Under the pieces are notes generated by a model that was not told where the DNA came from, did not search any database, and was given only the letters and a program-made list of their open reading frames with translations. This document shows, piece by piece, positions 1 through 64,000 of a stretch of DNA of 64,000 bases (positions within the stretch are counted from its first letter, which is position 1; the number at the start of each line of letters is the position of its first letter). Where the stretch lies: positions 806,001 to 870,000 of the forward strand of contig NC_088302.1 of assembly GCF_032854445.1 (NCBI RefSeq), given 5' to 3'. The translations under genes were made by a program, and so were the position numbers. Origin of the DNA: Liolophura sinensis (Eukaryota > Mollusca > Polyplacophora > Chitonida > Chitonidae).

Positions 1-2064
1 GTGATAGACAGTTGGTGTGAATGTGCCATTTCATGTAGGTCCAATGACAAATTTGAAATTGAAAGAAATAAGAAAACTAATTAACAATGCTATCTTTCAA
101 TGTCTGTTTCTTCTTACACTGTGCCAATTTATCATTTGCTAGGCTGAATGAAGTGTGATTAATATTTATTTGCAACTTTATAGTATTTTAAATGTTCTTG
201 TAATTACACAGCATGGCACTGGAGTAATCTGGTGTCATATTTTTCAAAAATGTAATGAGGAAAGACTGTCCATAAACTTTTATTTCAAAACTTAAAACAC
301 CAAACTTTTTCATGACGCAGTGCAATGATTGCCAAAGTCTTGATGCTGCGCTGAAAGTGGCAGAAGGAAAGGACTGTAAAATAAGCGGCCATAAAACTTT
401 CACTGACTGACACAGTACAAAAACAAAACCCACAGGCCGTGACTTGATGATAAAGTCATATCTCGCTGAATCCTTTCAAATCCCCCCCCACCACCATCCT
501 CCAAAACCTTTTGTTACTAGCGAGCAAACAGAAGGCATAAAACCATGATAAACTCGCCATTCTCATGAAACACTTGTCTTCAAAGCCCATAAATCTTACA
601 AAGTATCGATTGAATGCCCAAGGCGAAGATATCGTAAATTACTTTGTTATCGACTAACTCATCCATAACAAAGTGGGACAAATATTAAACACTAAGAACT
701 CTTCAAATCAATACATGTACTTCTGAAAGCAATGATATTAAGAGCACTCTGACATACACTGGTATAGCATGTTGTACTGAAGGTACTGGGCCTATCTACA
801 TCATAAGGCCACATCTTCACCAAACGTTTTAATATAAACACTAACATACACACACAGAATCATCAATATTGAGGACATGTTGTATGTTCAAGAAAAGACA
901 AGAAGCAACTACCAGGCAGTTAGAATACAACTCTTGACACAAGCATTTCAGTACTCACAGAGTATCTCTAACTGGATGTCATCTGTCACACCTGGGCTTG
1001 GGGTTAAATCTGTCACCACCGTAGATACTACGTTGCACATTCAACTTATCGCATGCCTCTACAAAATCAGACTATGTTTGTACTGCCGTTGATTTATCTG
1101 CCTGTTTGTCCATTAGTCTGTCTGTGGAAACATTACAGATGGATTTGGATGGATTCTTCATCAATGCCACATACATGTACCTGCCAAACACCTTTATGGA
1201 CAAATCTGATGAAGCTTTGATCACTGCTTTCTCACAAGCTCTAATCTCTGTCACTTCGGCGCTGATCAGGACCCAGTGATACTGGTAGATATTATTGACC
1301 TGTACCAGAAGTCTGCCTCTGTAAGCAACTTAATGGAAAACAGTATGGGCAAATTTTGATAAACCTTGTGATCTTGGCACAATCACCAATCTGTACATTT
1401 TAATGGTGTCCCCTCATGCAACAGTAATTCTGGTTCATCTAAAGTGTAACTGGCATTCTAAACTGAACTGCAAACTGAAACGCCGTTCTCTTCACTGGAC
1501 CTGTGATGATGTCCAGAAATCAGACTTTACAGGCTGAGAAAATTATGTTTTATGGGCACTTCTGCCAGAGTATGTCTCACGGGTTTGACCACAGACGTGT
1601 CTAACATGCAAACCCATAAAACTCCCATCAAATATTAGGCATACCTACCGACAAATGTGTCTAACATGCAAACCCACTGCACTTCCTTCAAACATCACAG
1701 ACACCTTCACAAAGAGGTGTACCATAAATATAATTACAAAGTGTTAGATGAAATCTAAGGCAATCAACAGTCAGTAACAGCTAAACACCAATAACACTCC
1801 TAGGGTACAAAGTGGCGAAGACATTACATACTGGCCGTTAATTTGGTGGGGAGGATGAGGGGAGGACGAGGGGTGGAAGAGAGATGGATGCCCATGGTAT
1901 GGAATGTGATTCTGAGATCATGAATAGACTAATTATTATACAGAAGCCAGATTTGTAGGCAGAAAACATGAAGTAGAGTCAGGAGAAAAAAACCAGTCTT
2001 CCACAATTATATTTTAATATTTACAAATAAATTTATATTTATTTGCCTTTCGGGTATTTAGTTA
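1..2064. other. Unique non-coding sequence, no gene recognised
   Basis: No convincing exon was seen on either strand. Short open frames here lack splice context and resemble no family I know. The stretch is probably intron or distal flank of the minus-strand gene whose leader exon is at 18991-19057. A purine-rich G/A run lies near 1850-1885. Confidence 0.4.
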
Positions 2065-2290
2065 TTTATTTCATTGGTGTTTCACATTTTGCTCAATAAT
2101 ATTTCACGACGGTGGCTAGTATTATGGTGGGAGGAAACCTGACAGAGTCCAGGGGAAACCGCTGACAGACCTTCCCACATAGGGCTGGAGAGGAACCCAG
2201 CATGAGCTGGTCTTAAACTCACAGCGACCACTTTGGTGAGAGGCTCCTGGGTCATTGCGCTGTGCTGACGTGCTAACCCCCTCAGCCATG
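2065..2290 (-). mobile_element. tRNA-derived SINE, diverged copy
   Basis: It matches, with many substitutions, the element at 17924-18192. An A/T-rich tail lies at the left, then the conserved core (TATTATGGTGGGAGGAAACC), then a tRNA-like head read on the minus strand with a degenerate B box near 2215. It is older than the 17.9-kb copy because neither target-site duplication nor intact tRNA-like boxes can be seen. Confidence 0.75.
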
Positions 2291-3214
2291 AAATCAAAAG
2301 TTTTAATTATTAAAGAATAACAATTGATGTACAAACACAGTATAAATGTATATATCTGCTTTCTGCATGAACACGCAAACTGTAGCTTTTGTTTGTGTTT
2401 TATTGCCACCTGGGCTGGTGAGTTTCCATAAGCACCTGGCCACAGAATTTCACACCTGCCAGGTACCTTTGTGTTGGTCCACCCTCTCAGGTCAGCCGGT
2501 CCAACCTTAAGTAACCTTCATGCAAACAGACATCAAATGCCTGAGCAAAAATGACAGACAGACATACAATGGCAACAATCAGTTCACCATGCCCGTGCCT
2601 CAATTTTCTACTTCTTCGAGGTTGTTTTTCAAACTGTGCAGTTACAAAAAGAATCATGACAATGGCAACGCGCAGGCATTTCCACTACTGACTAGTGTGG
2701 AAGGTGCGGACTGCTTTGATAGTTACAACAATGTAATGCTAAGTGCACTTTGCCTAGTTCATTTCATGCGTAGACCCTAATGTACATATGGTTAAACTGT
2801 TTAAAATGCACTGGTTCATGAGTGTTCACAATGATAAATCATGTTCATCTGAAATCTGAAAGATAAATTACCAAGTCCTCAAGCATTATCATGCCATCCA
2901 TGAGACTAATTCATTTAAAAATACACCTCAAATACTTCATAAAAGTTGAGTTTCTTTATACTACTTAACTACCCCATTATTTTTAAAACTGATATCCTAT
3001 TAACCTAGGTTAATTGAAAGCGACAAGTTAGAACTGTATAGGGTATCTGAGGCTGGGAGGCCTCTCTGGACATTCACACAGATCAATGACAAATGATGGA
3101 ATGTTTCCATTCATCCCATTAATACCTGCACAATCAGTCCCAATCAATGAGCATACTAGTGATGTCACCATGGAAGAGGGAGCTTGTGGCTACACAAGCG
3201 CTTCCTTCAGCCAT
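2291..3214. other. Unique non-coding spacer
   Basis: AT-rich single-copy sequence between a SINE and a tandem array. I see no exon with credible splice sites and no RNA gene. Confidence 0.35.
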
Positions 3215-4190
3215 CTGAGCACTAACCATACAGTACCGGAGTAACAGATCTGTGTTACACTGAGCACTAATAATGCAGTACAGCCGTAACAAACCTGTGT
3301 TATACTGAGCACTAATCACACAGTACGACTGTTACAAATCTGGGTTACACTTAGCAATAACCATACAGTAAGACTGTCACAGATTTGTGCTACACTGAGC
3401 ACAAACCATACAGTACCGGTGTAACAGATCTGTGTTACACTGAGCACTAATAATGCAGTACAGCCGTAACAAACCTGTGTTATACTGAGCACTAATCACA
3501 CAGTACGACTGTTACAAATCTGGGTTACACTTAGCAATAACCATACAGTAAGACTGTCACAGATTTGTGCTATACTGATCACAAACCAAACAGTATGGCT
3601 GTAACAAACCTGTGCTATACTGAGCACTAATCACACAGTACGACTGTAACAAACCTGTGTTACGCTTAGTACTAATCATACAGTATGGCTGGAACAAATC
3701 TGTGTTATACTGAGCACTAATCACACAGTACGGCTGTTATAAATCTGTGTTACACTTAGCACTAACTGTACAGTAAGACTGTCACAGATTTGTGCTACAC
3801 TGAGCACTAATCATACACTATGGCTGTAACAAATCTTTGTTATACTGAGCACTAATCACACAGTACAACTGTTACAAATCTGTGTTACGCTTAGCACTAA
3901 CCATACAGTATGGCTGTAACAGATCTGTGTTACACCAAGCATTCATCAGACAGCACAGCTCCAAAACAGATCTGTTCTACACTGAGCACTAATCATACAG
4001 AACAGCTGTACTCATACAGTATAGCTGTAATAGGTCTGTGTTACACTGAGCACTGATCATAAAGTACTTCTTTAACACATCTGTTTTACACTGAGCACTA
4101 AACATACAGTAGGGTTGTAACAGATTTGTGTTACACTGAGTACAAATCATACAGTAGCTCTGTAACAGGTCTGTGTTACACTCAACCTGT
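3215..4190. repeat. Minisatellite, unit about 44 bp
   Basis: About 22 diverged copies of a unit containing CAGTACGGCTGTAACAAATC and TGTTACACTGAGCACTAA. An internal segment is itself duplicated (around 3235-3400 versus 3415-3580), which indicates higher-order amplification. Open frames across it result from the repeat and are not taken as coding. Confidence 0.9.
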
Positions 4191-5660
4191 GCAGCCCGCT
4201 GCTGCAAAGATGAGCAGTCAAAAACTGGCAAATGTTAAAATTAATATTGTATATAATTCTATAACAATTACGAACCTATTTGTACTACAAATATATGTAC
4301 ATATGTTACGTCTCTTCGATGTGTATGAAACGATCCAGACAAAAACCTGATGTTTCCAACGCATAGAAAACACCCAAACTCTTCACACAGAAGTGCTATT
4401 AAAATAAATGATATTGCATGTCTTCAAGTCATTTTGGTTTGACATTTAGGAGAAAAGACTGATGCTTTAATAGCGTTAGAAAAAGAGCTCAGGCAAATCA
4501 AGCACGGAGGTACAGAAATAAAGTTATAGTGAAATTCACTTAAAGGAAACAGAATTTTCACACAAAAATAATGTTTTCAATATTTGCAATGATCTCTACA
4601 TCACAGCTAAAAGAGCTTCTGGGAATTCCATGCTTTCAACGATGCAGGATTAAACATTCACCACTTTCCCAGCGTTTTAATAATTTTCAAAACAATTGTG
4701 AGACTAGGCATCCATGGATACATCAGAGAATGGCAGAAAGACGAATCAGTCAGTCCAGTGCCAACTTAATTGATATGCGACAGCCTGGGGTCATTTTCCT
4801 GAAACTTCATTATGCAATGTTATCTTGAGTTCTGTACCATGAGACAGGAAAGGGGAAAAATATGCAATTAAATTTTGTGAAAGTGGATGTTCTGAGTTGC
4901 TGTTCATGATCAAATAACTGCATAATCAAATGGCAAAAATGGTAATACTCATGTAGCTTATTTCATAATGTGGAAGATGTATTTCCCAAAATTGAATAAG
5001 AGATCAGATGGCAGTGTAGAAGATTTTACTGAGAAATATAAAAGATTTTACTTGGCAGTGTAAAAGACTTTAATACAGGTTTTGCACAAGATTTGAATCA
5101 GCACTGTATAAGATTCTATTTGGCAGTGGCCAAAATTTCCTTTGATAGAGTACAAGATATAACTGCAGACAATAGCCTGGAGGTCCTCACAGGTCCTCTG
5201 GTCCCTCAACCTGGTTCCTGTTTAACAGTTCTGCTGTCAGGGTTTACCATGTCATCAACACAATGATCCTGATCAAGATATTCAAGAATGGGGTCACTCA
5301 GCCATGGCCGGCCACCACTGGTCAAAACAAGTGATCAACCAGAGGTGGGAAATTAAATCCAATATACAGCGAAGTTTGTGTGTGGTTACAATCAGGCCAC
5401 TTATCTTTGACAGTGTAGAGATAATGAAAACCTTTCTTGGCTTGTTATCCTTGTTCCGCTTACCTGCACTCTAAGTCTGAGGAACACTGCTTCTCATCAA
5501 ACCACCCCATGACCAGGCACTAGTGCTGTGAAGGTCACCTAAGGTCAACATGCCTTAACTCCTTACCCTAAAATTTCTTTGTGTCTGAAACTGTTCCCCC
5601 ATGGGCTTAACTGTGTTTAGGGTCAAATGGTCAAATACAACTTGTATAGATGTGAGGTTG
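4191..5660. other. Unique non-coding sequence
   Basis: No supported exon. Around 5000-5160 short phrases such as 'ggcagtgtaaaagatttta' recur a few times, a very diverged small repeat. Likely intron or flank. Confidence 0.35.
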
Positions 5661-5669
5661 AGCAGCTGA

Positions 5670-6470
5670 TTAAACATAACCCAACCAAAATACACATGTT
5701 ACTGATGATGTACATAACACAACCAAAATACACACGTTACTGATGATGTACCAAACGTTACTGATGATGTACCAAACATTACTGGTGTACCACACGTTAC
5801 TGATAATGTACCACATGTTACTGATGATGTAGCACATGTTACTGAGAACGTACGTAACACAACCAAAATACACACGTTACTGATGATGTACCAAACGTTA
5901 CTGGTGATGTACCACACATTACTGAGGATGTACCACATGTTACTGATGATGTCCCACATGTTACTGATGATGTACCACACATTACTGATGATGTACATAA
6001 CCCAACCAAAATACACACGTTACTGATGATGTACCAAACATTCCGGATGATATACCACATGTTACTGATGATGTACCACACGTTACTGAGGATGTACCAA
6101 ATGTTACTGGTGATGTACCACACGTTACTGATAATGTACCACATGTTACTGATGATGTAGCACATGTTATTGAGAACGTACACAACACAACCAAAATACA
6201 CACGTTACTGATGATGTCCCACATGTTACTGATGATGTACCACACTTTACTGATAATGTACCACATGTTACTGATGATGTCCCACATGTTACTGATGATG
6301 TACCACACATTACTGATGATGTACATAACCCAACCAAAATACACACGTTACTGATGATGTACCACATGTTACTGATGATGTACATAACCCAACCAAAATA
6401 CGCACATTACTGATGATGTACCACATGTTACTGATGATGTACCACACATTATTGATAATGTACCAAACTG
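5670..6470. repeat. Compound minisatellite, 20-22 bp units in a higher-order pattern
   Basis: The core unit is ACGTTACTGATGATGTACCA and close variants. It is punctuated every six to eight units by ACATAACCCAACCAAAATAC, giving a higher-order repeat of roughly 150-180 bp. Minus-strand open frames rich in 'WYIISNV' are by-products of the repeat. Confidence 0.9.
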
Positions 6471-6611
6471 TTTCAGCACGTACAGGATTATTAACTGTTA
6501 TTGTTATCTCAAACTCTTTTTTTATGACCTCCCTATTCTTGTTTCCATGAAGTTTTGTTACCTGAAAGTGTTTACACTTCCAAGTGCATAAATAATAAAA
6601 ATTGATGAGTT

Positions 6612-8125
6612 TCAGATGGAAATAGAAAGCTAGTACTTTTATACCACTACACTGTTGATGAAATGCATCCACGTGTGTGGGCGATACATGTACATGTGCA
6701 CTCAGATGGAAATAGAAAGCTAGTACTTTTATACCACTACACTGTTGATGAAATCCATCCTCGTGTATGGGCGATACATAAACATAGGCACTCAGATGGA
6801 AATAGAAAGCTAGTACTTTTATACCACTACACTGTTGATGAAATCCATCCTCGTGTATGGGCGATACATGTACATGTGCACTCAGATGGAAATAGAAAGC
6901 TAGTACTTCCATACCACTTCACTGTTGATGAAATCCATGCTCGTGTATGGGCGATACATGTACATGTGCACTCAGATGGAAATAGAAAGCTAGTACTTTT
7001 ATACCACTACACTGTTGATGAAATCCATGCTCGTGTATGGGCGATACATGAACATGGGCACTCAGATGGAAATAGAAAGCTAGTACTTTTATACCACTAC
7101 ACTGTTGATGAAATCCATCCTCGTGTATGGGCGATACATGTACATGTGCACTCAGATGGAAATAGAAAGCTAGTACTTTTATACCACTACACTGTTGATG
7201 AAATCCATCCTCGTGTATGGGCGATACATGTACATGTGCACTCAGATGGAAATAGAAAGCTAGTACTTTTATACCACTACACTGTTGATGAAATCCATCC
7301 TCGTGTATGGGCAATACATGTACATGTGCACTCAGATGGAAATAGAAAGCTAGTACTTTTATACCACTACACTGTTGATGAAATCCATCCTCGTGTATGG
7401 GCGATACATGTACATGTGCACTCAGATGGAAATAGAAAGCTAGTACTTTTATACCACTACACTGTTGATGAAATCCATCCTCGTGTATGGGCAATACGTA
7501 CATGTGCACTCGGATGGAAATAGAAAGCTAGTACTTTTATACTACTACACTGTTGATGAAATCCATCCTCGTGTATGGGCGATACATGTACATGTGCACT
7601 CAGATGGAAATAGAAAGCTAGTACTTTTATACCACTACACTGTTGATGAAATCCATGCTCGTGTATGGGCGATACATGTACATGGGCACTCAGATGGAAA
7701 TAGAAAGCTAGTACTTTTATACCACTACACTGTTGATGAAATCCATCCTCGTGTATGGGCGATACATGTACATGTGCACTCAGATGGAAATAGAAAGCTA
7801 GTACTTTTATACCACTACACTGTTGATGAAATCCATGCTCGTGTATGGGCGATACATGAACATGGGCACTCAGATGGAAATAGAAAGCTAGTACTTTTAT
7901 ACCACTACACTGTTGATGAAATCCATCCTCGTGTATGGGCGATACATGTACATGTGCACTCAGATGGAAATAGAAAGCTAGTACTTTTATACCACTACAC
8001 TGTTGATGAAATCCATCCTCGTGTATGGGCGATACATGTACATGTGCACTCAGATGGAAATAGAAAGCTAGTACTTTTATACCACTACACTGTTGATGAA
8101 ATCCATCCTCATGTACGGGCAATAC
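6612..8125. repeat. 90-bp minisatellite, about 17 copies
   Basis: Highly homogeneous 90-bp unit containing TCAGATGGAAATAGAAAGCT and GATACATGTACATGTGCACT. The unit length is a multiple of three and lacks stops in several frames, so long open frames appear on both strands (about 286 and 221 codons). They have no start or splice context and no recognisable domain, so I treat the array as non-coding. Variants (CATCC/CATGC; TGTGCAC/TGGGCAC) interleave as expected from unequal exchange. Confidence 0.9.
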
Positions 8126-8262
8126 ACACAGAATCTGTAAAGTTTTAACTTGCTCCAGATAAACAAGTCAAAGAAAGACAAAAGCAAAACCACTTGGATT
8201 TGAACCTGAGAAATTATGCCCTGATAAAACAGATCAGCTCATATAAATCTATCGGACCTTTT

Positions 8263-8426
8263 TTAGTGCACCATATGTACAGCCATTAAAGACAATTCTA
8301 GGTGGAATAATTCATAATGAATACGATTAATGGCCACCTTCTCCTCCATGGACAGAGTTCCACTGGGGCTGGTTGGGGAATTATAACCAGGTACAGGTAT
8401 GCCCCGAGAGATTGTGCAGCTCTGTT
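8263..8426 (-). CDS. Weak candidate exon of the minus-strand gene
   Basis: A pyrimidine-rich stretch followed by CACAG precedes base 8426. From there a frame compatible with the phase-1 donor of the leader exon (18991-19057) stays open for 53 codons to a TAA at 8263-8265. It begins E-Q-S-C-T-I-S-R-G-I-P-V-P-G and ends M-A-V-H-M-V-H. I do not recognise the product. The phase match makes a terminal exon possible, but no cDNA or homologue supports it. Confidence 0.22.
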
Positions 8427-8875
8427 CTGTGACACGTGTATAGGCAGGGGGAAGCAAAACTAGATTGATTGCTTCGCTCACAGGAGGTATTAAATTCATC
8501 AGAGGATAACAAGCATTTACACATAGTAATTGGAAGGGAAAGAACGTCGTTTAACCCTCTGTGATGTCTCACAGCTTTTTACAACATGTCCTAACCGCAA
8601 AGCTTTGTCAACACTATTGTAATTTGTATAGTGAATGCAAAAATCATCATAGCAATACTGCCCAGAATCTGCGTGCTCATCTTGTAACCTATTTAAAACA
8701 GGCTTTTTGGAATATTAGAGAAAAAACATACAATCTCTTTTGTAAGGAAATCAATTTTAATATTGCCTTGCTTGCGTGAAGTTTTGGCGAGCATCTCTTT
8801 ACTTTCTCAAAATCTGATCACATTTTTATTGTGTTGGCCATTAAAATGCTTTGTCATATGGAAGCATTCTGACGA

Positions 8876-9066
8876 TCACTTTTTCATAAAACTCCAATAC
8901 GCACCAAACTCATCTTGAAGATCTGGAATAGTAGTATCAACAGAAGAATAGCAATCATCCTCATTGTCACTTTTTTCAAAAAATCAGCTGCACTGATGAG
9001 ATTTAATATCAGCAGTGGTTGAGTTATGGATGGTTTCTCTGGAGAATTCAGTACCACTACTTGTCG
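8876..9066 (-). pseudogene. Possible exon or decayed exon, minus strand
   Basis: After a CTACCAG acceptor-like site at 9067-9073, one minus frame reads as a Ser/Thr-rich segment, meets an in-frame TGA, then continues as an acidic, protein-like tail (E-K-S-D-N-E-D-D-C-Y...W-S-F-M-K-K) to a stop at 8876-8878. The internal stop means it is either decayed, spliced in a way I cannot see, or chance. Function unknown. Confidence 0.15.
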
Positions 9067-9227
9067 CTGGTAGGAAACCCCCAACCTGGCAGCATCCTTA
9101 ACAAAGGATTAACTCAATAGGGTCAGGACAAGGCATCAGGCATAGCTCATAATATAATAAGAAAAGCCTCATAAGAAAATCAGAAAAGAACTCTCCAGTA
9201 ACAACTATCCTTTGTCATACAGTATAC

Positions 9228-9520
9228 CCAACACAGAGGCTGGGTGGGTATACAGGGCTGGGTGGGTATACAGAGGCTGGGTGGGTATACTGAGGCTGGG
9301 TGGGTATACAGAAGCTGGGTGGGTATACAGGGCTGGGTGGGTATACAGAGGCTGGGTGGGTATACAGAGGCTGGGGTGGGGGTATACAGGGCTGGGTGCG
9401 TATACAGAAGCTGGGTGGGTATACAGAAACTGGGTGGGTATACAGGGCTGCGTGGGTATGCAGGGCTGGGTTGGGTATGCAGGGTTGGGTGGGTATACAG
9501 GGCTGGGTGGGTATAAACAG
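9228..9520. repeat. G-rich minisatellite, unit 17-19 bp
   Basis: About 16 copies of GCTGGGTGGGTATACAG with 1-2 base length variation. The plus strand carries dozens of GGG runs, so G-quadruplex formation is plausible. Open frames on both strands are repeat by-products. Confidence 0.9.
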
Positions 9521-10154
9521 GAAATTTCAGTGCTATAATTTGTGCCACGTGCTGGAGGTGTGAACATATACAATCATACATTCTTCACAGAGTTCAATAT
9601 TGTTCACACGATGACTCGGAGGTTATGACTTTTTCTGACTTTTCTGTATTACATGTGTATGTATCATTTCACATGTGACTTAATGTTTTAAGTGCCACTA
9701 TGGTGAGTAAGTGTGGAAGGGGCCGGGGAGGAATGGTGTTAGAAGGGTGGGATGCTGTCAAAGAGCTGTCATTATGAAACACTCGAAACCATTGCCTCAT
9801 TATCCATGTTCATATTAGCTGAAACAAATGCAGGTCAGGATGCCAAACTAGATGTACAGTCATCAAACATTCCAAACAATTTAACATACTATGGTCCAGA
9901 AGTAAACTGTGTTTAGTCAGCAGATCTGTGGGAGGCTCTATCTGGCTGGCATTTTGAGAGTGATTTATCCCTGAGAAGTGACCTTTCCAGCATCACTGAC
10001 TTGGCATTTTAAATACTACATGTACTATCACAATGTTTATATCAGCAAGACTCATACCCAATGATCTAGCACGTGCCATTCACTTATTTCCTTCCTAAAC
10101 TAACTCATAAACTCAGTGATTTCATCACTGACACATATATCAGTCAGTTTGGTT

Positions 10155-10700
10155 TTTGTGTTTGCTTCTGGACACTGTAACAACCAGATCAATACTGTGT
10201 GTGCTTCTGCACACTGTAATAACCAGATCAATACTATGTGTGCTTCTGCACGCTGTAATAACCAGATCAATACTGTGTGCTTCTGCACACTGTAATAACC
10301 AGATCAATACCATGTGTGCTTCTGCACGCTGTAATAACCAGATCAATACTGTGTGCTTCAGCACACTGTAATAACCAGATCAATACTATGTGAGCTTCTG
10401 CACACTGTAATAACCAGATCAATACTGTGTGCTTCTGCACACTGTAATAACCAGATCAATACTATGTGAGCTTCTGCACACTGTAATAACCAGATCAATA
10501 CTGTGTGCTTCTGCACACTGTAATAACCAGATCAATACCGCGTGTGCTTCTGCATACTGTAATAACCAGATCAATACTATGTGAGCTTCTGCACGCTGTA
10601 ATAACCAGATCAATCCTGCGTGTGCTTCAGCACACTGTAATAACAAGATCAATACTGTGTGTGCTTTGGCTCAATGTAATAACCAGATCAATACACTACT
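10155..10700. repeat. Minisatellite, unit about 37-40 bp
   Basis: About 14 copies of a unit built on GCTTCTGCACACTGTAATAA followed by CCAGATCAATACTGTGTG. Units alternate between two lengths differing by a TG dinucleotide. Confidence 0.9.
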
Positions 10701-10804
10701 GAAGCTTGATGCTTCATAATCAAATGACCAAAGTTCACAAATCTTGTGCAGCTTCATCAGAGAATTGCTCTCTCTCACTGACAATCAATCAATACAACAT
10801 GATC

Positions 10805-11345
10805 GTCATCACTACTCCAGCTTCACCAGTACTCCAGCTTCATCACCATCCCAGCTTCACCACTACCCCAGCTTCATCTCTACCCCAGCTTCACCACTAC
10901 CCCAGCTTCATCACTACCCCAGCTTCACCAGTACTCCAGCTTAATCACTACTCCAGTTTCATCACTACTCCAGCTTCATCACTACTTCAGCTTCACCACT
11001 ACTCCAGCTTCATCACTTCTCCAGCTTCATCACTACTCCAGCTTCATCACTACTCCAGCTTCATCACTACCCCAGCTTCATCACTACTCCAGCTTCATCA
11101 CTACTCCAGCTTCATCACTACTCCAGCTTCATCACTACTCCAGCTTCATCACTACCCCAGCTTCACCACTACTCCAGCTTCATCACTACTCCAGTGACAT
11201 CATTACTCGATCCAGCTTCATAACTACTCCAGCTTCATCATTACTCTATCTAGCCTCATCGTTACTACAGCTTTATCATTAGTCCAGCTTCGTCACTACT
11301 CCAGTGTGATCATTATTCTATCCATCTTCATCACTACTCTAGCTT
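10805..11345. repeat. 17-bp minisatellite with decaying right edge
   Basis: Roughly 30 copies of CTCCAGCTTCATCACTA, nearly perfect in the middle (10940-11190) and increasingly irregular toward both ends. The repeat continues in degraded form to about 11470. The plus frame (S-F-I-T-T-P-A repeats) is not taken as coding. Confidence 0.9.
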
Positions 11346-11519
11346 CATCATTAGTCCAGCTTCATCATTCTTCCAGCATCATTTTCAGTTCAGCTTTGTT
11401 AATACCTTAGCTTCACCATTACAATGACTCTGCAACTACTCCAGCCTTCTCATTACTCTAGTATCATCACTCCAAACCACCTTTTCAATGTTATTATCAG
11501 AGATGAAAGATCATACAAG

Positions 11520-12225
11520 CTGACTTTGAGCTAGTCAATTGCATGTATAGATGGCCTCGCAGAACATACGAGCTGACTCTGAACTGGTCACATACATGTA
11601 TACATGGACTCACAAACATACAAGCTGACTCTGAACTGGTCACATACATGTATACATGGACTCACAAACATACAAGCTGACTCTGGGCTAGTCACATGCA
11701 TGTATATGTGGACTCACAAACATACAAGCTGACTCTGAACTGGTCACATACATGTATACGTGGACTCACAAACATACAAGCTGACTCTGGGCTAGTCACA
11801 TGCATGTATATGTGGACTCACAAACATACAAGCTGACTCTGAACTGGTCACATACATGTATATGTGGACTCACAAACATACAAGCTGACTCTGAACTGGT
11901 CACATACATGTATATGTGGACTCACAAACATACAAGCTGACTCTGGGCTAGTCACATACCTGTATACGTAAACTCACAGAACATATGAGCCGACTCTGAA
12001 CTGGTCACATACATGTATATGTGGACTCACAAACATACAAGCTGACTCTGGGCTAGTCACATGCATGTATACGTGAACTCACAGAACATATGAGCTAACT
12101 CTGAGTTAGTCACATAAATGTATAGATGGACTCACAAAACATACAAGCTGACTCTGAGAGTGTCACATACATGTACAGATGGACTCACAGAACATACAAG
12201 CTGACACTGAGCTGGTCACATTTCA
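11520..12225. repeat. Minisatellite, unit about 52-60 bp
   Basis: About 13 copies containing ACATACAAGCTGACTCTGAA, CTGGTCACATACATGTATA and TGGACTCACAA. The flanking units are the most diverged. Confidence 0.9.
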
Positions 12226-12584
12226 ACTTTTGAGACAAATCTCAGGTATGCAATGTTTACAACATGGCAGGGTGGACACCAAAACGCAAATGTCATCCTG
12301 AGCACAGCTGGACCTTCATGCTGACAGCCTCCTGACATGCTAACTGATACTGTCATTCCAGAAATGTACATCAGTTGTTTTGATAATATCAGAGTGCATT
12401 AAGATGACAAGGTTATTTCCAAATTGGAATAATCAATATACAAGATTAATGGTGTCAGCTAGTAGATCATCCACACCAGATAATGTTATGCAAATAGCTA
12501 TAGATTCTGTTATATAATGCTTTGAGGACATGTCAAATTATTACCCATTTCTGCAGATTCATAGATACAGCAAAACATTGTAAT

Positions 12585-12775
12585 AATGGCTCAAGCTATG
12601 TTCTGATTGGCCGTAATAATGGCTCAAACTATGTTCTGATTGGCCATAATAATGGCTCAAAAGCTATGTTCTGATTGACTGTAATAATGGCTCAAGCATG
12701 GTTCTGATTGGCTGTAATAATGGCTCAAGCTATGTTCTGATTGGCTGTAATAATGGCTCAAACTATGTTACATTT
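12585..12775. repeat. 33-bp minisatellite, six copies
   Basis: Six copies of a unit built on GGCTCAAGCTATGTTCTGAT plus TGGCTGTAATAAT. Confidence 0.88.
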
Positions 12776-12919
12776 AGAAAGTGGCTTACGCAACAGTGCT
12801 GTCATTATTTTGGTATAGCATATGTTCCAGTTGCTGAAAACTGGGTGTGACATCCCCTGGTTTTGAACCTGCGAACTCACGGCCATGAGGTACCTAATCA
12901 CCAGCCATCTAGACCAAGT

Positions 12920-12945
12920 GGGGGGGGGGGGGGGAGGGGGCAGCT
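12920..12945 (+). repeat. Poly-G tract
   Basis: A run of about fourteen G, one A, then five more G. It is a simple-sequence tract and a likely site of length error or polymorphism. The surrounding 12780-13390 stretch shows no supported gene. Confidence 0.85.
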
Positions 12946-13389
12946 AGCAGCTGACTTCTCTCTCTCCTTCAGGATACCAGTACCAAAGATTAATTTGATA
13001 ACAGACATCAGGACCACAAAGCTAAACATTCCCCACCCTCTCAGCTTCCCCTCAACCCCTGGAGATGGAGGGAGGAGGGTACTGGGTAAAAGGTTCAGTT
13101 TCAGCAGTTCTAGGTTTCTTCAGACCTAAAAATAACATAAGTGTCCCCTATGAGTCACTGTGAAGTTTTGAAGAAGGGTGTAACATTGTAGACTGGGATC
13201 TGGGTGAGACTGCCATGTGCATGTATATGCAGAAGGGAGCTGCATCAAGCTGGTCCAGCACTGCACTGATGTGGTACATGTGCACAGACTAACTTATGTC
13301 ACCTGACACATCCACCTTTCCTTCCATCGGAGAATACATGCAACACTTTACATCAAGTATATACCAAATGGTCATGTAAATAATGCTAG

Positions 13390-14735
13390 CATTTTATGCA
13401 CCTACAAGTCTATTACAGCACAAGTAAAGCCAGTAAAACATACATGTATATATCACACCACACACAGGTTCATCCTGCTGCTACTGTGATCCTGGACTAT
13501 ACTTGTACAAGTGTATTACAGCACAAGTAAAGCCAGTAAAACATACATGTATATATCACACCACACACAGGTTCATCCTGCTGGTACTGTGGTCCTGGAC
13601 TATACATGTACAAGTGTATTACAGCACAAGTAAAGCCAGTAAAACATACATGTATATATCACACCACACACAGGTTCATCCTGCTGGTACGGTGGTCCTG
13701 GACTATACTTGTACAAGTGTATTACAGCACAAGTAAAGCCAGTAAAACACACGTCTGTATCACACCACACACAGGTTCATCCTGCTGGTACAGTGGTCCT
13801 GGACTATACATGTACAAGTGTATTACAGCACAAGTAAAGCCAGTAAAACATACACGTCTGTATCACACCACACACAGGTTCATCCTGCTGGTACAGTGGT
13901 CCTGGACTATACATGTACAAGTGTATTACAGCACAAGTAAAGCCAGTAAAAACATACATGTATATATCACACCACACACAGGTTCATCCTGCTGGTACTG
14001 TGATCCTGGACTATACATGTACAAGTGTATTACAGCACAAGTAAAGCCAGTAAATCATAAATGTATATATCACACCACACACAGGTTCATCCTGCTGGTA
14101 TTGTGATCCTGGACTATACATGTACAAGTGTATTACAGCACAAGTAAAGCCAGTAAAACACACGTCTGTATCACACCACACACAGGTTCATCCTGCTGGT
14201 ACAGTGGTCCTGGACTATACATGCACAAGTGTATTACAGCACAAGTAAAGCCAGTAAATCATACATGTATATATCACACCACACACAGGTTCATCCTGCT
14301 GGTACTGTGATCCTGGACTATACATGTACAAGTGTATTACAGCACAAGTAAAGCCAGTAAAACACACGTCTGTATCACACCACACACAGGTTCATCCTGC
14401 TGGTACTGTGATCCTGGACTATACATGTACAAGTGTATTACAGCACAAGTAAAGCCAGTAAATCATACATGTATATATCACACCACACACAGGTTCATCC
14501 TGCTGGTACAGTGGTCCTGGACTATACATGTACAAGTGTATTACAGCACAAGTAAAGCCAGTAAATCATACATGTATATATCACACCACACACAGGTTCA
14601 TCCTGCTGGTACTGTGATCCTGGACTATACATGTACAAGTGTATTACAGCACAAGTAAAGCCAGTAAAACACACGTCTGTATCACACCACACACAGGTTC
14701 ATCCTGCTGGTACAGTGGTTCTGGACTATACATGG
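13390..14735. repeat. 103-bp minisatellite, about 13 copies
   Basis: Units contain GTGTATTACAGCACAAGTAA, AGCCAGTAAAACATACATGT and CACACCACACACAGGTTCAT. Variants alternate between ATACATGTATATATC and ACACGTCTGTATC, and between TACTGTGATCC and TACAGTGGTCC, which suggests a partly ordered higher-order structure. No coding evidence. Confidence 0.9.
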
Positions 14736-15022
14736 AGGTAGTTTAAACTGCTCGCTATCCAACGTGTATCCTACATGATTCCTCCATGTATACAGTGAGG
14801 TTGTAATGAAATAATAACTCATAGACTTCCTGCCCAATGTCTCTATCCCTCATGGTCATTAAATCACTGCCTAATACATCACACATACTTGCACTCTGCC
14901 TGTTCCAATCATGAGAACTACTTTGAGTTAATGATTTAAATGAGACTTATTTTCAGCATGTACATAAGACTAACATGGAATTACGAAACAATCTTTTCAA
15001 TAATTTAATGTCCTAAATGTCC

Positions 15023-16760
15023 TTAATAACATCCTACATGGTGCGGTGTACGTACAGTTACATGTGTAGATTCTCCCATCTTTCTGCCACATCCTACATG
15101 GTGCGGTGTATTTACAGTTACATGTGTAGATTCTCCCATCTTTCTGCCACATCCTACATGGTGCGGTGTACGTACAGTTACATGTGTAGATTCTCCCATC
15201 TTTCTGCCACATCCTACACGGTGCGGTGTATGTACAGTTACATGTGTAGATTCTCCCATCTTTCTGCCACATCCTACACGGTGCGGTGTATGTACAGTTA
15301 CATGTGTAGATTCTCCCATCTTTCTGCCACATCCTACATGGTGCGGTGTACGTACAGTTACATGTGTAGATTCTCCCATCTTTCTGCCACATCCTACATG
15401 GTGCGGTGTATGTACAGTTGCATGTGTAGATTCTCCCATCTTTCTGCCACATCCTACATGGTGCGGTGTATGTACAGTTGCATGTGTAGATTCTCCCATC
15501 TTTCTGCCACATCCTACACGGTCGGTTGTACGTACAGTTACATGTGTAGATTCTCCCATCTTTCTGCCACATCCTACATGGTGCGGTGTACGTACAGTTA
15601 CATGTGTAGATTCTCCCATCTTTCTGCCACATCCTACATGGTCGGTTGTACGTACAGTTACATGTGTAGATTCTCCCATCTTTCTGCCATATCCTACATG
15701 GTGCGGTGTATGTACAGTTACATGTGTAGATTCTCCCATCTTTCTGCCACATCCTACACGGTCAGTTGTACGTACAGTTACATGTGTAGATTCTCCCATC
15801 TTTCTGTCACATCCTACATGGTGCGGTGTATGTACAGTTACATGTGTAGATTCTCCCATCTTTCTGCCACATCCTACATGGTGCGGTGTACGTACAGTTA
15901 CATGTGTAGATTCTCCCATCTTTCAGCCACATCCTACATGGTGCGGTGTATGTACAGTTACATGTGTAGATTCTCCCATCTTTCTGCCACATCCTACATG
16001 GTGCGGTGTACGTACAGTTACATGTGTAGATTCTCCCATCTTTCTGCCACATCCTACACGGTCGGTTGTACGTACAGTTACATGTGTAGATTCTCCCATC
16101 TTTCTGCCACATCCTACATGGTGCGGTGTATGTACAGTTACATGTGTAGATTCTCCCATCTTTCTGCCACATCCTACACGGTGCGGTGTACGTACAGTTA
16201 CATGTGTAGATTCTCCCATCTTTCTGTCACATCCTACATGGTGCGGTGTATGTACAGTTACATGTGTAGATTCTCCCATCTTTCTGTCACATCCTACATG
16301 GTGCGGTGTACGTACAGTTACATGTGTAGATTCTCCCATCTTTCTGTCACATCCTACATGGTGCGGTGTACGTACAGTTACATGTGTAGATTCTCCCATC
16401 TTTCTGCCACATCCTACACGGTGCCGTGTGTGTACAGTTACATGTGTAGATTCTCCCATCTTTCTGCCACATCCTACATGGTGCAGTGTAAGTACAGTTA
16501 CATGTGTAGATTCTCCCATCTTTCTACCACATCCTACATGGTGCAGTGTAAGTACAATTACATGTGTAGATTCTCCCATCTTTCTGTCACATCCTACACG
16601 GTGCGGTGTATGTACAGTTACATGTGTAGATTCTCCCATCTTTCTGCCACATCCTACATGGTGCGGTGTAAGTACAGTTACATGTGTAGATTCTCCCATC
16701 TTTCTGCCACATCCTACACGGTGCAGTGTATGTACAGTTGCATGTGCAGATTAAGACAGC
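15023..16760. repeat. 60-bp minisatellite, 29 copies
   Basis: Strictly 60-bp periodic array containing CAGTTACATGTGTAGATTCT and CCCATCTTTCTGCCACATCC. There are almost no length variants across 29 units. As 60 is a multiple of three and the unit is stop-free in several frames, a 586-codon plus frame and several minus frames are open. Variation is clustered at a few sites (CATGG/CACGG; GTGCGG/GTCGGT; TACG/TATG) without clear codon-position bias, so I do not call a gene. Confidence 0.92.
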
Positions 16761-16802
16761 TACATGTTTTCAGGTAATGCAAACCACAGAACCTGACAAC
16801 CA

Positions 16803-16932
16803 GGGCCCACTTGCTTGAAGCTCTCTTAATGTTCAGAGCACGTTACTACCATGGTGATGTAATGCCTACAGTGCTGGTTGCCTTGGTAGTTACGTGCCCT
16901 TAGCGTTAAGAGGGATTTGCGCAAGTGGGCCC
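16803..16932. mobile_element. Fold-back MITE-like element
   Basis: A 130-bp imperfect palindrome. It starts GGGCCCACTTGC and ends with the reverse complement GCAAGTGGGCCC. The inner arms also pair (GCACGTTACTACCATGG against CCTTGGTAGTTACGTGC), giving terminal inverted repeats of about 50 bp around a short centre. This is the layout of a non-autonomous DNA transposon. No transposase is present and no clear target-site duplication can be seen. Confidence 0.7.
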
Positions 16933-16974
16933 AGTACAGGTACATTCATGTATGTACCTATCGTACCTATGCAC

Positions 16975-17470
16975 TGGGTAATTATCAAGCTGGTCAGAGG
17001 CAGGGGTAATCACTGAGCTGTACCACTACATCGCAAGTTCAGAGGTTCAAGCAATTACTGAGCTGTAGCGCGAAATCGTAAGTTCAGAGGTACAGGCAAT
17101 TACTGAGCTGTACCACTATAAGACTACACAGCAAGTTCAGAGGTACAGGTAATTACTGAGCTGTACCACTATAACACAACACCTTAAGTTCAGGGAACAT
17201 ATACATTGTTATTACTGAGCTGTACCAATATAGCAAGACACTGTAAGAAAAATCAGAGGTACATTTTATTACTGAGCTGTACCACTATACCACTACACAG
17301 TAAGTTCAGAGGTACATGTAATTATTGAGCTGTACCACTATAACACTGCACAGCAAGTTCAAAGGTACAGGTAATTACTGAGCTGTACCACTATAACACT
17401 ATATGCCAAATTCTGAGGTACAGGTGATTACTGAGCTGTACCATGACATATCAAGTTTAGAGGTACAGGT
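16975..17470. repeat. Minisatellite, unit about 53-60 bp
   Basis: About nine diverged copies built on TACTGAGCTGTACCACTATA and AGTTCAGAGGTACAGGTAAT. Length varies between units. Confidence 0.85.
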
Positions 17471-17589
17471 ATTAAAGTGTGTGGCTGTGATCAGGCCCAC
17501 AAATAAGCTTGTCAGGCACCACTTAGTTTGGACCGGGCCAAATGGGATTTGATACCTGACATGTCCAACTGTGCCATCAGGGTTGCTAG

Positions 17590-17830
17590 TTGGAGTGAGT
17601 GAGTGAGTGAGTGAGCGCTTGGGGTTTAATGTCGTACTCAGCCATGATGGCATGTAAGCCGCCCTGCCCGAGCCATTATACTGATAGGGGTCAACCAGCC
17701 ATTGCACTATCCCCTTCATGCTGAACGCCAAGCGAGGAAGTTACACCTTCCTCTTTTAAAGTCTTAGGTGCGACTCGATCCAGGATTGATCCCAGATCTA
17801 CCGCTCCTGAAGCGGACCTGGTAGATGGAC
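17590..17830 (-). mobile_element. Second SINE-like family
   Basis: Read on the minus strand, the right end resembles a tRNA-derived head: TCCGCTTCAGGAGCGGTAGA, then a B-box-like GGGATCAATCCTGG. A body follows and ends at the left in a GAGT/CACT simple repeat. The body differs from the element at 17924-18192. Family assignment is by structure only. Confidence 0.55.
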
Positions 17831-17923
17831 ACATGTATATGTTGGTGAAAACAGCCACATGTTTTCAGCCAATAATATAACTCTGGAGTAATCCAGAGTC
17901 AGTTTTGAATAATACTACATTAT

Positions 17924-18192
17924 TTATTTATTTATTTATTTGATTGGTGTTTTACGCCGTACTCAAGAATATTTCACTTATACGACGGCGGCCAGCATTA
18001 TGGTGGGAGGAAACCGGGCAGACCCGGGGGAAACCCACGACCATCCGCAGGTTGCTGGAAGACCTTCTCACTTACGGCCGGAGAGGAAGCCAGCACGAGC
18101 TGGACTTGAACTCACAGTGACCGCATTGGTGAGAGACTCCTGGGTCATTACGCTGCGCTAGCGCGCTAACCGACTGAGCCACGGAGGCCCCT
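17924..18192 (-). mobile_element. Full-length tRNA-derived SINE with 14-bp target-site duplication
   Basis: The element lies on the minus strand. Its tRNA-like head is at the right (GCCTCCGTGGCTCAGTCGGT, with A box TGGCTCAGTCGG and B box GAGTTCAAGTC), then a conserved core, then an (AAAT)n tail at the left. It is flanked by perfect direct repeats of TAATACTACATTAT at 17910-17923 and 18193-18206, the target-site duplication expected of LINE-assisted insertion. It is the least decayed copy in the window. The sequence resembles SINEs I know from marine molluscs. Confidence 0.92.
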
Positions 18193-18304
18193 TAATACTA
18201 CATTATGGCACTAGTTTCACATATCATAAGCATACTGAAGTCTGTATTGCGAGAGTACATCCAGGGTACAGTTACTGATCAGCCTGTTGAAAATAGCTCT
18301 TTTT

Positions 18305-18400
18305 TACATCTTTGTATTTCTTTTATTGTTGTTTTACACGGTACTCCAGAACATTTCACATGACAGCCAACATGGTGGGAGGATATATCTGGCTTTAATA
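18305..18400 (-). mobile_element. 3' remnant of the same SINE family
   Basis: GTTTTACACGGTACTCCAGA and CATGGTGGGAGGA match the core-to-tail part of the SINE at 17924-18192. The tRNA-like head is absent. Confidence 0.6.
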
Positions 18401-18990
18401 AGTGAATGAAATAAACAATGGAAGTCATTCCCTAATTCTTACCTGTACCGCTATCTATAAACAGACATGGGTAGTATATATAAGCATTACAGTTGGGCAC
18501 ACTGTCTAGCCTACAGTATTGTGACTGCTCTTCCTTCAATTGATAAATGACTCCAGTTATTTACACCAGTAATGAAAAAAAAATTGAGAAATATGAAGAA
18601 TGCACGCATAAATTAATTGAGAAAGTTTGCTTCATCCACTCATCTGTGTATAAAGGGAAAGATTTTCCCCTAGCAAGCAATTTAAACATATCCACCGGTA
18701 TTACGAGCCACATTTTGGTTTGTCTAAGTGCACTGTAGCTGACATACTAGGCTAACCAAAAATGTCAAATTTGTCCACTAAATGTCACTTCATTCATTCT
18801 CTAACTGATGGGAGAAGACAAAGGGGTGTGCTGGTAGAGATAGGGGGGTGCAGCCCCACTGACAGGGACTAGGGATAGTAGGGGGGAGATGGCCGCACAA
18901 AACACTCATCAGCAGACGGGCAGCCTGCTGGCCAGTCGTCTTCACTGACGTTTCATTTCACAGATTTACCAAATTCCGCTCTCTATTTAC

Positions 18991-19057
18991 CTGTTTGCGC
19001 TCCATCCACCACCCAGATTGTCGCGGCCAACAGAAGAACACCTCTCCCGAACAGCAT
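18991..19057 (-). CDS. Signal-peptide leader exon of a minus-strand gene
   Basis: ATG at 19055-19057 has A at -3 (TACCATG). It starts a 22-codon frame typical of a secretory signal: M-L-F-G-R-G, then hydrophobic V-L-L-L-A-A-T-I-W-V-V, then the small polar D-G-A-Q-T. A strong donor follows (ACAG then GTAAAT, intron from 18990 downwards), so the exon leaves in phase 1, as is usual for leaders of secreted modular proteins. The product is unknown: the downstream exons would lie in the array-rich region to the left, where only weak candidates were found. The gene is head-to-head with gene 1. It could be chance, but start context, hydrophobic core and donor agree. Confidence 0.55.
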
Positions 19058-21694
19058 GGTAGAAAATCACGACATTCCAAGATCTTCTGGAGCTACGGCA
19101 GCTGCAAAAATCCAACCCTAGCGAAACTCAACACTACCCTTCCATTCGTTTCTTGCCATTATGTTTAGTTACTCTCCACGACCCCAGCACTCTCCACTTT
19201 GCGGTATTTTGCCTCGTATTTTGCGGGATTTCCCACGGTCTAAGGAAGGGACATAACTCTTCCGCTGATAGAGCATTAAACTCTGCGTGGCGAAGTTGTA
19301 TGATGTGCTCAGTTGGCTTTGTTTGCTCCAAGTACTTGACTTACACAATTTAAAACTATAGATGTTAGGTTATTTCATGAATCCTGACTGTGTTTCCGTA
19401 TGGTTTTGCACTTATATTGTAGCGGTGAGGTTTGGTAAATGCTGACTTAAATTGGCAGTCAGAAAACAGCGAGAGCTGAATTCAAGCAAGCAAACCCGTG
19501 GGGTCCAAAGGTCAAACATGTTGAGCGGTACATGGCAGTGATATGTAGCGACCGCAGAGGACAGCGAATGCTCCACTAAGGGTGAAGGCCTAACAGGACT
19601 GTCTAGGCCTATATAGACCGTAACTTCACATGGCCTAGCTGAAGGCCTATGCAATCTATTTACCACCTAGGCCCCCATATCGCGAGCTCATTAGTTGTCC
19701 TTCACACTAACTTGTATGATTACATGTGTATAATATAATAATAATAGCCTAATGTATAATATATAATAATTATATATAATTATAATATAAGATTACAGCA
19801 CACACAGTAAGACCAGAGCAGCGACGACAGTATGATAGCTGGCAAATGGTCATACATAACCGGTGAAATACAACCTCTGTTCAATATTCCTCAGTCTGGG
19901 TTTCATTCTAGCTCTTCATGTAAATGCATAAATAGCAGCAAATTACACACCCCCTGGCATCATGGCTTAAGTAGAATTACGTAAAAAAAATGCAGTGATA
20001 TTAACTGCAATTTATAAAAAGTCACTAGTCTAGAATTAATCAAAACGTAGTGTTGCCATCACCTTTAACATATATTCACATTAAAACAGCCTACCTGCTA
20101 GATGTCTGCGAGCTAGTAGCCTACTTGTTGTGTGAGGCTATGTCATATTAGAAGAACAGAGAGAAGGATCGGTGTTGATCAGACAGTAGATTTCAAGTTA
20201 AGATCAATATGCTCCCAAGTCACCAAGCGAAGAAATAGTAATTGTCACGAAAATAATCAGTAACATGTCACGCGCTGGTAATCATTCTCTAGACCACGCC
20301 CCAACTGATCTAAGCAGTCATCATTTTAAGTGGTATAAGCTCATGTAAAATTATTTTAAAATGTCCTGATAAGGTTTAATTGAGCAAATTTATTTTGATA
20401 GAATCTCTGTTCAGGAGGACTCAAGAGGACATTTTTATGTTTCTGGTGAGAACACGAAATAATATTGCCGATAATATGCAGGCCTAATACAGACAAATTT
20501 AGACTGACCTGTGGTGTTGAAAGTAATGCTTAATAACACTTTATTAAAATAATTTCCTTTTGTCTGATGTCTGATTACAAAACGGTCCAACTGAACTATA
20601 TTATCTGTTATATATTGAAAATGGCGTTAAGTAACATTTAATAAAAGACATATACTGTATTTGTTATATGCATTTGGTGCCTATATATAGACCTAAATTG
20701 TATACACATCTGTTAACTCAACATTGAATCTGTGTGACAAAAGCAAAGCAGATGGTATACAAAACAATGAAAATCACAAAAAAGAGATTTAAAAAATGCG
20801 AATGCACATACAAAAGCAATGTAGACCGGAAACACGGAGAAAAGATAGACTAAGGCGCTATACAGCCGTTGACTCTGACCACCGGCTTGTCTTTGCGCAT
20901 ATTGTAAGCAGACCGGCGTGTAGACATCAAGCTCTATGCTGACCCTTTGGTTTGCACACCGATGTACAGGACAACCAATACTGTGTGACGCAGTCCAAAA
21001 TGTCCTATAAGTTCGGGAATGTATACACTTGTATGAAATTATCAACCAATCATGGTCACTGTGTATTTGAAGTCTATTGAATTAAATGTTGTATAGAAGA
21101 ACTTTTGTCGAGACACTCCGGTTTCTTCCACCCAATGACTGACATCGTACAAGTGAAAAAAAAATCTTGAGAATGGCGTTAAAGAACAATGAAATAAATA
21201 AATGAATGAATAAATAACTAAACTCCTCATAGATACAAACTTTAACTGATGTTCGTAGATAATACACATGATTGAGGACATATATAGTACATTGTCCCTT
21301 ATGGTAACCTGGTTAAAGTCTTCTGTGTCAAAACAAAGCCTGAAATAGAGGGAAAAATGAGTACAGCAGTATCAGGTGTCGAAGATAACTGGAACAGACG
21401 TAGTATATATGTATCAGGAATCCTCCGGAGTTAACAGAGACAGTACAATTTTGTGGTTCCCGAAATGTTTCCAGAGAATGACATGTATATACGATCCCGA
21501 CACAATACGCATTGGGAAACGTACCGTAATATCATAAATCATTGTAAATGATTTATTACAAATGCAGATATCAATTTTAGTTGCAAAAATTCAAACCTAA
21601 CCTACAACACCCATAACTAAGTAACTTATTGCTTAGATGCAAATACAAACATGATCTCTTTTCAGGGGCCGTGTTATTTTTTGGGGAGGGGGGG
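19058..21694. other. Head-to-head intergenic region
   Basis: About 2.7 kb between the leader exons of the minus-strand gene and gene 1. It holds an AT-rich stretch with TATAATA-type runs (19725-19800) and no tandem array, unlike the rest of the window. This is compatible with a shared upstream regulatory region. No specific factor site can be supported. Confidence 0.4.
21150..21225 (+). mobile_element. SINE 3' tail fragment
   Basis: ATCTTGAGAATGGCGTTAAA followed by AATAAATAAATGAATGAATA resembles the 3' end and A/T-rich tail of the SINE family in plus orientation. The head is missing. Confidence 0.4.
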
Positions 21695-21701
21695 TATATA
21701 T
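21695..21701 (+). promoter_or_regulatory. Possible TATA box of gene 1
   Basis: TATATAT after a G-rich run, 83 bases before the gene 1 ATG. If used, transcription would begin near 21725 and leave a 5' UTR of about 60 bases. Short AT motifs are common here, so this is weak. Confidence 0.25.
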
Positions 21702-21783
21702 TTCTCTAAGAAAAAATTCAAACAACGTGCTGGATACCATACGGTTCCAAGATGTTTATTACCGGTGTCTTATATAGTTCAAA

Positions 21784-21877
21784 ATGGCGGCTTCAAGCGA
21801 ATGGATGTTAACGTCTGTGGTGGTGATTTTGTTTCTGATGATGATGGTGATAAGAGGAAAACAACTGCCAGAATCAG
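21784..21877 (+). CDS. Gene 1 exon 1, signal peptide
   Basis: ATG in good context (CAAAATGG). The 31 codons contain a hydrophobic core (V-V-V-I-L-F-L-M-M-M-V-I) ending at R-G-K-Q. The donor is TCAG then GTAAGT, nearly consensus, and the exon leaves in phase 1. An upstream in-frame start was not needed. Confidence 0.8.
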
Positions 21878-24800
21878 GTAAGTGGTCGTGTGAAACCATC
21901 GAGTAAATTGCATTTGAAGCTATTTAGTTATGACACGGTTTGCCTTGGTATATAATTGTTTAACCGTCACCCTGTCGGTATACACAGGCCGGCAATATTC
22001 CTTCCTGGAACCCTTGTGCGCCTACTTGTGTCTGTAATTTATAAGTGTTCTCAGTATGGTTCAAATTAGTATATATGTGTCGTACGTTGGAAGGTCTGAC
22101 AGCAACCTGCGGGTGGTTGTGGGTTTCCACCTGGCTCTGCCCAGTTTCCTCCCACCATAATGCCGGCCGCCGTCGTATATGTTAAATATTATTGAGTACT
22201 GCGTAAAACACTAATCACTAATCACTAATCACTAATAATATAAAAAATAGTATATATGTGGGTATGAGAAGGCTCACGATGATGTATAGAAATAAACATA
22301 CATCAATTTCAAGATAAACGGTTAGATTTATGTTTGGAACATACATCGTAAACTTCAGGTGATGCCATATTGTCACCCTTGAAAATTACAAAAAAAGGAA
22401 ATGAAAAACAGGGGTGGGGTGGGGTGGGGGGTGGTCTGCGAAGATGTAGTAAATAATGTTATGATTCTTTTTTAGGAAAACTGGTATATTTATTTGAATG
22501 CTGTTTAACACTCTACACAATAATTATTGATGTCATCTTTGTGGGTGGAGGAAACCGTAGAGCCAGGGATAAACCACAAAGTTTTGGCAAGTTAATGGCC
22601 AACTGTTTCACGTATTGGAATGTTCTGTGATGTCCTGTGAAACAGCATGCACTTTGTGACAGAACATTCCTACAAATCCCATTACCGTGGGTTGTATATA
22701 TTGTGGAAAAGATCGACCTTTGAATCCTGAATTAAAAGGCAGCTGAAATAAATATATATGATCTTCATAGCACAAACATATTTCATTTTATTTCAGATGC
22801 CAACGATAAAGCCTTCTCGAAGAACAGTCAATCGGTAAATATTCATTCAAGCGTTTGAATCTACCAACAATCTTTACATTATACAAAAGAACGGATTCTC
22901 CCAAAAAGTTAAAAATACGTCTCCAAAGAAGAAGACAAACAAAGATTGCATACATATTACCATATATAGCATGCAAGTTAGTGATGACGATAATTGCATT
23001 TGCGAATGCTCCGCAGGGGTCACCTTAGAGCAGGGGTGGAATTTATCTCACGTGACCAATTAAAGCCCCTCATTAACTCGGGTTAAGCGGAAGCCGATCA
23101 AAGGGTCGCTGGGAAACACTTTCGACATTATTTGTTGTATTCTGCTTTGTATGGCATATGGATGCGGCCATTCGACTTTACGCCGAACCAAAACCCACCA
23201 AGACGAGGCGACAACCCGAGGTGTCGAGGTGAAAAGTCGAGTCACCGCAATCGTATTCCATAGCTTTGGTCTCTGTATCTATAAGTGACAGCAGTCCGTG
23301 TATATTTTCTGTCGTGTTACAACGGTGTAGGATTCCACAGCACTGAATACTAATTATATTGATAACTACTTCATTCGGATTTTTCTTTTTGATCAAATAA
23401 GAAATAATCTCTCTCGTTTGCTTTAAAACTGTATATATTTTACCTTTTTAATTTGCATTAATATATATTGTTTCTGCCAATATCGACATAAACAAAGAAC
23501 TGACGATTCTTCACACTCTCTACGGATCGATTATGCCTGACGCGATTAAGTTAGTCCAGGGATAAACAGATGGTACAAGATAATTGAGGCTGCTTTAGTT
23601 AGTTTAGTGCTAAGCAAATGAAACAATATAACCCCAGGCGCACGGGTTAGTCCAGAGCTAAGCAGATGGTACAAGATAATCTGAGGCTGCTTAAGTTAGT
23701 CCAGAGCTGAGCAGATGGTACAAGATAATCTGAGGCTGCTTTAGTTAGTCCAGAGCTGAGCAGATGGTACAAGATAATCTGAGGCTGCTTTAGTTAGTCC
23801 AGAGCTAAGCAGATGGTACAAGACAATCTGAGGCTGCTTTAGTTAGTCCAGAGCTAAGCAGATGGTACAAGATAATCTGAGGATGCTTAAGTTAGTCCAG
23901 AGCTGAGCAGATGGTACAAGATAACCTGACGCTGCTTAATTTAGTCCAGAGCTGAGCAGATGGTACAAGATAATCTGAGGCTGCTTAAGTTAGTCCAGAG
24001 CTAAGCAGATGGTACAAGATAATCTGAGGCTGCTTAAGTTAGTCCAGAGCTAAGCAGATGGTACAAGATAATCTGAGGCTGCTTAAGTTAGTCCAGAGCT
24101 GAGCAGATGGTACAAGATAATCTGAGGCTGCTTAAGATGAGGTTGCAAAATGTAGATACTATTACCTCTCCTAAAATTTTTACATCCCAGATTTATTTAT
24201 TTGTGTATTAATAGTCTTCTTGTTGTTTTGTGCCATACTTCAGTGTTACGACCCTGATTAGATTTCTTGTGGGATGGAAATAAGCAGTCTTGCTGAGACT
24301 CGCTGGGGTATTACCCTCTGCTCGGTACCTGACTTCTCTCATGACGTAAATCCACCGATATATACATAAACTCGACCGCACTTTTCTCTACAATTATGTT
24401 TTTGTATATCACTGTTATCAATTTATCAGATCAGATTGCCGGAATCCTGCCGACCGGAATTCCGGAGTTTGCCGAACCACACGATGTGCCTGTTTGATAG
24501 TCCGGATGTGGTCGATGCCGGCATCTCCATGGTGACACGTAACTACATCATCGGTGAACATAACCGAATTCGAGGAACGGTTATCCCCCCTGCCACGGAT
24601 CTGACTTATTTGGTAACTACGGAAACACGCCTTCTTTTGTCTTCATCGCACGGCATTATATCACGGAAAAGTTCTCCTTAGGAAATCAGCTTTAGTACAA
24701 GAAAGTATTCAGTCCCAGGTTACAAACAGGTCATATAGGTCTATAGACGGTTAGTCTGCAGTAACTGTACGTACGATGCAAAATGATGCACATCGGACAA

Positions 24801-27800
24801 CTTTTAGACATAAAGCTGCCACTCCTAGACTTATGTCAGACTTGTTCTAACTTATCATTCCTGAAATTTAAAATGACATGGAAGAACAGTAGAAAAGAGA
24901 GAGAGAGACAGAGAGTTTTAATTTTTTTCAGGCATAGTCAATCATTCAAGCAACCAATTAATAAATCTGCCCGTATCATACTGAAGCTGACTCTCATTCG
25001 TTCATTCACGTGTTCAGGTATGGGACGACAGGCTGGCAGCGTTAGCAGAGAAGTGGGCTAAGCAGTGTCAGCAACTGTCTGATGACAGCCGACAACTCCC
25101 AAGTGAGTAGCTCATTATAGTTAGCAACTGTCAGACGACATTCGACAACTACAAAGTGGGTAGTCCATGTTAATCAGCAACAGTCAGATGACAGTCGACA
25201 ACTACTAAGTGGGTAGTTCATGTTAATCAGCAACTGTCAGACGACAACCGACAACCACTAAGTGGGTAGTTCATGTTAATCAGCAACTGTCAGACGACAT
25301 TCGACAACTACTAAGTGGGTAGTTCATGTTAATCAGCAACTGTCAGGCGACAACCGACAACTACTAAGTGGGTAGTTCATGTTAATCAGCAACTGTCAGG
25401 CGACAACCGACAACTACAAAGTGGGTAGTCCATGTTAATCAGCAACAGTCAGATGACAGCCGACAACTACTAAGTGGGTAGTTCATGTTAATCAGCAACT
25501 GTCAGGCGACATTCGACAACTACTAAGTGGGTAGTTCATGTTAATCAGCAACTGTCAGACGACAGTCGACAACTACTAAGTGGGTAGTTCATGTTAATCA
25601 GCAACTGTCAGACGACAGTCGACAACTACTAAGTGGGTAGTTCATGTTAATCAGCAACTGTCAGACGACAGTCGACAACTACTAAGTGGGTAGTTCATGT
25701 TAATCAGCAACTGTCAGATGACAGTCGACAACTACTAAGTGGGTAGTTCATGTTAATCAGCAACTGTCAGATGACATTCGACAACTACTAAGTGGGTAGT
25801 TCATGTTAATCAGCAACTGTCAGATGACAGTCGACAACTACTAAGTGGGTAGTTCATGTTAATCAGCAACTGTCAGACGACAGTCGACAACTACTAAGTG
25901 GGTAGTTCATGTTAATCAGCAACTGTCAGGCGACAACCGACAACTACGAAGTGAGTATCTCATGTCAGTTGTTCTCATGCGTATTAACATAATCAATAAA
26001 CTCATTGCCTTTAGAGATAAACAAAAAGATTAAGCAACAGTATTTCACAATGCATGTATAGACACCTGCACGAATCTATTAATTTTGGATAATAGGACAA
26101 CGAAAGAGCCTTCCTGCATTTTACCTGATGACAGCTTATTGCAAATGAGTGTTTTAATGAGCTTATAATGATAGTCATTCTGGAAATTTGGAACTCTTGT
26201 TTTAACCTCAAAGTCAACTTATTCGCTCTATCTGGCTAATTGACCACTGTAAATGCTTCATACAACAGTTGCTATATAAAGCTCAAACTGGGACTTGACC
26301 AGCGTATAGTACAATAACTCAGGATAAACTCAAGTAAGGTCATTTTATCAGATAAATATTCTGGCCACCATCTCTGTAATATGAGAGTTATTCTGAGCAG
26401 ATTACGGGGCGACCATAGGTCAGAATGGCGCTTGGGGCTACCAAGACTGGAAGGGTGCCCTAGGGGCGTGGTCAGGCGAGGCGGAAATATACCGGTTTGG
26501 TCGGGATCCCGAGAGCTACCTCCCCGTGGGCCACACCTGGCAAGACATTGGGCATTATACGCAGGTGAGTCTACCATTCACTCTGTGTAACGTGCTGAGG
26601 CCAGTTTTACAATTATGTCGTAACACTATGACAAGCGCATTCGCCATATCTTGTCATAAAGGTTACGCCAGGCGCAGTCTTCGAATGGTTCGTAAAGCAG
26701 GCCCGAGGGGTGTTGCCGGGCAGAAATCAGAACATAAGTCTGAAGGCAAACAAAATACTCTTTTGATTTCAGACAGTGTCTTTTTTTTTGCCATAGAGAT
26801 TGCTTTCACGCCTATATAATTAAGTCAAAACAGCTACAAGGTCGGGAAAGTGGGTTAATAATCGGAGATTATGTAGCAATTTAGGGTCACACAGAGAAGG
26901 ACTTATACACCTGTTACTGTTTACTTATTTGATTGATGTTTTACGCCGTACTCAAGAATTTCACTTACAAGACGGTGTCCAACATTATGGTGGCAGGAAA
27001 CTGGACACAGACCGGGGGATATCTATGTTTACAAGTCACAGCGCGCGGAGAAGACAGATAAGCAACTCATGAAAAAACAGATAGCTTGAGAATATCTTCC
27101 TCATGTTTGTTTTTTAAGGTCAAAAGAAGAAAAGAAAACATGAAAGCCGCTTATAAAGTTTTGTGAGTGTTTTTGCTTGACATTTACAAGCATGCACAAG
27201 AAAATTATGATTTTCCATCTTTACACTCCAGGGTTAATAAACGCGTCTATGACGGGATATAACACCCATTCTTTCTACCCCGTCAGTGATCAGTATGCCC
27301 TAGGTTGTACTCAGAACAGCATGTGAGTTCTGCAAAAACACCTAGACTATCTGGGAAGCGGAAAATTACATAAATCCAACGAATACACTATCGCCGACAT
27401 CGATTTAAAAATAGACATTTTCCTGAACAACATTTTGCAGGACGAATTTCTTCACCCACTGTGTTTGAAACCAGGGAAATCTAGCTTCCGGGTTGTCTTA
27501 TAGAATAGCGTATAATTTCACACAATCATCTGTTGGTGTCGGGAGTCATACTTTTCCATGTATGTGAAGAAACTAATAGCGGCGGGCGATTTGACCATAA
27601 CCCAGTTACGCAATAGGCCTACTACACATACAGCTGAGTAGATCCACGCTAAGCTGTGGCAGAATTCAGGCTACGGTCGTGATGCTCTGTGAGGAAAATA
27701 ATCCAGAGAATCAACTCAGATGAATGGTTGCGTGGAAGGGCAGAAAAACAAACATTTGCTGCAACGAATGTAGAGCCTATAATAGTCCCGCAATTGCCAA

Positions 27801-30800
27801 TTAACCCCTATTGTTGTTGTTGTTGCAGATGGTTTACAATACGACTGTAAGAATAGGCTGTGGATTCGCCAAGTGCCGCGAGGTCGAGGCTCAGAAATAC
27901 ATAAGCTTTTATTTCTGTAACTATGCCTCCGGGTGAGATTGTCTAGTATTTGTATGTATAGGTCTATATCAAAAAACGGATTGTTAGGCAACTGAGTGCT
28001 ATTAAAAAATCCAGTAACTCTTGAAATACCATTTAAACGAAGATATAATATGCTATTGTAAGAAGAGAGAGATAAACATTTCAACCAAATGCCTTTATCA
28101 TTAACTTAGCTTCGGTCAATGCATAACCTGGTGAAGTCTGATCACGTTCTCTACCTGGAACTTTTTGACTTCTGTACGACAATAATATTTCACCGCTAAA
28201 ACGTATACGGTAAATCATAATGGAGCATATGGATAGATAGTACAGGATGGAGTGAAGTAACGATAACACTCGTACCGATAAGCCACACCCAAAGTTCACT
28301 GGCGTCCCACCATGGATCGAGAAAAAACATACGCAGTGCCAAAACCGAATCTTACTTTTTCGTAAGTTAGAATGAAACATGAGGCACTTTATGACTGAGA
28401 CATCTATGCAAAACATTTTTAACCTATTTTTTGGAAAGCACCATTGTTTTGTTCACAGTCAGAGTTATCGTCAGGCTTTTCCGTACACGAACGGAAGTCG
28501 GTGCAGCGCATGTCCCGGAAGTTGTGTTAAAGGCGTTTGTAGTAAGTAATTTACCTTTGCTCTTAGCTTTGATTTATCACATCTGTGAGAATTTCACAGG
28601 ATGGTAGACATTTTGGCGCATAAATAAGTGTTTCTCATGTACGGTGTAACGACCTCCGGTATAGTAATGATTTTCAAAAGATCTGACTTGATAAATGTAG
28701 CGAAATCACAGTCAAACTCATGACAAACTCTGAATAATTGTAGCGAAATCACAGTCAAAGTCATGGCAAGCCCTGAATAAATGTGGTGAAATCACAGTCA
28801 AAGTCATGACAAGCTCTAAATAAATGTAGCGAAATCACAGTCAAACCCACGACAAACTCTGAATAAATGTAGCGAAATCATAGTCAAACTCATGACAAAC
28901 TCTGAATAAATGTAGCGAAATCATAGTCAAACTCATGACAAACTCGGAAATAGTTCACCAATGGGAACATTCGGCCGACATAAATGTGTAGACAGTGTTA
29001 CGTAGAGAAGGTTGTGTAGACATAGTGTTACGTAGAGAAGGTTGTGTAGACATAATGTTACGTAGAGAAGGTTGTGTGAACATTCGGCCGACATAAATGT
29101 GTAGACATAGTGTTACGTAGAGAAGGTTGTGTAGACATAATGTTACGTAGAGAAGGTTGTGTGAACATTCGGCCGACATAAATGTGTAGACATACTGTAA
29201 CGTAGAGAAGGTTGTGTGAACATTCGGCCGAAACAAATGTGTAGACATAGTGTTACGTAGAGAAGGTTGTGTAGACATAATGTTACGTAGAGAAGGTTGT
29301 GTGAACATTCGGCCGACATAAATGTGTAGACATAGTGTTACGTAGAGAAGGTTGTGTGAACATTCGGCCGACATAAATGTGTAGACATAGTGTTACATTG
29401 TGTGAATTTAGAACAGTTCAGGTAATTCATAAATAATGCTTAATCCAATGATTATTATTATAATGCAGTAAGGTGGATATTCAATGTTTCCCATCACTAT
29501 TACTGGTATCTTTCCATCGCTGTTTTCCTGTATATTTGTCACCAGTGGTATTATTTTCTCTTCACAGTGTGCGGCGGAAGGATTTGCGTCAATGGCGGTC
29601 ATTTGAACCTGGCCACGTGCACCTGCGAATGTCCCACATTATACAGCGGCATCAACTGTAAGAAGGGTAACTCACTTTTGGCAGTTTATTTCCACGATTA
29701 TCGGTTATGTAAAGAAGGCTTTCTGCTGTAACATTATTTTCCTGTCACATGCATATATTTTCCCAAAACTGAAGCTTACATACACGTAAATGAATGAATG
29801 TCGTTAGGCACCCATGTAGTATATTACACTGAATGAATGTCGTTAGGCACCCATGTAGTATATTACACTGAATGAATGTCGTTAGGCACCCATGTAGTAT
29901 ATTACACTGAATGAATGTCGTTAGGCACCCATGTAGTATATTACACACAAGAAACTAAATTAGTCCCAGTGGATTTTGTGTTTTAGGGAAAGGAAGATTT
30001 TATAACGAATAAAGTATATCAGTTCAGTGTGTATCTTAAGAGAAACATGCAAGGTTGCCTTCTCTGAAAACAGACACAATCCAATTGAACTGATTTACTA
30101 TTTTGCGTGTTTTACAAACGTCTTGATTGATTTGCCCTACAAAGGATGCGGTGTATTGTGTGTTTCATAAACGTCCTCTTGTTCTGTTTGATTTCAGTGG
30201 TTTGCCCTCCAAAAGACGAGGTGTTTTGTGGGAGGGAATGGCAGCCAAACATGTGCCAACTGTTCTCCAACGTCCCAGAAAAATGTCCATTCATGTGTGG
30301 AATATGCCCTGGTGAGATTAACATCAACTTCAATCTGTATTTTAAAATCTGACTAGATTTTAGTAATGATTCGTTGAGTAATTTAACAGGTCAAAAACAC
30401 GTCCCATCTTCATTTTGAATGCTAAGTTTAATACAATGAATAATTCTAATATTCTCACTGAATTTTGTTTGCAATAGTATGGATGTCCACCATTTATGTA
30501 TGTAGAGTTGTGCAGTTACGTTTCACTGACAAAAGGCAAGTTTGCTGATAACTGTGAGCGTTTTTACTGAAATCTGAACACAGGCGACTAACCTCATGAC
30601 GTGCGCTAATGGAGTATACAAGGTACAGGTGTTGTGCACACGACACCATTAGTATGACCTCGTATCACTGGAGATCTGCATGTCATGGATTTACCCCTGA
30701 ACATTCCACTCAGATAAGACAAACTGAAAATCCGCTGCTCTCTTAAAACTGAAAAGTTATATGTAAATTTGACAGTGTTAAAGAAAAGATGTTGGCAGTG

Positions 30801-33800
30801 CTGGAAGCGAGAAAAAATTATTATGTTAAGGTAACACTTTCTAAAGCATAAGAAAATAAACACTTTACAAAGTGTTTAGAAAATGTTGAAGACCTAACCT
30901 ACCACTATCTTACGTGAAATGTTTAGTTTTAGTCAGATAGTTTTGGGTGCTGTGTTATAAACATTAGAAATATTGTGGTATAACATTATGTTACAACCTA
31001 CAAACAATTATGACGCGATGTGGCACTCACATGTCACAACCTGTACCCACAAACAATCATGACGCGATGTGACACTCACATTTCACAATTTGTACCTACA
31101 AACAATTATGACGCGATGTGGCACTCACATTTCACAATTTGTACCTACAAACAATCATGACGCCATGTGGCACTCACCTGTCACAGCTTGTACCTACAAA
31201 CAATCATCACGCGATGTGACACTCACATTTCACAATTTGTACCTACAAACAATCATGACGCGATGTGGCACTCACATGTCACAGCCTGTACCCACAAACA
31301 ATCATGTCACGATGTGACACTCACATGCCACAGCCTTTACCTACAAACAATCATAACGATGTGGCACTCACATGTCATAGGCTGTACCTACAAACAACCA
31401 TGATGCTCTGTGGCATTCACATTTTACCATTTAACGTGGTATGTTAGTTTAAGACTAACAATAAATGTTGACAAGTCAGTATTTGCGTTTAAAGGGAGTA
31501 TTTGCTATGACCACTTTCTTTTGTCTCCTGCGCCGCTGTGACCGTGTAGTGCCCGTGGAGGAAGGTCGCCAGAAGCCCCCCAACACCAGCTCCTCCAACA
31601 CAAGGCCCCCCATTACCAGCTCCCCCGACCCCCAGGAATATGTGTCTGACTTCGGCTGTAAATACACGGGCAAAAGACCAAGTCCAGGTATGTAGCGCGC
31701 GACGATTAAACTTCATTAGATATGAATGTAATTCACAAGACTTCTGTAGGGGCCTATAATTTGTGTTGTCTTTTGTGGTAGGATTCAAGTTCAAATAAAT
31801 TGTTTTTCAAAATCATCTGGGAAACTACTTTTATAACATAATGGTATATAACTTTGAAACAGATGAAAAATATCTGAATAAATTCTTCAAATCAGCCAAT
31901 GGAACTTACTGTAAAGGAATAAGCAATTAGTTAATAATGTATACGGTTCTTTTGTGTTTGGCTACAACCAATTAGAATATGTCAAACCATGAATCTCTTC
32001 TTTCTTTATACCTGGCGTCAGAGGAGTGTTTAAAGCTCGGGGACGGGGGTCGGGACACAGCCGTCTGTGAGAGTCAGGGGGGCACCGAGCGGTGTAAAGA
32101 CTGTTATAATCTGCCTGAGACCCGCGATGCCTGCCCCGTCATGTGCGCAGTATGTCCGGGTAAGTCGCCTTCACTGTCTGTTTGAGATCACGAACACTGG
32201 GTAGTGTTCAGGACGTCGTTTCACTCTTCATACTCTCCAAAATTACGACTTCCCGTCAGGAGTTACTGCTTGTAACGATGTGAAAGGAGAGTCTTCAGGA
32301 GAGTCGGAATTGGGAGAGCTAAGCTGGCCCCGTGTTTTAACGTTTATTCCAAATATTCCCGAACACTGAGGGATTATATGCACTAAACAGAGTGGTTATT
32401 AAGAATTAGAAAACAGAAAAATTAAATCTTTTATTCTTTTTCTGGCATATCGTTCTTTGTTTTCCTGAAAAACAGATTCTCTTATACTACCTTTTCATGC
32501 ATCCTTTAAGCGCACTACCCTTTCCCAGGCCTAACCTCAGCAGATATAAGATGATTTTCGTGTTTTAACTGAACACCACTCAGATTTTTTTTTTGAAACA
32601 AGATTTAATATTATTGATTACCCAAGATTTGTAAATATTGTGTGGACAACTCATCCAACCCATTCTTTCATATATTAACACTTATATCATTCGTCGGTTT
32701 GGCTTACATTTCTAGGTAGGAATGTGATTTGAGCATATTGAGCATGATTAATAAAATTAGTGTCACAAACTCTTACAATTATTCGAATTTATATTGGTAT
32801 TTGTAACGGAATATAGTTATATAGAAGTGGAAGTGCGCTCATGCAGAAGTCTTCAGTGATGTGGGAAAGACATACGACTGTAATAACCGAGGAGTTATAT
32901 TTCTGTTATAACATGATATACAAAATATCATGTTATAAATGAAGATAGTAAAAGTATACAGGTATCTCAGTGGCGCTTTTATTTCAGCTTTTATTTAATT
33001 CAGTAGTTGCTGAATGGTGTAGCAGTACTTGTAGCTTTTGTCATGTTCTCAAACCGTTATCCCAGACTTGTGTCCCTGTATCCGCTGACTACAGATCCAT
33101 AGAAACACAACAGCGAGAGCAGGAACAAGTCTGATTTCTGTGCACTGAGTGCTGACTATGGTGGTCAGTATATTCGCTTTGTTAGGAGATAATGTGAATT
33201 CATTTGTAAGATGCATATTTGTAACACGACACGTACAGTGTACGTTTTCCGATGGCGGTATATCCATATATAATATCTCCATGGTTTACAACAGTTTGGA
33301 GGTCTGTCGTTGTGCGGATTATGACGTGCAGCGTTCCTGTACGTGTGTGAAGCATTTAAGCTGGTATACTATTGTTTGAGTTATGTGAACACCACTCAGA
33401 TTGCACTCTCTCCCTCCGTCTCTTCCACGTAGGGAGGAGAGGAACGGTCATCAATGGCGTGAAGCTGCCATCTGTGAGGACGGATGGAGTTCGTTGCCCG
33501 CTTCGCGCTCAGGAGAGAGTGCTTTAGCTCCTCATCGTGGTGGTGAGGTTTGTCAGTTTTACCTGACGTTCCCTGGATGCATACTATAGAAATGATCCCT
33601 AAAAGTATGATCTTACCACAGCAATTGCGAGAAAAATTGACTACCTCATTGATGCCCCTGTTTAGGTAGTGGGCCCTAACAAGTTTCAAGGCCTAAATAA
33701 GGTACTTATGTGTAGCTGAATGTAGCTTAAAATAAAAAAAGTTTAATTTCACGTTTAAATTAAGAAATCTAATGGATGGCTTTGTGAGTAGGGGAGAAAT

Positions 33801-36800
33801 TATGCCACACGCGGTGGTGACCTGTTATTCTAGCTGAATGAAAACACAGATGACAGAGGTGGAATGGAGAGCATGGAAAACGAGTTCCGAAAATAAATTG
33901 GCAGTGGAAATAAGTGATGAAAGTCATTATGGCGAAAAAACAAAAAACAAAAAAAAAACAGGATTTGGTAAATATTTATCTTTAAACAAGGTGTTTATTT
34001 GTAGATTTTTATGTAGGTTGTACATATTTAAGTCGATGTAACGTGGGCAATTCTAACTACTCATTCACAAGGCTCGGGGAGGAAGATGCAAAATAAAAGT
34101 CTTTTACGACTGGTATGGGAATATTAGAGAGTAATGGAAAAAATGATTTTTTATTTTTTTTTTATTTTTGTTTGTTTATCTGTTTTGAAACAGGATTTAA
34201 TATTATTGATTACCCAAGATTTGTAGATATTGTGTGGGCAACTCATCCAACCCATTCTTTCATATATTAACACTTATATCGTTCGTCGGTTTGGCTTACA
34301 TTTCTAGGTAGGAATGTGATTTGAGCATATTGAGCATGATTAATAAAATTAGTGTCACAAACTCTTACAATTATTTGAATTTATATTGGTATTTGTAACG
34401 GAACATGGTTATATAGAAGTGGAAGTACACGCATGCAGAAGTCTTCAGTGATGTGGGAAAGACATACGACTGTAATAACCGAGGAGTTATATTTCTGTTA
34501 TACAAAATATCATGTTATAAATGAAGATAGTAAAAGTATACAGGTATCTCAGTGGCGCTTTTATTTCAGCTTTTATTTAATTCAGTAGTTGCTGAATGGT
34601 GTAGCAGTACTTGTAGCTTTTGTCATGTTCTCAAACCGTTATCCCAGACTTGTGTCCCTGTATCCGCTGACTACAGATCCATAGAAACACAACAGCGAGA
34701 GCAGGAACAAGTCTGATTTCTGTGCACTGAGTGCTGACTATGGTGGTCAGTATATTCGCTTTGTTAGGAGATAACGTGAATTCATTTGTAAGATGTATAT
34801 TTATAACACGACACGTACCAGTGTACGTTTTCCGATGGCGGTATATCCATATAAATTACCTCCATGGTTTACAACAGTTTGGAGATCTGTCGTTGTGCGG
34901 ATTATGACGTGCAGCGTCCCTGTACGTGTGTGAAGCATTTATGCTGGTATACTATTGTTTGAGTTATGTGAACACCACTCAGATTGCACTCTCTCCCTCC
35001 GTCTCTTCCACGTAGGGAGGAGAGGAACGGTCATCAATGGCGTGAAGCTGCCATCTGTGAGGACGGATGGAGTTCGTTGCCCGCTTCGCGCTCAGGAGAG
35101 AGTGCTTTAGCTCCTCATCGTGGTGGTGAGGTTTGTCAGTTTTACCTGACGTTCCCTGGATGCATACTATAGAAATGATCCCTAAAAGTATGATCTTAAC
35201 ACAGTCATGGCGGGAAAAATTGACTACCTAATTCATGCCCTTGTTTAGGTAGTGGGGCTTAAGATGTTGTAACGGTAAGCGAAAACACCTGGTTTTAGCT
35301 TTTGTCTCGTAATAGTGGGAATATTGTTAATTATTCAGGTGTATAGTAGAATAGTCAAAATTATTACGATAAAATAGGTGATGAAATTTGTTTATATGCT
35401 GTGCTTTTGACATATATTGAGTAACTTTAGAACTGCCGGTGCAATATTGACGTTAACATGCTGTTTGCCTGGAGGAGTTATCTGCCCTTCGTGGTGTGCC
35501 ACGTGGGCGAAGAGGCCTATCCCTTTATCTTACACTTAGTATTGTGTAGACATGTTCGTGATGCAAAATGATCCCGTTTAAATTATATTGCCGACACTAA
35601 AACAGGATAATGATATCTCAGATCAAATGAGAAAAAATATTTTTGGACCACACTGAAATTCGAGATGCTGTCAGTTCATGTAGGCCTAGAAAGGTGTATT
35701 TATTGTCAGAGACAAAGAGGCTTATCTCACACCTTTGTGTCTGACGTTTTCAGCTAAATAGTAGACTATGGACAGGTTTTGGTGTGTCTCGCTAGCCCCG
35801 GCCCTCTGCGCCCTCTGATGACTGGGTTGCTGCGTGCATCTACAAAACTGTACAGAACATTGATATTATATGAAGTGTGAAGCCAGAACATTCTCTTGGA
35901 TACCGTGTTCACATTGGCCTGCTCAGTCAAGTCAGCATCAGAACATTTTCTTGGATACCGTGTTCACATTGGCCTGCTCAGTCAAGTCAGCACCAGAACA
36001 TTCTCTTGGATACCGTGTTCACATTGGCCTGCTCAGTCAAGTCAGCACCAGAACATTCTCTTGGATACCGTGTTCACATTGGCCTGCTCAGTCAAGTCAG
36101 CACCTTCAGATCTGTTACTGGGTCCATTATGACAATACAACATTACAACTTTACCAGTATTTTATAGTTGTTTTTAGGCCTTAAAAATCATTTAGATCTT
36201 CAGAAATCATTTCATCGGTTTATAACGGTATTTATAGTTTTGAAAATTGTGGTGATGTTTTCAAAAAATCATTTTCAAACTAAGCTTTAAAATAAGTTTC
36301 ATGCCTTTATGATATATTTTTGCAAAGGTATAAAATTGATTTTTGAAGCTTTAAAATGATTTTTATATTTAAAACTTTCGAAAATAGCCTTTGTTTTCAA
36401 ACTTTAAAAATTATTTTCATGCGAAAGTGTTAAGAATATCTCACAGCTGATGTTAGCATCAGCTCTATAAACATGCTGACAAAGTATCAATAGTGCCCAG
36501 GGAGTTCTTACAAAGCCTTTACCGTAATTTTAACTTTATCTTTTCCACTTTGGGTAGGCTTATTCTACAAGAGTCTTCTTTGCGTCACACTTTTAAGGTT
36601 TTATAACTGATTTTCAAAGCTTAAAAAAAACGCTATTTTGAATATTTTGAAAATCAGATTTCAAGGAATGAAAATGATTTCTTAAGGTTTAAAAGTACGA
36701 AATAAATAGCACAATGGCAACCCCATGAATAAGTTTATTTTTTAAACATTTATTCGTTTATTGTTTATAGAAATGTTATCACATAATGTGAATTTAAACA

Positions 36801-37134
36801 TCATTGTTATAATCCAGGTATAGAGCAAGCCCCTTGCGTGGGGTTTTAATACGTTCAGTCCTCTGTTTTATGGTAAACCGGCAAATAACCACTTTTTTCT
36901 TTTTAGCACCGGTAAATATCATTTATTCTTTGTATCTGCAATCTATATGTAAACTGGTAAAACAAAACGAATTTGAAAATGGAGTATGTGTACATAATAC
37001 GCTGTTGGGGTTGTGTATTTACAGACAGAAAGAAGACTACCAGTTCTGCTCCCACAGAAATGTCACTTGCTGATACAGCACAGGTATGGCAGTCTCTTAT
37101 CTTACCTGTGTCAATACTGCTGTGTCAAACTTAA
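21784..37134 (+). CDS. Gene 1: secreted or GPI-anchored CAP/EGF/ShK protein (12 exons)
   Basis: Joined exons 21784-21877, 22797-22834, 24430-24612, 25018-25102, 26401-26564, 27829-27932, 28459-28541, 29568-29666, 30198-30311, 31550-31687, 32022-32159 and 37025-37134 sum to 1350 bases (449 residues plus stop) with matching phases throughout. Order: signal peptide (about 1-24), CAP domain (about 75-225), CRISP-type hinge (224-250), EGF-like (252-283), ShK-like (285-321), Pro/Ser/Thr linker (323-367), longer ShK-like (369-413), Ser/Thr stalk and hydrophobic tail (414-449). CAP signatures seen: EHNRIRG, GQNGAW, GHYTQMVYNTT and FYFCNYAS. CAP proteins are secreted and act in adhesion, sterol or lipid binding, immunity or as toxins; nothing here picks one. 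ShK-like C-termini recall CRISP ion-channel regulatory domains. I infer a surface or extracellular role. Gene 2 is a tandem paralogue. Confidence 0.85.
22095..22235 (+). mobile_element. SINE fragment in gene 1 intron 1
   Basis: AGCAACCTGCGGGTGGTTGT followed by TTTCCTCCCACCATAATGCC matches the 3' two-thirds of the SINE in plus orientation. It ends in a short CTAATCA tandem repeat. Confidence 0.75.
22408..22434 (+). repeat. G-rich tract
   Basis: GGGGTGGGGTGGGGGGTGG in gene 1 intron 1 has four or more G runs and could form a quadruplex. No further function is claimed. Confidence 0.6.
22485..22600 (-). mobile_element. Degenerate SINE remnant
   Basis: TATTTATTTGAATGCTGTTT, then GTGGGTGGAGGAAACCG, then GGGATAAACC follow the order tail, core, middle of the SINE on the minus strand, with heavy decay. 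Confidence 0.4.
22797..22834 (+). CDS. Gene 1 exon 2, small spacer exon
   Basis: A 38-base exon after TTATTTCAG, ending at TCG then GTAAAT. It enters in phase 1 and leaves in phase 0, as required by exons 1 and 3. It encodes the polar segment D-A-N-D-K-A-F-S-K-N-S-Q-S between leader and CAP domain. Phase agreement is the main support. Confidence 0.6.
23555..24135. repeat. Minisatellite in gene 1 intron 2, unit about 50-53 bp
   Basis: About 11 copies of a unit with GTTAGTCCAGAGCTGAGCAG, ATGGTACAAGATAATCTGAG and GCTGCTTAA. It does not resemble the neighbouring exons. Confidence 0.9.
24430..24612 (+). CDS. Gene 1 exon 3, start of CAP domain
   Basis: Acceptor TTTATCAG, donor TTTG then GTAACT; 61 codons in phase 0 at both ends. 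It carries an N-terminal Cys pair (S-C-R-P-E-F-R and H-T-M-C-L-F-D), then the first CAP helix with the conserved H-N-R-I-R-G (the His is a CAP cavity residue) and P-P-A-T-D. The gene 2 exon at 39756 aligns along its length. Confidence 0.88.
25018..25102 (+). CDS. Gene 1 exon 4, CAP helix
   Basis: Acceptor GTTCAG, donor CCCAA then GTGAGT; phase 0 in, phase 1 out, 85 bases as in gene 2. It encodes V-W-D-D-R-L-A-A-L-A-E-K-W-A-K-Q-C, the typical CAP helix with W, A and C. Its last 37 bases and donor have seeded the tandem array that follows. Confidence 0.88.
25111..25960 (+). repeat. 53-bp array derived from the exon 4 / intron 4 boundary
   Basis: About 16 copies. Each repeats CAGCAACTGTC, then AGACGACAGTCGACAACTAC, then TAAGTGGGTAGTTCATGTTA. 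The first part is the 3' end of exon 4 (CAGCAACTGTCTGATGACAG, CCGACAACTCCCAA) and the second the donor region (GTGAGTAG changed to GTGGGTAG). Copies are closer to each other than to the exon, so amplification came after the seed had diverged. Confidence 0.9.
26401..26564 (+). CDS. Gene 1 exon 5, CAP core
   Basis: Acceptor CTGAGCAG, donor CGCAG then GTGAGT; phase 1 in, phase 0 out. It encodes G-A-T-I-G-Q-N-G-A-W-G, an Ala/Trp-rich helix with the expected Glu (W-S-G-E-A-E-I-Y), and G-H-Y-T-Q at the end, the start of the CAP1 signature. It is six bases longer than the gene 2 exon. Confidence 0.88.
26926..27025 (-). mobile_element. Truncated SINE in gene 1 intron 5
   Basis: TTTATTTGATTGATGTTTTACGCC-type tail and core (ACATTATGGTGGCAGGAAAC) match the SINE; the tRNA-like head is lost. 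The rest of the intron (27026-27828) shows no gene. Confidence 0.7.
27829..27932 (+). CDS. Gene 1 exon 6, CAP signature exon
   Basis: Acceptor (TTG)n-TTGCAG, donor TCCGG then GTGAGA; phase 0 in, phase 2 out. It encodes M-V-Y-N-T-T-V-R-I-G-C-G-F-A-K-C and F-Y-F-C-N-Y-A-S-G, the end of CAP1 and the CAP2 signature. It is one codon longer than the gene 2 exon. Confidence 0.9.
28459..28541 (+). CDS. Gene 1 exon 7, CRISP-like hinge
   Basis: Acceptor GTTCACAG, donor TGTA then GTAAGT; phase 2 in, phase 1 out. It encodes F-P-Y-T-N-G-S-R-C-S-A-C-P-G-S-C-V-K-G-V-C, the four-Cys hinge pattern C-x-x-C-x3-C-x4-C that follows CAP domains in CRISP and related proteins. Confidence 0.88.
28680..28945. repeat. 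43-bp minisatellite, six copies
   Basis: Units of TGTAGCGAAATCACAGTCAA, ACTCATGACAAACTCTGAAT in intron 7 of gene 1. Confidence 0.88.
28965..29400. repeat. Compound minisatellite
   Basis: Two alternating segments, GTGAACATTCGGCCGACATA and GTGTAGACATAGTGTTACGT with AGAGAAGGTT, are arranged in mixed order, about ten of the longer segment. The minus open frame across it is a repeat by-product. Confidence 0.88.
29568..29666 (+). CDS. Gene 1 exon 8, EGF-like domain
   Basis: Acceptor CTCTTCACAG, donor AAGG then GTAACT; symmetric phase 1-1, 99 bases exactly as in gene 2. Six Cys in EGF spacing: C-G-G-R-I-C-V-N-G-G-H-L...C-T-C-E-C-P...G-I-N-C. No calcium-binding consensus seen. Confidence 0.88.
29785..29945. 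repeat. 40-bp minisatellite, four copies
   Basis: Four nearly identical copies of TGAATGAATGTCGTTAGGCA plus CCCATGTAGTATATTACAC in intron 8. Confidence 0.9.
30118..30197 (+). repeat. Diverged extra copy of the exon 9 acceptor boundary
   Basis: TGATTTGCCCTACAAAGGAT then GCGGTGTATTGTGTG copies the exon 9 start (GGTTTGCCCTCCAAAAGACG then AGGTGTTTTGTGGG) about 60-65 bases upstream, with a shared ACGTC(C)T-type flank. It lacks a usable AG at the matching place, so it is a two-copy seed rather than an exon. Confidence 0.55.
30198..30311 (+). CDS. Gene 1 exon 9, ShK-like domain
   Basis: Acceptor TGATTTCAG, donor CCTG then GTGAGA; symmetric phase 1-1, 114 bases as in gene 2. It begins V-V-C-P-P-K-D-E-V-F-C and ends K-C-P-F-M-C-G-I-C-P, six Cys with the C-x3-C-x2-C ending typical of ShK/SXC domains, which often act on channels or in extracellular complexes. 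Confidence 0.85.
30990..31420. repeat. 49-bp minisatellite, about nine copies
   Basis: Units of AACAATCATGACGCGATGTG plus ACACTCACATTTCACAATTT and GTACCTAC in intron 9. Confidence 0.9.
31550..31687 (+). CDS. Gene 1 exon 10, Pro/Ser/Thr linker
   Basis: Acceptor CCGTGTAG, donor CCAG then GTATGT; symmetric phase 1-1 and 138 bases, the same length as two linker exons of gene 2. It encodes a low-complexity K-P-P-N-T-S-S-S-N-T-R-P-P stretch, then E-Y-V-S-D-F-G-C-K-Y-T-G-K-R-P, matching R-E-V-T-I-C-P-Y-S-G-E-K in gene 2. The single Cys probably pairs within the next ShK-like unit. Confidence 0.8.
32022..32159 (+). CDS. Gene 1 exon 11, longer ShK-like domain
   Basis: Acceptor GGCGTCAG, donor CCGG then GTAAGT; symmetric phase 1-1. 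Seven Cys, ending A-C-P-V-M-C-A-V-C-P. With the Cys of the linker exon this makes eight, so it is an expanded ShK-like unit. It corresponds to the gene 2 exons at 59413 and 62037. Confidence 0.83.
32591..33677 (+). repeat. 1.1-kb direct duplication, copy A
   Basis: Near-identical to 34183-35259, in the long last intron of gene 1. A run of about 253 bases (33362-33614) is identical in both copies, whereas the rest differs by a few percent. It contains a perfect 14-bp inverted repeat, lost in copy B. Confidence 0.9.
33396..33689 (-). CDS. Speculative small secreted-peptide ORF in the duplicated segment
   Basis: A minus-strand frame encodes a hydrophobic stretch (I-I-L-L-G-I-I-S-I-V-C-I) followed by a polar, His- and Glu-rich tail with a K-R dibasic site, ending at 33396. 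The part inside the identical core is unchanged in copy B (34979-35200), but copy B lacks a Met upstream because of a TAG. An alternative reading is a donor at TCAG-GTAAAA just after the hydrophobic part. No homology recognised. Confidence 0.15.
   Translation of the reverse strand: MKLVRAHYLNRGINEVVNFSRNCCGKIILLGIISIVCIQGTSGKTDKPHHHDEELKHSLLSAKRATNSIRPHRWQLHAIDDRSSPPYVEETEGESAI
34183..35259 (+). repeat. 1.1-kb direct duplication, copy B
   Basis: Partner of 32591-33677, starting 1592 bases downstream. The main difference is loss of about ten bases (AACATGATAT) that removes one arm of the hairpin present in copy A. Neither copy shows terminal inverted repeats or a polymerase, so a segmental rather than transposon origin is likelier. 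Confidence 0.9.
35870..36105. repeat. 56-bp minisatellite, four copies
   Basis: Four copies of AGAACATTCTCTTGGATACC, GTGTTCACATTGGCCTGCTC, AGTCAAGTCAGCACC in the last intron of gene 1. The flanks (35260-35869 and 36106-37024) are AT-rich, with many imperfect AAAATCATTTT-type motifs and no exon recognised. Confidence 0.9.
37025..37134 (+). CDS. Gene 1 exon 12, C-terminal stalk and hydrophobic tail
   Basis: Acceptor GTGTATTTACAG, entering in phase 1 as exon 11 requires. It encodes D-R-K-K-T-T-S-S-A-P-T-E-M-S-L-A-D-T-A-Q, then V-W-Q-S-L-I-L-P-V-S-I-L-L-C-Q-T and TAA at 37132-37134. A Ser/Thr stalk, small residues and a short hydrophobic end with no basic tail fit a GPI-attachment signal. The intron before it is long (4.9 kb), and an unseen extra exon cannot be excluded. 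Confidence 0.6.
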
Positions 37135-37324
37135 GTGAAGTTAAGTTCATCTGTTTTATTGGAGGCCGGAGTCACTCACCCGTGTATTTCACTGAAAATG
37201 GACAACAGGGTATTCCCCGTGCAATGTCGACCCGGGTCAAGGCTGTTACTGACCATTGTTCTGTTGTTCTGCATGATTGTAAAACGTCAATAGTTTGTCC
37301 AGAAAACGTCATTGCAAAGGCAGT

Positions 37325-37330
37325 AATAAA
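37325..37330 (+). terminator. Putative polyadenylation signal of gene 1
   Basis: AATAAA 190 bases after the gene 1 stop codon, before the tandem array that separates the two genes. Confidence 0.5.
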
Positions 37331-37569
37331 CAACAGACTTCACAGCTTGCACCCGAATTACTATAGGCGCGAAAGGCCCCTCATTTCACGACGTATATGC
37401 CTTGAAGAGAGCAGAAAAAGAAACTAAAATGATCACATTTCATACTTAGCCAGTCTGATCATTTGTCTACCTTTGTCACCGCAATGGCTATTGGGGTTCA
37501 AGCTGGGTTAACAATTTTGTTTTTGTAAAACCTGATAGCTTAATATCTTACCAGTTAGTACACAAGATG

Positions 37570-39560
37570 GCCATGGATATGAACAGACATGAACACCAGA
37601 CAACGCACCTATGGCCCATATGACTTCATGTTCACAAGGTTGTAATCGCTATGAACAGACATGGACACCAGACTATGCACCTATGGCCCATATGACTTAT
37701 TGTCCTCAAGATTGCCATGGCTATGAACAGACATGAACACCAGACAACGCACCTATGGCCCACATGACTTTATGTCCACAAGATCGTCATCGCTATGAAC
37801 AGACATGGATACCAGACTATGCGCCTATGGTCTATATGACTTCATGTCCACAAGGTTGTCACCGATATGAACAGACATTAACGCCAGATCATGCATCTAT
37901 GGCCCACATGACTTTATGTCCACAAGGTCGTCATCGCTATGAACAGACATGAACACCAGACTACGCGCCTATGGTCCACATGACTTTATGTTCACACGAT
38001 CGTCATCACTGTGAACAGACATGAACACCAGACAACGCACCTATGGCCCACATGACTTTATGTTCACAAGGTCGTCATCACTATGAACAGACATGAACAC
38101 CAGGCTATGCACCTATGGTCTATATGACTTTATGTTCACAAGGTTGTAATCGCTATGAACAGACATGAACACCAGGCTATGCACCTATGGCCCACATGAC
38201 TTATTGTCCTCAAGATTGTCGTAGCTATGAACAGACATGAACGCCGGACAACGCACCTATGGTCTATATGTCTTCATGTTCACAAGGTTATAATCGCTAT
38301 GAACAGACATGGACACCAGACTATGCACCTATGGCCCATATGACTTATTGTCCTCAAGATTGCCATGGCTATGAACAGACATGAACACCAGACAACGCAC
38401 CTATGGCCCACATGACTTTATGTCCACAAGATCGTCATCGCTATGAACAGACATGGATACCAGACTATGCGCCTATGGTCTATATGACTTCATGTCCACA
38501 AGGTTGTCACCGATATGAACAGACATTAACGCCAGATCATGCATCTATGGCCCACATGGCTTTATGTCCACAAGGTCGTCATCGCTATGAACAGACATGA
38601 ACACCAGACTACGCGCCTATGGTCCACATGACTTTATGTTCACACGATCGTCATCACTATGAACAGACATGAACACCAAACAACGCACCTATGGCCCACA
38701 TGACTTTATGTTCACAAGGTCGTCATCACTATGAACAGACATGAACACCAGGCTATGCACCTATGGCCCACATGACTTATTTTCCTCAAGATTGCCGTAG
38801 CTATGAACAGACATGAACACCAGACAACGCACCTATGGTCTATATGACTTTATGTTCACAAGGTTGTAATCGCTATGAACAGACATGGACACCAGACTAT
38901 GCACCTATGGCCCACATGACTTTATGTCCACAAAATCGCCATGGCTATGAACAGACATTAACACCAGACAACACACCTATGGCCCATATGACTTTATGTC
39001 CTCGAGATCGTCATCGCCATGAACAGACATGGATACCAGACTATGCGCTTATGGTCTATATGACTTCATGTCCACAAGGTTGTCACCGATATGAACAAAC
39101 ATTAACGCCAGACCATGCATCTATAGCCCACATGGCTTTATGTTCACACGATCGTCATCACTATGAACAAACATGAACACCAGACAACGCACCTATGGCC
39201 CACATGACTTTATGTTCACAAGGTCGTCATCACTATGAACAGACATGAACACCAGGCTATGCACCTATGGCCCACATGACTTATTTTCCTCAAGATTGCC
39301 GTAGCTATGAACAGACATGAACACCAGACAACGCACCTATGGTCTATATGACTTTATGTCCACAAGGTCGTCATCGCTATGAACAGACATTAACACCAAG
39401 CTACGCCCCTATGGTCCACATGATTTATGTTCACACGATCGTCATCACTATGAACAGACATGAACACCAGACAACACACCTATGGCCCACATGACTTTAT
39501 GTTCACAAGGTCGTCATCGCTATGAACAGATATAAACACCAGACTACCTATGACCCACAT
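37570..39560. repeat. 72-bp minisatellite with higher-order repeat
   Basis: About 27 monomers of 72 bp (GAACAGACATGAACACCAGA, CAACGCACCTATGGCCCACA, TGACTTTATGTTCACAAGGT). A nine-monomer block (648 bp) recurs almost exactly, for example 37755-37952 with 38403-38600, and a variant block follows about 576 bp later. The array sits where the leader exons and promoter of gene 2 would be expected. Confidence 0.9.
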
Positions 39561-39755
39561 GACTACACGGGGACGGTTCTCCATTCTTTGCATTCTGCTT
39601 ATATGACCAGAGATCACCCCTTCAAGGTTCTGCAGCGACGGTGAAACAACCCTTGACATGCTGAAGGTGTATTTTTCTATTTCAAATAATAATCCAAGAC
39701 AAACAGGGCATATACGGGTTGTAGTGTTGAATGATCCATGCATTCATTTTGGAAG

Positions 39756-39935
39756 CAACCATCGGAAACCTGTGCCGAAGAGTTTCGGGATATTCCCGGC
39801 CACACCATGTGTCTCCATGACAATCCTGACGTCATAGAATCAGATATGACGGAATCAGACATAGACGTCATCATTCGAGCACACAACAGGATACGTGGTA
39901 ACGTGGACCCACCAGCCACGGACCTTCCGAATTTG
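39756..39935 (+). CDS. Gene 2 exon a, start of CAP domain
   Basis: Acceptor TTTTGGAAG, donor TTTG then GTTAGT; phase 0-0, 60 codons against 61 in gene 1. It conserves the Cys pair (S-E-T-C-A-E-E-F and H-T-M-C-L-H-D) and R-A-H-N-R-I-R-G, P-P-A-T-D. No leader or small exon equal to gene 1 exons 1-2 was found upstream. Confidence 0.83.
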
Positions 39936-42900
39936 GTTAGTTCAAATTGTTTCCCTTTTGTGAAATTTACTGATGTACACTTAATGCTAATCAATACATT
40001 TCTTAATTTAAGTTAATGTCGTGGAGAACATATATTTTCTGATTTAGTTTGATGTTCTTTCAGCCGAGTTTTCAAAACTCAGAGCAAACATTTGTGACTA
40101 TAAAAAAAGACTTGTAAGATACAATGTGCTAAGAGAGTAGAGATCCGATGTGTTCAGATGAAGTATAAAATGTTAACACTGTGTGGTGTACAAAAGAATC
40201 AAATTTGTTTTGAGGATAAATTCTGAGTCTTTATATTTTACCTTGTTAATTTGTCATTAACACGTCAGACCCCTTCGCTGACTAATTAAACCTTCATGAA
40301 CGACGAATCAAATAAGTTGTCCACATATCATCAGATCTACCCATCATCAATTAAAATGGTCCGGATTCAGTGCAGATTTTAGATCAGCCACTCAATCAGC
40401 CAACGTCATTGTTTCCAGGTATGGGACAGTGAGCTGGCCCGGGTAGCCGGGAAGTGGGCCCGCCAGTGTAAGAACTACCATGACAAGGTGAGGAATATAC
40501 CCAGTAAGTATTCATCGGCTCCTCATCTCCCTGTCAGATAAGTACTTCACATCCGTAACTTTGTTCATGCATGAATGAAATATGTCGTAGCATATATCTT
40601 TGTTCGTGTCTGAATGAAATACTGTCATAGAATATAACTTTGTTCGTGTCTGAATGAAATGCGTCATAGCAAATAACTTTATTCCTGTCTGACTGAAATA
40701 CATCACAGCGTGTAACTTTGTGCGTGGCTGAATGAAATATATCACAGTGTGTAACTTTGTACGTGTCTGAATGAATTACGTCACAGCGTGTAACTTTTTA
40801 CGTTTCTGATGAATTAGGTCATAGCGTGTAATTTTGTCCGTTTTTAACTCAAATACGTCACAACGTGTAACTCTATACGTGTCTGAATGAAATACGTCAC
40901 AGCGTGTAACTTTGTTTGTGTCTAACTGAACAACGTCACAGCGTGTAACTTTTTACGTTTCTGATGAAGTACGTCATAGCGTGTAACTTTGTCCGTGTCT
41001 AAATGAAATACGTCACAACGTGTAACTTTGTACGTGTCTGAATGAAATACATCACAGCATGTAACTTTGTTCGTATCTGACTGAAATACGTAACGGCGTG
41101 TAGCTTTGTTCGTGTCTGACTGAACTACGTCGCGTCGTGTAACTTTGTACGTGTCTGACTGAACTATCTCACAGCGTGTAACTTTGTACGTGTCTGACTG
41201 AAATACGTCACAGCGTGTAACTTTGTTCGTGTCTGACTGAACTATGTCACAGTGTGTAGCTTTGTACGTGTCTGACTGAACTACGTCACAGCGTGTAACT
41301 GTGTATGTGTCTGAATGAAACACGTCACACCATGTAACTTTGTACGTGTCTGACTGAAACACGTCACACCATGTAACTTTGTACGTGTCTGAATGAAACA
41401 CGTCACAGCGTGTAACTTTGTGCGTATCTGACTGAAATACATCACAACATATAACTAATCAAGGAATTAATTTTTTAACTTACATGTTTACTTCACTGAA
41501 CACAGCAATGGTTAGCTCACTTCATTATGAGTCTCCATAAGCCGTACGTCTACATACGCTACAACAGTGGGTAGCTCACATCACTGTGGTTCTCCATAAG
41601 GCGTACGTCTACATACGCTACAATAGTGGTTAGCTCACTTCACTGTGAGTCTTCATATGCCGTACGTCCACAGACGCTACAGCAATGGTTAGCTCACTTC
41701 ATTGTGAGTTTCCATAAGCCGTACGTCTACATACGCTACAGCAGTGGGTAGCTCACATCACTGTGGGTCTCCATAAGGCGTACGTCTACATACGCTACAA
41801 TAGTGGTTAGCTCGCTTCACTGTGAGTCTTCATATGCCGTACGTCCACAGACGCTACAGCAATGGTTAGCTCACTTCATTGTGAGTTTCCGTAAGCCGTA
41901 CGTCTACATACGCTACAGCAGTGGGTAGCTCACATCACTGTGGGTCTCCATAAGGCGTACGTCTACATACGCTACAATAGTGGTTAGCTCACTTCACTGT
42001 GAGTCTTCATATGCCGTACGTCCACAGACGCTACAGCAATGGTTAGCTCACTTCATTGTGAGTTTCCATAAGCCGTACGTCTACATACGCTACAGCAATG
42101 GGAAGGTCACATCACTGTGGGTCTCCATAAGGCGTACGTCTACATACGCTACAATAGTGGTTAGCTCACTTCACTGTGAGTCTTCATATGCCGTACGTCC
42201 ACAGACGCTACAGCAATGGTTAGCTCACTTCATTGTGAGTTTCCATAAGCCGTACGTCTACATACGCTACAGCAATGGGAAGGTCACATCACTGTGGGTC
42301 TCCATAAGGCGTACGTCTACATACGCTACAATAGTGGTTAGCTCACTTCACTGTGAGTCTTCATATGCCGTACGTCCACAGACGCTACAGCAGTGGGTAG
42401 CTCACTTCATTGTGAGTCTCCATAAGTCGTGCGTTCACATACGTTACTGCTGTTAACGGAACTACTTTCAAGTTGCCATGCTGCATTCGCATTCGGGTGG
42501 ATCTGCACTCACTGCATGGCTACGGAAGGACCTACTACATATACAAATATTGTACGAGTAAATCTGGGAATTAGGGACGGGATCTCATGCTTACTTAGAT
42601 TTTAAGATTATGTACATTTTATGCGTGTTAAATTGCTTTGTCTTCAACCTAAAAACATAATTTACCACCCTTCTGTCCTAGAATTTGATGTTAATTAAAA
42701 AAAAAACTCTAACCACAATGTTTCCAAGTCCTATCAATGTTTTCTTCACCCAGATTATGGGTGTAGCGATCAGACAGAACGGTGCCTGAGGTATGTGTTT
42801 GTAGTGAGGATATGACCACACTGTTTCCCTTCCCACTGATTCTGCTCTCTCCATCATTTCTTCACCCAGGTTACAAGTTAGCGATTGGACAGAACACTTT

Positions 42901-45900
42901 CTAGGGTGTGCGTTTGTAGTGAGGATATGACCACACTGTTTCTCTTCTTACTGATTCTGCTCTCTCCATCATTTCTTCACCCAGGTTACAAGTTAGCGAT
43001 TGGACAGAACACTTTCTAGGGTGTGCGTTTGTAGTGAGGATATGACCACACTGTTTCTATTGCCACTGATTCTGGTCTCTCCATCATTTCTTCACCCAGG
43101 TTACAAGTTAGCGATTGGACAGAACACTTTCTAGGGTGTGTGTTTGTAGTGAGGATATGACCACACTGTTTCTCTTCTTACTGATTCTGGTCTCTCCATC
43201 TTTTCTTCACCCAGGTTACGGGTTAGCGATTGGACAGAACACTTTCTAGGGTGTGCGTTTGTAGTGAGGATATGACCACACTGTTTCTCTTCTTACTGAT
43301 TCTGGTCTCTCCATCTTTTCTTCACCCAGGTTACGGGTTAGCGATTGGACAGAACACTTTCTAGGGTGTGCGTTTGTAGTGAGGATATGACCACACTGTT
43401 TCTCTTCTTACTGATTCTGCTCTCTCCATCTTTTCTTCACCCAGGTTACGGGTTAGCGATTGGACAGAACACTTTCTAGGGTGTGCGTTTGTAGTGAGGA
43501 TATGACCACACTGTTTCTCTTCCCACTGATTCTGGTCTCTCCATCTTTTCTTCACCCAGGTTACGGGTTAGCGATTGGACAGAACACTTTCTAGGGTGTG
43601 CGTTTGTAGTGAGGATATGACCACACTGTTTCCATTCCCACTGATTCTGGTCTCTCCATCTTTTCTTCACCCAGGTTACGGGTTAGCGATTGGACAGAAC
43701 ACTTTCTAGGGTGTGCGTTTGTAGTGAGGATATGACCACACTGTTTCTCTTCTTACTGATTCTGGTCTCTCCATCTTTTCTTCACGCAGGTTACGGGTTA
43801 GCGATTGGACAGAACACTTTCTAGGGTGTGCGTTTGTAGTGAGGATATGACCACACTGTTTCTCTTCTTACTGATTCTCCATCTTTTCTTCACGCAGGTT
43901 ACGGGTTAGCGATTGGACAGAACACTTTCTAGGGTGTGCGTTTGTAGTGAGGATATGACCACACTGTTTCTCTTCTTACTGATTCTGGTCTCTCCATCTT
44001 TTCTTCACCCAGGTTACGGGTTAGCGATTGGACAGAACACTTTCTAGGGTGTGCGTTTGTAGTGAGGATATGACCACACTGTTTCTCTTCTTACTGATTC
44101 TGGTCTCTCCATCTTTTCTTCACGCAGGTTACGGGTTAGCGATTGGACAGAACACTTTCTAGGGTGTGCGTTTGTAGTGAGGATATGACCACACTGTTTC
44201 CATTCCCACTGATTCTGGTCTCTCCATCATTTCTTCACCCAGGTTACGGGTTAGCGATTGGACAGAACACTTTCTAGGGTGTGCGTTTGTAGTGAGGATA
44301 TGACCACACTGTTTCTCTTCTTACTGATTCTGGTCTCTCCATCTTTTCTTCACGCAGGTTACGGGTTAGCGATTGGACAGAACACTTTCTAGGGTGTGCG
44401 TTTGTAGTGAGGATATCACCACACTGTTTCTCTTCCTACTGATTCTGCTCTCTCCATCATTTCTTCACGCAGGTTACGGGTTAGCGATTGGACAGAACAC
44501 TTTCTAGGGTGTGCGTTTGTAGTGAGGATATGACCACACTGTTTCTCTTCTTACTGATTCTGGTCTCTCCATCTTTTCTTCACGCAGGTTACGGGTTAGC
44601 GATTGGACAGAACACTTTCTAGGGTGTGCGTTTGTAGTGAGGATATCACCACACTGTTTCTCTTCTTACTGATTCTGGTCTCTCCATCTTTTCTTCACGC
44701 AGGTTACGGGTTAGCGATTGGACAGAACACTTTCTAGGGTGTGCGTTTGTAGTGAGGATATGACCACACTGTTTCTCTTCTTACTGATTCTGGTCTCTCC
44801 ATCTTTTCTTCACGCAGGTTACGGGTTAGCGATTGGACAGAACACTTTCTAGGGTGTGCGTTTGTAGTGAGGATATGACCACACTGTTTCTCTTCTTACT
44901 GATTCTGGTCTCTCCATCTTTTCTTCACGCAGGTTACGGGTTAGCGATTGGACAGAACACTTTCTAGGGTGTGTGTTTGTAGTGAGGATATGACCACACT
45001 GTTTCTCTTCTTACTGATTCTGGTCTCTCCATCTTTTCTTCACCCAGGTTACGGGTTAGCGATTGGACAGAACACTTTCTAGGGTGTGCGTTTGTAGTGA
45101 GGATATGACCACACTGTTTCCATTCCCACTGATTCTGGTCTCTCCATCATTTCTTCACCCAGGTTACGGGTTAGCGATTGGACAGAACACTTTCTAGGGT
45201 GTGCGTTTGTAGTGAGGATATGACCACACTGTTTCTCTTCCTACTGATTCTGGTCTCTCCATCTTTTCTTCACCCAGGTTACGGGTTAGCGATTGGACAG
45301 AACACTTTCTAGGGTGTGCGTTTGTAGTGAGGATATGACCACACTGTTTCTCTTCCTACTGATTCTGGTCTCTCCATCTTTTCTTCACGCAGGTTACGGG
45401 TTAGCGATTGGACAGAACGCTGCCTGGGGTGCTGTGAGCTGGAAGGAAGCCATCAATATCTGGTATGAGGAGGTAAAGAAGTACCGATTCGGTGAGAATC
45501 CAGACGACTATCTGCCTGAGGGTTACCTGGAGATCGGCCATTACACACAGGTGTGTTCTCTGATAAATCCTACAACCCTAGTTGTTTTTAAGTAGCACTG
45601 GTCGTTGTGCACAGGTGGTGTCTCCTTATATACAGTCACACCTGTCGAACTTAGAGCGGTTTATAAATCAGGGGTTATTCCTCATGTACACAGGTAGTGC
45701 ATTCAAATACACAGTCACACCTGTTGAACTCAGAGTGGTCACAAATCACGGGTAATTCCTCTTTTACGTAGGTAGTGCCCCCTAATACACAGTCAAATCC
45801 GTCGATTTTAGAGCGGTCATAAATAACGTATTATTCCTCATGTACGCAGGTAGTGCCTCCCTAACATAACGTCACACCTATCGAACTCGGTCGACCGTTG

Positions 45901-48900
45901 ATGTCAGTTCCAGGCAATGTCCGTATAGACCATGTATATAAGCGTTGTAGATGCCGTATTGTCGGTCCATGGTCCCAGCTGGAATGTCTGTATGGATCAT
46001 AAAAGTGAGTGTAGAAGTTACATTGTCGGTCTATGGTCCCACCTGCAATGTCCGTATAGATAGTGATGTATGTGAGACAGAGTGTAGAAGTTACATTGTC
46101 GGTCTATGGTCCCATCTGCAATGTCCGTATAGATAATGATGATGTGAATGTAGAAGTTACATTGTCGGTCTGTGGTCCCATCTGCAATGTCCGTATAGAT
46201 AATGATGTATGTGAGACAGAGTGTAGAAGTTACATTGTCGGTCTATGGTCCCATCTGCAATGTCCGTATAGATCATGATGTATGTGAATGTAGAAGTTAC
46301 ATTGTCGGTCTGTGGTCCCATCTGCAATGTCCGTATAGATCATAATGTATGTGAATGTAGAAGTTACATTGTCTGTCTGTGGTCCAAGCTGCAATGTCCG
46401 TATAGATAATGATGTATGTGATGGTCGAAAAGACATTGTCGGTCTATGATCCCAGCTGCAATGTCCGTATAGATAATAATGTATGTGAATGTAGAAGTTA
46501 CATTGTCGGTCTATGATCCCAGCTGCAATGTCCGTATAGATCATGATGTATGTGAATGTAGAAGTTACATTGTCGATGTATGATCCCATCTGCAATGTCC
46601 GTATAAATCATGATGTATGTGAGACAGAGTGTAGATCTTACATTGTCGATCTGTCATCTCATCTGCAATGTCCGTATAGATAATGATGTATGTGAGACAG
46701 AGTGTAAAAGTTACATTGTCGGTCTATGGTCCCATCTGCAATGTCTGTATAGATAATGATGTATGTGAATGTGGAAGCTACATTGTCGGTCTATGGTCCC
46801 AGCTGCAATGTCCGTATAGAAAATGATGTTTGTGAATGTAGAAGTTACATTGTCGGTCTATGGTCCCATCTGCAATGTCCGTATAGATCATGATGTATGT
46901 GAATGTAGAAGTTACATTGTCGGTTTATGATCCCATCTGCTATGTCCGTATAGATCATGATGTATGTGAATGTAGAAGTTACATTGTCGGTCTGTGGTCC
47001 CATCTGCAATGTCCGTATAGATCATGATGTATATGAATGTAGAAGTTACATTGTCGGTCTGTGGTCCCATCTGCAATGTCCGTATAGATCATGATGTATG
47101 TGAATGTAGAAGTTACATTGTCGGTTTATGATCCCATCTGCAATGTCCGTATAGATCATGATGTATGTGAATGTAGAAGTTACATTGTCGGTCTATGATC
47201 CCATCTGTAATGTCCGTATAGATCACGATGTATGTGAATGTAGAAGTTACATTGTCGATCTATGATCCCAGCTGCAATGTCCGTATAAATCATGGTGTAT
47301 GTGAGACAGAGTGTAGATCTTACATTGTCGATCTGTGATCTCATCTGCAATGTCCGTATAGATAATGATGTATGTGAGACAGAGTGTAGAAGTTACATTG
47401 TCGGTCTATGGTCCCATCTGCAATGTCTGTATAGATAATGATGTATGTGAATGTGGAAGTTACATTGTCGGTCTATGGTCCCAGCTGCAATGTCCGTATA
47501 GAAAATGATGTTTGTGAATGTAGAAGTTACATTGTCGGTCTATGATCCCATCTGCAATGTCCGTATAGATCATGATGTATGTGAATGTAGAAGTTACATT
47601 GTCGGTCTATGATCCCATCTGCAATGTCCGTATAGATCACGATGTATGTGAATGTAGAAGTTACATTGTCGGTCTGTTGTTTCAGTTGTGATGTCCGTAT
47701 AGATCATGATGTATGTGAATGTAGAAGTTACATTGTCGGTCTGTGGTCCCATCTGCAATGTCCGTATAGATCATGATGTATGTGAATGTAGAAGTTACAT
47801 TGTCGGTCCATGATCCCATCTGCAATGTCCGTATAGATCATGATGTATGTGAATGTAGAAGTTACATTGTCGGTCTGTGGTCCCATCTGCAATGTCCGTA
47901 TAGATCATGATGTATGTGAATGTAGAAGTTACATTGTCGGTCTGTGGTCCCATCTGCAATGTCCGTATAGATCATGATGTATGTGAATGTAGAAGTTACA
48001 TTGTCGGTCTGTGGTCCCATCTGCAATGTCCGTATAGATCATGATGTATGTGAATGTAGAAGTTACATTGTCGGTCTATGGTCCCATCTGCAATGTCCGT
48101 ATAGATCATGATGTATGTGAATGTAGAAGTTACATTGTCGGTCTGTGGTCCCATCTGCAATGTCCGTATAGATCATGATGTATGTGAATGTAGAAGTTAC
48201 ATTGTCGGTCTGTGGTCCCATCTGCAATGTCCGTATAGATCATGATGTATGTGAATGTAGAAGTTACATTGTCGGTCTGTGGTCCCATCTGCAATGTCCG
48301 TATAGATCATGATGTATGTGAATGTAGAAGTTACATTGTCGGTCTATGGTCCCATCTGCAATGTCCGTATAGATCATGATGTATGTGAATGTAGAAGTTA
48401 CATTGTCGGTCTATGATCCCATCTGCAATGTCCGTATAGATAATGATGTATGTGAATGTGGAAGTTACATTGTCGGTTTATGGTCCCATCTGCAATGTCC
48501 GTATATATCATGAATGTGAGTGTTGTAGAAGTTATATTGTCGGTCTGTGGTTCCAGTTGTGATGTCCGTATAGATCATGAATGGTGAGTGTTGTAGAAGT
48601 TATAGTGTCGGTCTGTGGTTCCAGTTGTGATGTCCGTATAGATAATGAATGTGAGTGTTGTAGATGTGGTATTGTCGGTCTGTGGTTTCAGTTGTGATGT
48701 CCGTATAGATCATGAATGTGAGTGTTGTAGATGTGGTATTGTCGTTCTGTGGTTCCAGTTGTGATGTGCGTATAGATCATGAATGTGAGTGTTGTATATG
48801 TGGTATTGTCGGTCTGTGGTTCCAGTTGTGATGTGCGTATAGATCATGAATGTGAGTGTTGTAGATGTGGTATTGTCGGTCTGTGGTTCCAGTTGTGATG

Positions 48901-51900
48901 TGCGTATAGATCATGAATGTGAGTGTTGTAGATGTGGTATTGTCGGTCTGTGGTTCCAGTTGTGATGTCCGTATAGATCATGAATGTGAGTGTTGTAGAT
49001 GTGGCATTGTCGGTCTGTGGTTCCAGTTGTGATGTGCGTATAGATCATGAATGTGAGTGTTGTAGAAGCTATATTGTCGGTCTGTGGTTCCAGTTGTGAT
49101 GTGCGTATAGATCATGAATGTGAGTGTTGTAGATGTGGTATTGTCGGTCTGTGGTTCCAGTTGTGATGTGCGTATAGATCATGAATATGAGTGTTGTAGA
49201 TGTGGTATTGTCGGTCTGTGGTTCCAGTTGTGATGTCCGTATAGATCATGAATGTGAGTGTTGTAGATGTGGTATTGTCGGTCTGTGGTTCCAGTTGTGA
49301 TGTCCGTATAGATCATGAATGTGAGTGTTGTAGATGTGGTATTGTCGTTCTGTGGTTCCAGTTGTGATGTGCGTATAGATCATGAATGTGAGTGTTGTAG
49401 AAGTTATATTGTCGGTCTATGGTTCCAGTTGTGATGTGCGTATAGATCATGAATGTGAGTGTTGTAGAAGCTATATTGTCGGTCTGTGGTTCCAGTTGTG
49501 ATGTGCGTATAGATCATGAATGTGAGTGTTGTAGATGTGGTATTGTCGGTCTGTGGTTCCAGTTGTGATGTGCGTATAGATCATGAATGTGAGTGTTGTA
49601 GATGTGGTATTGTCGGTCTGTGGTTCCAGTTGTGATGTCCGTATAGATCATGAATGTGAGTGTTGTAGAAGCTATATTGTCGGTCTGTGGTTCCAGTTGT
49701 GATGTCCGTATAGATCATGAATGTGAGTGTTGTAGATGTGGTATTGTCGGTCTGTGGTTCCAGTTGTGATGTGCGTATAGATCATGAATGTGAGTGTTGT
49801 AGATGTGGTATTGTCGGTCTGTGGTTCCAGTTGTGATGTCCGTATAGATCATGAATGTGAGTGTTGTAGATGTGGTATTGTCGGTCTGTGGTTCCAGTTG
49901 TGATGTGCGTATAGATCATGAATGTGAGTGTTGTAGATGTGGTATTGTCGGTCTGTGGTTCCAGTTGTGATGTCCGTATAGATCATGAATGTGAGTGTTG
50001 TAGAAGTTATATTGTCGGTCTGTGGTTCCAGTTGTGATGTGCGTATAGATCATGAATGTGAGTGTTGTAGATGTGGTATTTGTCGGTCTGTGGTTCCAGT
50101 TGTGATGTCCGTATAGATCATGAATGTGAGTGTTGTAGATGTGGTATTGTCGGTCTGTGGTTCCAGTTGTGATGTCCGTATAGATCATGAATGTGAGTGT
50201 TGTAGATGTGGTATTGTCGGTCTGTGGTTCCAGTTGTGATGTGCGTATAGATCATGAATGTGAGTGTTGTAGATGTGGTATTGTCGGTCTGTGGTTCCAG
50301 TTGTGATGTGCGTATAGATAATGAATGTGAGTGTTGTAGATGTGGTATTGTCGGGAAAGCTTCCATGAGGAGATTTATAATAATGTGATTACTTTCACTT
50401 AGACTGGACGTTCCGGTTTCGGATCAAAGAGCTCAATGCCTCTCAATGTCGCACATATGGCAAATGCCTGTAAAGACAGGCATTTGCTATATGTGCGACA
50501 TTGATTCGAGTCATGGCATCAACAGCTAGGGTTTTTAAGTTCTGGTGTCCGCCTTTTCAGGAATTTCCACACTATTTTTATGGTATGGACTTTCATGCAC
50601 TCATACCAAATCTACACAGACAAAGATCAGAGCTTGACCATACCGTTATCTTTAAAAAACGTTCTGCGGAACGTTAGCTGCGAAAACTTTGGGAATATGT
50701 GCTGCCCTTTCTTCGGTTACTCTGTCATTCTGGGGTTTATGGAATTGCCGTTAACCTTACTGCATTGTTTCTGTACTTACTGCTGCATAGACCGTGGATT
50801 GCTACTATAAATTTCCAGATTACTGACATGTATCTGACTTTGAATGGACTAAGAAATGTTTAGTTTTATCAGGGGTTTATGAGCACTCAAGTGGATATAT
50901 TTCGAGACATGGCTGAGGATTGATTTGTTTGGCTGGATTAGGCGTACCCACCCTTGTAGTGTAGACAACGAGAGATGTTTAACAAACTTGAAATGTCAGA
51001 CATGGTGTTGTGTTGTAATTATGCGCCCTTCCATGTAACTTCAGTTCTGTCGTACAGATTCGTTGGGAATTACGAATACTTTATACTTCATGGCGATAGA
51101 AATGCAGATCGTATTTGGTAGACTATTAATTCGCTTTCAGCACACAAAGTTGTTGTTTTACCCGGAAGCTTTCCAGCTGTGTTAATCTGTACGTACATTC
51201 CGTGTTTACTTTTTTCAGCTGGTATACAACACGACTGTGCGAGTTGGATGTGGATATGCTAAATGCAAGATTTCTGAGTACTTGGAAATGCCATTTTACT
51301 TCTGCAATTACGCCCCTGGGTAAGGATTCGTCATTCGTTTTTCTTGAAAACAATTTTCATCCACGTAATGCTAAAAGTGCGAACATTCTAAACAGTAGGT
51401 TACGATCACAAATAGTAATTTGGCAGTGAGAGATGTGATAGAGGAGTTTGCTACGATAAGAATTTTACTGGCGTTCGGAAACATGACAAATGTAGTTTGA
51501 GAAGATGAAAAGAATTTCAGATTTTGCCTTAACATGCTATTGCATGGTATGAGTTAGGAATTTGTCGGTCTTTGCAGATTTTGGAATCTGTTATAACTTG
51601 GCCTTGTTTGTTGAATGTACTTTTGATGTGAAGTGCTCGACTTTTGTTCATTTTTCAGTCAAGGCTTGAGATCGGACTACCCTTATATTCAATGGTACAC
51701 AGTGTAGCGCCTGTCCGGATAACTGTGAAAAGGGCGTCTGTCGTAAGTCTCTTATAAAGGACAATGACGACAAATACTACAGATTGCTGTATTGACTAAC
51801 CTAGTATGCGATGGACAAAATGATTGATGAAGTATGGTATATCGGATAAACAGAGCGTGGATAAAAAGACACTTTTACCAAACACTGACCGAAGTGTTCT

Positions 51901-54900
51901 CAGCGTCACATTAAGAGTGGGCACTTTTTCATAACTCTCACCAAAGTTTGTCCTTCAAAGACTTGAAGCCGATTTGCTGCACCGACGACTTTGACTAGTC
52001 GAATGAAAATGAATTACCAATATTTCATAAAATGTGTAGAACTCGGCATATGATAAATCACACAGTAGGACCTGAGCTTTCATATATCAGTCACCAGTGA
52101 CGGCAGTTCTCTCAACACCCTGTTTATTGTTTAATTTATTCATTTTTATTGGTGTTTTACTCCGTACTCAAGAATATTTCATTTATACGACGGCGGCCAG
52201 CATTATGGTGAGAGGAAACCGTGCAGAGCCCGGCAGAACCCGCGAGCATCCGCAGGTTGCTGGCAAGACCTTCCCACTTAAGGCCGGAGAGGAAGCCAGC
52301 ATGAGCTGGACTTGAACTCACATTCATCGCATTGGTGAGAGGCACCTGAGTCATTACATTGCGCTAGCGTGTTAACCAACTGAGCCACGGAGGCCCCCCT
52401 GTTCATTGCTTCAGCAAACGCGTATCTTTGTGTATAGGTTTACGACTAGCCCTACTTTAAAGGGGTTCTGTAAGGAAGTGTGATGTTTTAAAACCAAAAA
52501 CTAACGTGTTGTCTGAGTTGATGTCACAAACCGTAGATTGTGGACGCTTACTATATAATGGGCCGATACCACGGTCTTAAACATTCAAACATTTAGTCAG
52601 GGCCTAACATATCTCGCTTCAGCAGCACTATCATCCTACACTTCTGGTATTATCCCTTTGTCATTGTTAATCCGGAATATATGATAAATAAAAAGACTTA
52701 TTGCATCTGAAAAGGTTCAGATTATAGAGGACAATTATCCATCCGGAATCATCTCAGTGACGTCACACAGCTGAGTTCTGTAAGATGGATTTAGTAAAAC
52801 TCTTAGGTAAACAAAAATCTTAAAAATCACCACACATTCTTGGCGTGGATACATTTTGGTATCCGATGAATTTTTCACACTGCGTGTTTTTCAGAATGTA
52901 ATGGCAAACTTTGCCGCAACCACGGAACTCTTAACGTGACGACATGCCAGTGTGAATGTCAACCAGTGTATGGCGGGGAAGAGTGTGAACAGGGTGAGTA
53001 CAGCATGAAACCTTTGATGTCACGACATGTCAGTGTGAATGTGAACAGGGTGAGTACAGCACAGAACACTTAACGTCATGACATGTCTGTGAATGTCAAC
53101 CAGTGTATGGCGGGGTGTACTGTGGAGAGGGTGAGTACAGCACAGAGCCCTCAACGTCATGACATGTCTGTGAATGTCAACCAGTGTATGGCGGGAAGGA
53201 GTGTGAACAGGGTGAGTACAGCATGGAACCCTTAACGTCATGCCATGTCAGTGTGAATGTCAACCAGTGTATGGCGGGAAGAGTGTGAACAGGGTGAGTA
53301 CAGCATGGAACCCTTAACGTCATGACATGCCAATGTAAATGTCAACCAGTGTATGGTGGGGAAGAGTGTAAACAGGGTGAGTACAGCATGGAACCCTTAA
53401 CGTCATGACATGTCAGTGTGAATGTCAACCAGTGTTTGGCGGGGAGAGTGTGAACAGAGTGAGTACAGCACAGAACACTTAAGGTCATGACATGTCTGTG
53501 AATGTCAACCAGTGTTTGGCGGGGAAGAGTGTGAACAGGGTGAGTACAGCACAGAACCCTCAACGTCATGACATGTCTGTGAATGTCGACCAGTGTTTCG
53601 CAGGGAGGAGTGTGAACAGGGTGAGTACAGCACAGAACACTTAACGTCATGTCATGTCAGTGTGAATGTCAACCAGTGTTTGGCGGGGAAGAGTGTGAAC
53701 AGAGTGAGTACAGCATGGAACCCTTAACGTCATGACATGTCTGTGAATGTCAACCAGTGTTTCGCAGGGAGGAGTGTGAACAGTGTGAGTACAGCACAGA
53801 ACCCATAACGTCATGTCATGTCAGTGTGAATGTCAACCAGTGTAAGGTGGGGAAGAGTGTGAACAGGGTGAGTACAGCATGGAACCCTTAACGTCATGAC
53901 ATGTCAGTGTGAATGTCAACCAGTGTTTGGCGGGGAGGAGTGTGAACAGGGTGAGTACAGCACAGAACCCTCAACGTCATGACATGTCTGTGAATGTCAG
54001 CCAGTGTATGGCAGGGAGGAGTGTGAACAGGGTGAGTACAGCACAGAACCCATAACGTCATGTCATGTCAGTGTGAATGTCAACCAGTGTAAGGTGGGGA
54101 AGAGTGTGAACAGGGTGAGTACAGCATGGAACCCTTAACGTCATGACATGTCTGTGTGAATGTCAACCAGTGTTTGGCGGGGAGGAGTGTGAACAGAGTG
54201 AGTACAGCATGGAACCCTTAACGTCATGACATGTCTGTGAATGTGAACCAGCGTTTGGCGGGGAAGAGTGTGAACAGGCTGAGTACAGCATGGAACCCTT
54301 AACGTCATGACATGTCTGTGAATGTCAACCAGTGTTTGGCGGGAAGAGTGTGAACAGTGTGAGTACAGCATGGAAACCTTAACGTCATGACATGTCTGTG
54401 AATGTCAACCAGTGTTTGGCGGGGAAGAGTGTGAACAGGCTGAGTACAGCACGGAACCCTTAACGTCATGACATGTCTGTGAATGTCAACCAGTGTATGG
54501 TGGGGAGGAGTGTGAACAGTGTGAGTACAGCACGGAACACTTAAGGTCATGACATGTCTGTGAATGTCAACCAGTGTTTGACGGGGAAGAGTGTGAACAG
54601 GGTGAGTACAGCACAGAACCCTTAACGTCATGACATGTCAGTGTGAATGTCAACCAGTGTATGGCGGGGAGGAGTGTGAACAGGGTGAGTACAGCATGGA
54701 ACCCTTAACGTCATGACATGTCTGTGTGAATGTCAACCAGTGTATGGCGGGGAAGAGTGTGAACAGGGTGAGTACAGCATGGAACCCTTAACGTCATAAC
54801 ATGTCTGTGTGAATGTCAACCAGTGTATGGCGGGGAGGAGTGTGAACAGGGTGAGTACAGCACAGAACACTTAACGTAATGACATGTCCATTAACGTCAA

Positions 54901-57900
54901 CCAGTGTATGGTGGGGAAGAGTGTGAACAGGCTGAGTACAGCACAGAACACTTAACGTCATGACATGTCTGTGAATGTCAACCAGTGTATGGCGGGGAGG
55001 AGTGTGAATAGGGTGAGTACAGCACAGAACACTTAACGTCATGTCATGTCAGTGTGAATGTCGACCAGTGTTTGGCGGGAAATAGTGTGAACAGGGTGAG
55101 TACAGCATGGGACCCTTAACGTCATGACATGTCTGTGAATGTCAACCAGTGTATGGCGGGGAGGAGTGTGAACAGGATGAGTACAGCACAGAACACTTAA
55201 CGTCATGACATGTCTGTGAATGTCGAGCAGTGTTTGGCGGGGAGGAGTGTGAACAGTGTGAGTACAGCACAGAACACTTAACGTAATGACATGTCCATTA
55301 ACGTCAACCAGTGTATGGTGGGGAAGAGTGTGAACAGTGTGAGTACAGCACAGAACCCTTAACGTCATGACACGTCTGTGAATGTCAACCAGTGTTTGGC
55401 GGGGAGGAGTGTGAACAGTGTGAGTACAGCACAGAACACTTAACGTAATGACATGTCCATTAACATCAACCAGTGTTTGGCGGGGAGGAGTGTGAACAGG
55501 GTGAACTAGAACCGTTAGAATCTAACCCTAAATGAGGTAAACTGAGCCAGATTTGTTAACCATCAGACTGGTGGTAGCAGACTGAGACTTTCGTTGCATT
55601 ATCTGGTGGTTACCACTTGATACTTGCTCAGTTACATCTTGATATTTTCTCAGTTACAGCTTGATACTTTCTCAGTTACAGCTTGATGCTTGCTCAGTTA
55701 CAGCTTGATGCTTTCTTAGTTACAGCTTGATATTTGCACATTTACAGCTTGATACTTGCTCAGTTACAGCTTGATACTTTGTCAGTTACAGCTTAATGTT
55801 TGCTCAGTTACATCTTGATACTTGCTCAATTACAGCTTGATACTTGCTCAGTTACAGCTTGAGTCTTTCTCAGTTACGGCTTGATGGTTGTTTAGTTACA
55901 GCTTGATGCTTGGTCAGTTACAGCTTAATGCTTGCTCAATTACAGCTTAATGCTTGCTCAGTTACATCTTGATACTTGCTTAATTACAGCTGGATACTTG
56001 CACAGTTACAACTTGATACTTGCTCAGCTACAGTTTGATACTTGCACAGTTACAACGTAATGCTTGCTCAGTTACAGCTTGATACTTGCTCAGTTACAGT
56101 TTGATGCTTGCTCAATTACAGCTTGATGCTTGCTCAGTGGCAGCTTGATACCTGCTCAATTACAGCCTGATGTTTGCTCAGTTACAGCCTGATGCTTGCT
56201 CGGTTACAGCTTGATACTTGCTCAGTTACAGCTTGATACTTGCTCAATTACCGCTTGATACTTGCTCAGTTACAGCTTGAGTCTTTCTCAGTTACGGCTT
56301 GATGCTTGCTCAGTTACAGTTTGATGCTTGCTCAATTACAGCTTGATGCTTGCTCAGTGGCAGCTTGATACCTGCTCAATTACAGCCTGATGTTTGCTCA
56401 GTTACAGCTTGATGCTTGCTCAGTTACAGCTTGATGTTTTCTCAGTTACAGCTTGATACTTGCTCAATTACAGTTTGATGTTTGCTCGGTTACAGCTTGA
56501 TACTTGCTCAGTTACAGCTTGATGCTTGCTCAGTTACAACTTGATGCTTGGTCAGTTCCAGCCTGATACTTGCTCAGTTACACCTTGATGCTTGGTCAGT
56601 TACAGCTTGATACTAGCTCAGTGACAGCTTGGTTTAGGTCGGTTGATAACCATTTATGTTTTACTGTAATCATGAATGCAAATTGGTGACTAATAAAAGA
56701 GTTCTACGTTGGAAGATACCAATCTGCTCCATTTGGTAACTGATTGGTTACCAAGTACTTACACTTTAATTTTCAACTTGATAAAACATGTAAACCAGTG
56801 TGTGACAGTCTATTTTATTGTATTTTGCAGTGTTTTGTCCCCCGGAAGACGCTTGGTTTTGCGGTTCCTCATGGCTCCAGTCTTCCTGTAGCGAGTACGC
56901 CAACGCCCCGTCCCTCTGCCCGTACCTATGTGGACTGTGTCCAGGTAATCAACTATCCTCTTCCTCTCAACAACCCGTCCCTCTGTCCTGTGTGGACAGT
57001 GTCCAGGTAATCAACTATCCTCTTCCTCTCAACAACCCGTCTCTCTGTCCTGCGTGGACAGTGTCCAGGTAATCAACTCTCCTCTTCTCCCGTCCCTCTG
57101 TCCGTATTTATGTGTACTGTGTCCAGGTAATCATCTCTTCTCTTCCTCTCAACAACCCGTCCCTCTGCCCGTACCTATGTGGACTTTGTCCAGGTAATCA
57201 GCTCTCCTCTTCCCCTCAACGCCCCGTCCCTCTGCCCGTACCTGTGTGGACTGTGCCCAGGTAATCAGCTCTCCTCTTCCTCTCAACGTCCCGTCCCTCT
57301 GTCCTGTGTGGACACTGTCCAGGTAATCAACTCTCCTCTTCCTCCCAACGCCCCATCCGTCTGTCCTTACCTGTGCGGACTGTGTGTCCAGGTAATCAGT
57401 ATGTTTCACCGTCGTCGTTACATAAACTTTGGTCCTTTTTTCCTTTTTATGTCAGCCTTCTTTGACAGGATGTCTCAGTGAGTCAGTTTTAAGGCTGTCA
57501 CAATAAAAACCTGGTTGACAACAAACGTAATGTTGAAAAACGATAATTAATCCAAATTAGTATACAAGCCGTCAGTCGACATTCTTTGGCTGTGTTAAGT
57601 AGTAAATTTTTAATACACATAGTAACCATAAATTAAACAGGGTTTAATTTGGGATTCTAGTCTTGTGTGTGGTCACTACAAGAGCAACTGACAGGTGTGT
57701 AGATGGGACGTTTCTTGTACATATAACCTCAGATACCTTCACACAATACGGTAAGATCAGCAATTGTGGATTTGCCCTTGGCAGTGCTTGACTATATATG
57801 TCTGCAACAGCAGCATCTCAAATAGACCCATTTTAGGGAATACTAACTCAAGCCCATCTTACCTTATGCATAAGACTTTGAAATTAGTAACCTTGGTGCT

Positions 57901-60900
57901 TCTCTGGCATTGTACTGAGAATAATTGGATGAGACAAGAACTGGTCAGCAGCTAGGTTATGTCTAACATGTTCAAGTATATCCATAAGAACAATTTTTGT
58001 CTCATGTATTCGGCATCACGTTCCATACATAATGCATTGAACGTGCCTGCGAAAGGGTGATCGTCATAAGACAGAAACATTCCGCAAGTCTTTAAACTTT
58101 GTAATTCTTCATTCTGTTTAACAGTGAATGGTTCAGACGCCAACTTCACCACAACAGCTGATGTGGCGTCAACGGAACTCGCTCCGGATGTTATGTCATC
58201 TATAGAAGTCAGTTCGGCAGAAGTTACAAAATCTATGACTTCATTACCTACAACCTTCAGAAGCACGTTGCCAACATCAGACACAAAGTCCACACAGACA
58301 ACAACATCAACACCTATAGTCGAAACAACGCTAGTTATCACAACAACAACAACAGAAGAGACAACAACAACGATACAGCTTCCTGTGACGACATCCTCGC
58401 AAACTGCGTCGACGGTAGCCATCACGGACGCGATGTCTGTAGGTTCAACATTATCAGAGGCGCCATCAGAAACTGTCATATCTGGAACTACGTCGACACT
58501 GGAGGACAAAGGTACGATGTCTAAAACAACACCACCACCAGGTGAGCTTTATACGCCTGTTTTCACCAAATGAATGCACGTGATCTCTTACACATGCTCG
58601 TACCACTTTGTTTAATCTTGGATCATATACTTTTTCGACAAAGGTAACGGAAATTAAAAACAGACCTAAGGAAATGAAATGTCACAAAAGCGATGGATTC
58701 ATTGGCGGAGCTAAATAGGTTCAGTTCAACTTGCACTGCAAGTAGCCTACACCAGTGTGCTCGTTTGTTCTTCTCAGGTGTTACTTGTCACAAAGAAATA
58801 CCTTTCGGTTTGTTACCCAGTAATTTTAAATACTCTTTCAGATTCAACAAACCCCACGGCAACTGTTTCGCCAGGTATTCCAGAAGTGACGGCTACAAAA
58901 TCAACAGCACAGCCAATTATCACTACCACCGAGAGAGAGGTGACGATTTGCCACTATTCCGGGAAGAAACATGACTCGGGTACTGTGTGTAGCCCTTTAC
59001 GTCGAGATGGAGATTGAAGAATTCGCAGGAATGGGAAATATTAGCATCATACTGATAAAATGTTACAAACGTTTTACCTAACTGACATGGTTTGGTGTGG
59101 CAAAATCTTTCTGAAACTGTCTTTTTATCATAAATATTTCTCACCCACCATCAATGGCGTTTTGGTAAAAAATTTTTTCTGAAGTCCAACATTCCTGCCC
59201 AATCATGTCGCGTGTCCCAGTGTGACGTCATTGCCGGAAGTTCGTCACTGGCCATGCGCGTTGTGGAATGTTTCCCTAGTCCAAGCTCTTTCATCTTTAA
59301 CGTGATCTCACATTTAAGCTTAATGCATAAAATAAATAAATCGTACATAAATAATTTTACGTTCAGGATATCCCCACATTCATCAGAGATGTATATTGTG
59401 TTTCTAAACCAGACACGTGTTTGGGGTTCGGGACCTGGGGTCAGGATCGTGGAGATTGCTTATCACGTGGTGGACCGTGGGGGTGCGAACAGTGTGTTGC
59501 AGACCCGGAGTTTGCCAGGGGATTCTGCCCTGTGATGTGCGGAATCTGTGATCGTGAGTATCAAGCCACGGAAGGTCTTTGGGAACAGGGTTGGCTTACT
59601 GGTGTCCAGCAAAGATCGAAGTTTCGGGGTGTTGTTCAACAAAGCGATCGTAACTACGAAAGGCAACGTATATGTATCGTAACAACCATAGGCCCGCTAG
59701 TTACAATAAACAACCAACAATCAGCCATCCAATGGGGGCTGTGTGGCCGATGTGGTTAGCGCGCCAGCTTGGCGCAATGACACAGGAACCTCTCACCAAT
59801 GCGGTCGCTTTGAGTTCAAGTCCAGTTCATGCTTTCTTCCTCTCCGGCCGTACGTCGGAAGGCCTGTTAGCATTCTTGGGATGGTCGTGGGTGTTCTCAT
59901 GGCTCTGCAGAGTTTCCTCACAACATAATGCTGGCCGTCGTCGCATAAGTGAGACATTCTAGAGCTCGGAGAAAATACGAATCAAATAGATAAATAAATA
60001 AATCATACAATCAACAAGGCCTGCAATCAGTCACACAATCAACACCACTTACAATCAGTTGTACAATCAACGCGGCTTAAAATCAGTCGTAGGGCCTACA
60101 ATCAGTAATACAATTAACACGGCTTACAATCAGCCATACGTCTTACAATCAGTTATACAATCAACTCGGGTTACAACCAGTCTTATGGCTTACAATCAGT
60201 TGTACAATCAGCATGGGTTACAATCAATCATACGGCTTAAAATCCGTTATACAATCAGCACGGCTTACAATAAAGCATACGGCTTACAATCAGTTGTACA
60301 ATCAACACGGCTTTCAATCAATCATACAGGCTTACAATCCGTTAACACAACTTACAATTAACCATACGGCCTACAGTCAGTTATACAATCAACACGGGCT
60401 ACCACCAATCATACGGCTTACAATCCGTTATACAATCGAAACAATTTACAACCAATCATACGGCTTATACAATCAACACGAGTTACAATTAATCAGACAA
60501 TCAACAAGGTCTACAGTCAAATATTTTGTGAGAAATGAATCCAGATTTGCTTATCTCTCCCTATTGGAACATGCTGCAAGATTAAGACCTAGGAACTTCT
60601 GGGGTCGTAGTGTGCGTGTTGTATTTTTTGTTGCAGCTATGTCAAAAATCTTGTGGAATACAACTCAGTTATCCTAAAGATGTAACTGATGTTATTGTAG
60701 CCCAGTGTGACGGGTTGATGTGCGAACATGGCGGCACGCTGAACATAGACGAATGTGAGTGTATCTGCCCGAGGTATTTTAGCGGAGACCGATGTCAGAC
60801 AGGTATGTAAAACATTATCATAACGGCATACAGACTAGAATCGCTTATCACACTTACACTGTGTGCACGGGTTTTCTTAGATGAAATAACTGTAATGTCT

Positions 60901-63308
60901 ATTGATGGGTTAGGTGTAGACGAAGCTGACAAATGTGTAAGTTGTGAACCTGTTTTTGTATTCACATGAATTATTACAACCAATTATACGGCTTACAATC
61001 AGTTGTACAATCAGCATGGGTTACAACCAGTCTTACGGCTTACAATCAGTTGTACAATCAGCATGGGTTACAATCAATCATACGGCTTAAAATCGTTAAA
61101 TACATTCATGTGACCTGCCTTAGAAAAGGGGTGTAAATATATTCCGGTTCAGACGCAGACTCTGATAATAATGTCGTGGGTTCGAATCCAGCTGTCACGT
61201 CGTTTTTACAAACTCAGCGTACTTTCTCATACATTCTCTCTTTGTCTAATCTCGGAAGGTATATTAAATACATAAGTGCTTTATCGATGGGGAGGGTAAA
61301 TAGTAACTAAAGTCATAAATCTAATGACGTGCCTTTGAAGTAAAGCACTTGTTGAGGGAGAGATATAAATTCGTCTGCGCTACTGCGGTACATACAAATG
61401 CCGCTTTCGAATTGATGGACTTGCGGAATGCGGTTTCAGATTCCAGATCAACAGTCTCCGCAGGTGAGAAAAAAGTGACAACAACAAGAGCAGCACAAAC
61501 AACTACCCAGACAACAACACAGGCAACAACAGAGACAACAGTACAGGCAACACCCCAGACAGCAGCACAGGCAACAACCCAGACAACAGCAAAGGCAACA
61601 ACCGATATAATGACTACCATCACAGAAAGAGAGGTGACGATTTGTCCCTATGCCGGGGAGAAACATGACTCAGGTACTGTATGTAGTCGTTCACGCAATC
61701 AGTCATAATATCAGTATTGATCCCATACTGATGGTATTTACTATAATTGCATCTGTTTGACTTGGACTGGTGAGCTATAAACATTAAGTTTACAAACTTA
61801 AGCCCAATGAGGTAGCTTGTTCCAACCTAGCGTTTATTTCCGGAAGTTTGTGGGTTGTCTTGTGCTTGGAGGTTTGCCCGGTCCACGCTCCAAAACATGA
61901 AGTCCATCATAGGAATAAAATCCACTTCGGCACATCGTAAAACATGAAAAGATAAATACATGAATAAAGATAAGCAGATTCACTTTCAGAATACCCCCGC
62001 ATTTATCAGAGATGTATACTGTATTTTCCAAACCAGACACGTGTTTGGGGTTCGGGACCTGGGGTCAGGATCGTGGAGACTGCTTATCACGTGGTGGCCC
62101 GTGGGGGTGCGAACAGTGTGCTGCAGACCCGGAGTTTGCCCGAGGCTTCTGTCCTGTTATGTGTGGAATCTGTGATCGTGAGTCTCGGGACCCGATTGTT
62201 CATTTGTGTATTACCTAATAAACGTCTTAAATTACATTATAGATGAAATATTTTATCGGAACTCAGCAGCCAGTGCGTTTGTCCAACGCCTAAGTGTAAC
62301 AAGTGTAGATTTAGTTCATGTTTAAATGTAAAGCTCTTTGTTCATAGTGGTACTGGTAGTTTAAACATGTAACTGATGTCATTGTAGCCCAGTGTGACGG
62401 GTTGATGTGCGAACATGGCGGGACGCTGAACATAGACGAGTGTGAGTGTATCTGCCCGAGGTATTTTAGCGGAGACCGATGTCAGACAGGTATATACAAC
62501 ATTATCATAACCCGTTCGGACTAAACTAACGGTTACCACTCCGATACTGTGTATTGGGGTTTACCGGAAATTACTTAGATCGATGTACCTGGAAGCACAT
62601 TGTACACAATGACGTGAGCGTTTTCTAACATTTTACACCGACGATAAAGTCCAAATATTCGGGGTATTCTTTTCTTAGCGGGGTATGAAGCCTTACTGTT
62701 CGGACATGAGGTTAAGTGTTCAAAGACTCTCCCCGTTGAACCGTGCACAGCTCTCATTTTCATAGCAAAGGCTCCCTTTAACGTTCTTACACAGGAAGAT
62801 CTTCCACCAACGTGCGGATATCCTCCCACCATTATGCTGACCGTCCTACAATATGTGAAATATAAGTACGACGTAAAGCACCAATCAAATAAATAAATAA
62901 ATAAGTAAATATCGAATCAAATAAAGAAAAAAAGTTGTCACTGGAGGAAATGTTTACCTCCAACAGCCACATTATCAGGTGATCTCTGGTCACGGGCGGT
63001 TTTACAGAAAGAGGATGCTTTCTCACTTTGTTTGATCTGGAAAAGCATGCTAATTTAAGTTTCAAATCTGAATTTTTTGCTTGACATAATACGGAAGAAA
63101 AGCACAAGAGTCATCACGACACATAAATATCATCCGGTTTTCGATTAAGTGATCTGGAATGCGGTTTCAGACACAAGAGCCACTATTTCGTCAGGTATTC
63201 CAGAAGTGACCACTATAACAACAGCCCAGACAACAACCCAGGCAAGGGCTACAACCATCGCGAGAGAGGTGACGATTTGCCCCTATTCCGGGGAGAAACT
63301 TGACACAG
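39756..63308 (+). CDS. Gene 2: CAP/EGF/ShK paralogue with mucin-like and repeated modules (partial)
   Basis: Exons: 39756-39935, 40419-40503, 45393-45550, 51219-51319, 51659-51742 (one-base frameshift), 52895-52993, 56831-56944, 58125-58541, 58842-58979, 59413-59553, 60701-60802, 61440-61673, 62037-62177, 62388-62489, 63171-63308, then on past the window. Layout: CAP, hinge, EGF, ShK, a long Thr/Ser mucin-like exon, then modules of linker, long ShK-like and EGF. All module exons are symmetric phase 1-1, so modules can be added without breaking frame. The leader was not found and the C-terminus is outside. I infer an extracellular, heavily O-glycosylated protein. The hinge frameshift means it could be a pseudogene, a null allele, or contain a sequence error. 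Confidence 0.75.
40419..40503 (+). CDS. Gene 2 exon b, CAP helix
   Basis: Acceptor GTTTCCAG, donor CCCA then GTAAGT; 85 bases, same phases as gene 1. V-W-D-S-E-L-A-R-V-A-G-K-W-A-R-Q-C. Its 3' boundary is not amplified, unlike the gene 1 counterpart. Confidence 0.87.
40520..41450. repeat. 39-bp minisatellite, about 23 copies
   Basis: Units of TACGTCACAGCGTGTAACTT plus TGTACGTGTCTGACTGAAA. A minus open frame (159 codons) is a by-product of the period being a multiple of three. Confidence 0.9.
41500..42450. repeat. 59-bp minisatellite in a 177-bp higher-order repeat
   Basis: Three monomer types recur in fixed order. They are distinguished by CATATGCCGTACGTCCACAG, CATAAGCCGTACGTCTACAT and CATAAGGCGTACGTCTACAT, giving about five 177-bp superunits. 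The plus frame of 158 codons results from the period. Confidence 0.9.
42754..45392 (+). repeat. 115-bp array derived from the intron/exon c acceptor boundary
   Basis: About 23 copies. Each carries TCTCCATCTTTTCTTCACGC-AG followed by GTTACGGGTTAGCGATTGGA-CAGAAC, identical to the real acceptor and first 26 bases of the next exon, then a diverged continuation (ACTTTCTAGGGTGTGCG). The leftmost copy (42754-42790) is the most diverged (ATTATGGGTGTAGCG) and is followed by GTATGT. The real exon is the rightmost unit. Each decoy keeps a pyrimidine tract and AG. Confidence 0.93.
45393..45550 (+). CDS. Gene 2 exon c, CAP core
   Basis: Acceptor CTTCACGCAG, donor CACAG then GTGTGT; phase 1 in, phase 0 out. 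G-L-A-I-G-Q-N-A-A-W-G, the helix with N-I-W-Y-E-E-V, Y-R-F-G-E-N-P, and G-H-Y-T-Q. The CAP Glu is present. It is the last of about 24 acceptor copies. Confidence 0.9.
45590..45870. repeat. About 83-bp repeat, three diverged copies
   Basis: Units contain ACACAGGTAGTGC, ACAGTCACACCTGTCGAACT and TTATTCCTCATGTAC. The ACACAGGTNGTG part resembles the donor of exon c (ACACAGGTGTGTTCTC), so it may be another boundary-derived repeat, but the match is short. Confidence 0.65.
45900..50355. repeat. 67-bp satellite-like array, about 67 copies, two subfamilies
   Basis: Longest array in the window. The left subfamily (to about 48500) has GTAGAAGTTACATTGTCGGT and CCCATCTGCAATGTCCGTAT. The right subfamily has GTTGTAGATGTGGTATTGTC and TTCCAGTTGTGATGTGCGTA. 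The change is abrupt, with a few mixed units around 48480-48660. No coding signal. Confidence 0.93.
50443..50504 (+). ncRNA. Near-perfect 29-bp hairpin
   Basis: Left arm 50443-50471 and right arm 50476-50504 pair over 29 positions with one G/T wobble; the loop is AAAG. The core reads GCACATATGGCAAATGCCTG. It lies in the gene 2 intron just after the long satellite. It could be a small fold-back insertion or a transcribed hairpin; a 4-base loop is short for a typical microRNA precursor. RNA status is inference. Confidence 0.35.
51219..51319 (+). CDS. Gene 2 exon d, CAP signature exon
   Basis: Acceptor CTTTTTTCAG, donor CTGG then GTAAGG; phase 0 in, phase 2 out. L-V-Y-N-T-T-V-R-V-G-C-G-Y-A-K-C and F-Y-F-C-N-Y-A-P-G. 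The intron stretch 50505-51218 shows nothing else. Confidence 0.9.
51659..51742 (+). pseudogene. Gene 2 exon e, hinge exon with one-base insertion
   Basis: Acceptor TTTTTCAG, donor TGTC then GTAAGT. The exon is 84 bases against 83 in gene 1. It starts in the expected frame (S-D-Y-P-Y-I) and ends in a different one (N-G-T-Q-C-S-A-C-P-D-N-C-E-K-G-V-C). Alignment to gene 1 places one extra base at about 51690. Read as it stands it stops at TAG 51705-51707. Either the gene is broken, the allele is null, or the base is a sequence error. Confidence 0.8.
52135..52398 (-). mobile_element. Nearly full-length SINE in a gene 2 intron
   Basis: Same order as the 17924-18192 element: (ATTT) tail, core (GGCGGCCAGCATTATGGTGA), tRNA-like head ending in GAGCCACGGAGGCCC. 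It is flanked by imperfect repeats (CCTGTTTATTGTTT at left, CCTGTTCATTGCTT at right), a decayed target-site duplication, so the insertion is older. Confidence 0.88.
52895..52993 (+). CDS. Gene 2 exon f, first EGF-like domain
   Basis: Acceptor TGTTTTTCAG, donor CAGG then GTGAGT; symmetric phase 1-1, 99 bases. C-N-G-K-L-C-R-N-H-G-T-L-N...C-Q-C-E-C-Q-P-V-Y-G-G-E-E-C. Its 3' two-thirds and donor seeded the following array. Confidence 0.88.
52994..55510 (+). repeat. About 80-bp array derived from the EGF exon / donor boundary
   Basis: About 31 copies. Each carries ACTTAACGTCATGACATGTC, TGTGAATGTCAACCAGTGTA, TGGCGGGGAGGAGTGTGAAC and AGGGTGAGTACAGCA. This is the last 65 or so bases of the EGF exon plus its donor and about 12 intron bases. 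The GTGAGT donor is kept in most copies. TGTATGG/TGTTTGG and GAAGAG/GAGGAG variants are interleaved. Confidence 0.93.
55610..56640. repeat. 22-bp minisatellite, about 46 copies
   Basis: Unit CAGTTACAGCTTGATACTTG-CT with GATGCTTG and GATGTTTG variants. A block around 56085-56175 recurs at about 56305-56400, showing secondary duplication. Confidence 0.9.
56831..56944 (+). CDS. Gene 2 exon g, first ShK-like domain
   Basis: Acceptor TATTTTGCAG, donor CCAG then GTAATC; symmetric phase 1-1, 114 bases as in gene 1. V-F-C-P-P-E-D-A-W-F-C ... S-L-C-P-Y-L-C-G-L-C-P, six Cys. Confidence 0.87.
56945..57400 (+). repeat. About 60-68-bp array derived from the ShK exon / donor boundary
   Basis: Seven further copies of the exon end and donor: CCCGTCCCTCTGCCCGTACC, TATGTGGACTGTGTCCAG, GTAATCAACTCTCCTCTTCC. 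Each unit therefore has a pyrimidine-rich run before CAG and GTAATC directly after. Short deletions (CTGTCCTGTGTGGACAGTGT) vary the length. The following 57401-58124 shows no gene. Confidence 0.9.
58125..58541 (+). CDS. Gene 2 exon h, mucin-like Thr/Ser domain
   Basis: Acceptor TGTTTAACAG, donor CCAG then GTGAGC; symmetric phase 1-1. About 139 residues, no Cys, very rich in Thr and Ser with Pro (T-T-T-S-T-P-I-V-E-T-T, T-T-T-T-T-E-E-T-T-T-T). Such segments are usually O-glycosylated stalks. Gene 1 has no exon of this kind; its only comparable region is the short linker of exon 10. Confidence 0.87.
58842..58979 (+). CDS. Gene 2 exon i, linker of module 1
   Basis: Acceptor CTCTTTCAG, donor TCGG then GTACTG; phase 1-1, 138 bases. 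Thr-rich start, then T-E-R-E-V-T-I-C-H-Y-S-G-K-K-H-D-S-G. The linker ends with the single Cys presumed to pair with the next exon. Confidence 0.85.
59413..59553 (+). CDS. Gene 2 exon j, long ShK-like domain of module 1
   Basis: Acceptor CTAAACCAG, donor GATC then GTGAGT; phase 1-1, 141 bases. D-T-C-L-G-F-G-T-W-G-Q-D-R-G-D-C ... G-F-C-P-V-M-C-G-I-C-D, seven Cys. Nearly identical to the exon at 62037 (one V/A replacement seen). Confidence 0.87.
59733..59995 (+). mobile_element. SINE, plus orientation, in a gene 2 intron
   Basis: tRNA-like head first (GGCCGATGTGGTTAGCGCGC, B box GAGTTCAAGTC), then core (ACATAATGCTGGCCGTCGTC), then (AAAT)n tail. Full length but diverged. Confidence 0.85.
59996..60515. 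repeat. Minisatellite of about 25-30 bp
   Basis: Irregular units of CTTACAATCAGTTGTACAAT-CAACACGG and CTTACAATCAATCATACGG, about 18-20 copies directly after a SINE tail. Confidence 0.85.
60701..60802 (+). CDS. Gene 2 exon k, EGF-like domain of module 1
   Basis: Acceptor TTATTGTAG, donor ACAG then GTATGT; phase 1-1, 102 bases. Q-C-D-G-L-M-C-E-H-G-G-T-L-N-I-D-E-C-E-C-I-C-P ... G-D-R-C. The protein is identical to the module 2 exon at 62388, with only silent base differences seen. Confidence 0.88.
60960..61100. repeat. Short second block of the 59996-60515 repeat
   Basis: TACGGCTTACAATCAGTTGT-ACAATCAGCATGGG repeats as in the earlier array, on the other side of the EGF exon. This suggests one array split or copied around the exon. 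Confidence 0.8.
61440..61673 (+). CDS. Gene 2 exon l, linker of module 2
   Basis: Acceptor GCGGTTTCAG, donor TCAG then GTACTG; phase 1-1, 234 bases. Expanded by Thr/Gln/Ala repeats (T-T-Q-T-T-T-Q-A-T-T), then T-E-R-E-V-T-I-C-P-Y-A-G-E-K-H-D-S-G. The extra length relative to 138 bases is simple codon-repeat growth. Confidence 0.86.
62037..62177 (+). CDS. Gene 2 exon m, long ShK-like domain of module 2
   Basis: Acceptor CCAAACCAG, donor GATC then GTGAGT; phase 1-1, 141 bases, nearly identical to 59413-59553. The upstream intron flank (TCAGAGATGTATA and on) is also shared, so the copied block includes intron. Confidence 0.88.
62388..62489 (+). CDS. Gene 2 exon n, EGF-like domain of module 2
   Basis: Acceptor TCATTGTAG, donor ACAG then GTATAT; phase 1-1, 102 bases. 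Same protein sequence as module 1. Confidence 0.88.
62775..62925 (+). mobile_element. Truncated SINE, plus orientation
   Basis: ATATCCTCCCACCATTATGC followed by GTACGACGTAAAGCACCAAT and an (AAAT)n tail. The tRNA-like head is missing or unrecognisable. Confidence 0.75.
63171..63308 (+). CDS. Gene 2 exon o, linker of module 3
   Basis: Acceptor GCGGTTTCAG, donor ACAG then GTACTG; phase 1-1, 138 bases. Thr-rich, then A-R-E-V-T-I-C-P-Y-S-G-E-K-L-D-T-G. If not spliced, the frame would close after about 20 codons. The next ShK-like exon would lie beyond the window. Confidence 0.85.
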
Positions 63309-64000
63309 GTACTGTATATGCCGGGGGAAAAACATGCCCATGTAATGCATGTGCTGGGGCGAAAACATGACCCAGGCACTGTATATGCCAGGGAGAAACA
63401 CGACCGAGGTACTGCATATGCCGGGGAGAAACATGACTCAGGTACTGTACATGCTGGGGAGAAACATGACTCAGGCACTGTATATGGCGGGAGAAATATG
63501 ACTCAGGTAGTGCATATGCCGGTCAGAAAAATGACTCAGGTACTACATATGCCGGGGAGAAACATGACCCAGGTACTGGATATGCCGGCGAGAAACAAGA
63601 CTCAGATACTGTATATGCCGGGAAGAAACATGACTCAGGTATTGTATACGCCAGACAGAAACATGACTCAGGTACTGCATATGCCGGGAAGAAACATGAT
63701 ACAACCACTGTATATGTCAGGGAGAAACATGAAGCAGGTACTGTATATGCCAGCGAGAAACTTGACTCACGTATTGTATATACTGGGGAGAAACATGATT
63801 CAGGCACTGTATATGCCGGGGAGAAACATGATTCAGGACTGAATATGCCGGGAAGAAACATAACTCAAGTACTGTATATGCCGGGAGAAACATGACCAAG
63901 GTTCTGCATATGACGGGGAGAAACATGACTCAGGTACTGTATATGCATGGGAGAAGCATGACTCGGGCACTGTATATGCCGGGGAGAAACATGACTCAAG
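63309..64000 (+). repeat. 33-bp array derived from the linker exon / donor boundary
   Basis: About 21 copies of GGGGAGAAACATGACTCAG-GTACTGTATATGCC, running off the window. The first part is the coding end of the linker exon and GTACTG is its donor. The equivalent boundaries after exons i and l are single copy, so the array arose only in module 3. Confidence 0.93.

Follow-up and report, generated by a model that had tools for sequence, protein, structure and literature searches.

Five tandem arrays in a CAP-domain gene of the chiton Liolophura sinensis have as their repeat unit the edge of an exon together with its splice site. Four of these arrays are located at donors (exons A4, B8, B9, and B17) and one at an acceptor (exon B5). 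When arrays of this and other chiton genes are counted together, the excess of boundary arrays over chance is limited to donors. Two neighboring genes account for much of this excess, which is regarded as suggestive. The arrays are probably mirages, that is, minisatellites born at random positions, of which those straddling a donor are tolerated and those straddling an acceptor are tolerated less.

Exon-edge arrays in the CAP-domain gene

The CAP-domain gene has two modules, A and B. Exons were predicted by eye on the basis of the reading frame, the intron phase, and AG/GT sites. The features are listed below, with coordinates given in the window, defined here as the whole stretch of 64,000 nucleotides that was analyzed.

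21784..32159, + strand: CAP-domain gene, module A, exons A1-A11 (by-eye exon models, homology, and Pfam)
25018..25102, + strand: exon A4, CAP-domain, ending ...CTCCCAA|GTGAGT (model from frame, phase, and site; Haliotis protein colinearity over A4-A5)
25068..25965, + strand: A4 donor array, 53-bp unit composed of 35 bp of exon end and 18 bp of intron, 17 copies including the authentic one
30128..30230, + strand: A9 acceptor, marginal case with two copies (33 bp, 82%)
37025..64000, + strand: module B, exons B0 (tentative) and B4-B17, ending at about base 2234 of the adjoining stretch
42731..45431, + strand: B5 acceptor array, 115-bp unit, 24 copies, the last of which is the authentic B5 start
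45393..45550, + strand: exon B5, CAP-domain (by-eye model)
52895..52993, + strand: exon B8, EGF-like (by-eye name; no Pfam match)
52921..55504, + strand: B8 donor array, unit of about 81 bp, first copy with 73 bp of exon and 9 bp of intron, 32 copies or part-copies
56831..56944, + strand: exon B9, ShK-like (by-eye name; no Pfam match)
56901..57398, + strand: B9 donor array, 62-67-bp unit, 8 copies
63171..63313, + strand: exon B17, Thr-rich (by-eye model)
63284..64000, + strand: B17 donor array with a unit of 33 bp, 22 copies or part-copies in the window and continuation into the adjoining stretch as far as about base 499
L002:5766 to L003:5489 (adjoining stretches): secreted DNase I homologue, the next gene downstream (PDB match, E 1e-57)

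Each modelled exon, with 60 bp on either side, was compared with the window by BLASTN (E ≤ 1e-3). Among the matches listed, multi-copy matches spanning the splice site are present at A4, B5, B8, B9, and B17, with E values down to 1e-40, and no further window array of exon origin is found. Local alignment gives 17, 24, 32, 8, and 22 copies or part-copies, respectively, including the authentic one. Tandem Repeats Finder and the copy counts give a head-to-tail, minisatellite-like arrangement. These five places were first picked out in a sequence-only reading of the window, and both BLASTN and local alignment bear them out, with extents slightly larger than those originally given. A sixth, two-copy case put forward in the same reading (30118-30197) is marginal, being a single match with an E value of 0.001. 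The B17 donor can be placed at ACT|GTATAT, adopted here by intron phase, or at CAG|GTACTG, six nucleotides upstream. In total, 5 of the 19 non-coding arrays of the CAP gene span a splice site and 14 are located away from boundaries.

The sister boundaries are single copy, as had been supposed. The full BLASTN results contain no match to a second copy for B4, A5, or A8, and the one match for A9 is the marginal acceptor-side one. The B11 and B14 boundaries match other modules and the array of B17 and are without tandem copies of their own donors; B14 has only a repeat within its exon. The view that the arrays are recurrent, independent events following the module duplication is supported, and boundary arrays are also present in other genes, including the unrelated DNase I-like and myosin genes.

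Module A contains a CAP domain (PF00188, Pfam E 1e-18). The signal peptide at its start was assigned by eye, and its EGF-like and ShK-like stretches are likewise by-eye names. The EGF-like and ShK-like pieces of module B gave nothing above the Pfam cut-offs. Following the CAP-EGF-ShK part of module B are Thr-rich, ShK-like, and EGF-like modules, with the stop about 2.2 kb beyond the window end. The closest named relatives in a protein search are molluscan CAP proteins from Littorina (51% alike) and Haliotis (48%). Of 17 matches, five carry no species name, and 9 of the remaining 12 are molluscan. The Littorina and Haliotis relatives are annotated at source as 'cysteine-rich venom protein Mr30-like'; nothing in this analysis indicates a venom role for the chiton protein.

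Modules A and B may belong to a single transcription unit. Wherever both edges are known, their exon phases agree, and the phases of tentative exon B0 are compatible with one continuous gene. By-eye modelling did not find the acceptor of B3. Nine hydrophobic stretches starting with ATG are present between the modules, none of which was adopted as a signal-peptide exon of module B. A one-base frame disruption is present in both B7 (window 51659-51742) and B15 (window 61990-62177), and the acceptor of a third copy of the module, shortly beyond the window end (L002, about base 870), is altered. These defects may reflect decay or misassembly of part of the gene. Between the modules, a 1.08-kb segment is duplicated (window 32591-33673 and 34183-35256) with 96.5% identity.

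Splice sites within the arrays

The splice dinucleotide is retained in 17 of 17 aligned copies at A4, 24 of 24 at B5, 27 of 31 at B8, 8 of 8 at B9, and 13 of 21 at B17, authentic copies included. Adjacent column pairs kept as well as or better than this dinucleotide make up 56%, 39%, 77%, 27%, and 100% of the pairs, respectively. By this column comparison, conservation of the splice dinucleotides in the decoys of the five arrays is not exceptional, and the earlier suggestion of selection for the array copies is not supported.

Reading past the authentic donor, an in-frame stop is reached after 6 (A4), 78 (B8), 126 (B9), and 55 (B17) nucleotides. All 22 tested acceptor decoys of B5 reach a stop within 40 codons. 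With the exon-proximal copies taken as splice sites, module A aligns colinearly with the Haliotis protein over the A4-A5 junction, to which the comparison is limited, and the DNase I-like gene read from its exon-proximal sites is colinear with DNase I. Because the proteins spliced in this manner match their homologues, the exon-proximal copies at A4 and in the DNase I-like gene are likely the authentic splice sites. The authentic A4 copy is equal to the decoy consensus at 30 of 35 exonic columns. In the B5 array, the outermost copy is the least similar (83.6%).

The exonic share of the unit lies between 0.24 and 0.92 and is consistent with a uniform distribution (KS P 0.41) in 12 of the 14 counted arrays, with lengths entered by hand and the arrays of L008 and L010 left out. 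These 12 units have no fixed offset relative to the splice site, as expected of seeds that land at random without being cut at the splice site. This distribution lends no support to guidance by splice-site sequence, one of the mechanisms raised in the earlier reading.

Boundary arrays in other genes and the number expected by chance

The DNase I-like gene has arrays at four of its seven donors and at none of its seven acceptors. The array unit of exon 2 is 119 bp in length and contains the entire exon. Pfam gave no match for five single exons and a sub-threshold one for the five joined; the identity of the gene was established by the PDB match. The last intron of this gene (L003:3908-4921) contains a transposase-like frame that is split across two frames and looks Tc1/mariner-like by eye.

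Among ten genomic matches to the CAP family, donor arrays are present at two, L008 and L010, the latter with up to about 44 copies. For myosin, 40 of 81 genome matches were sampled with 200 bp on each side, and 14 arrays are present in the sample. Three of the 40 exons have boundary arrays, at the donors of L048 and L071 and at the acceptor of L060. At another myosin exon (L055, C11), an array is located about 60 bp into the intron, with a unit that repeats 16 nucleotides of the exon edge and the donor. This array was left out of the counts; it is probably an older donor array that has become separated from its exon. Across genes, the units of boundary arrays range from 17 to 124 bp.

Expected numbers were derived from a seed model, in which each array is collapsed to one unit and the seed is placed anywhere that is not wholly exonic. 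For the CAP gene, the input is 19 non-coding arrays, 51 boundaries, and about 24 kb of de-expanded sequence. The DNase I-like gene was chosen as the neighbor of the window and not for its arrays, and the CAP-family and myosin matches were likewise not picked by array. Within the window, the counts cover the arrays from 21.7 kb onward, where exons were modelled. Observed and expected numbers are as follows.

CAP gene, a place already picked in the sequence-only reading: 5 boundary arrays vs 2.0 expected (P 0.041); donors 4 vs 1.16, acceptors 1 vs 1.08
DNase I-like gene alone: donors 4 vs 0.34 (P 1e-4)
CAP paralogues alone: donors 2 vs 0.13 (P 0.007)
Myosin alone: donors 2 vs 1.46, acceptors 1 vs 2.03 (no donor excess)
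All 52 arrays: donors 12 vs 3.10 (P 2.1e-5), acceptors 2 vs 3.57 (P 0.90), both kinds 14 vs 6.66 (P 0.0024); donor:acceptor p 0.0051
Under a minimum of 8 bp on either side: donors 11 vs 2.52, acceptors 2 vs 2.98
Without the CAP gene: donors 8 vs 1.93 (P 2.4e-4), acceptors 1 vs 2.49
Without the DNase I-like gene: donors 8 vs 2.75 (P 0.004); donor:acceptor p 0.052
With both the CAP and the DNase I-like gene removed: donors 4 vs 1.59 (P 0.062), acceptors 1 vs 2.16, both kinds 5 vs 3.75 (P 0.30); donor:acceptor p 0.17

The expected values are somewhat large because a donor as well as an acceptor was assigned to each myosin exon and each CAP match; the sites recognized by script are 34 donors and 40 acceptors in the 40 myosin exons, and nine donors and seven acceptors in the ten CAP matches. 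The arrays of L008 and L010 were found by eye first and counted by script later, and only one of them passes the 8-bp rule. The array of L071 was missed by the script and added by eye, with its donor set one base off without effect on the count. Three DNase acceptors were placed one base off in the array counts.

The earlier proposal that boundary arrays are more numerous than under random placement did not separate the two kinds of site; in the sample counted here it survives for donors only, with much of the excess in two adjacent genes. Its premise of a small target overstates the case: about two boundary arrays are expected by chance in the CAP gene. Boundaries are not a tiny target because arrays are dense in this genome: 64 tandem arrays (period of 15 or more, 2.5 copies or more) cover 17.0% of 200 kb sampled as 20 fixed 10-kb stretches (L016-L035). 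An annotation-free search for strong donor motifs in the 64 array units gave no strict surplus (1 of 64 at p ≤ 0.05 and 10 of 64 at p ≤ 0.10); many of these arrays possibly lie outside genes.

Known boundary repeats and the origin of the arrays

The absence of any established description of such arrays had been asserted, wrongly. Tandem repeats over exon-intron boundaries, at both edges, are described as mirages in the Adh3, TnC, globin, and PGBD5 genes of amphioxus in the accessible text of PMC3087553 and PMC3902484. There, splicing is reported to be regular, lengths to be unstable, and cluster edges to escape homogenization. Later amphioxus work cites Canestro et al. 2002 as the original mirage paper. 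The chiton window has the same features, namely a head-to-tail array, a unit over the boundary, and both donor (four) and acceptor (one) edges. As in the available descriptions of mirages, the copies are minisatellite-like, derive from the 5' or 3' edge, and carry splice signals in many cases. Unlike amphioxus, the chiton is a mollusc and not a cephalochordate, several large arrays are present in one gene and its neighbor, units are 17-124 bp with up to about 44 copies, and the arrays are known here from the DNA of one assembly. A donor bias is not part of the discussion in the accessible portions of PMC3087553 and PMC3902484.

Human genes of segmental duplications also have internal tandem repeats at exon-intron boundaries, as described in part of PMC2812944. 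These are likewise minisatellites at the boundaries of recently duplicated genes whose paralogues differ. They are reported to alter transcripts and to be capable of forming new introns, whereas the chiton arrays seem to lengthen existing introns common to both modules. In the Rogers model, as cited in the accessible text of PMC3087553, an intron is gained when a segment containing AG|GT is duplicated in tandem. The chiton arrays share with this model the tandem duplication bearing a splice site and differ in that no new intron position is seen, the two modules having matching exon phases where both edges are known. Potato RdRp is reportedly a case of such intron gain. Intronic minisatellites are also described for earthworm metallothionein in the available part of PMC12783039. 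No report of boundary arrays in a mollusc, or genome-wide, was recognized in the literature searched, which mostly excludes subscription journals. Arrays of this kind are already known. Their presence in a chiton, how frequent they are in these genes, and the preference for donors seem to be unreported in the searchable literature.

The mirage explanation favored here can be laid out in steps. Short tandem duplications would arise throughout the array-rich chiton genome, and the seed of a minisatellite would at times happen to straddle an exon-intron edge. Arrays would then grow and homogenize by slippage or unequal exchange, and seeds within exons would mostly be purged by selection. A seed straddling a donor would be tolerated, with splicing keeping the exon-proximal, first-transcribed donor and later copies becoming intron. 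Continued use of the first-made, exon-proximal donor would follow from a general kinetic argument based on co-transcriptional splicing. For a seed straddling an acceptor, decoys would be transcribed before the authentic site and, as the donor-to-acceptor count suggests, such seeds would be tolerated less often. The outcome would be longer introns filled with decoy splice sites and an unchanged protein. Against this explanation is B5, a large acceptor array that evidently persists. The absence of a donor excess in myosin, the weaker donor counts once the CAP and DNase I-like genes are both removed, the lack of a strict donor-motif surplus in the 64 arrays, and the frame disruptions in module B, which may point to decay, also count against it.

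Pure random placement overlaps with this explanation, as its products are still mirages, and is the strongest of the alternatives, although it is judged rather unlikely. Dense arrays would meet boundaries by chance, donors and acceptors equally, and the excess would be a sampling accident of two neighboring genes. The myosin counts, the loss of significance when the CAP and DNase I-like genes are both removed (5 vs 3.75), and the lack of a strict donor-motif surplus in the 64 arrays all agree with it. The DNase I-like gene, which was fetched as the window neighbor, has 4 donor arrays vs 0.34, the CAP paralogues have 2 vs 0.13, and the overall donor count has a P value of 2e-5, all of which argue against it. 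An excess at donors and none at acceptors would also be produced by a mutational mechanism tied to donors, in which duplications are seeded, for example, by transcription-associated structures or by breaks where exon and intron meet. This is improbable given the variable offset of the 12 units to the splice site, unit lengths that vary from 17 to 124 bp, and the 14 of 19 CAP gene arrays that are not at boundaries.

Two further explanations assign a function to the copies, and both are considered very improbable. Selection could maintain decoy donors, for instance if they serve as additional U1 snRNP binding sites with a role in protecting long introns or in splicing regulation. The high retention of GT at A4, B8, and B9 (17/17, 27/31, and 8/8), and in 13/21 copies of B17, is in its favor until set beside the 56%, 77%, 27%, and 100% of column pairs in A4, B8, B9, and B17 that are kept equally or better. 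The copies could instead be real alternative exons, and some are open for up to 126 nucleotides (B9); in the DNase I-like gene, one unit contains a whole exon. In-frame stops come early, the B8 repeat units differ in length from the exon, and relatives have no insertions at the compared junctions (A4-A5 and the DNase I-like gene), which makes this equally hard to accept.

A broader proposal is advanced only tentatively. In a minisatellite-rich genome, boundary arrays may accumulate at donors but not at acceptors, such that the genome-wide donor-to-acceptor ratio would read out the tolerance of splicing for surplus sites, through commitment to the first-transcribed donor. Outside chordates, the arrays would then act as a steady source of longer introns and decoy splice sites that is neutral for the protein. 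Published mirages, in the accessible text, are a lancelet matter, and their repeated occurrence in the chiton points to a wider presence in array-rich genomes. Should the donor bias prove genome-wide, natural arrays would provide a ready-made experiment on site choice among dozens of near-identical neighbors and on intron growth.

Minisatellites may be a large unnamed share of the chiton genome. The accessible repeat table for Liolophura japonica (PMC11068029) gives 0.08% for 'other (simple repeat, microsatellite, RNA)' and 14.04% unclassified, under definitions that differ from those behind the 17.0% found here. About eleven more large minisatellites are present at window 3215-17443.
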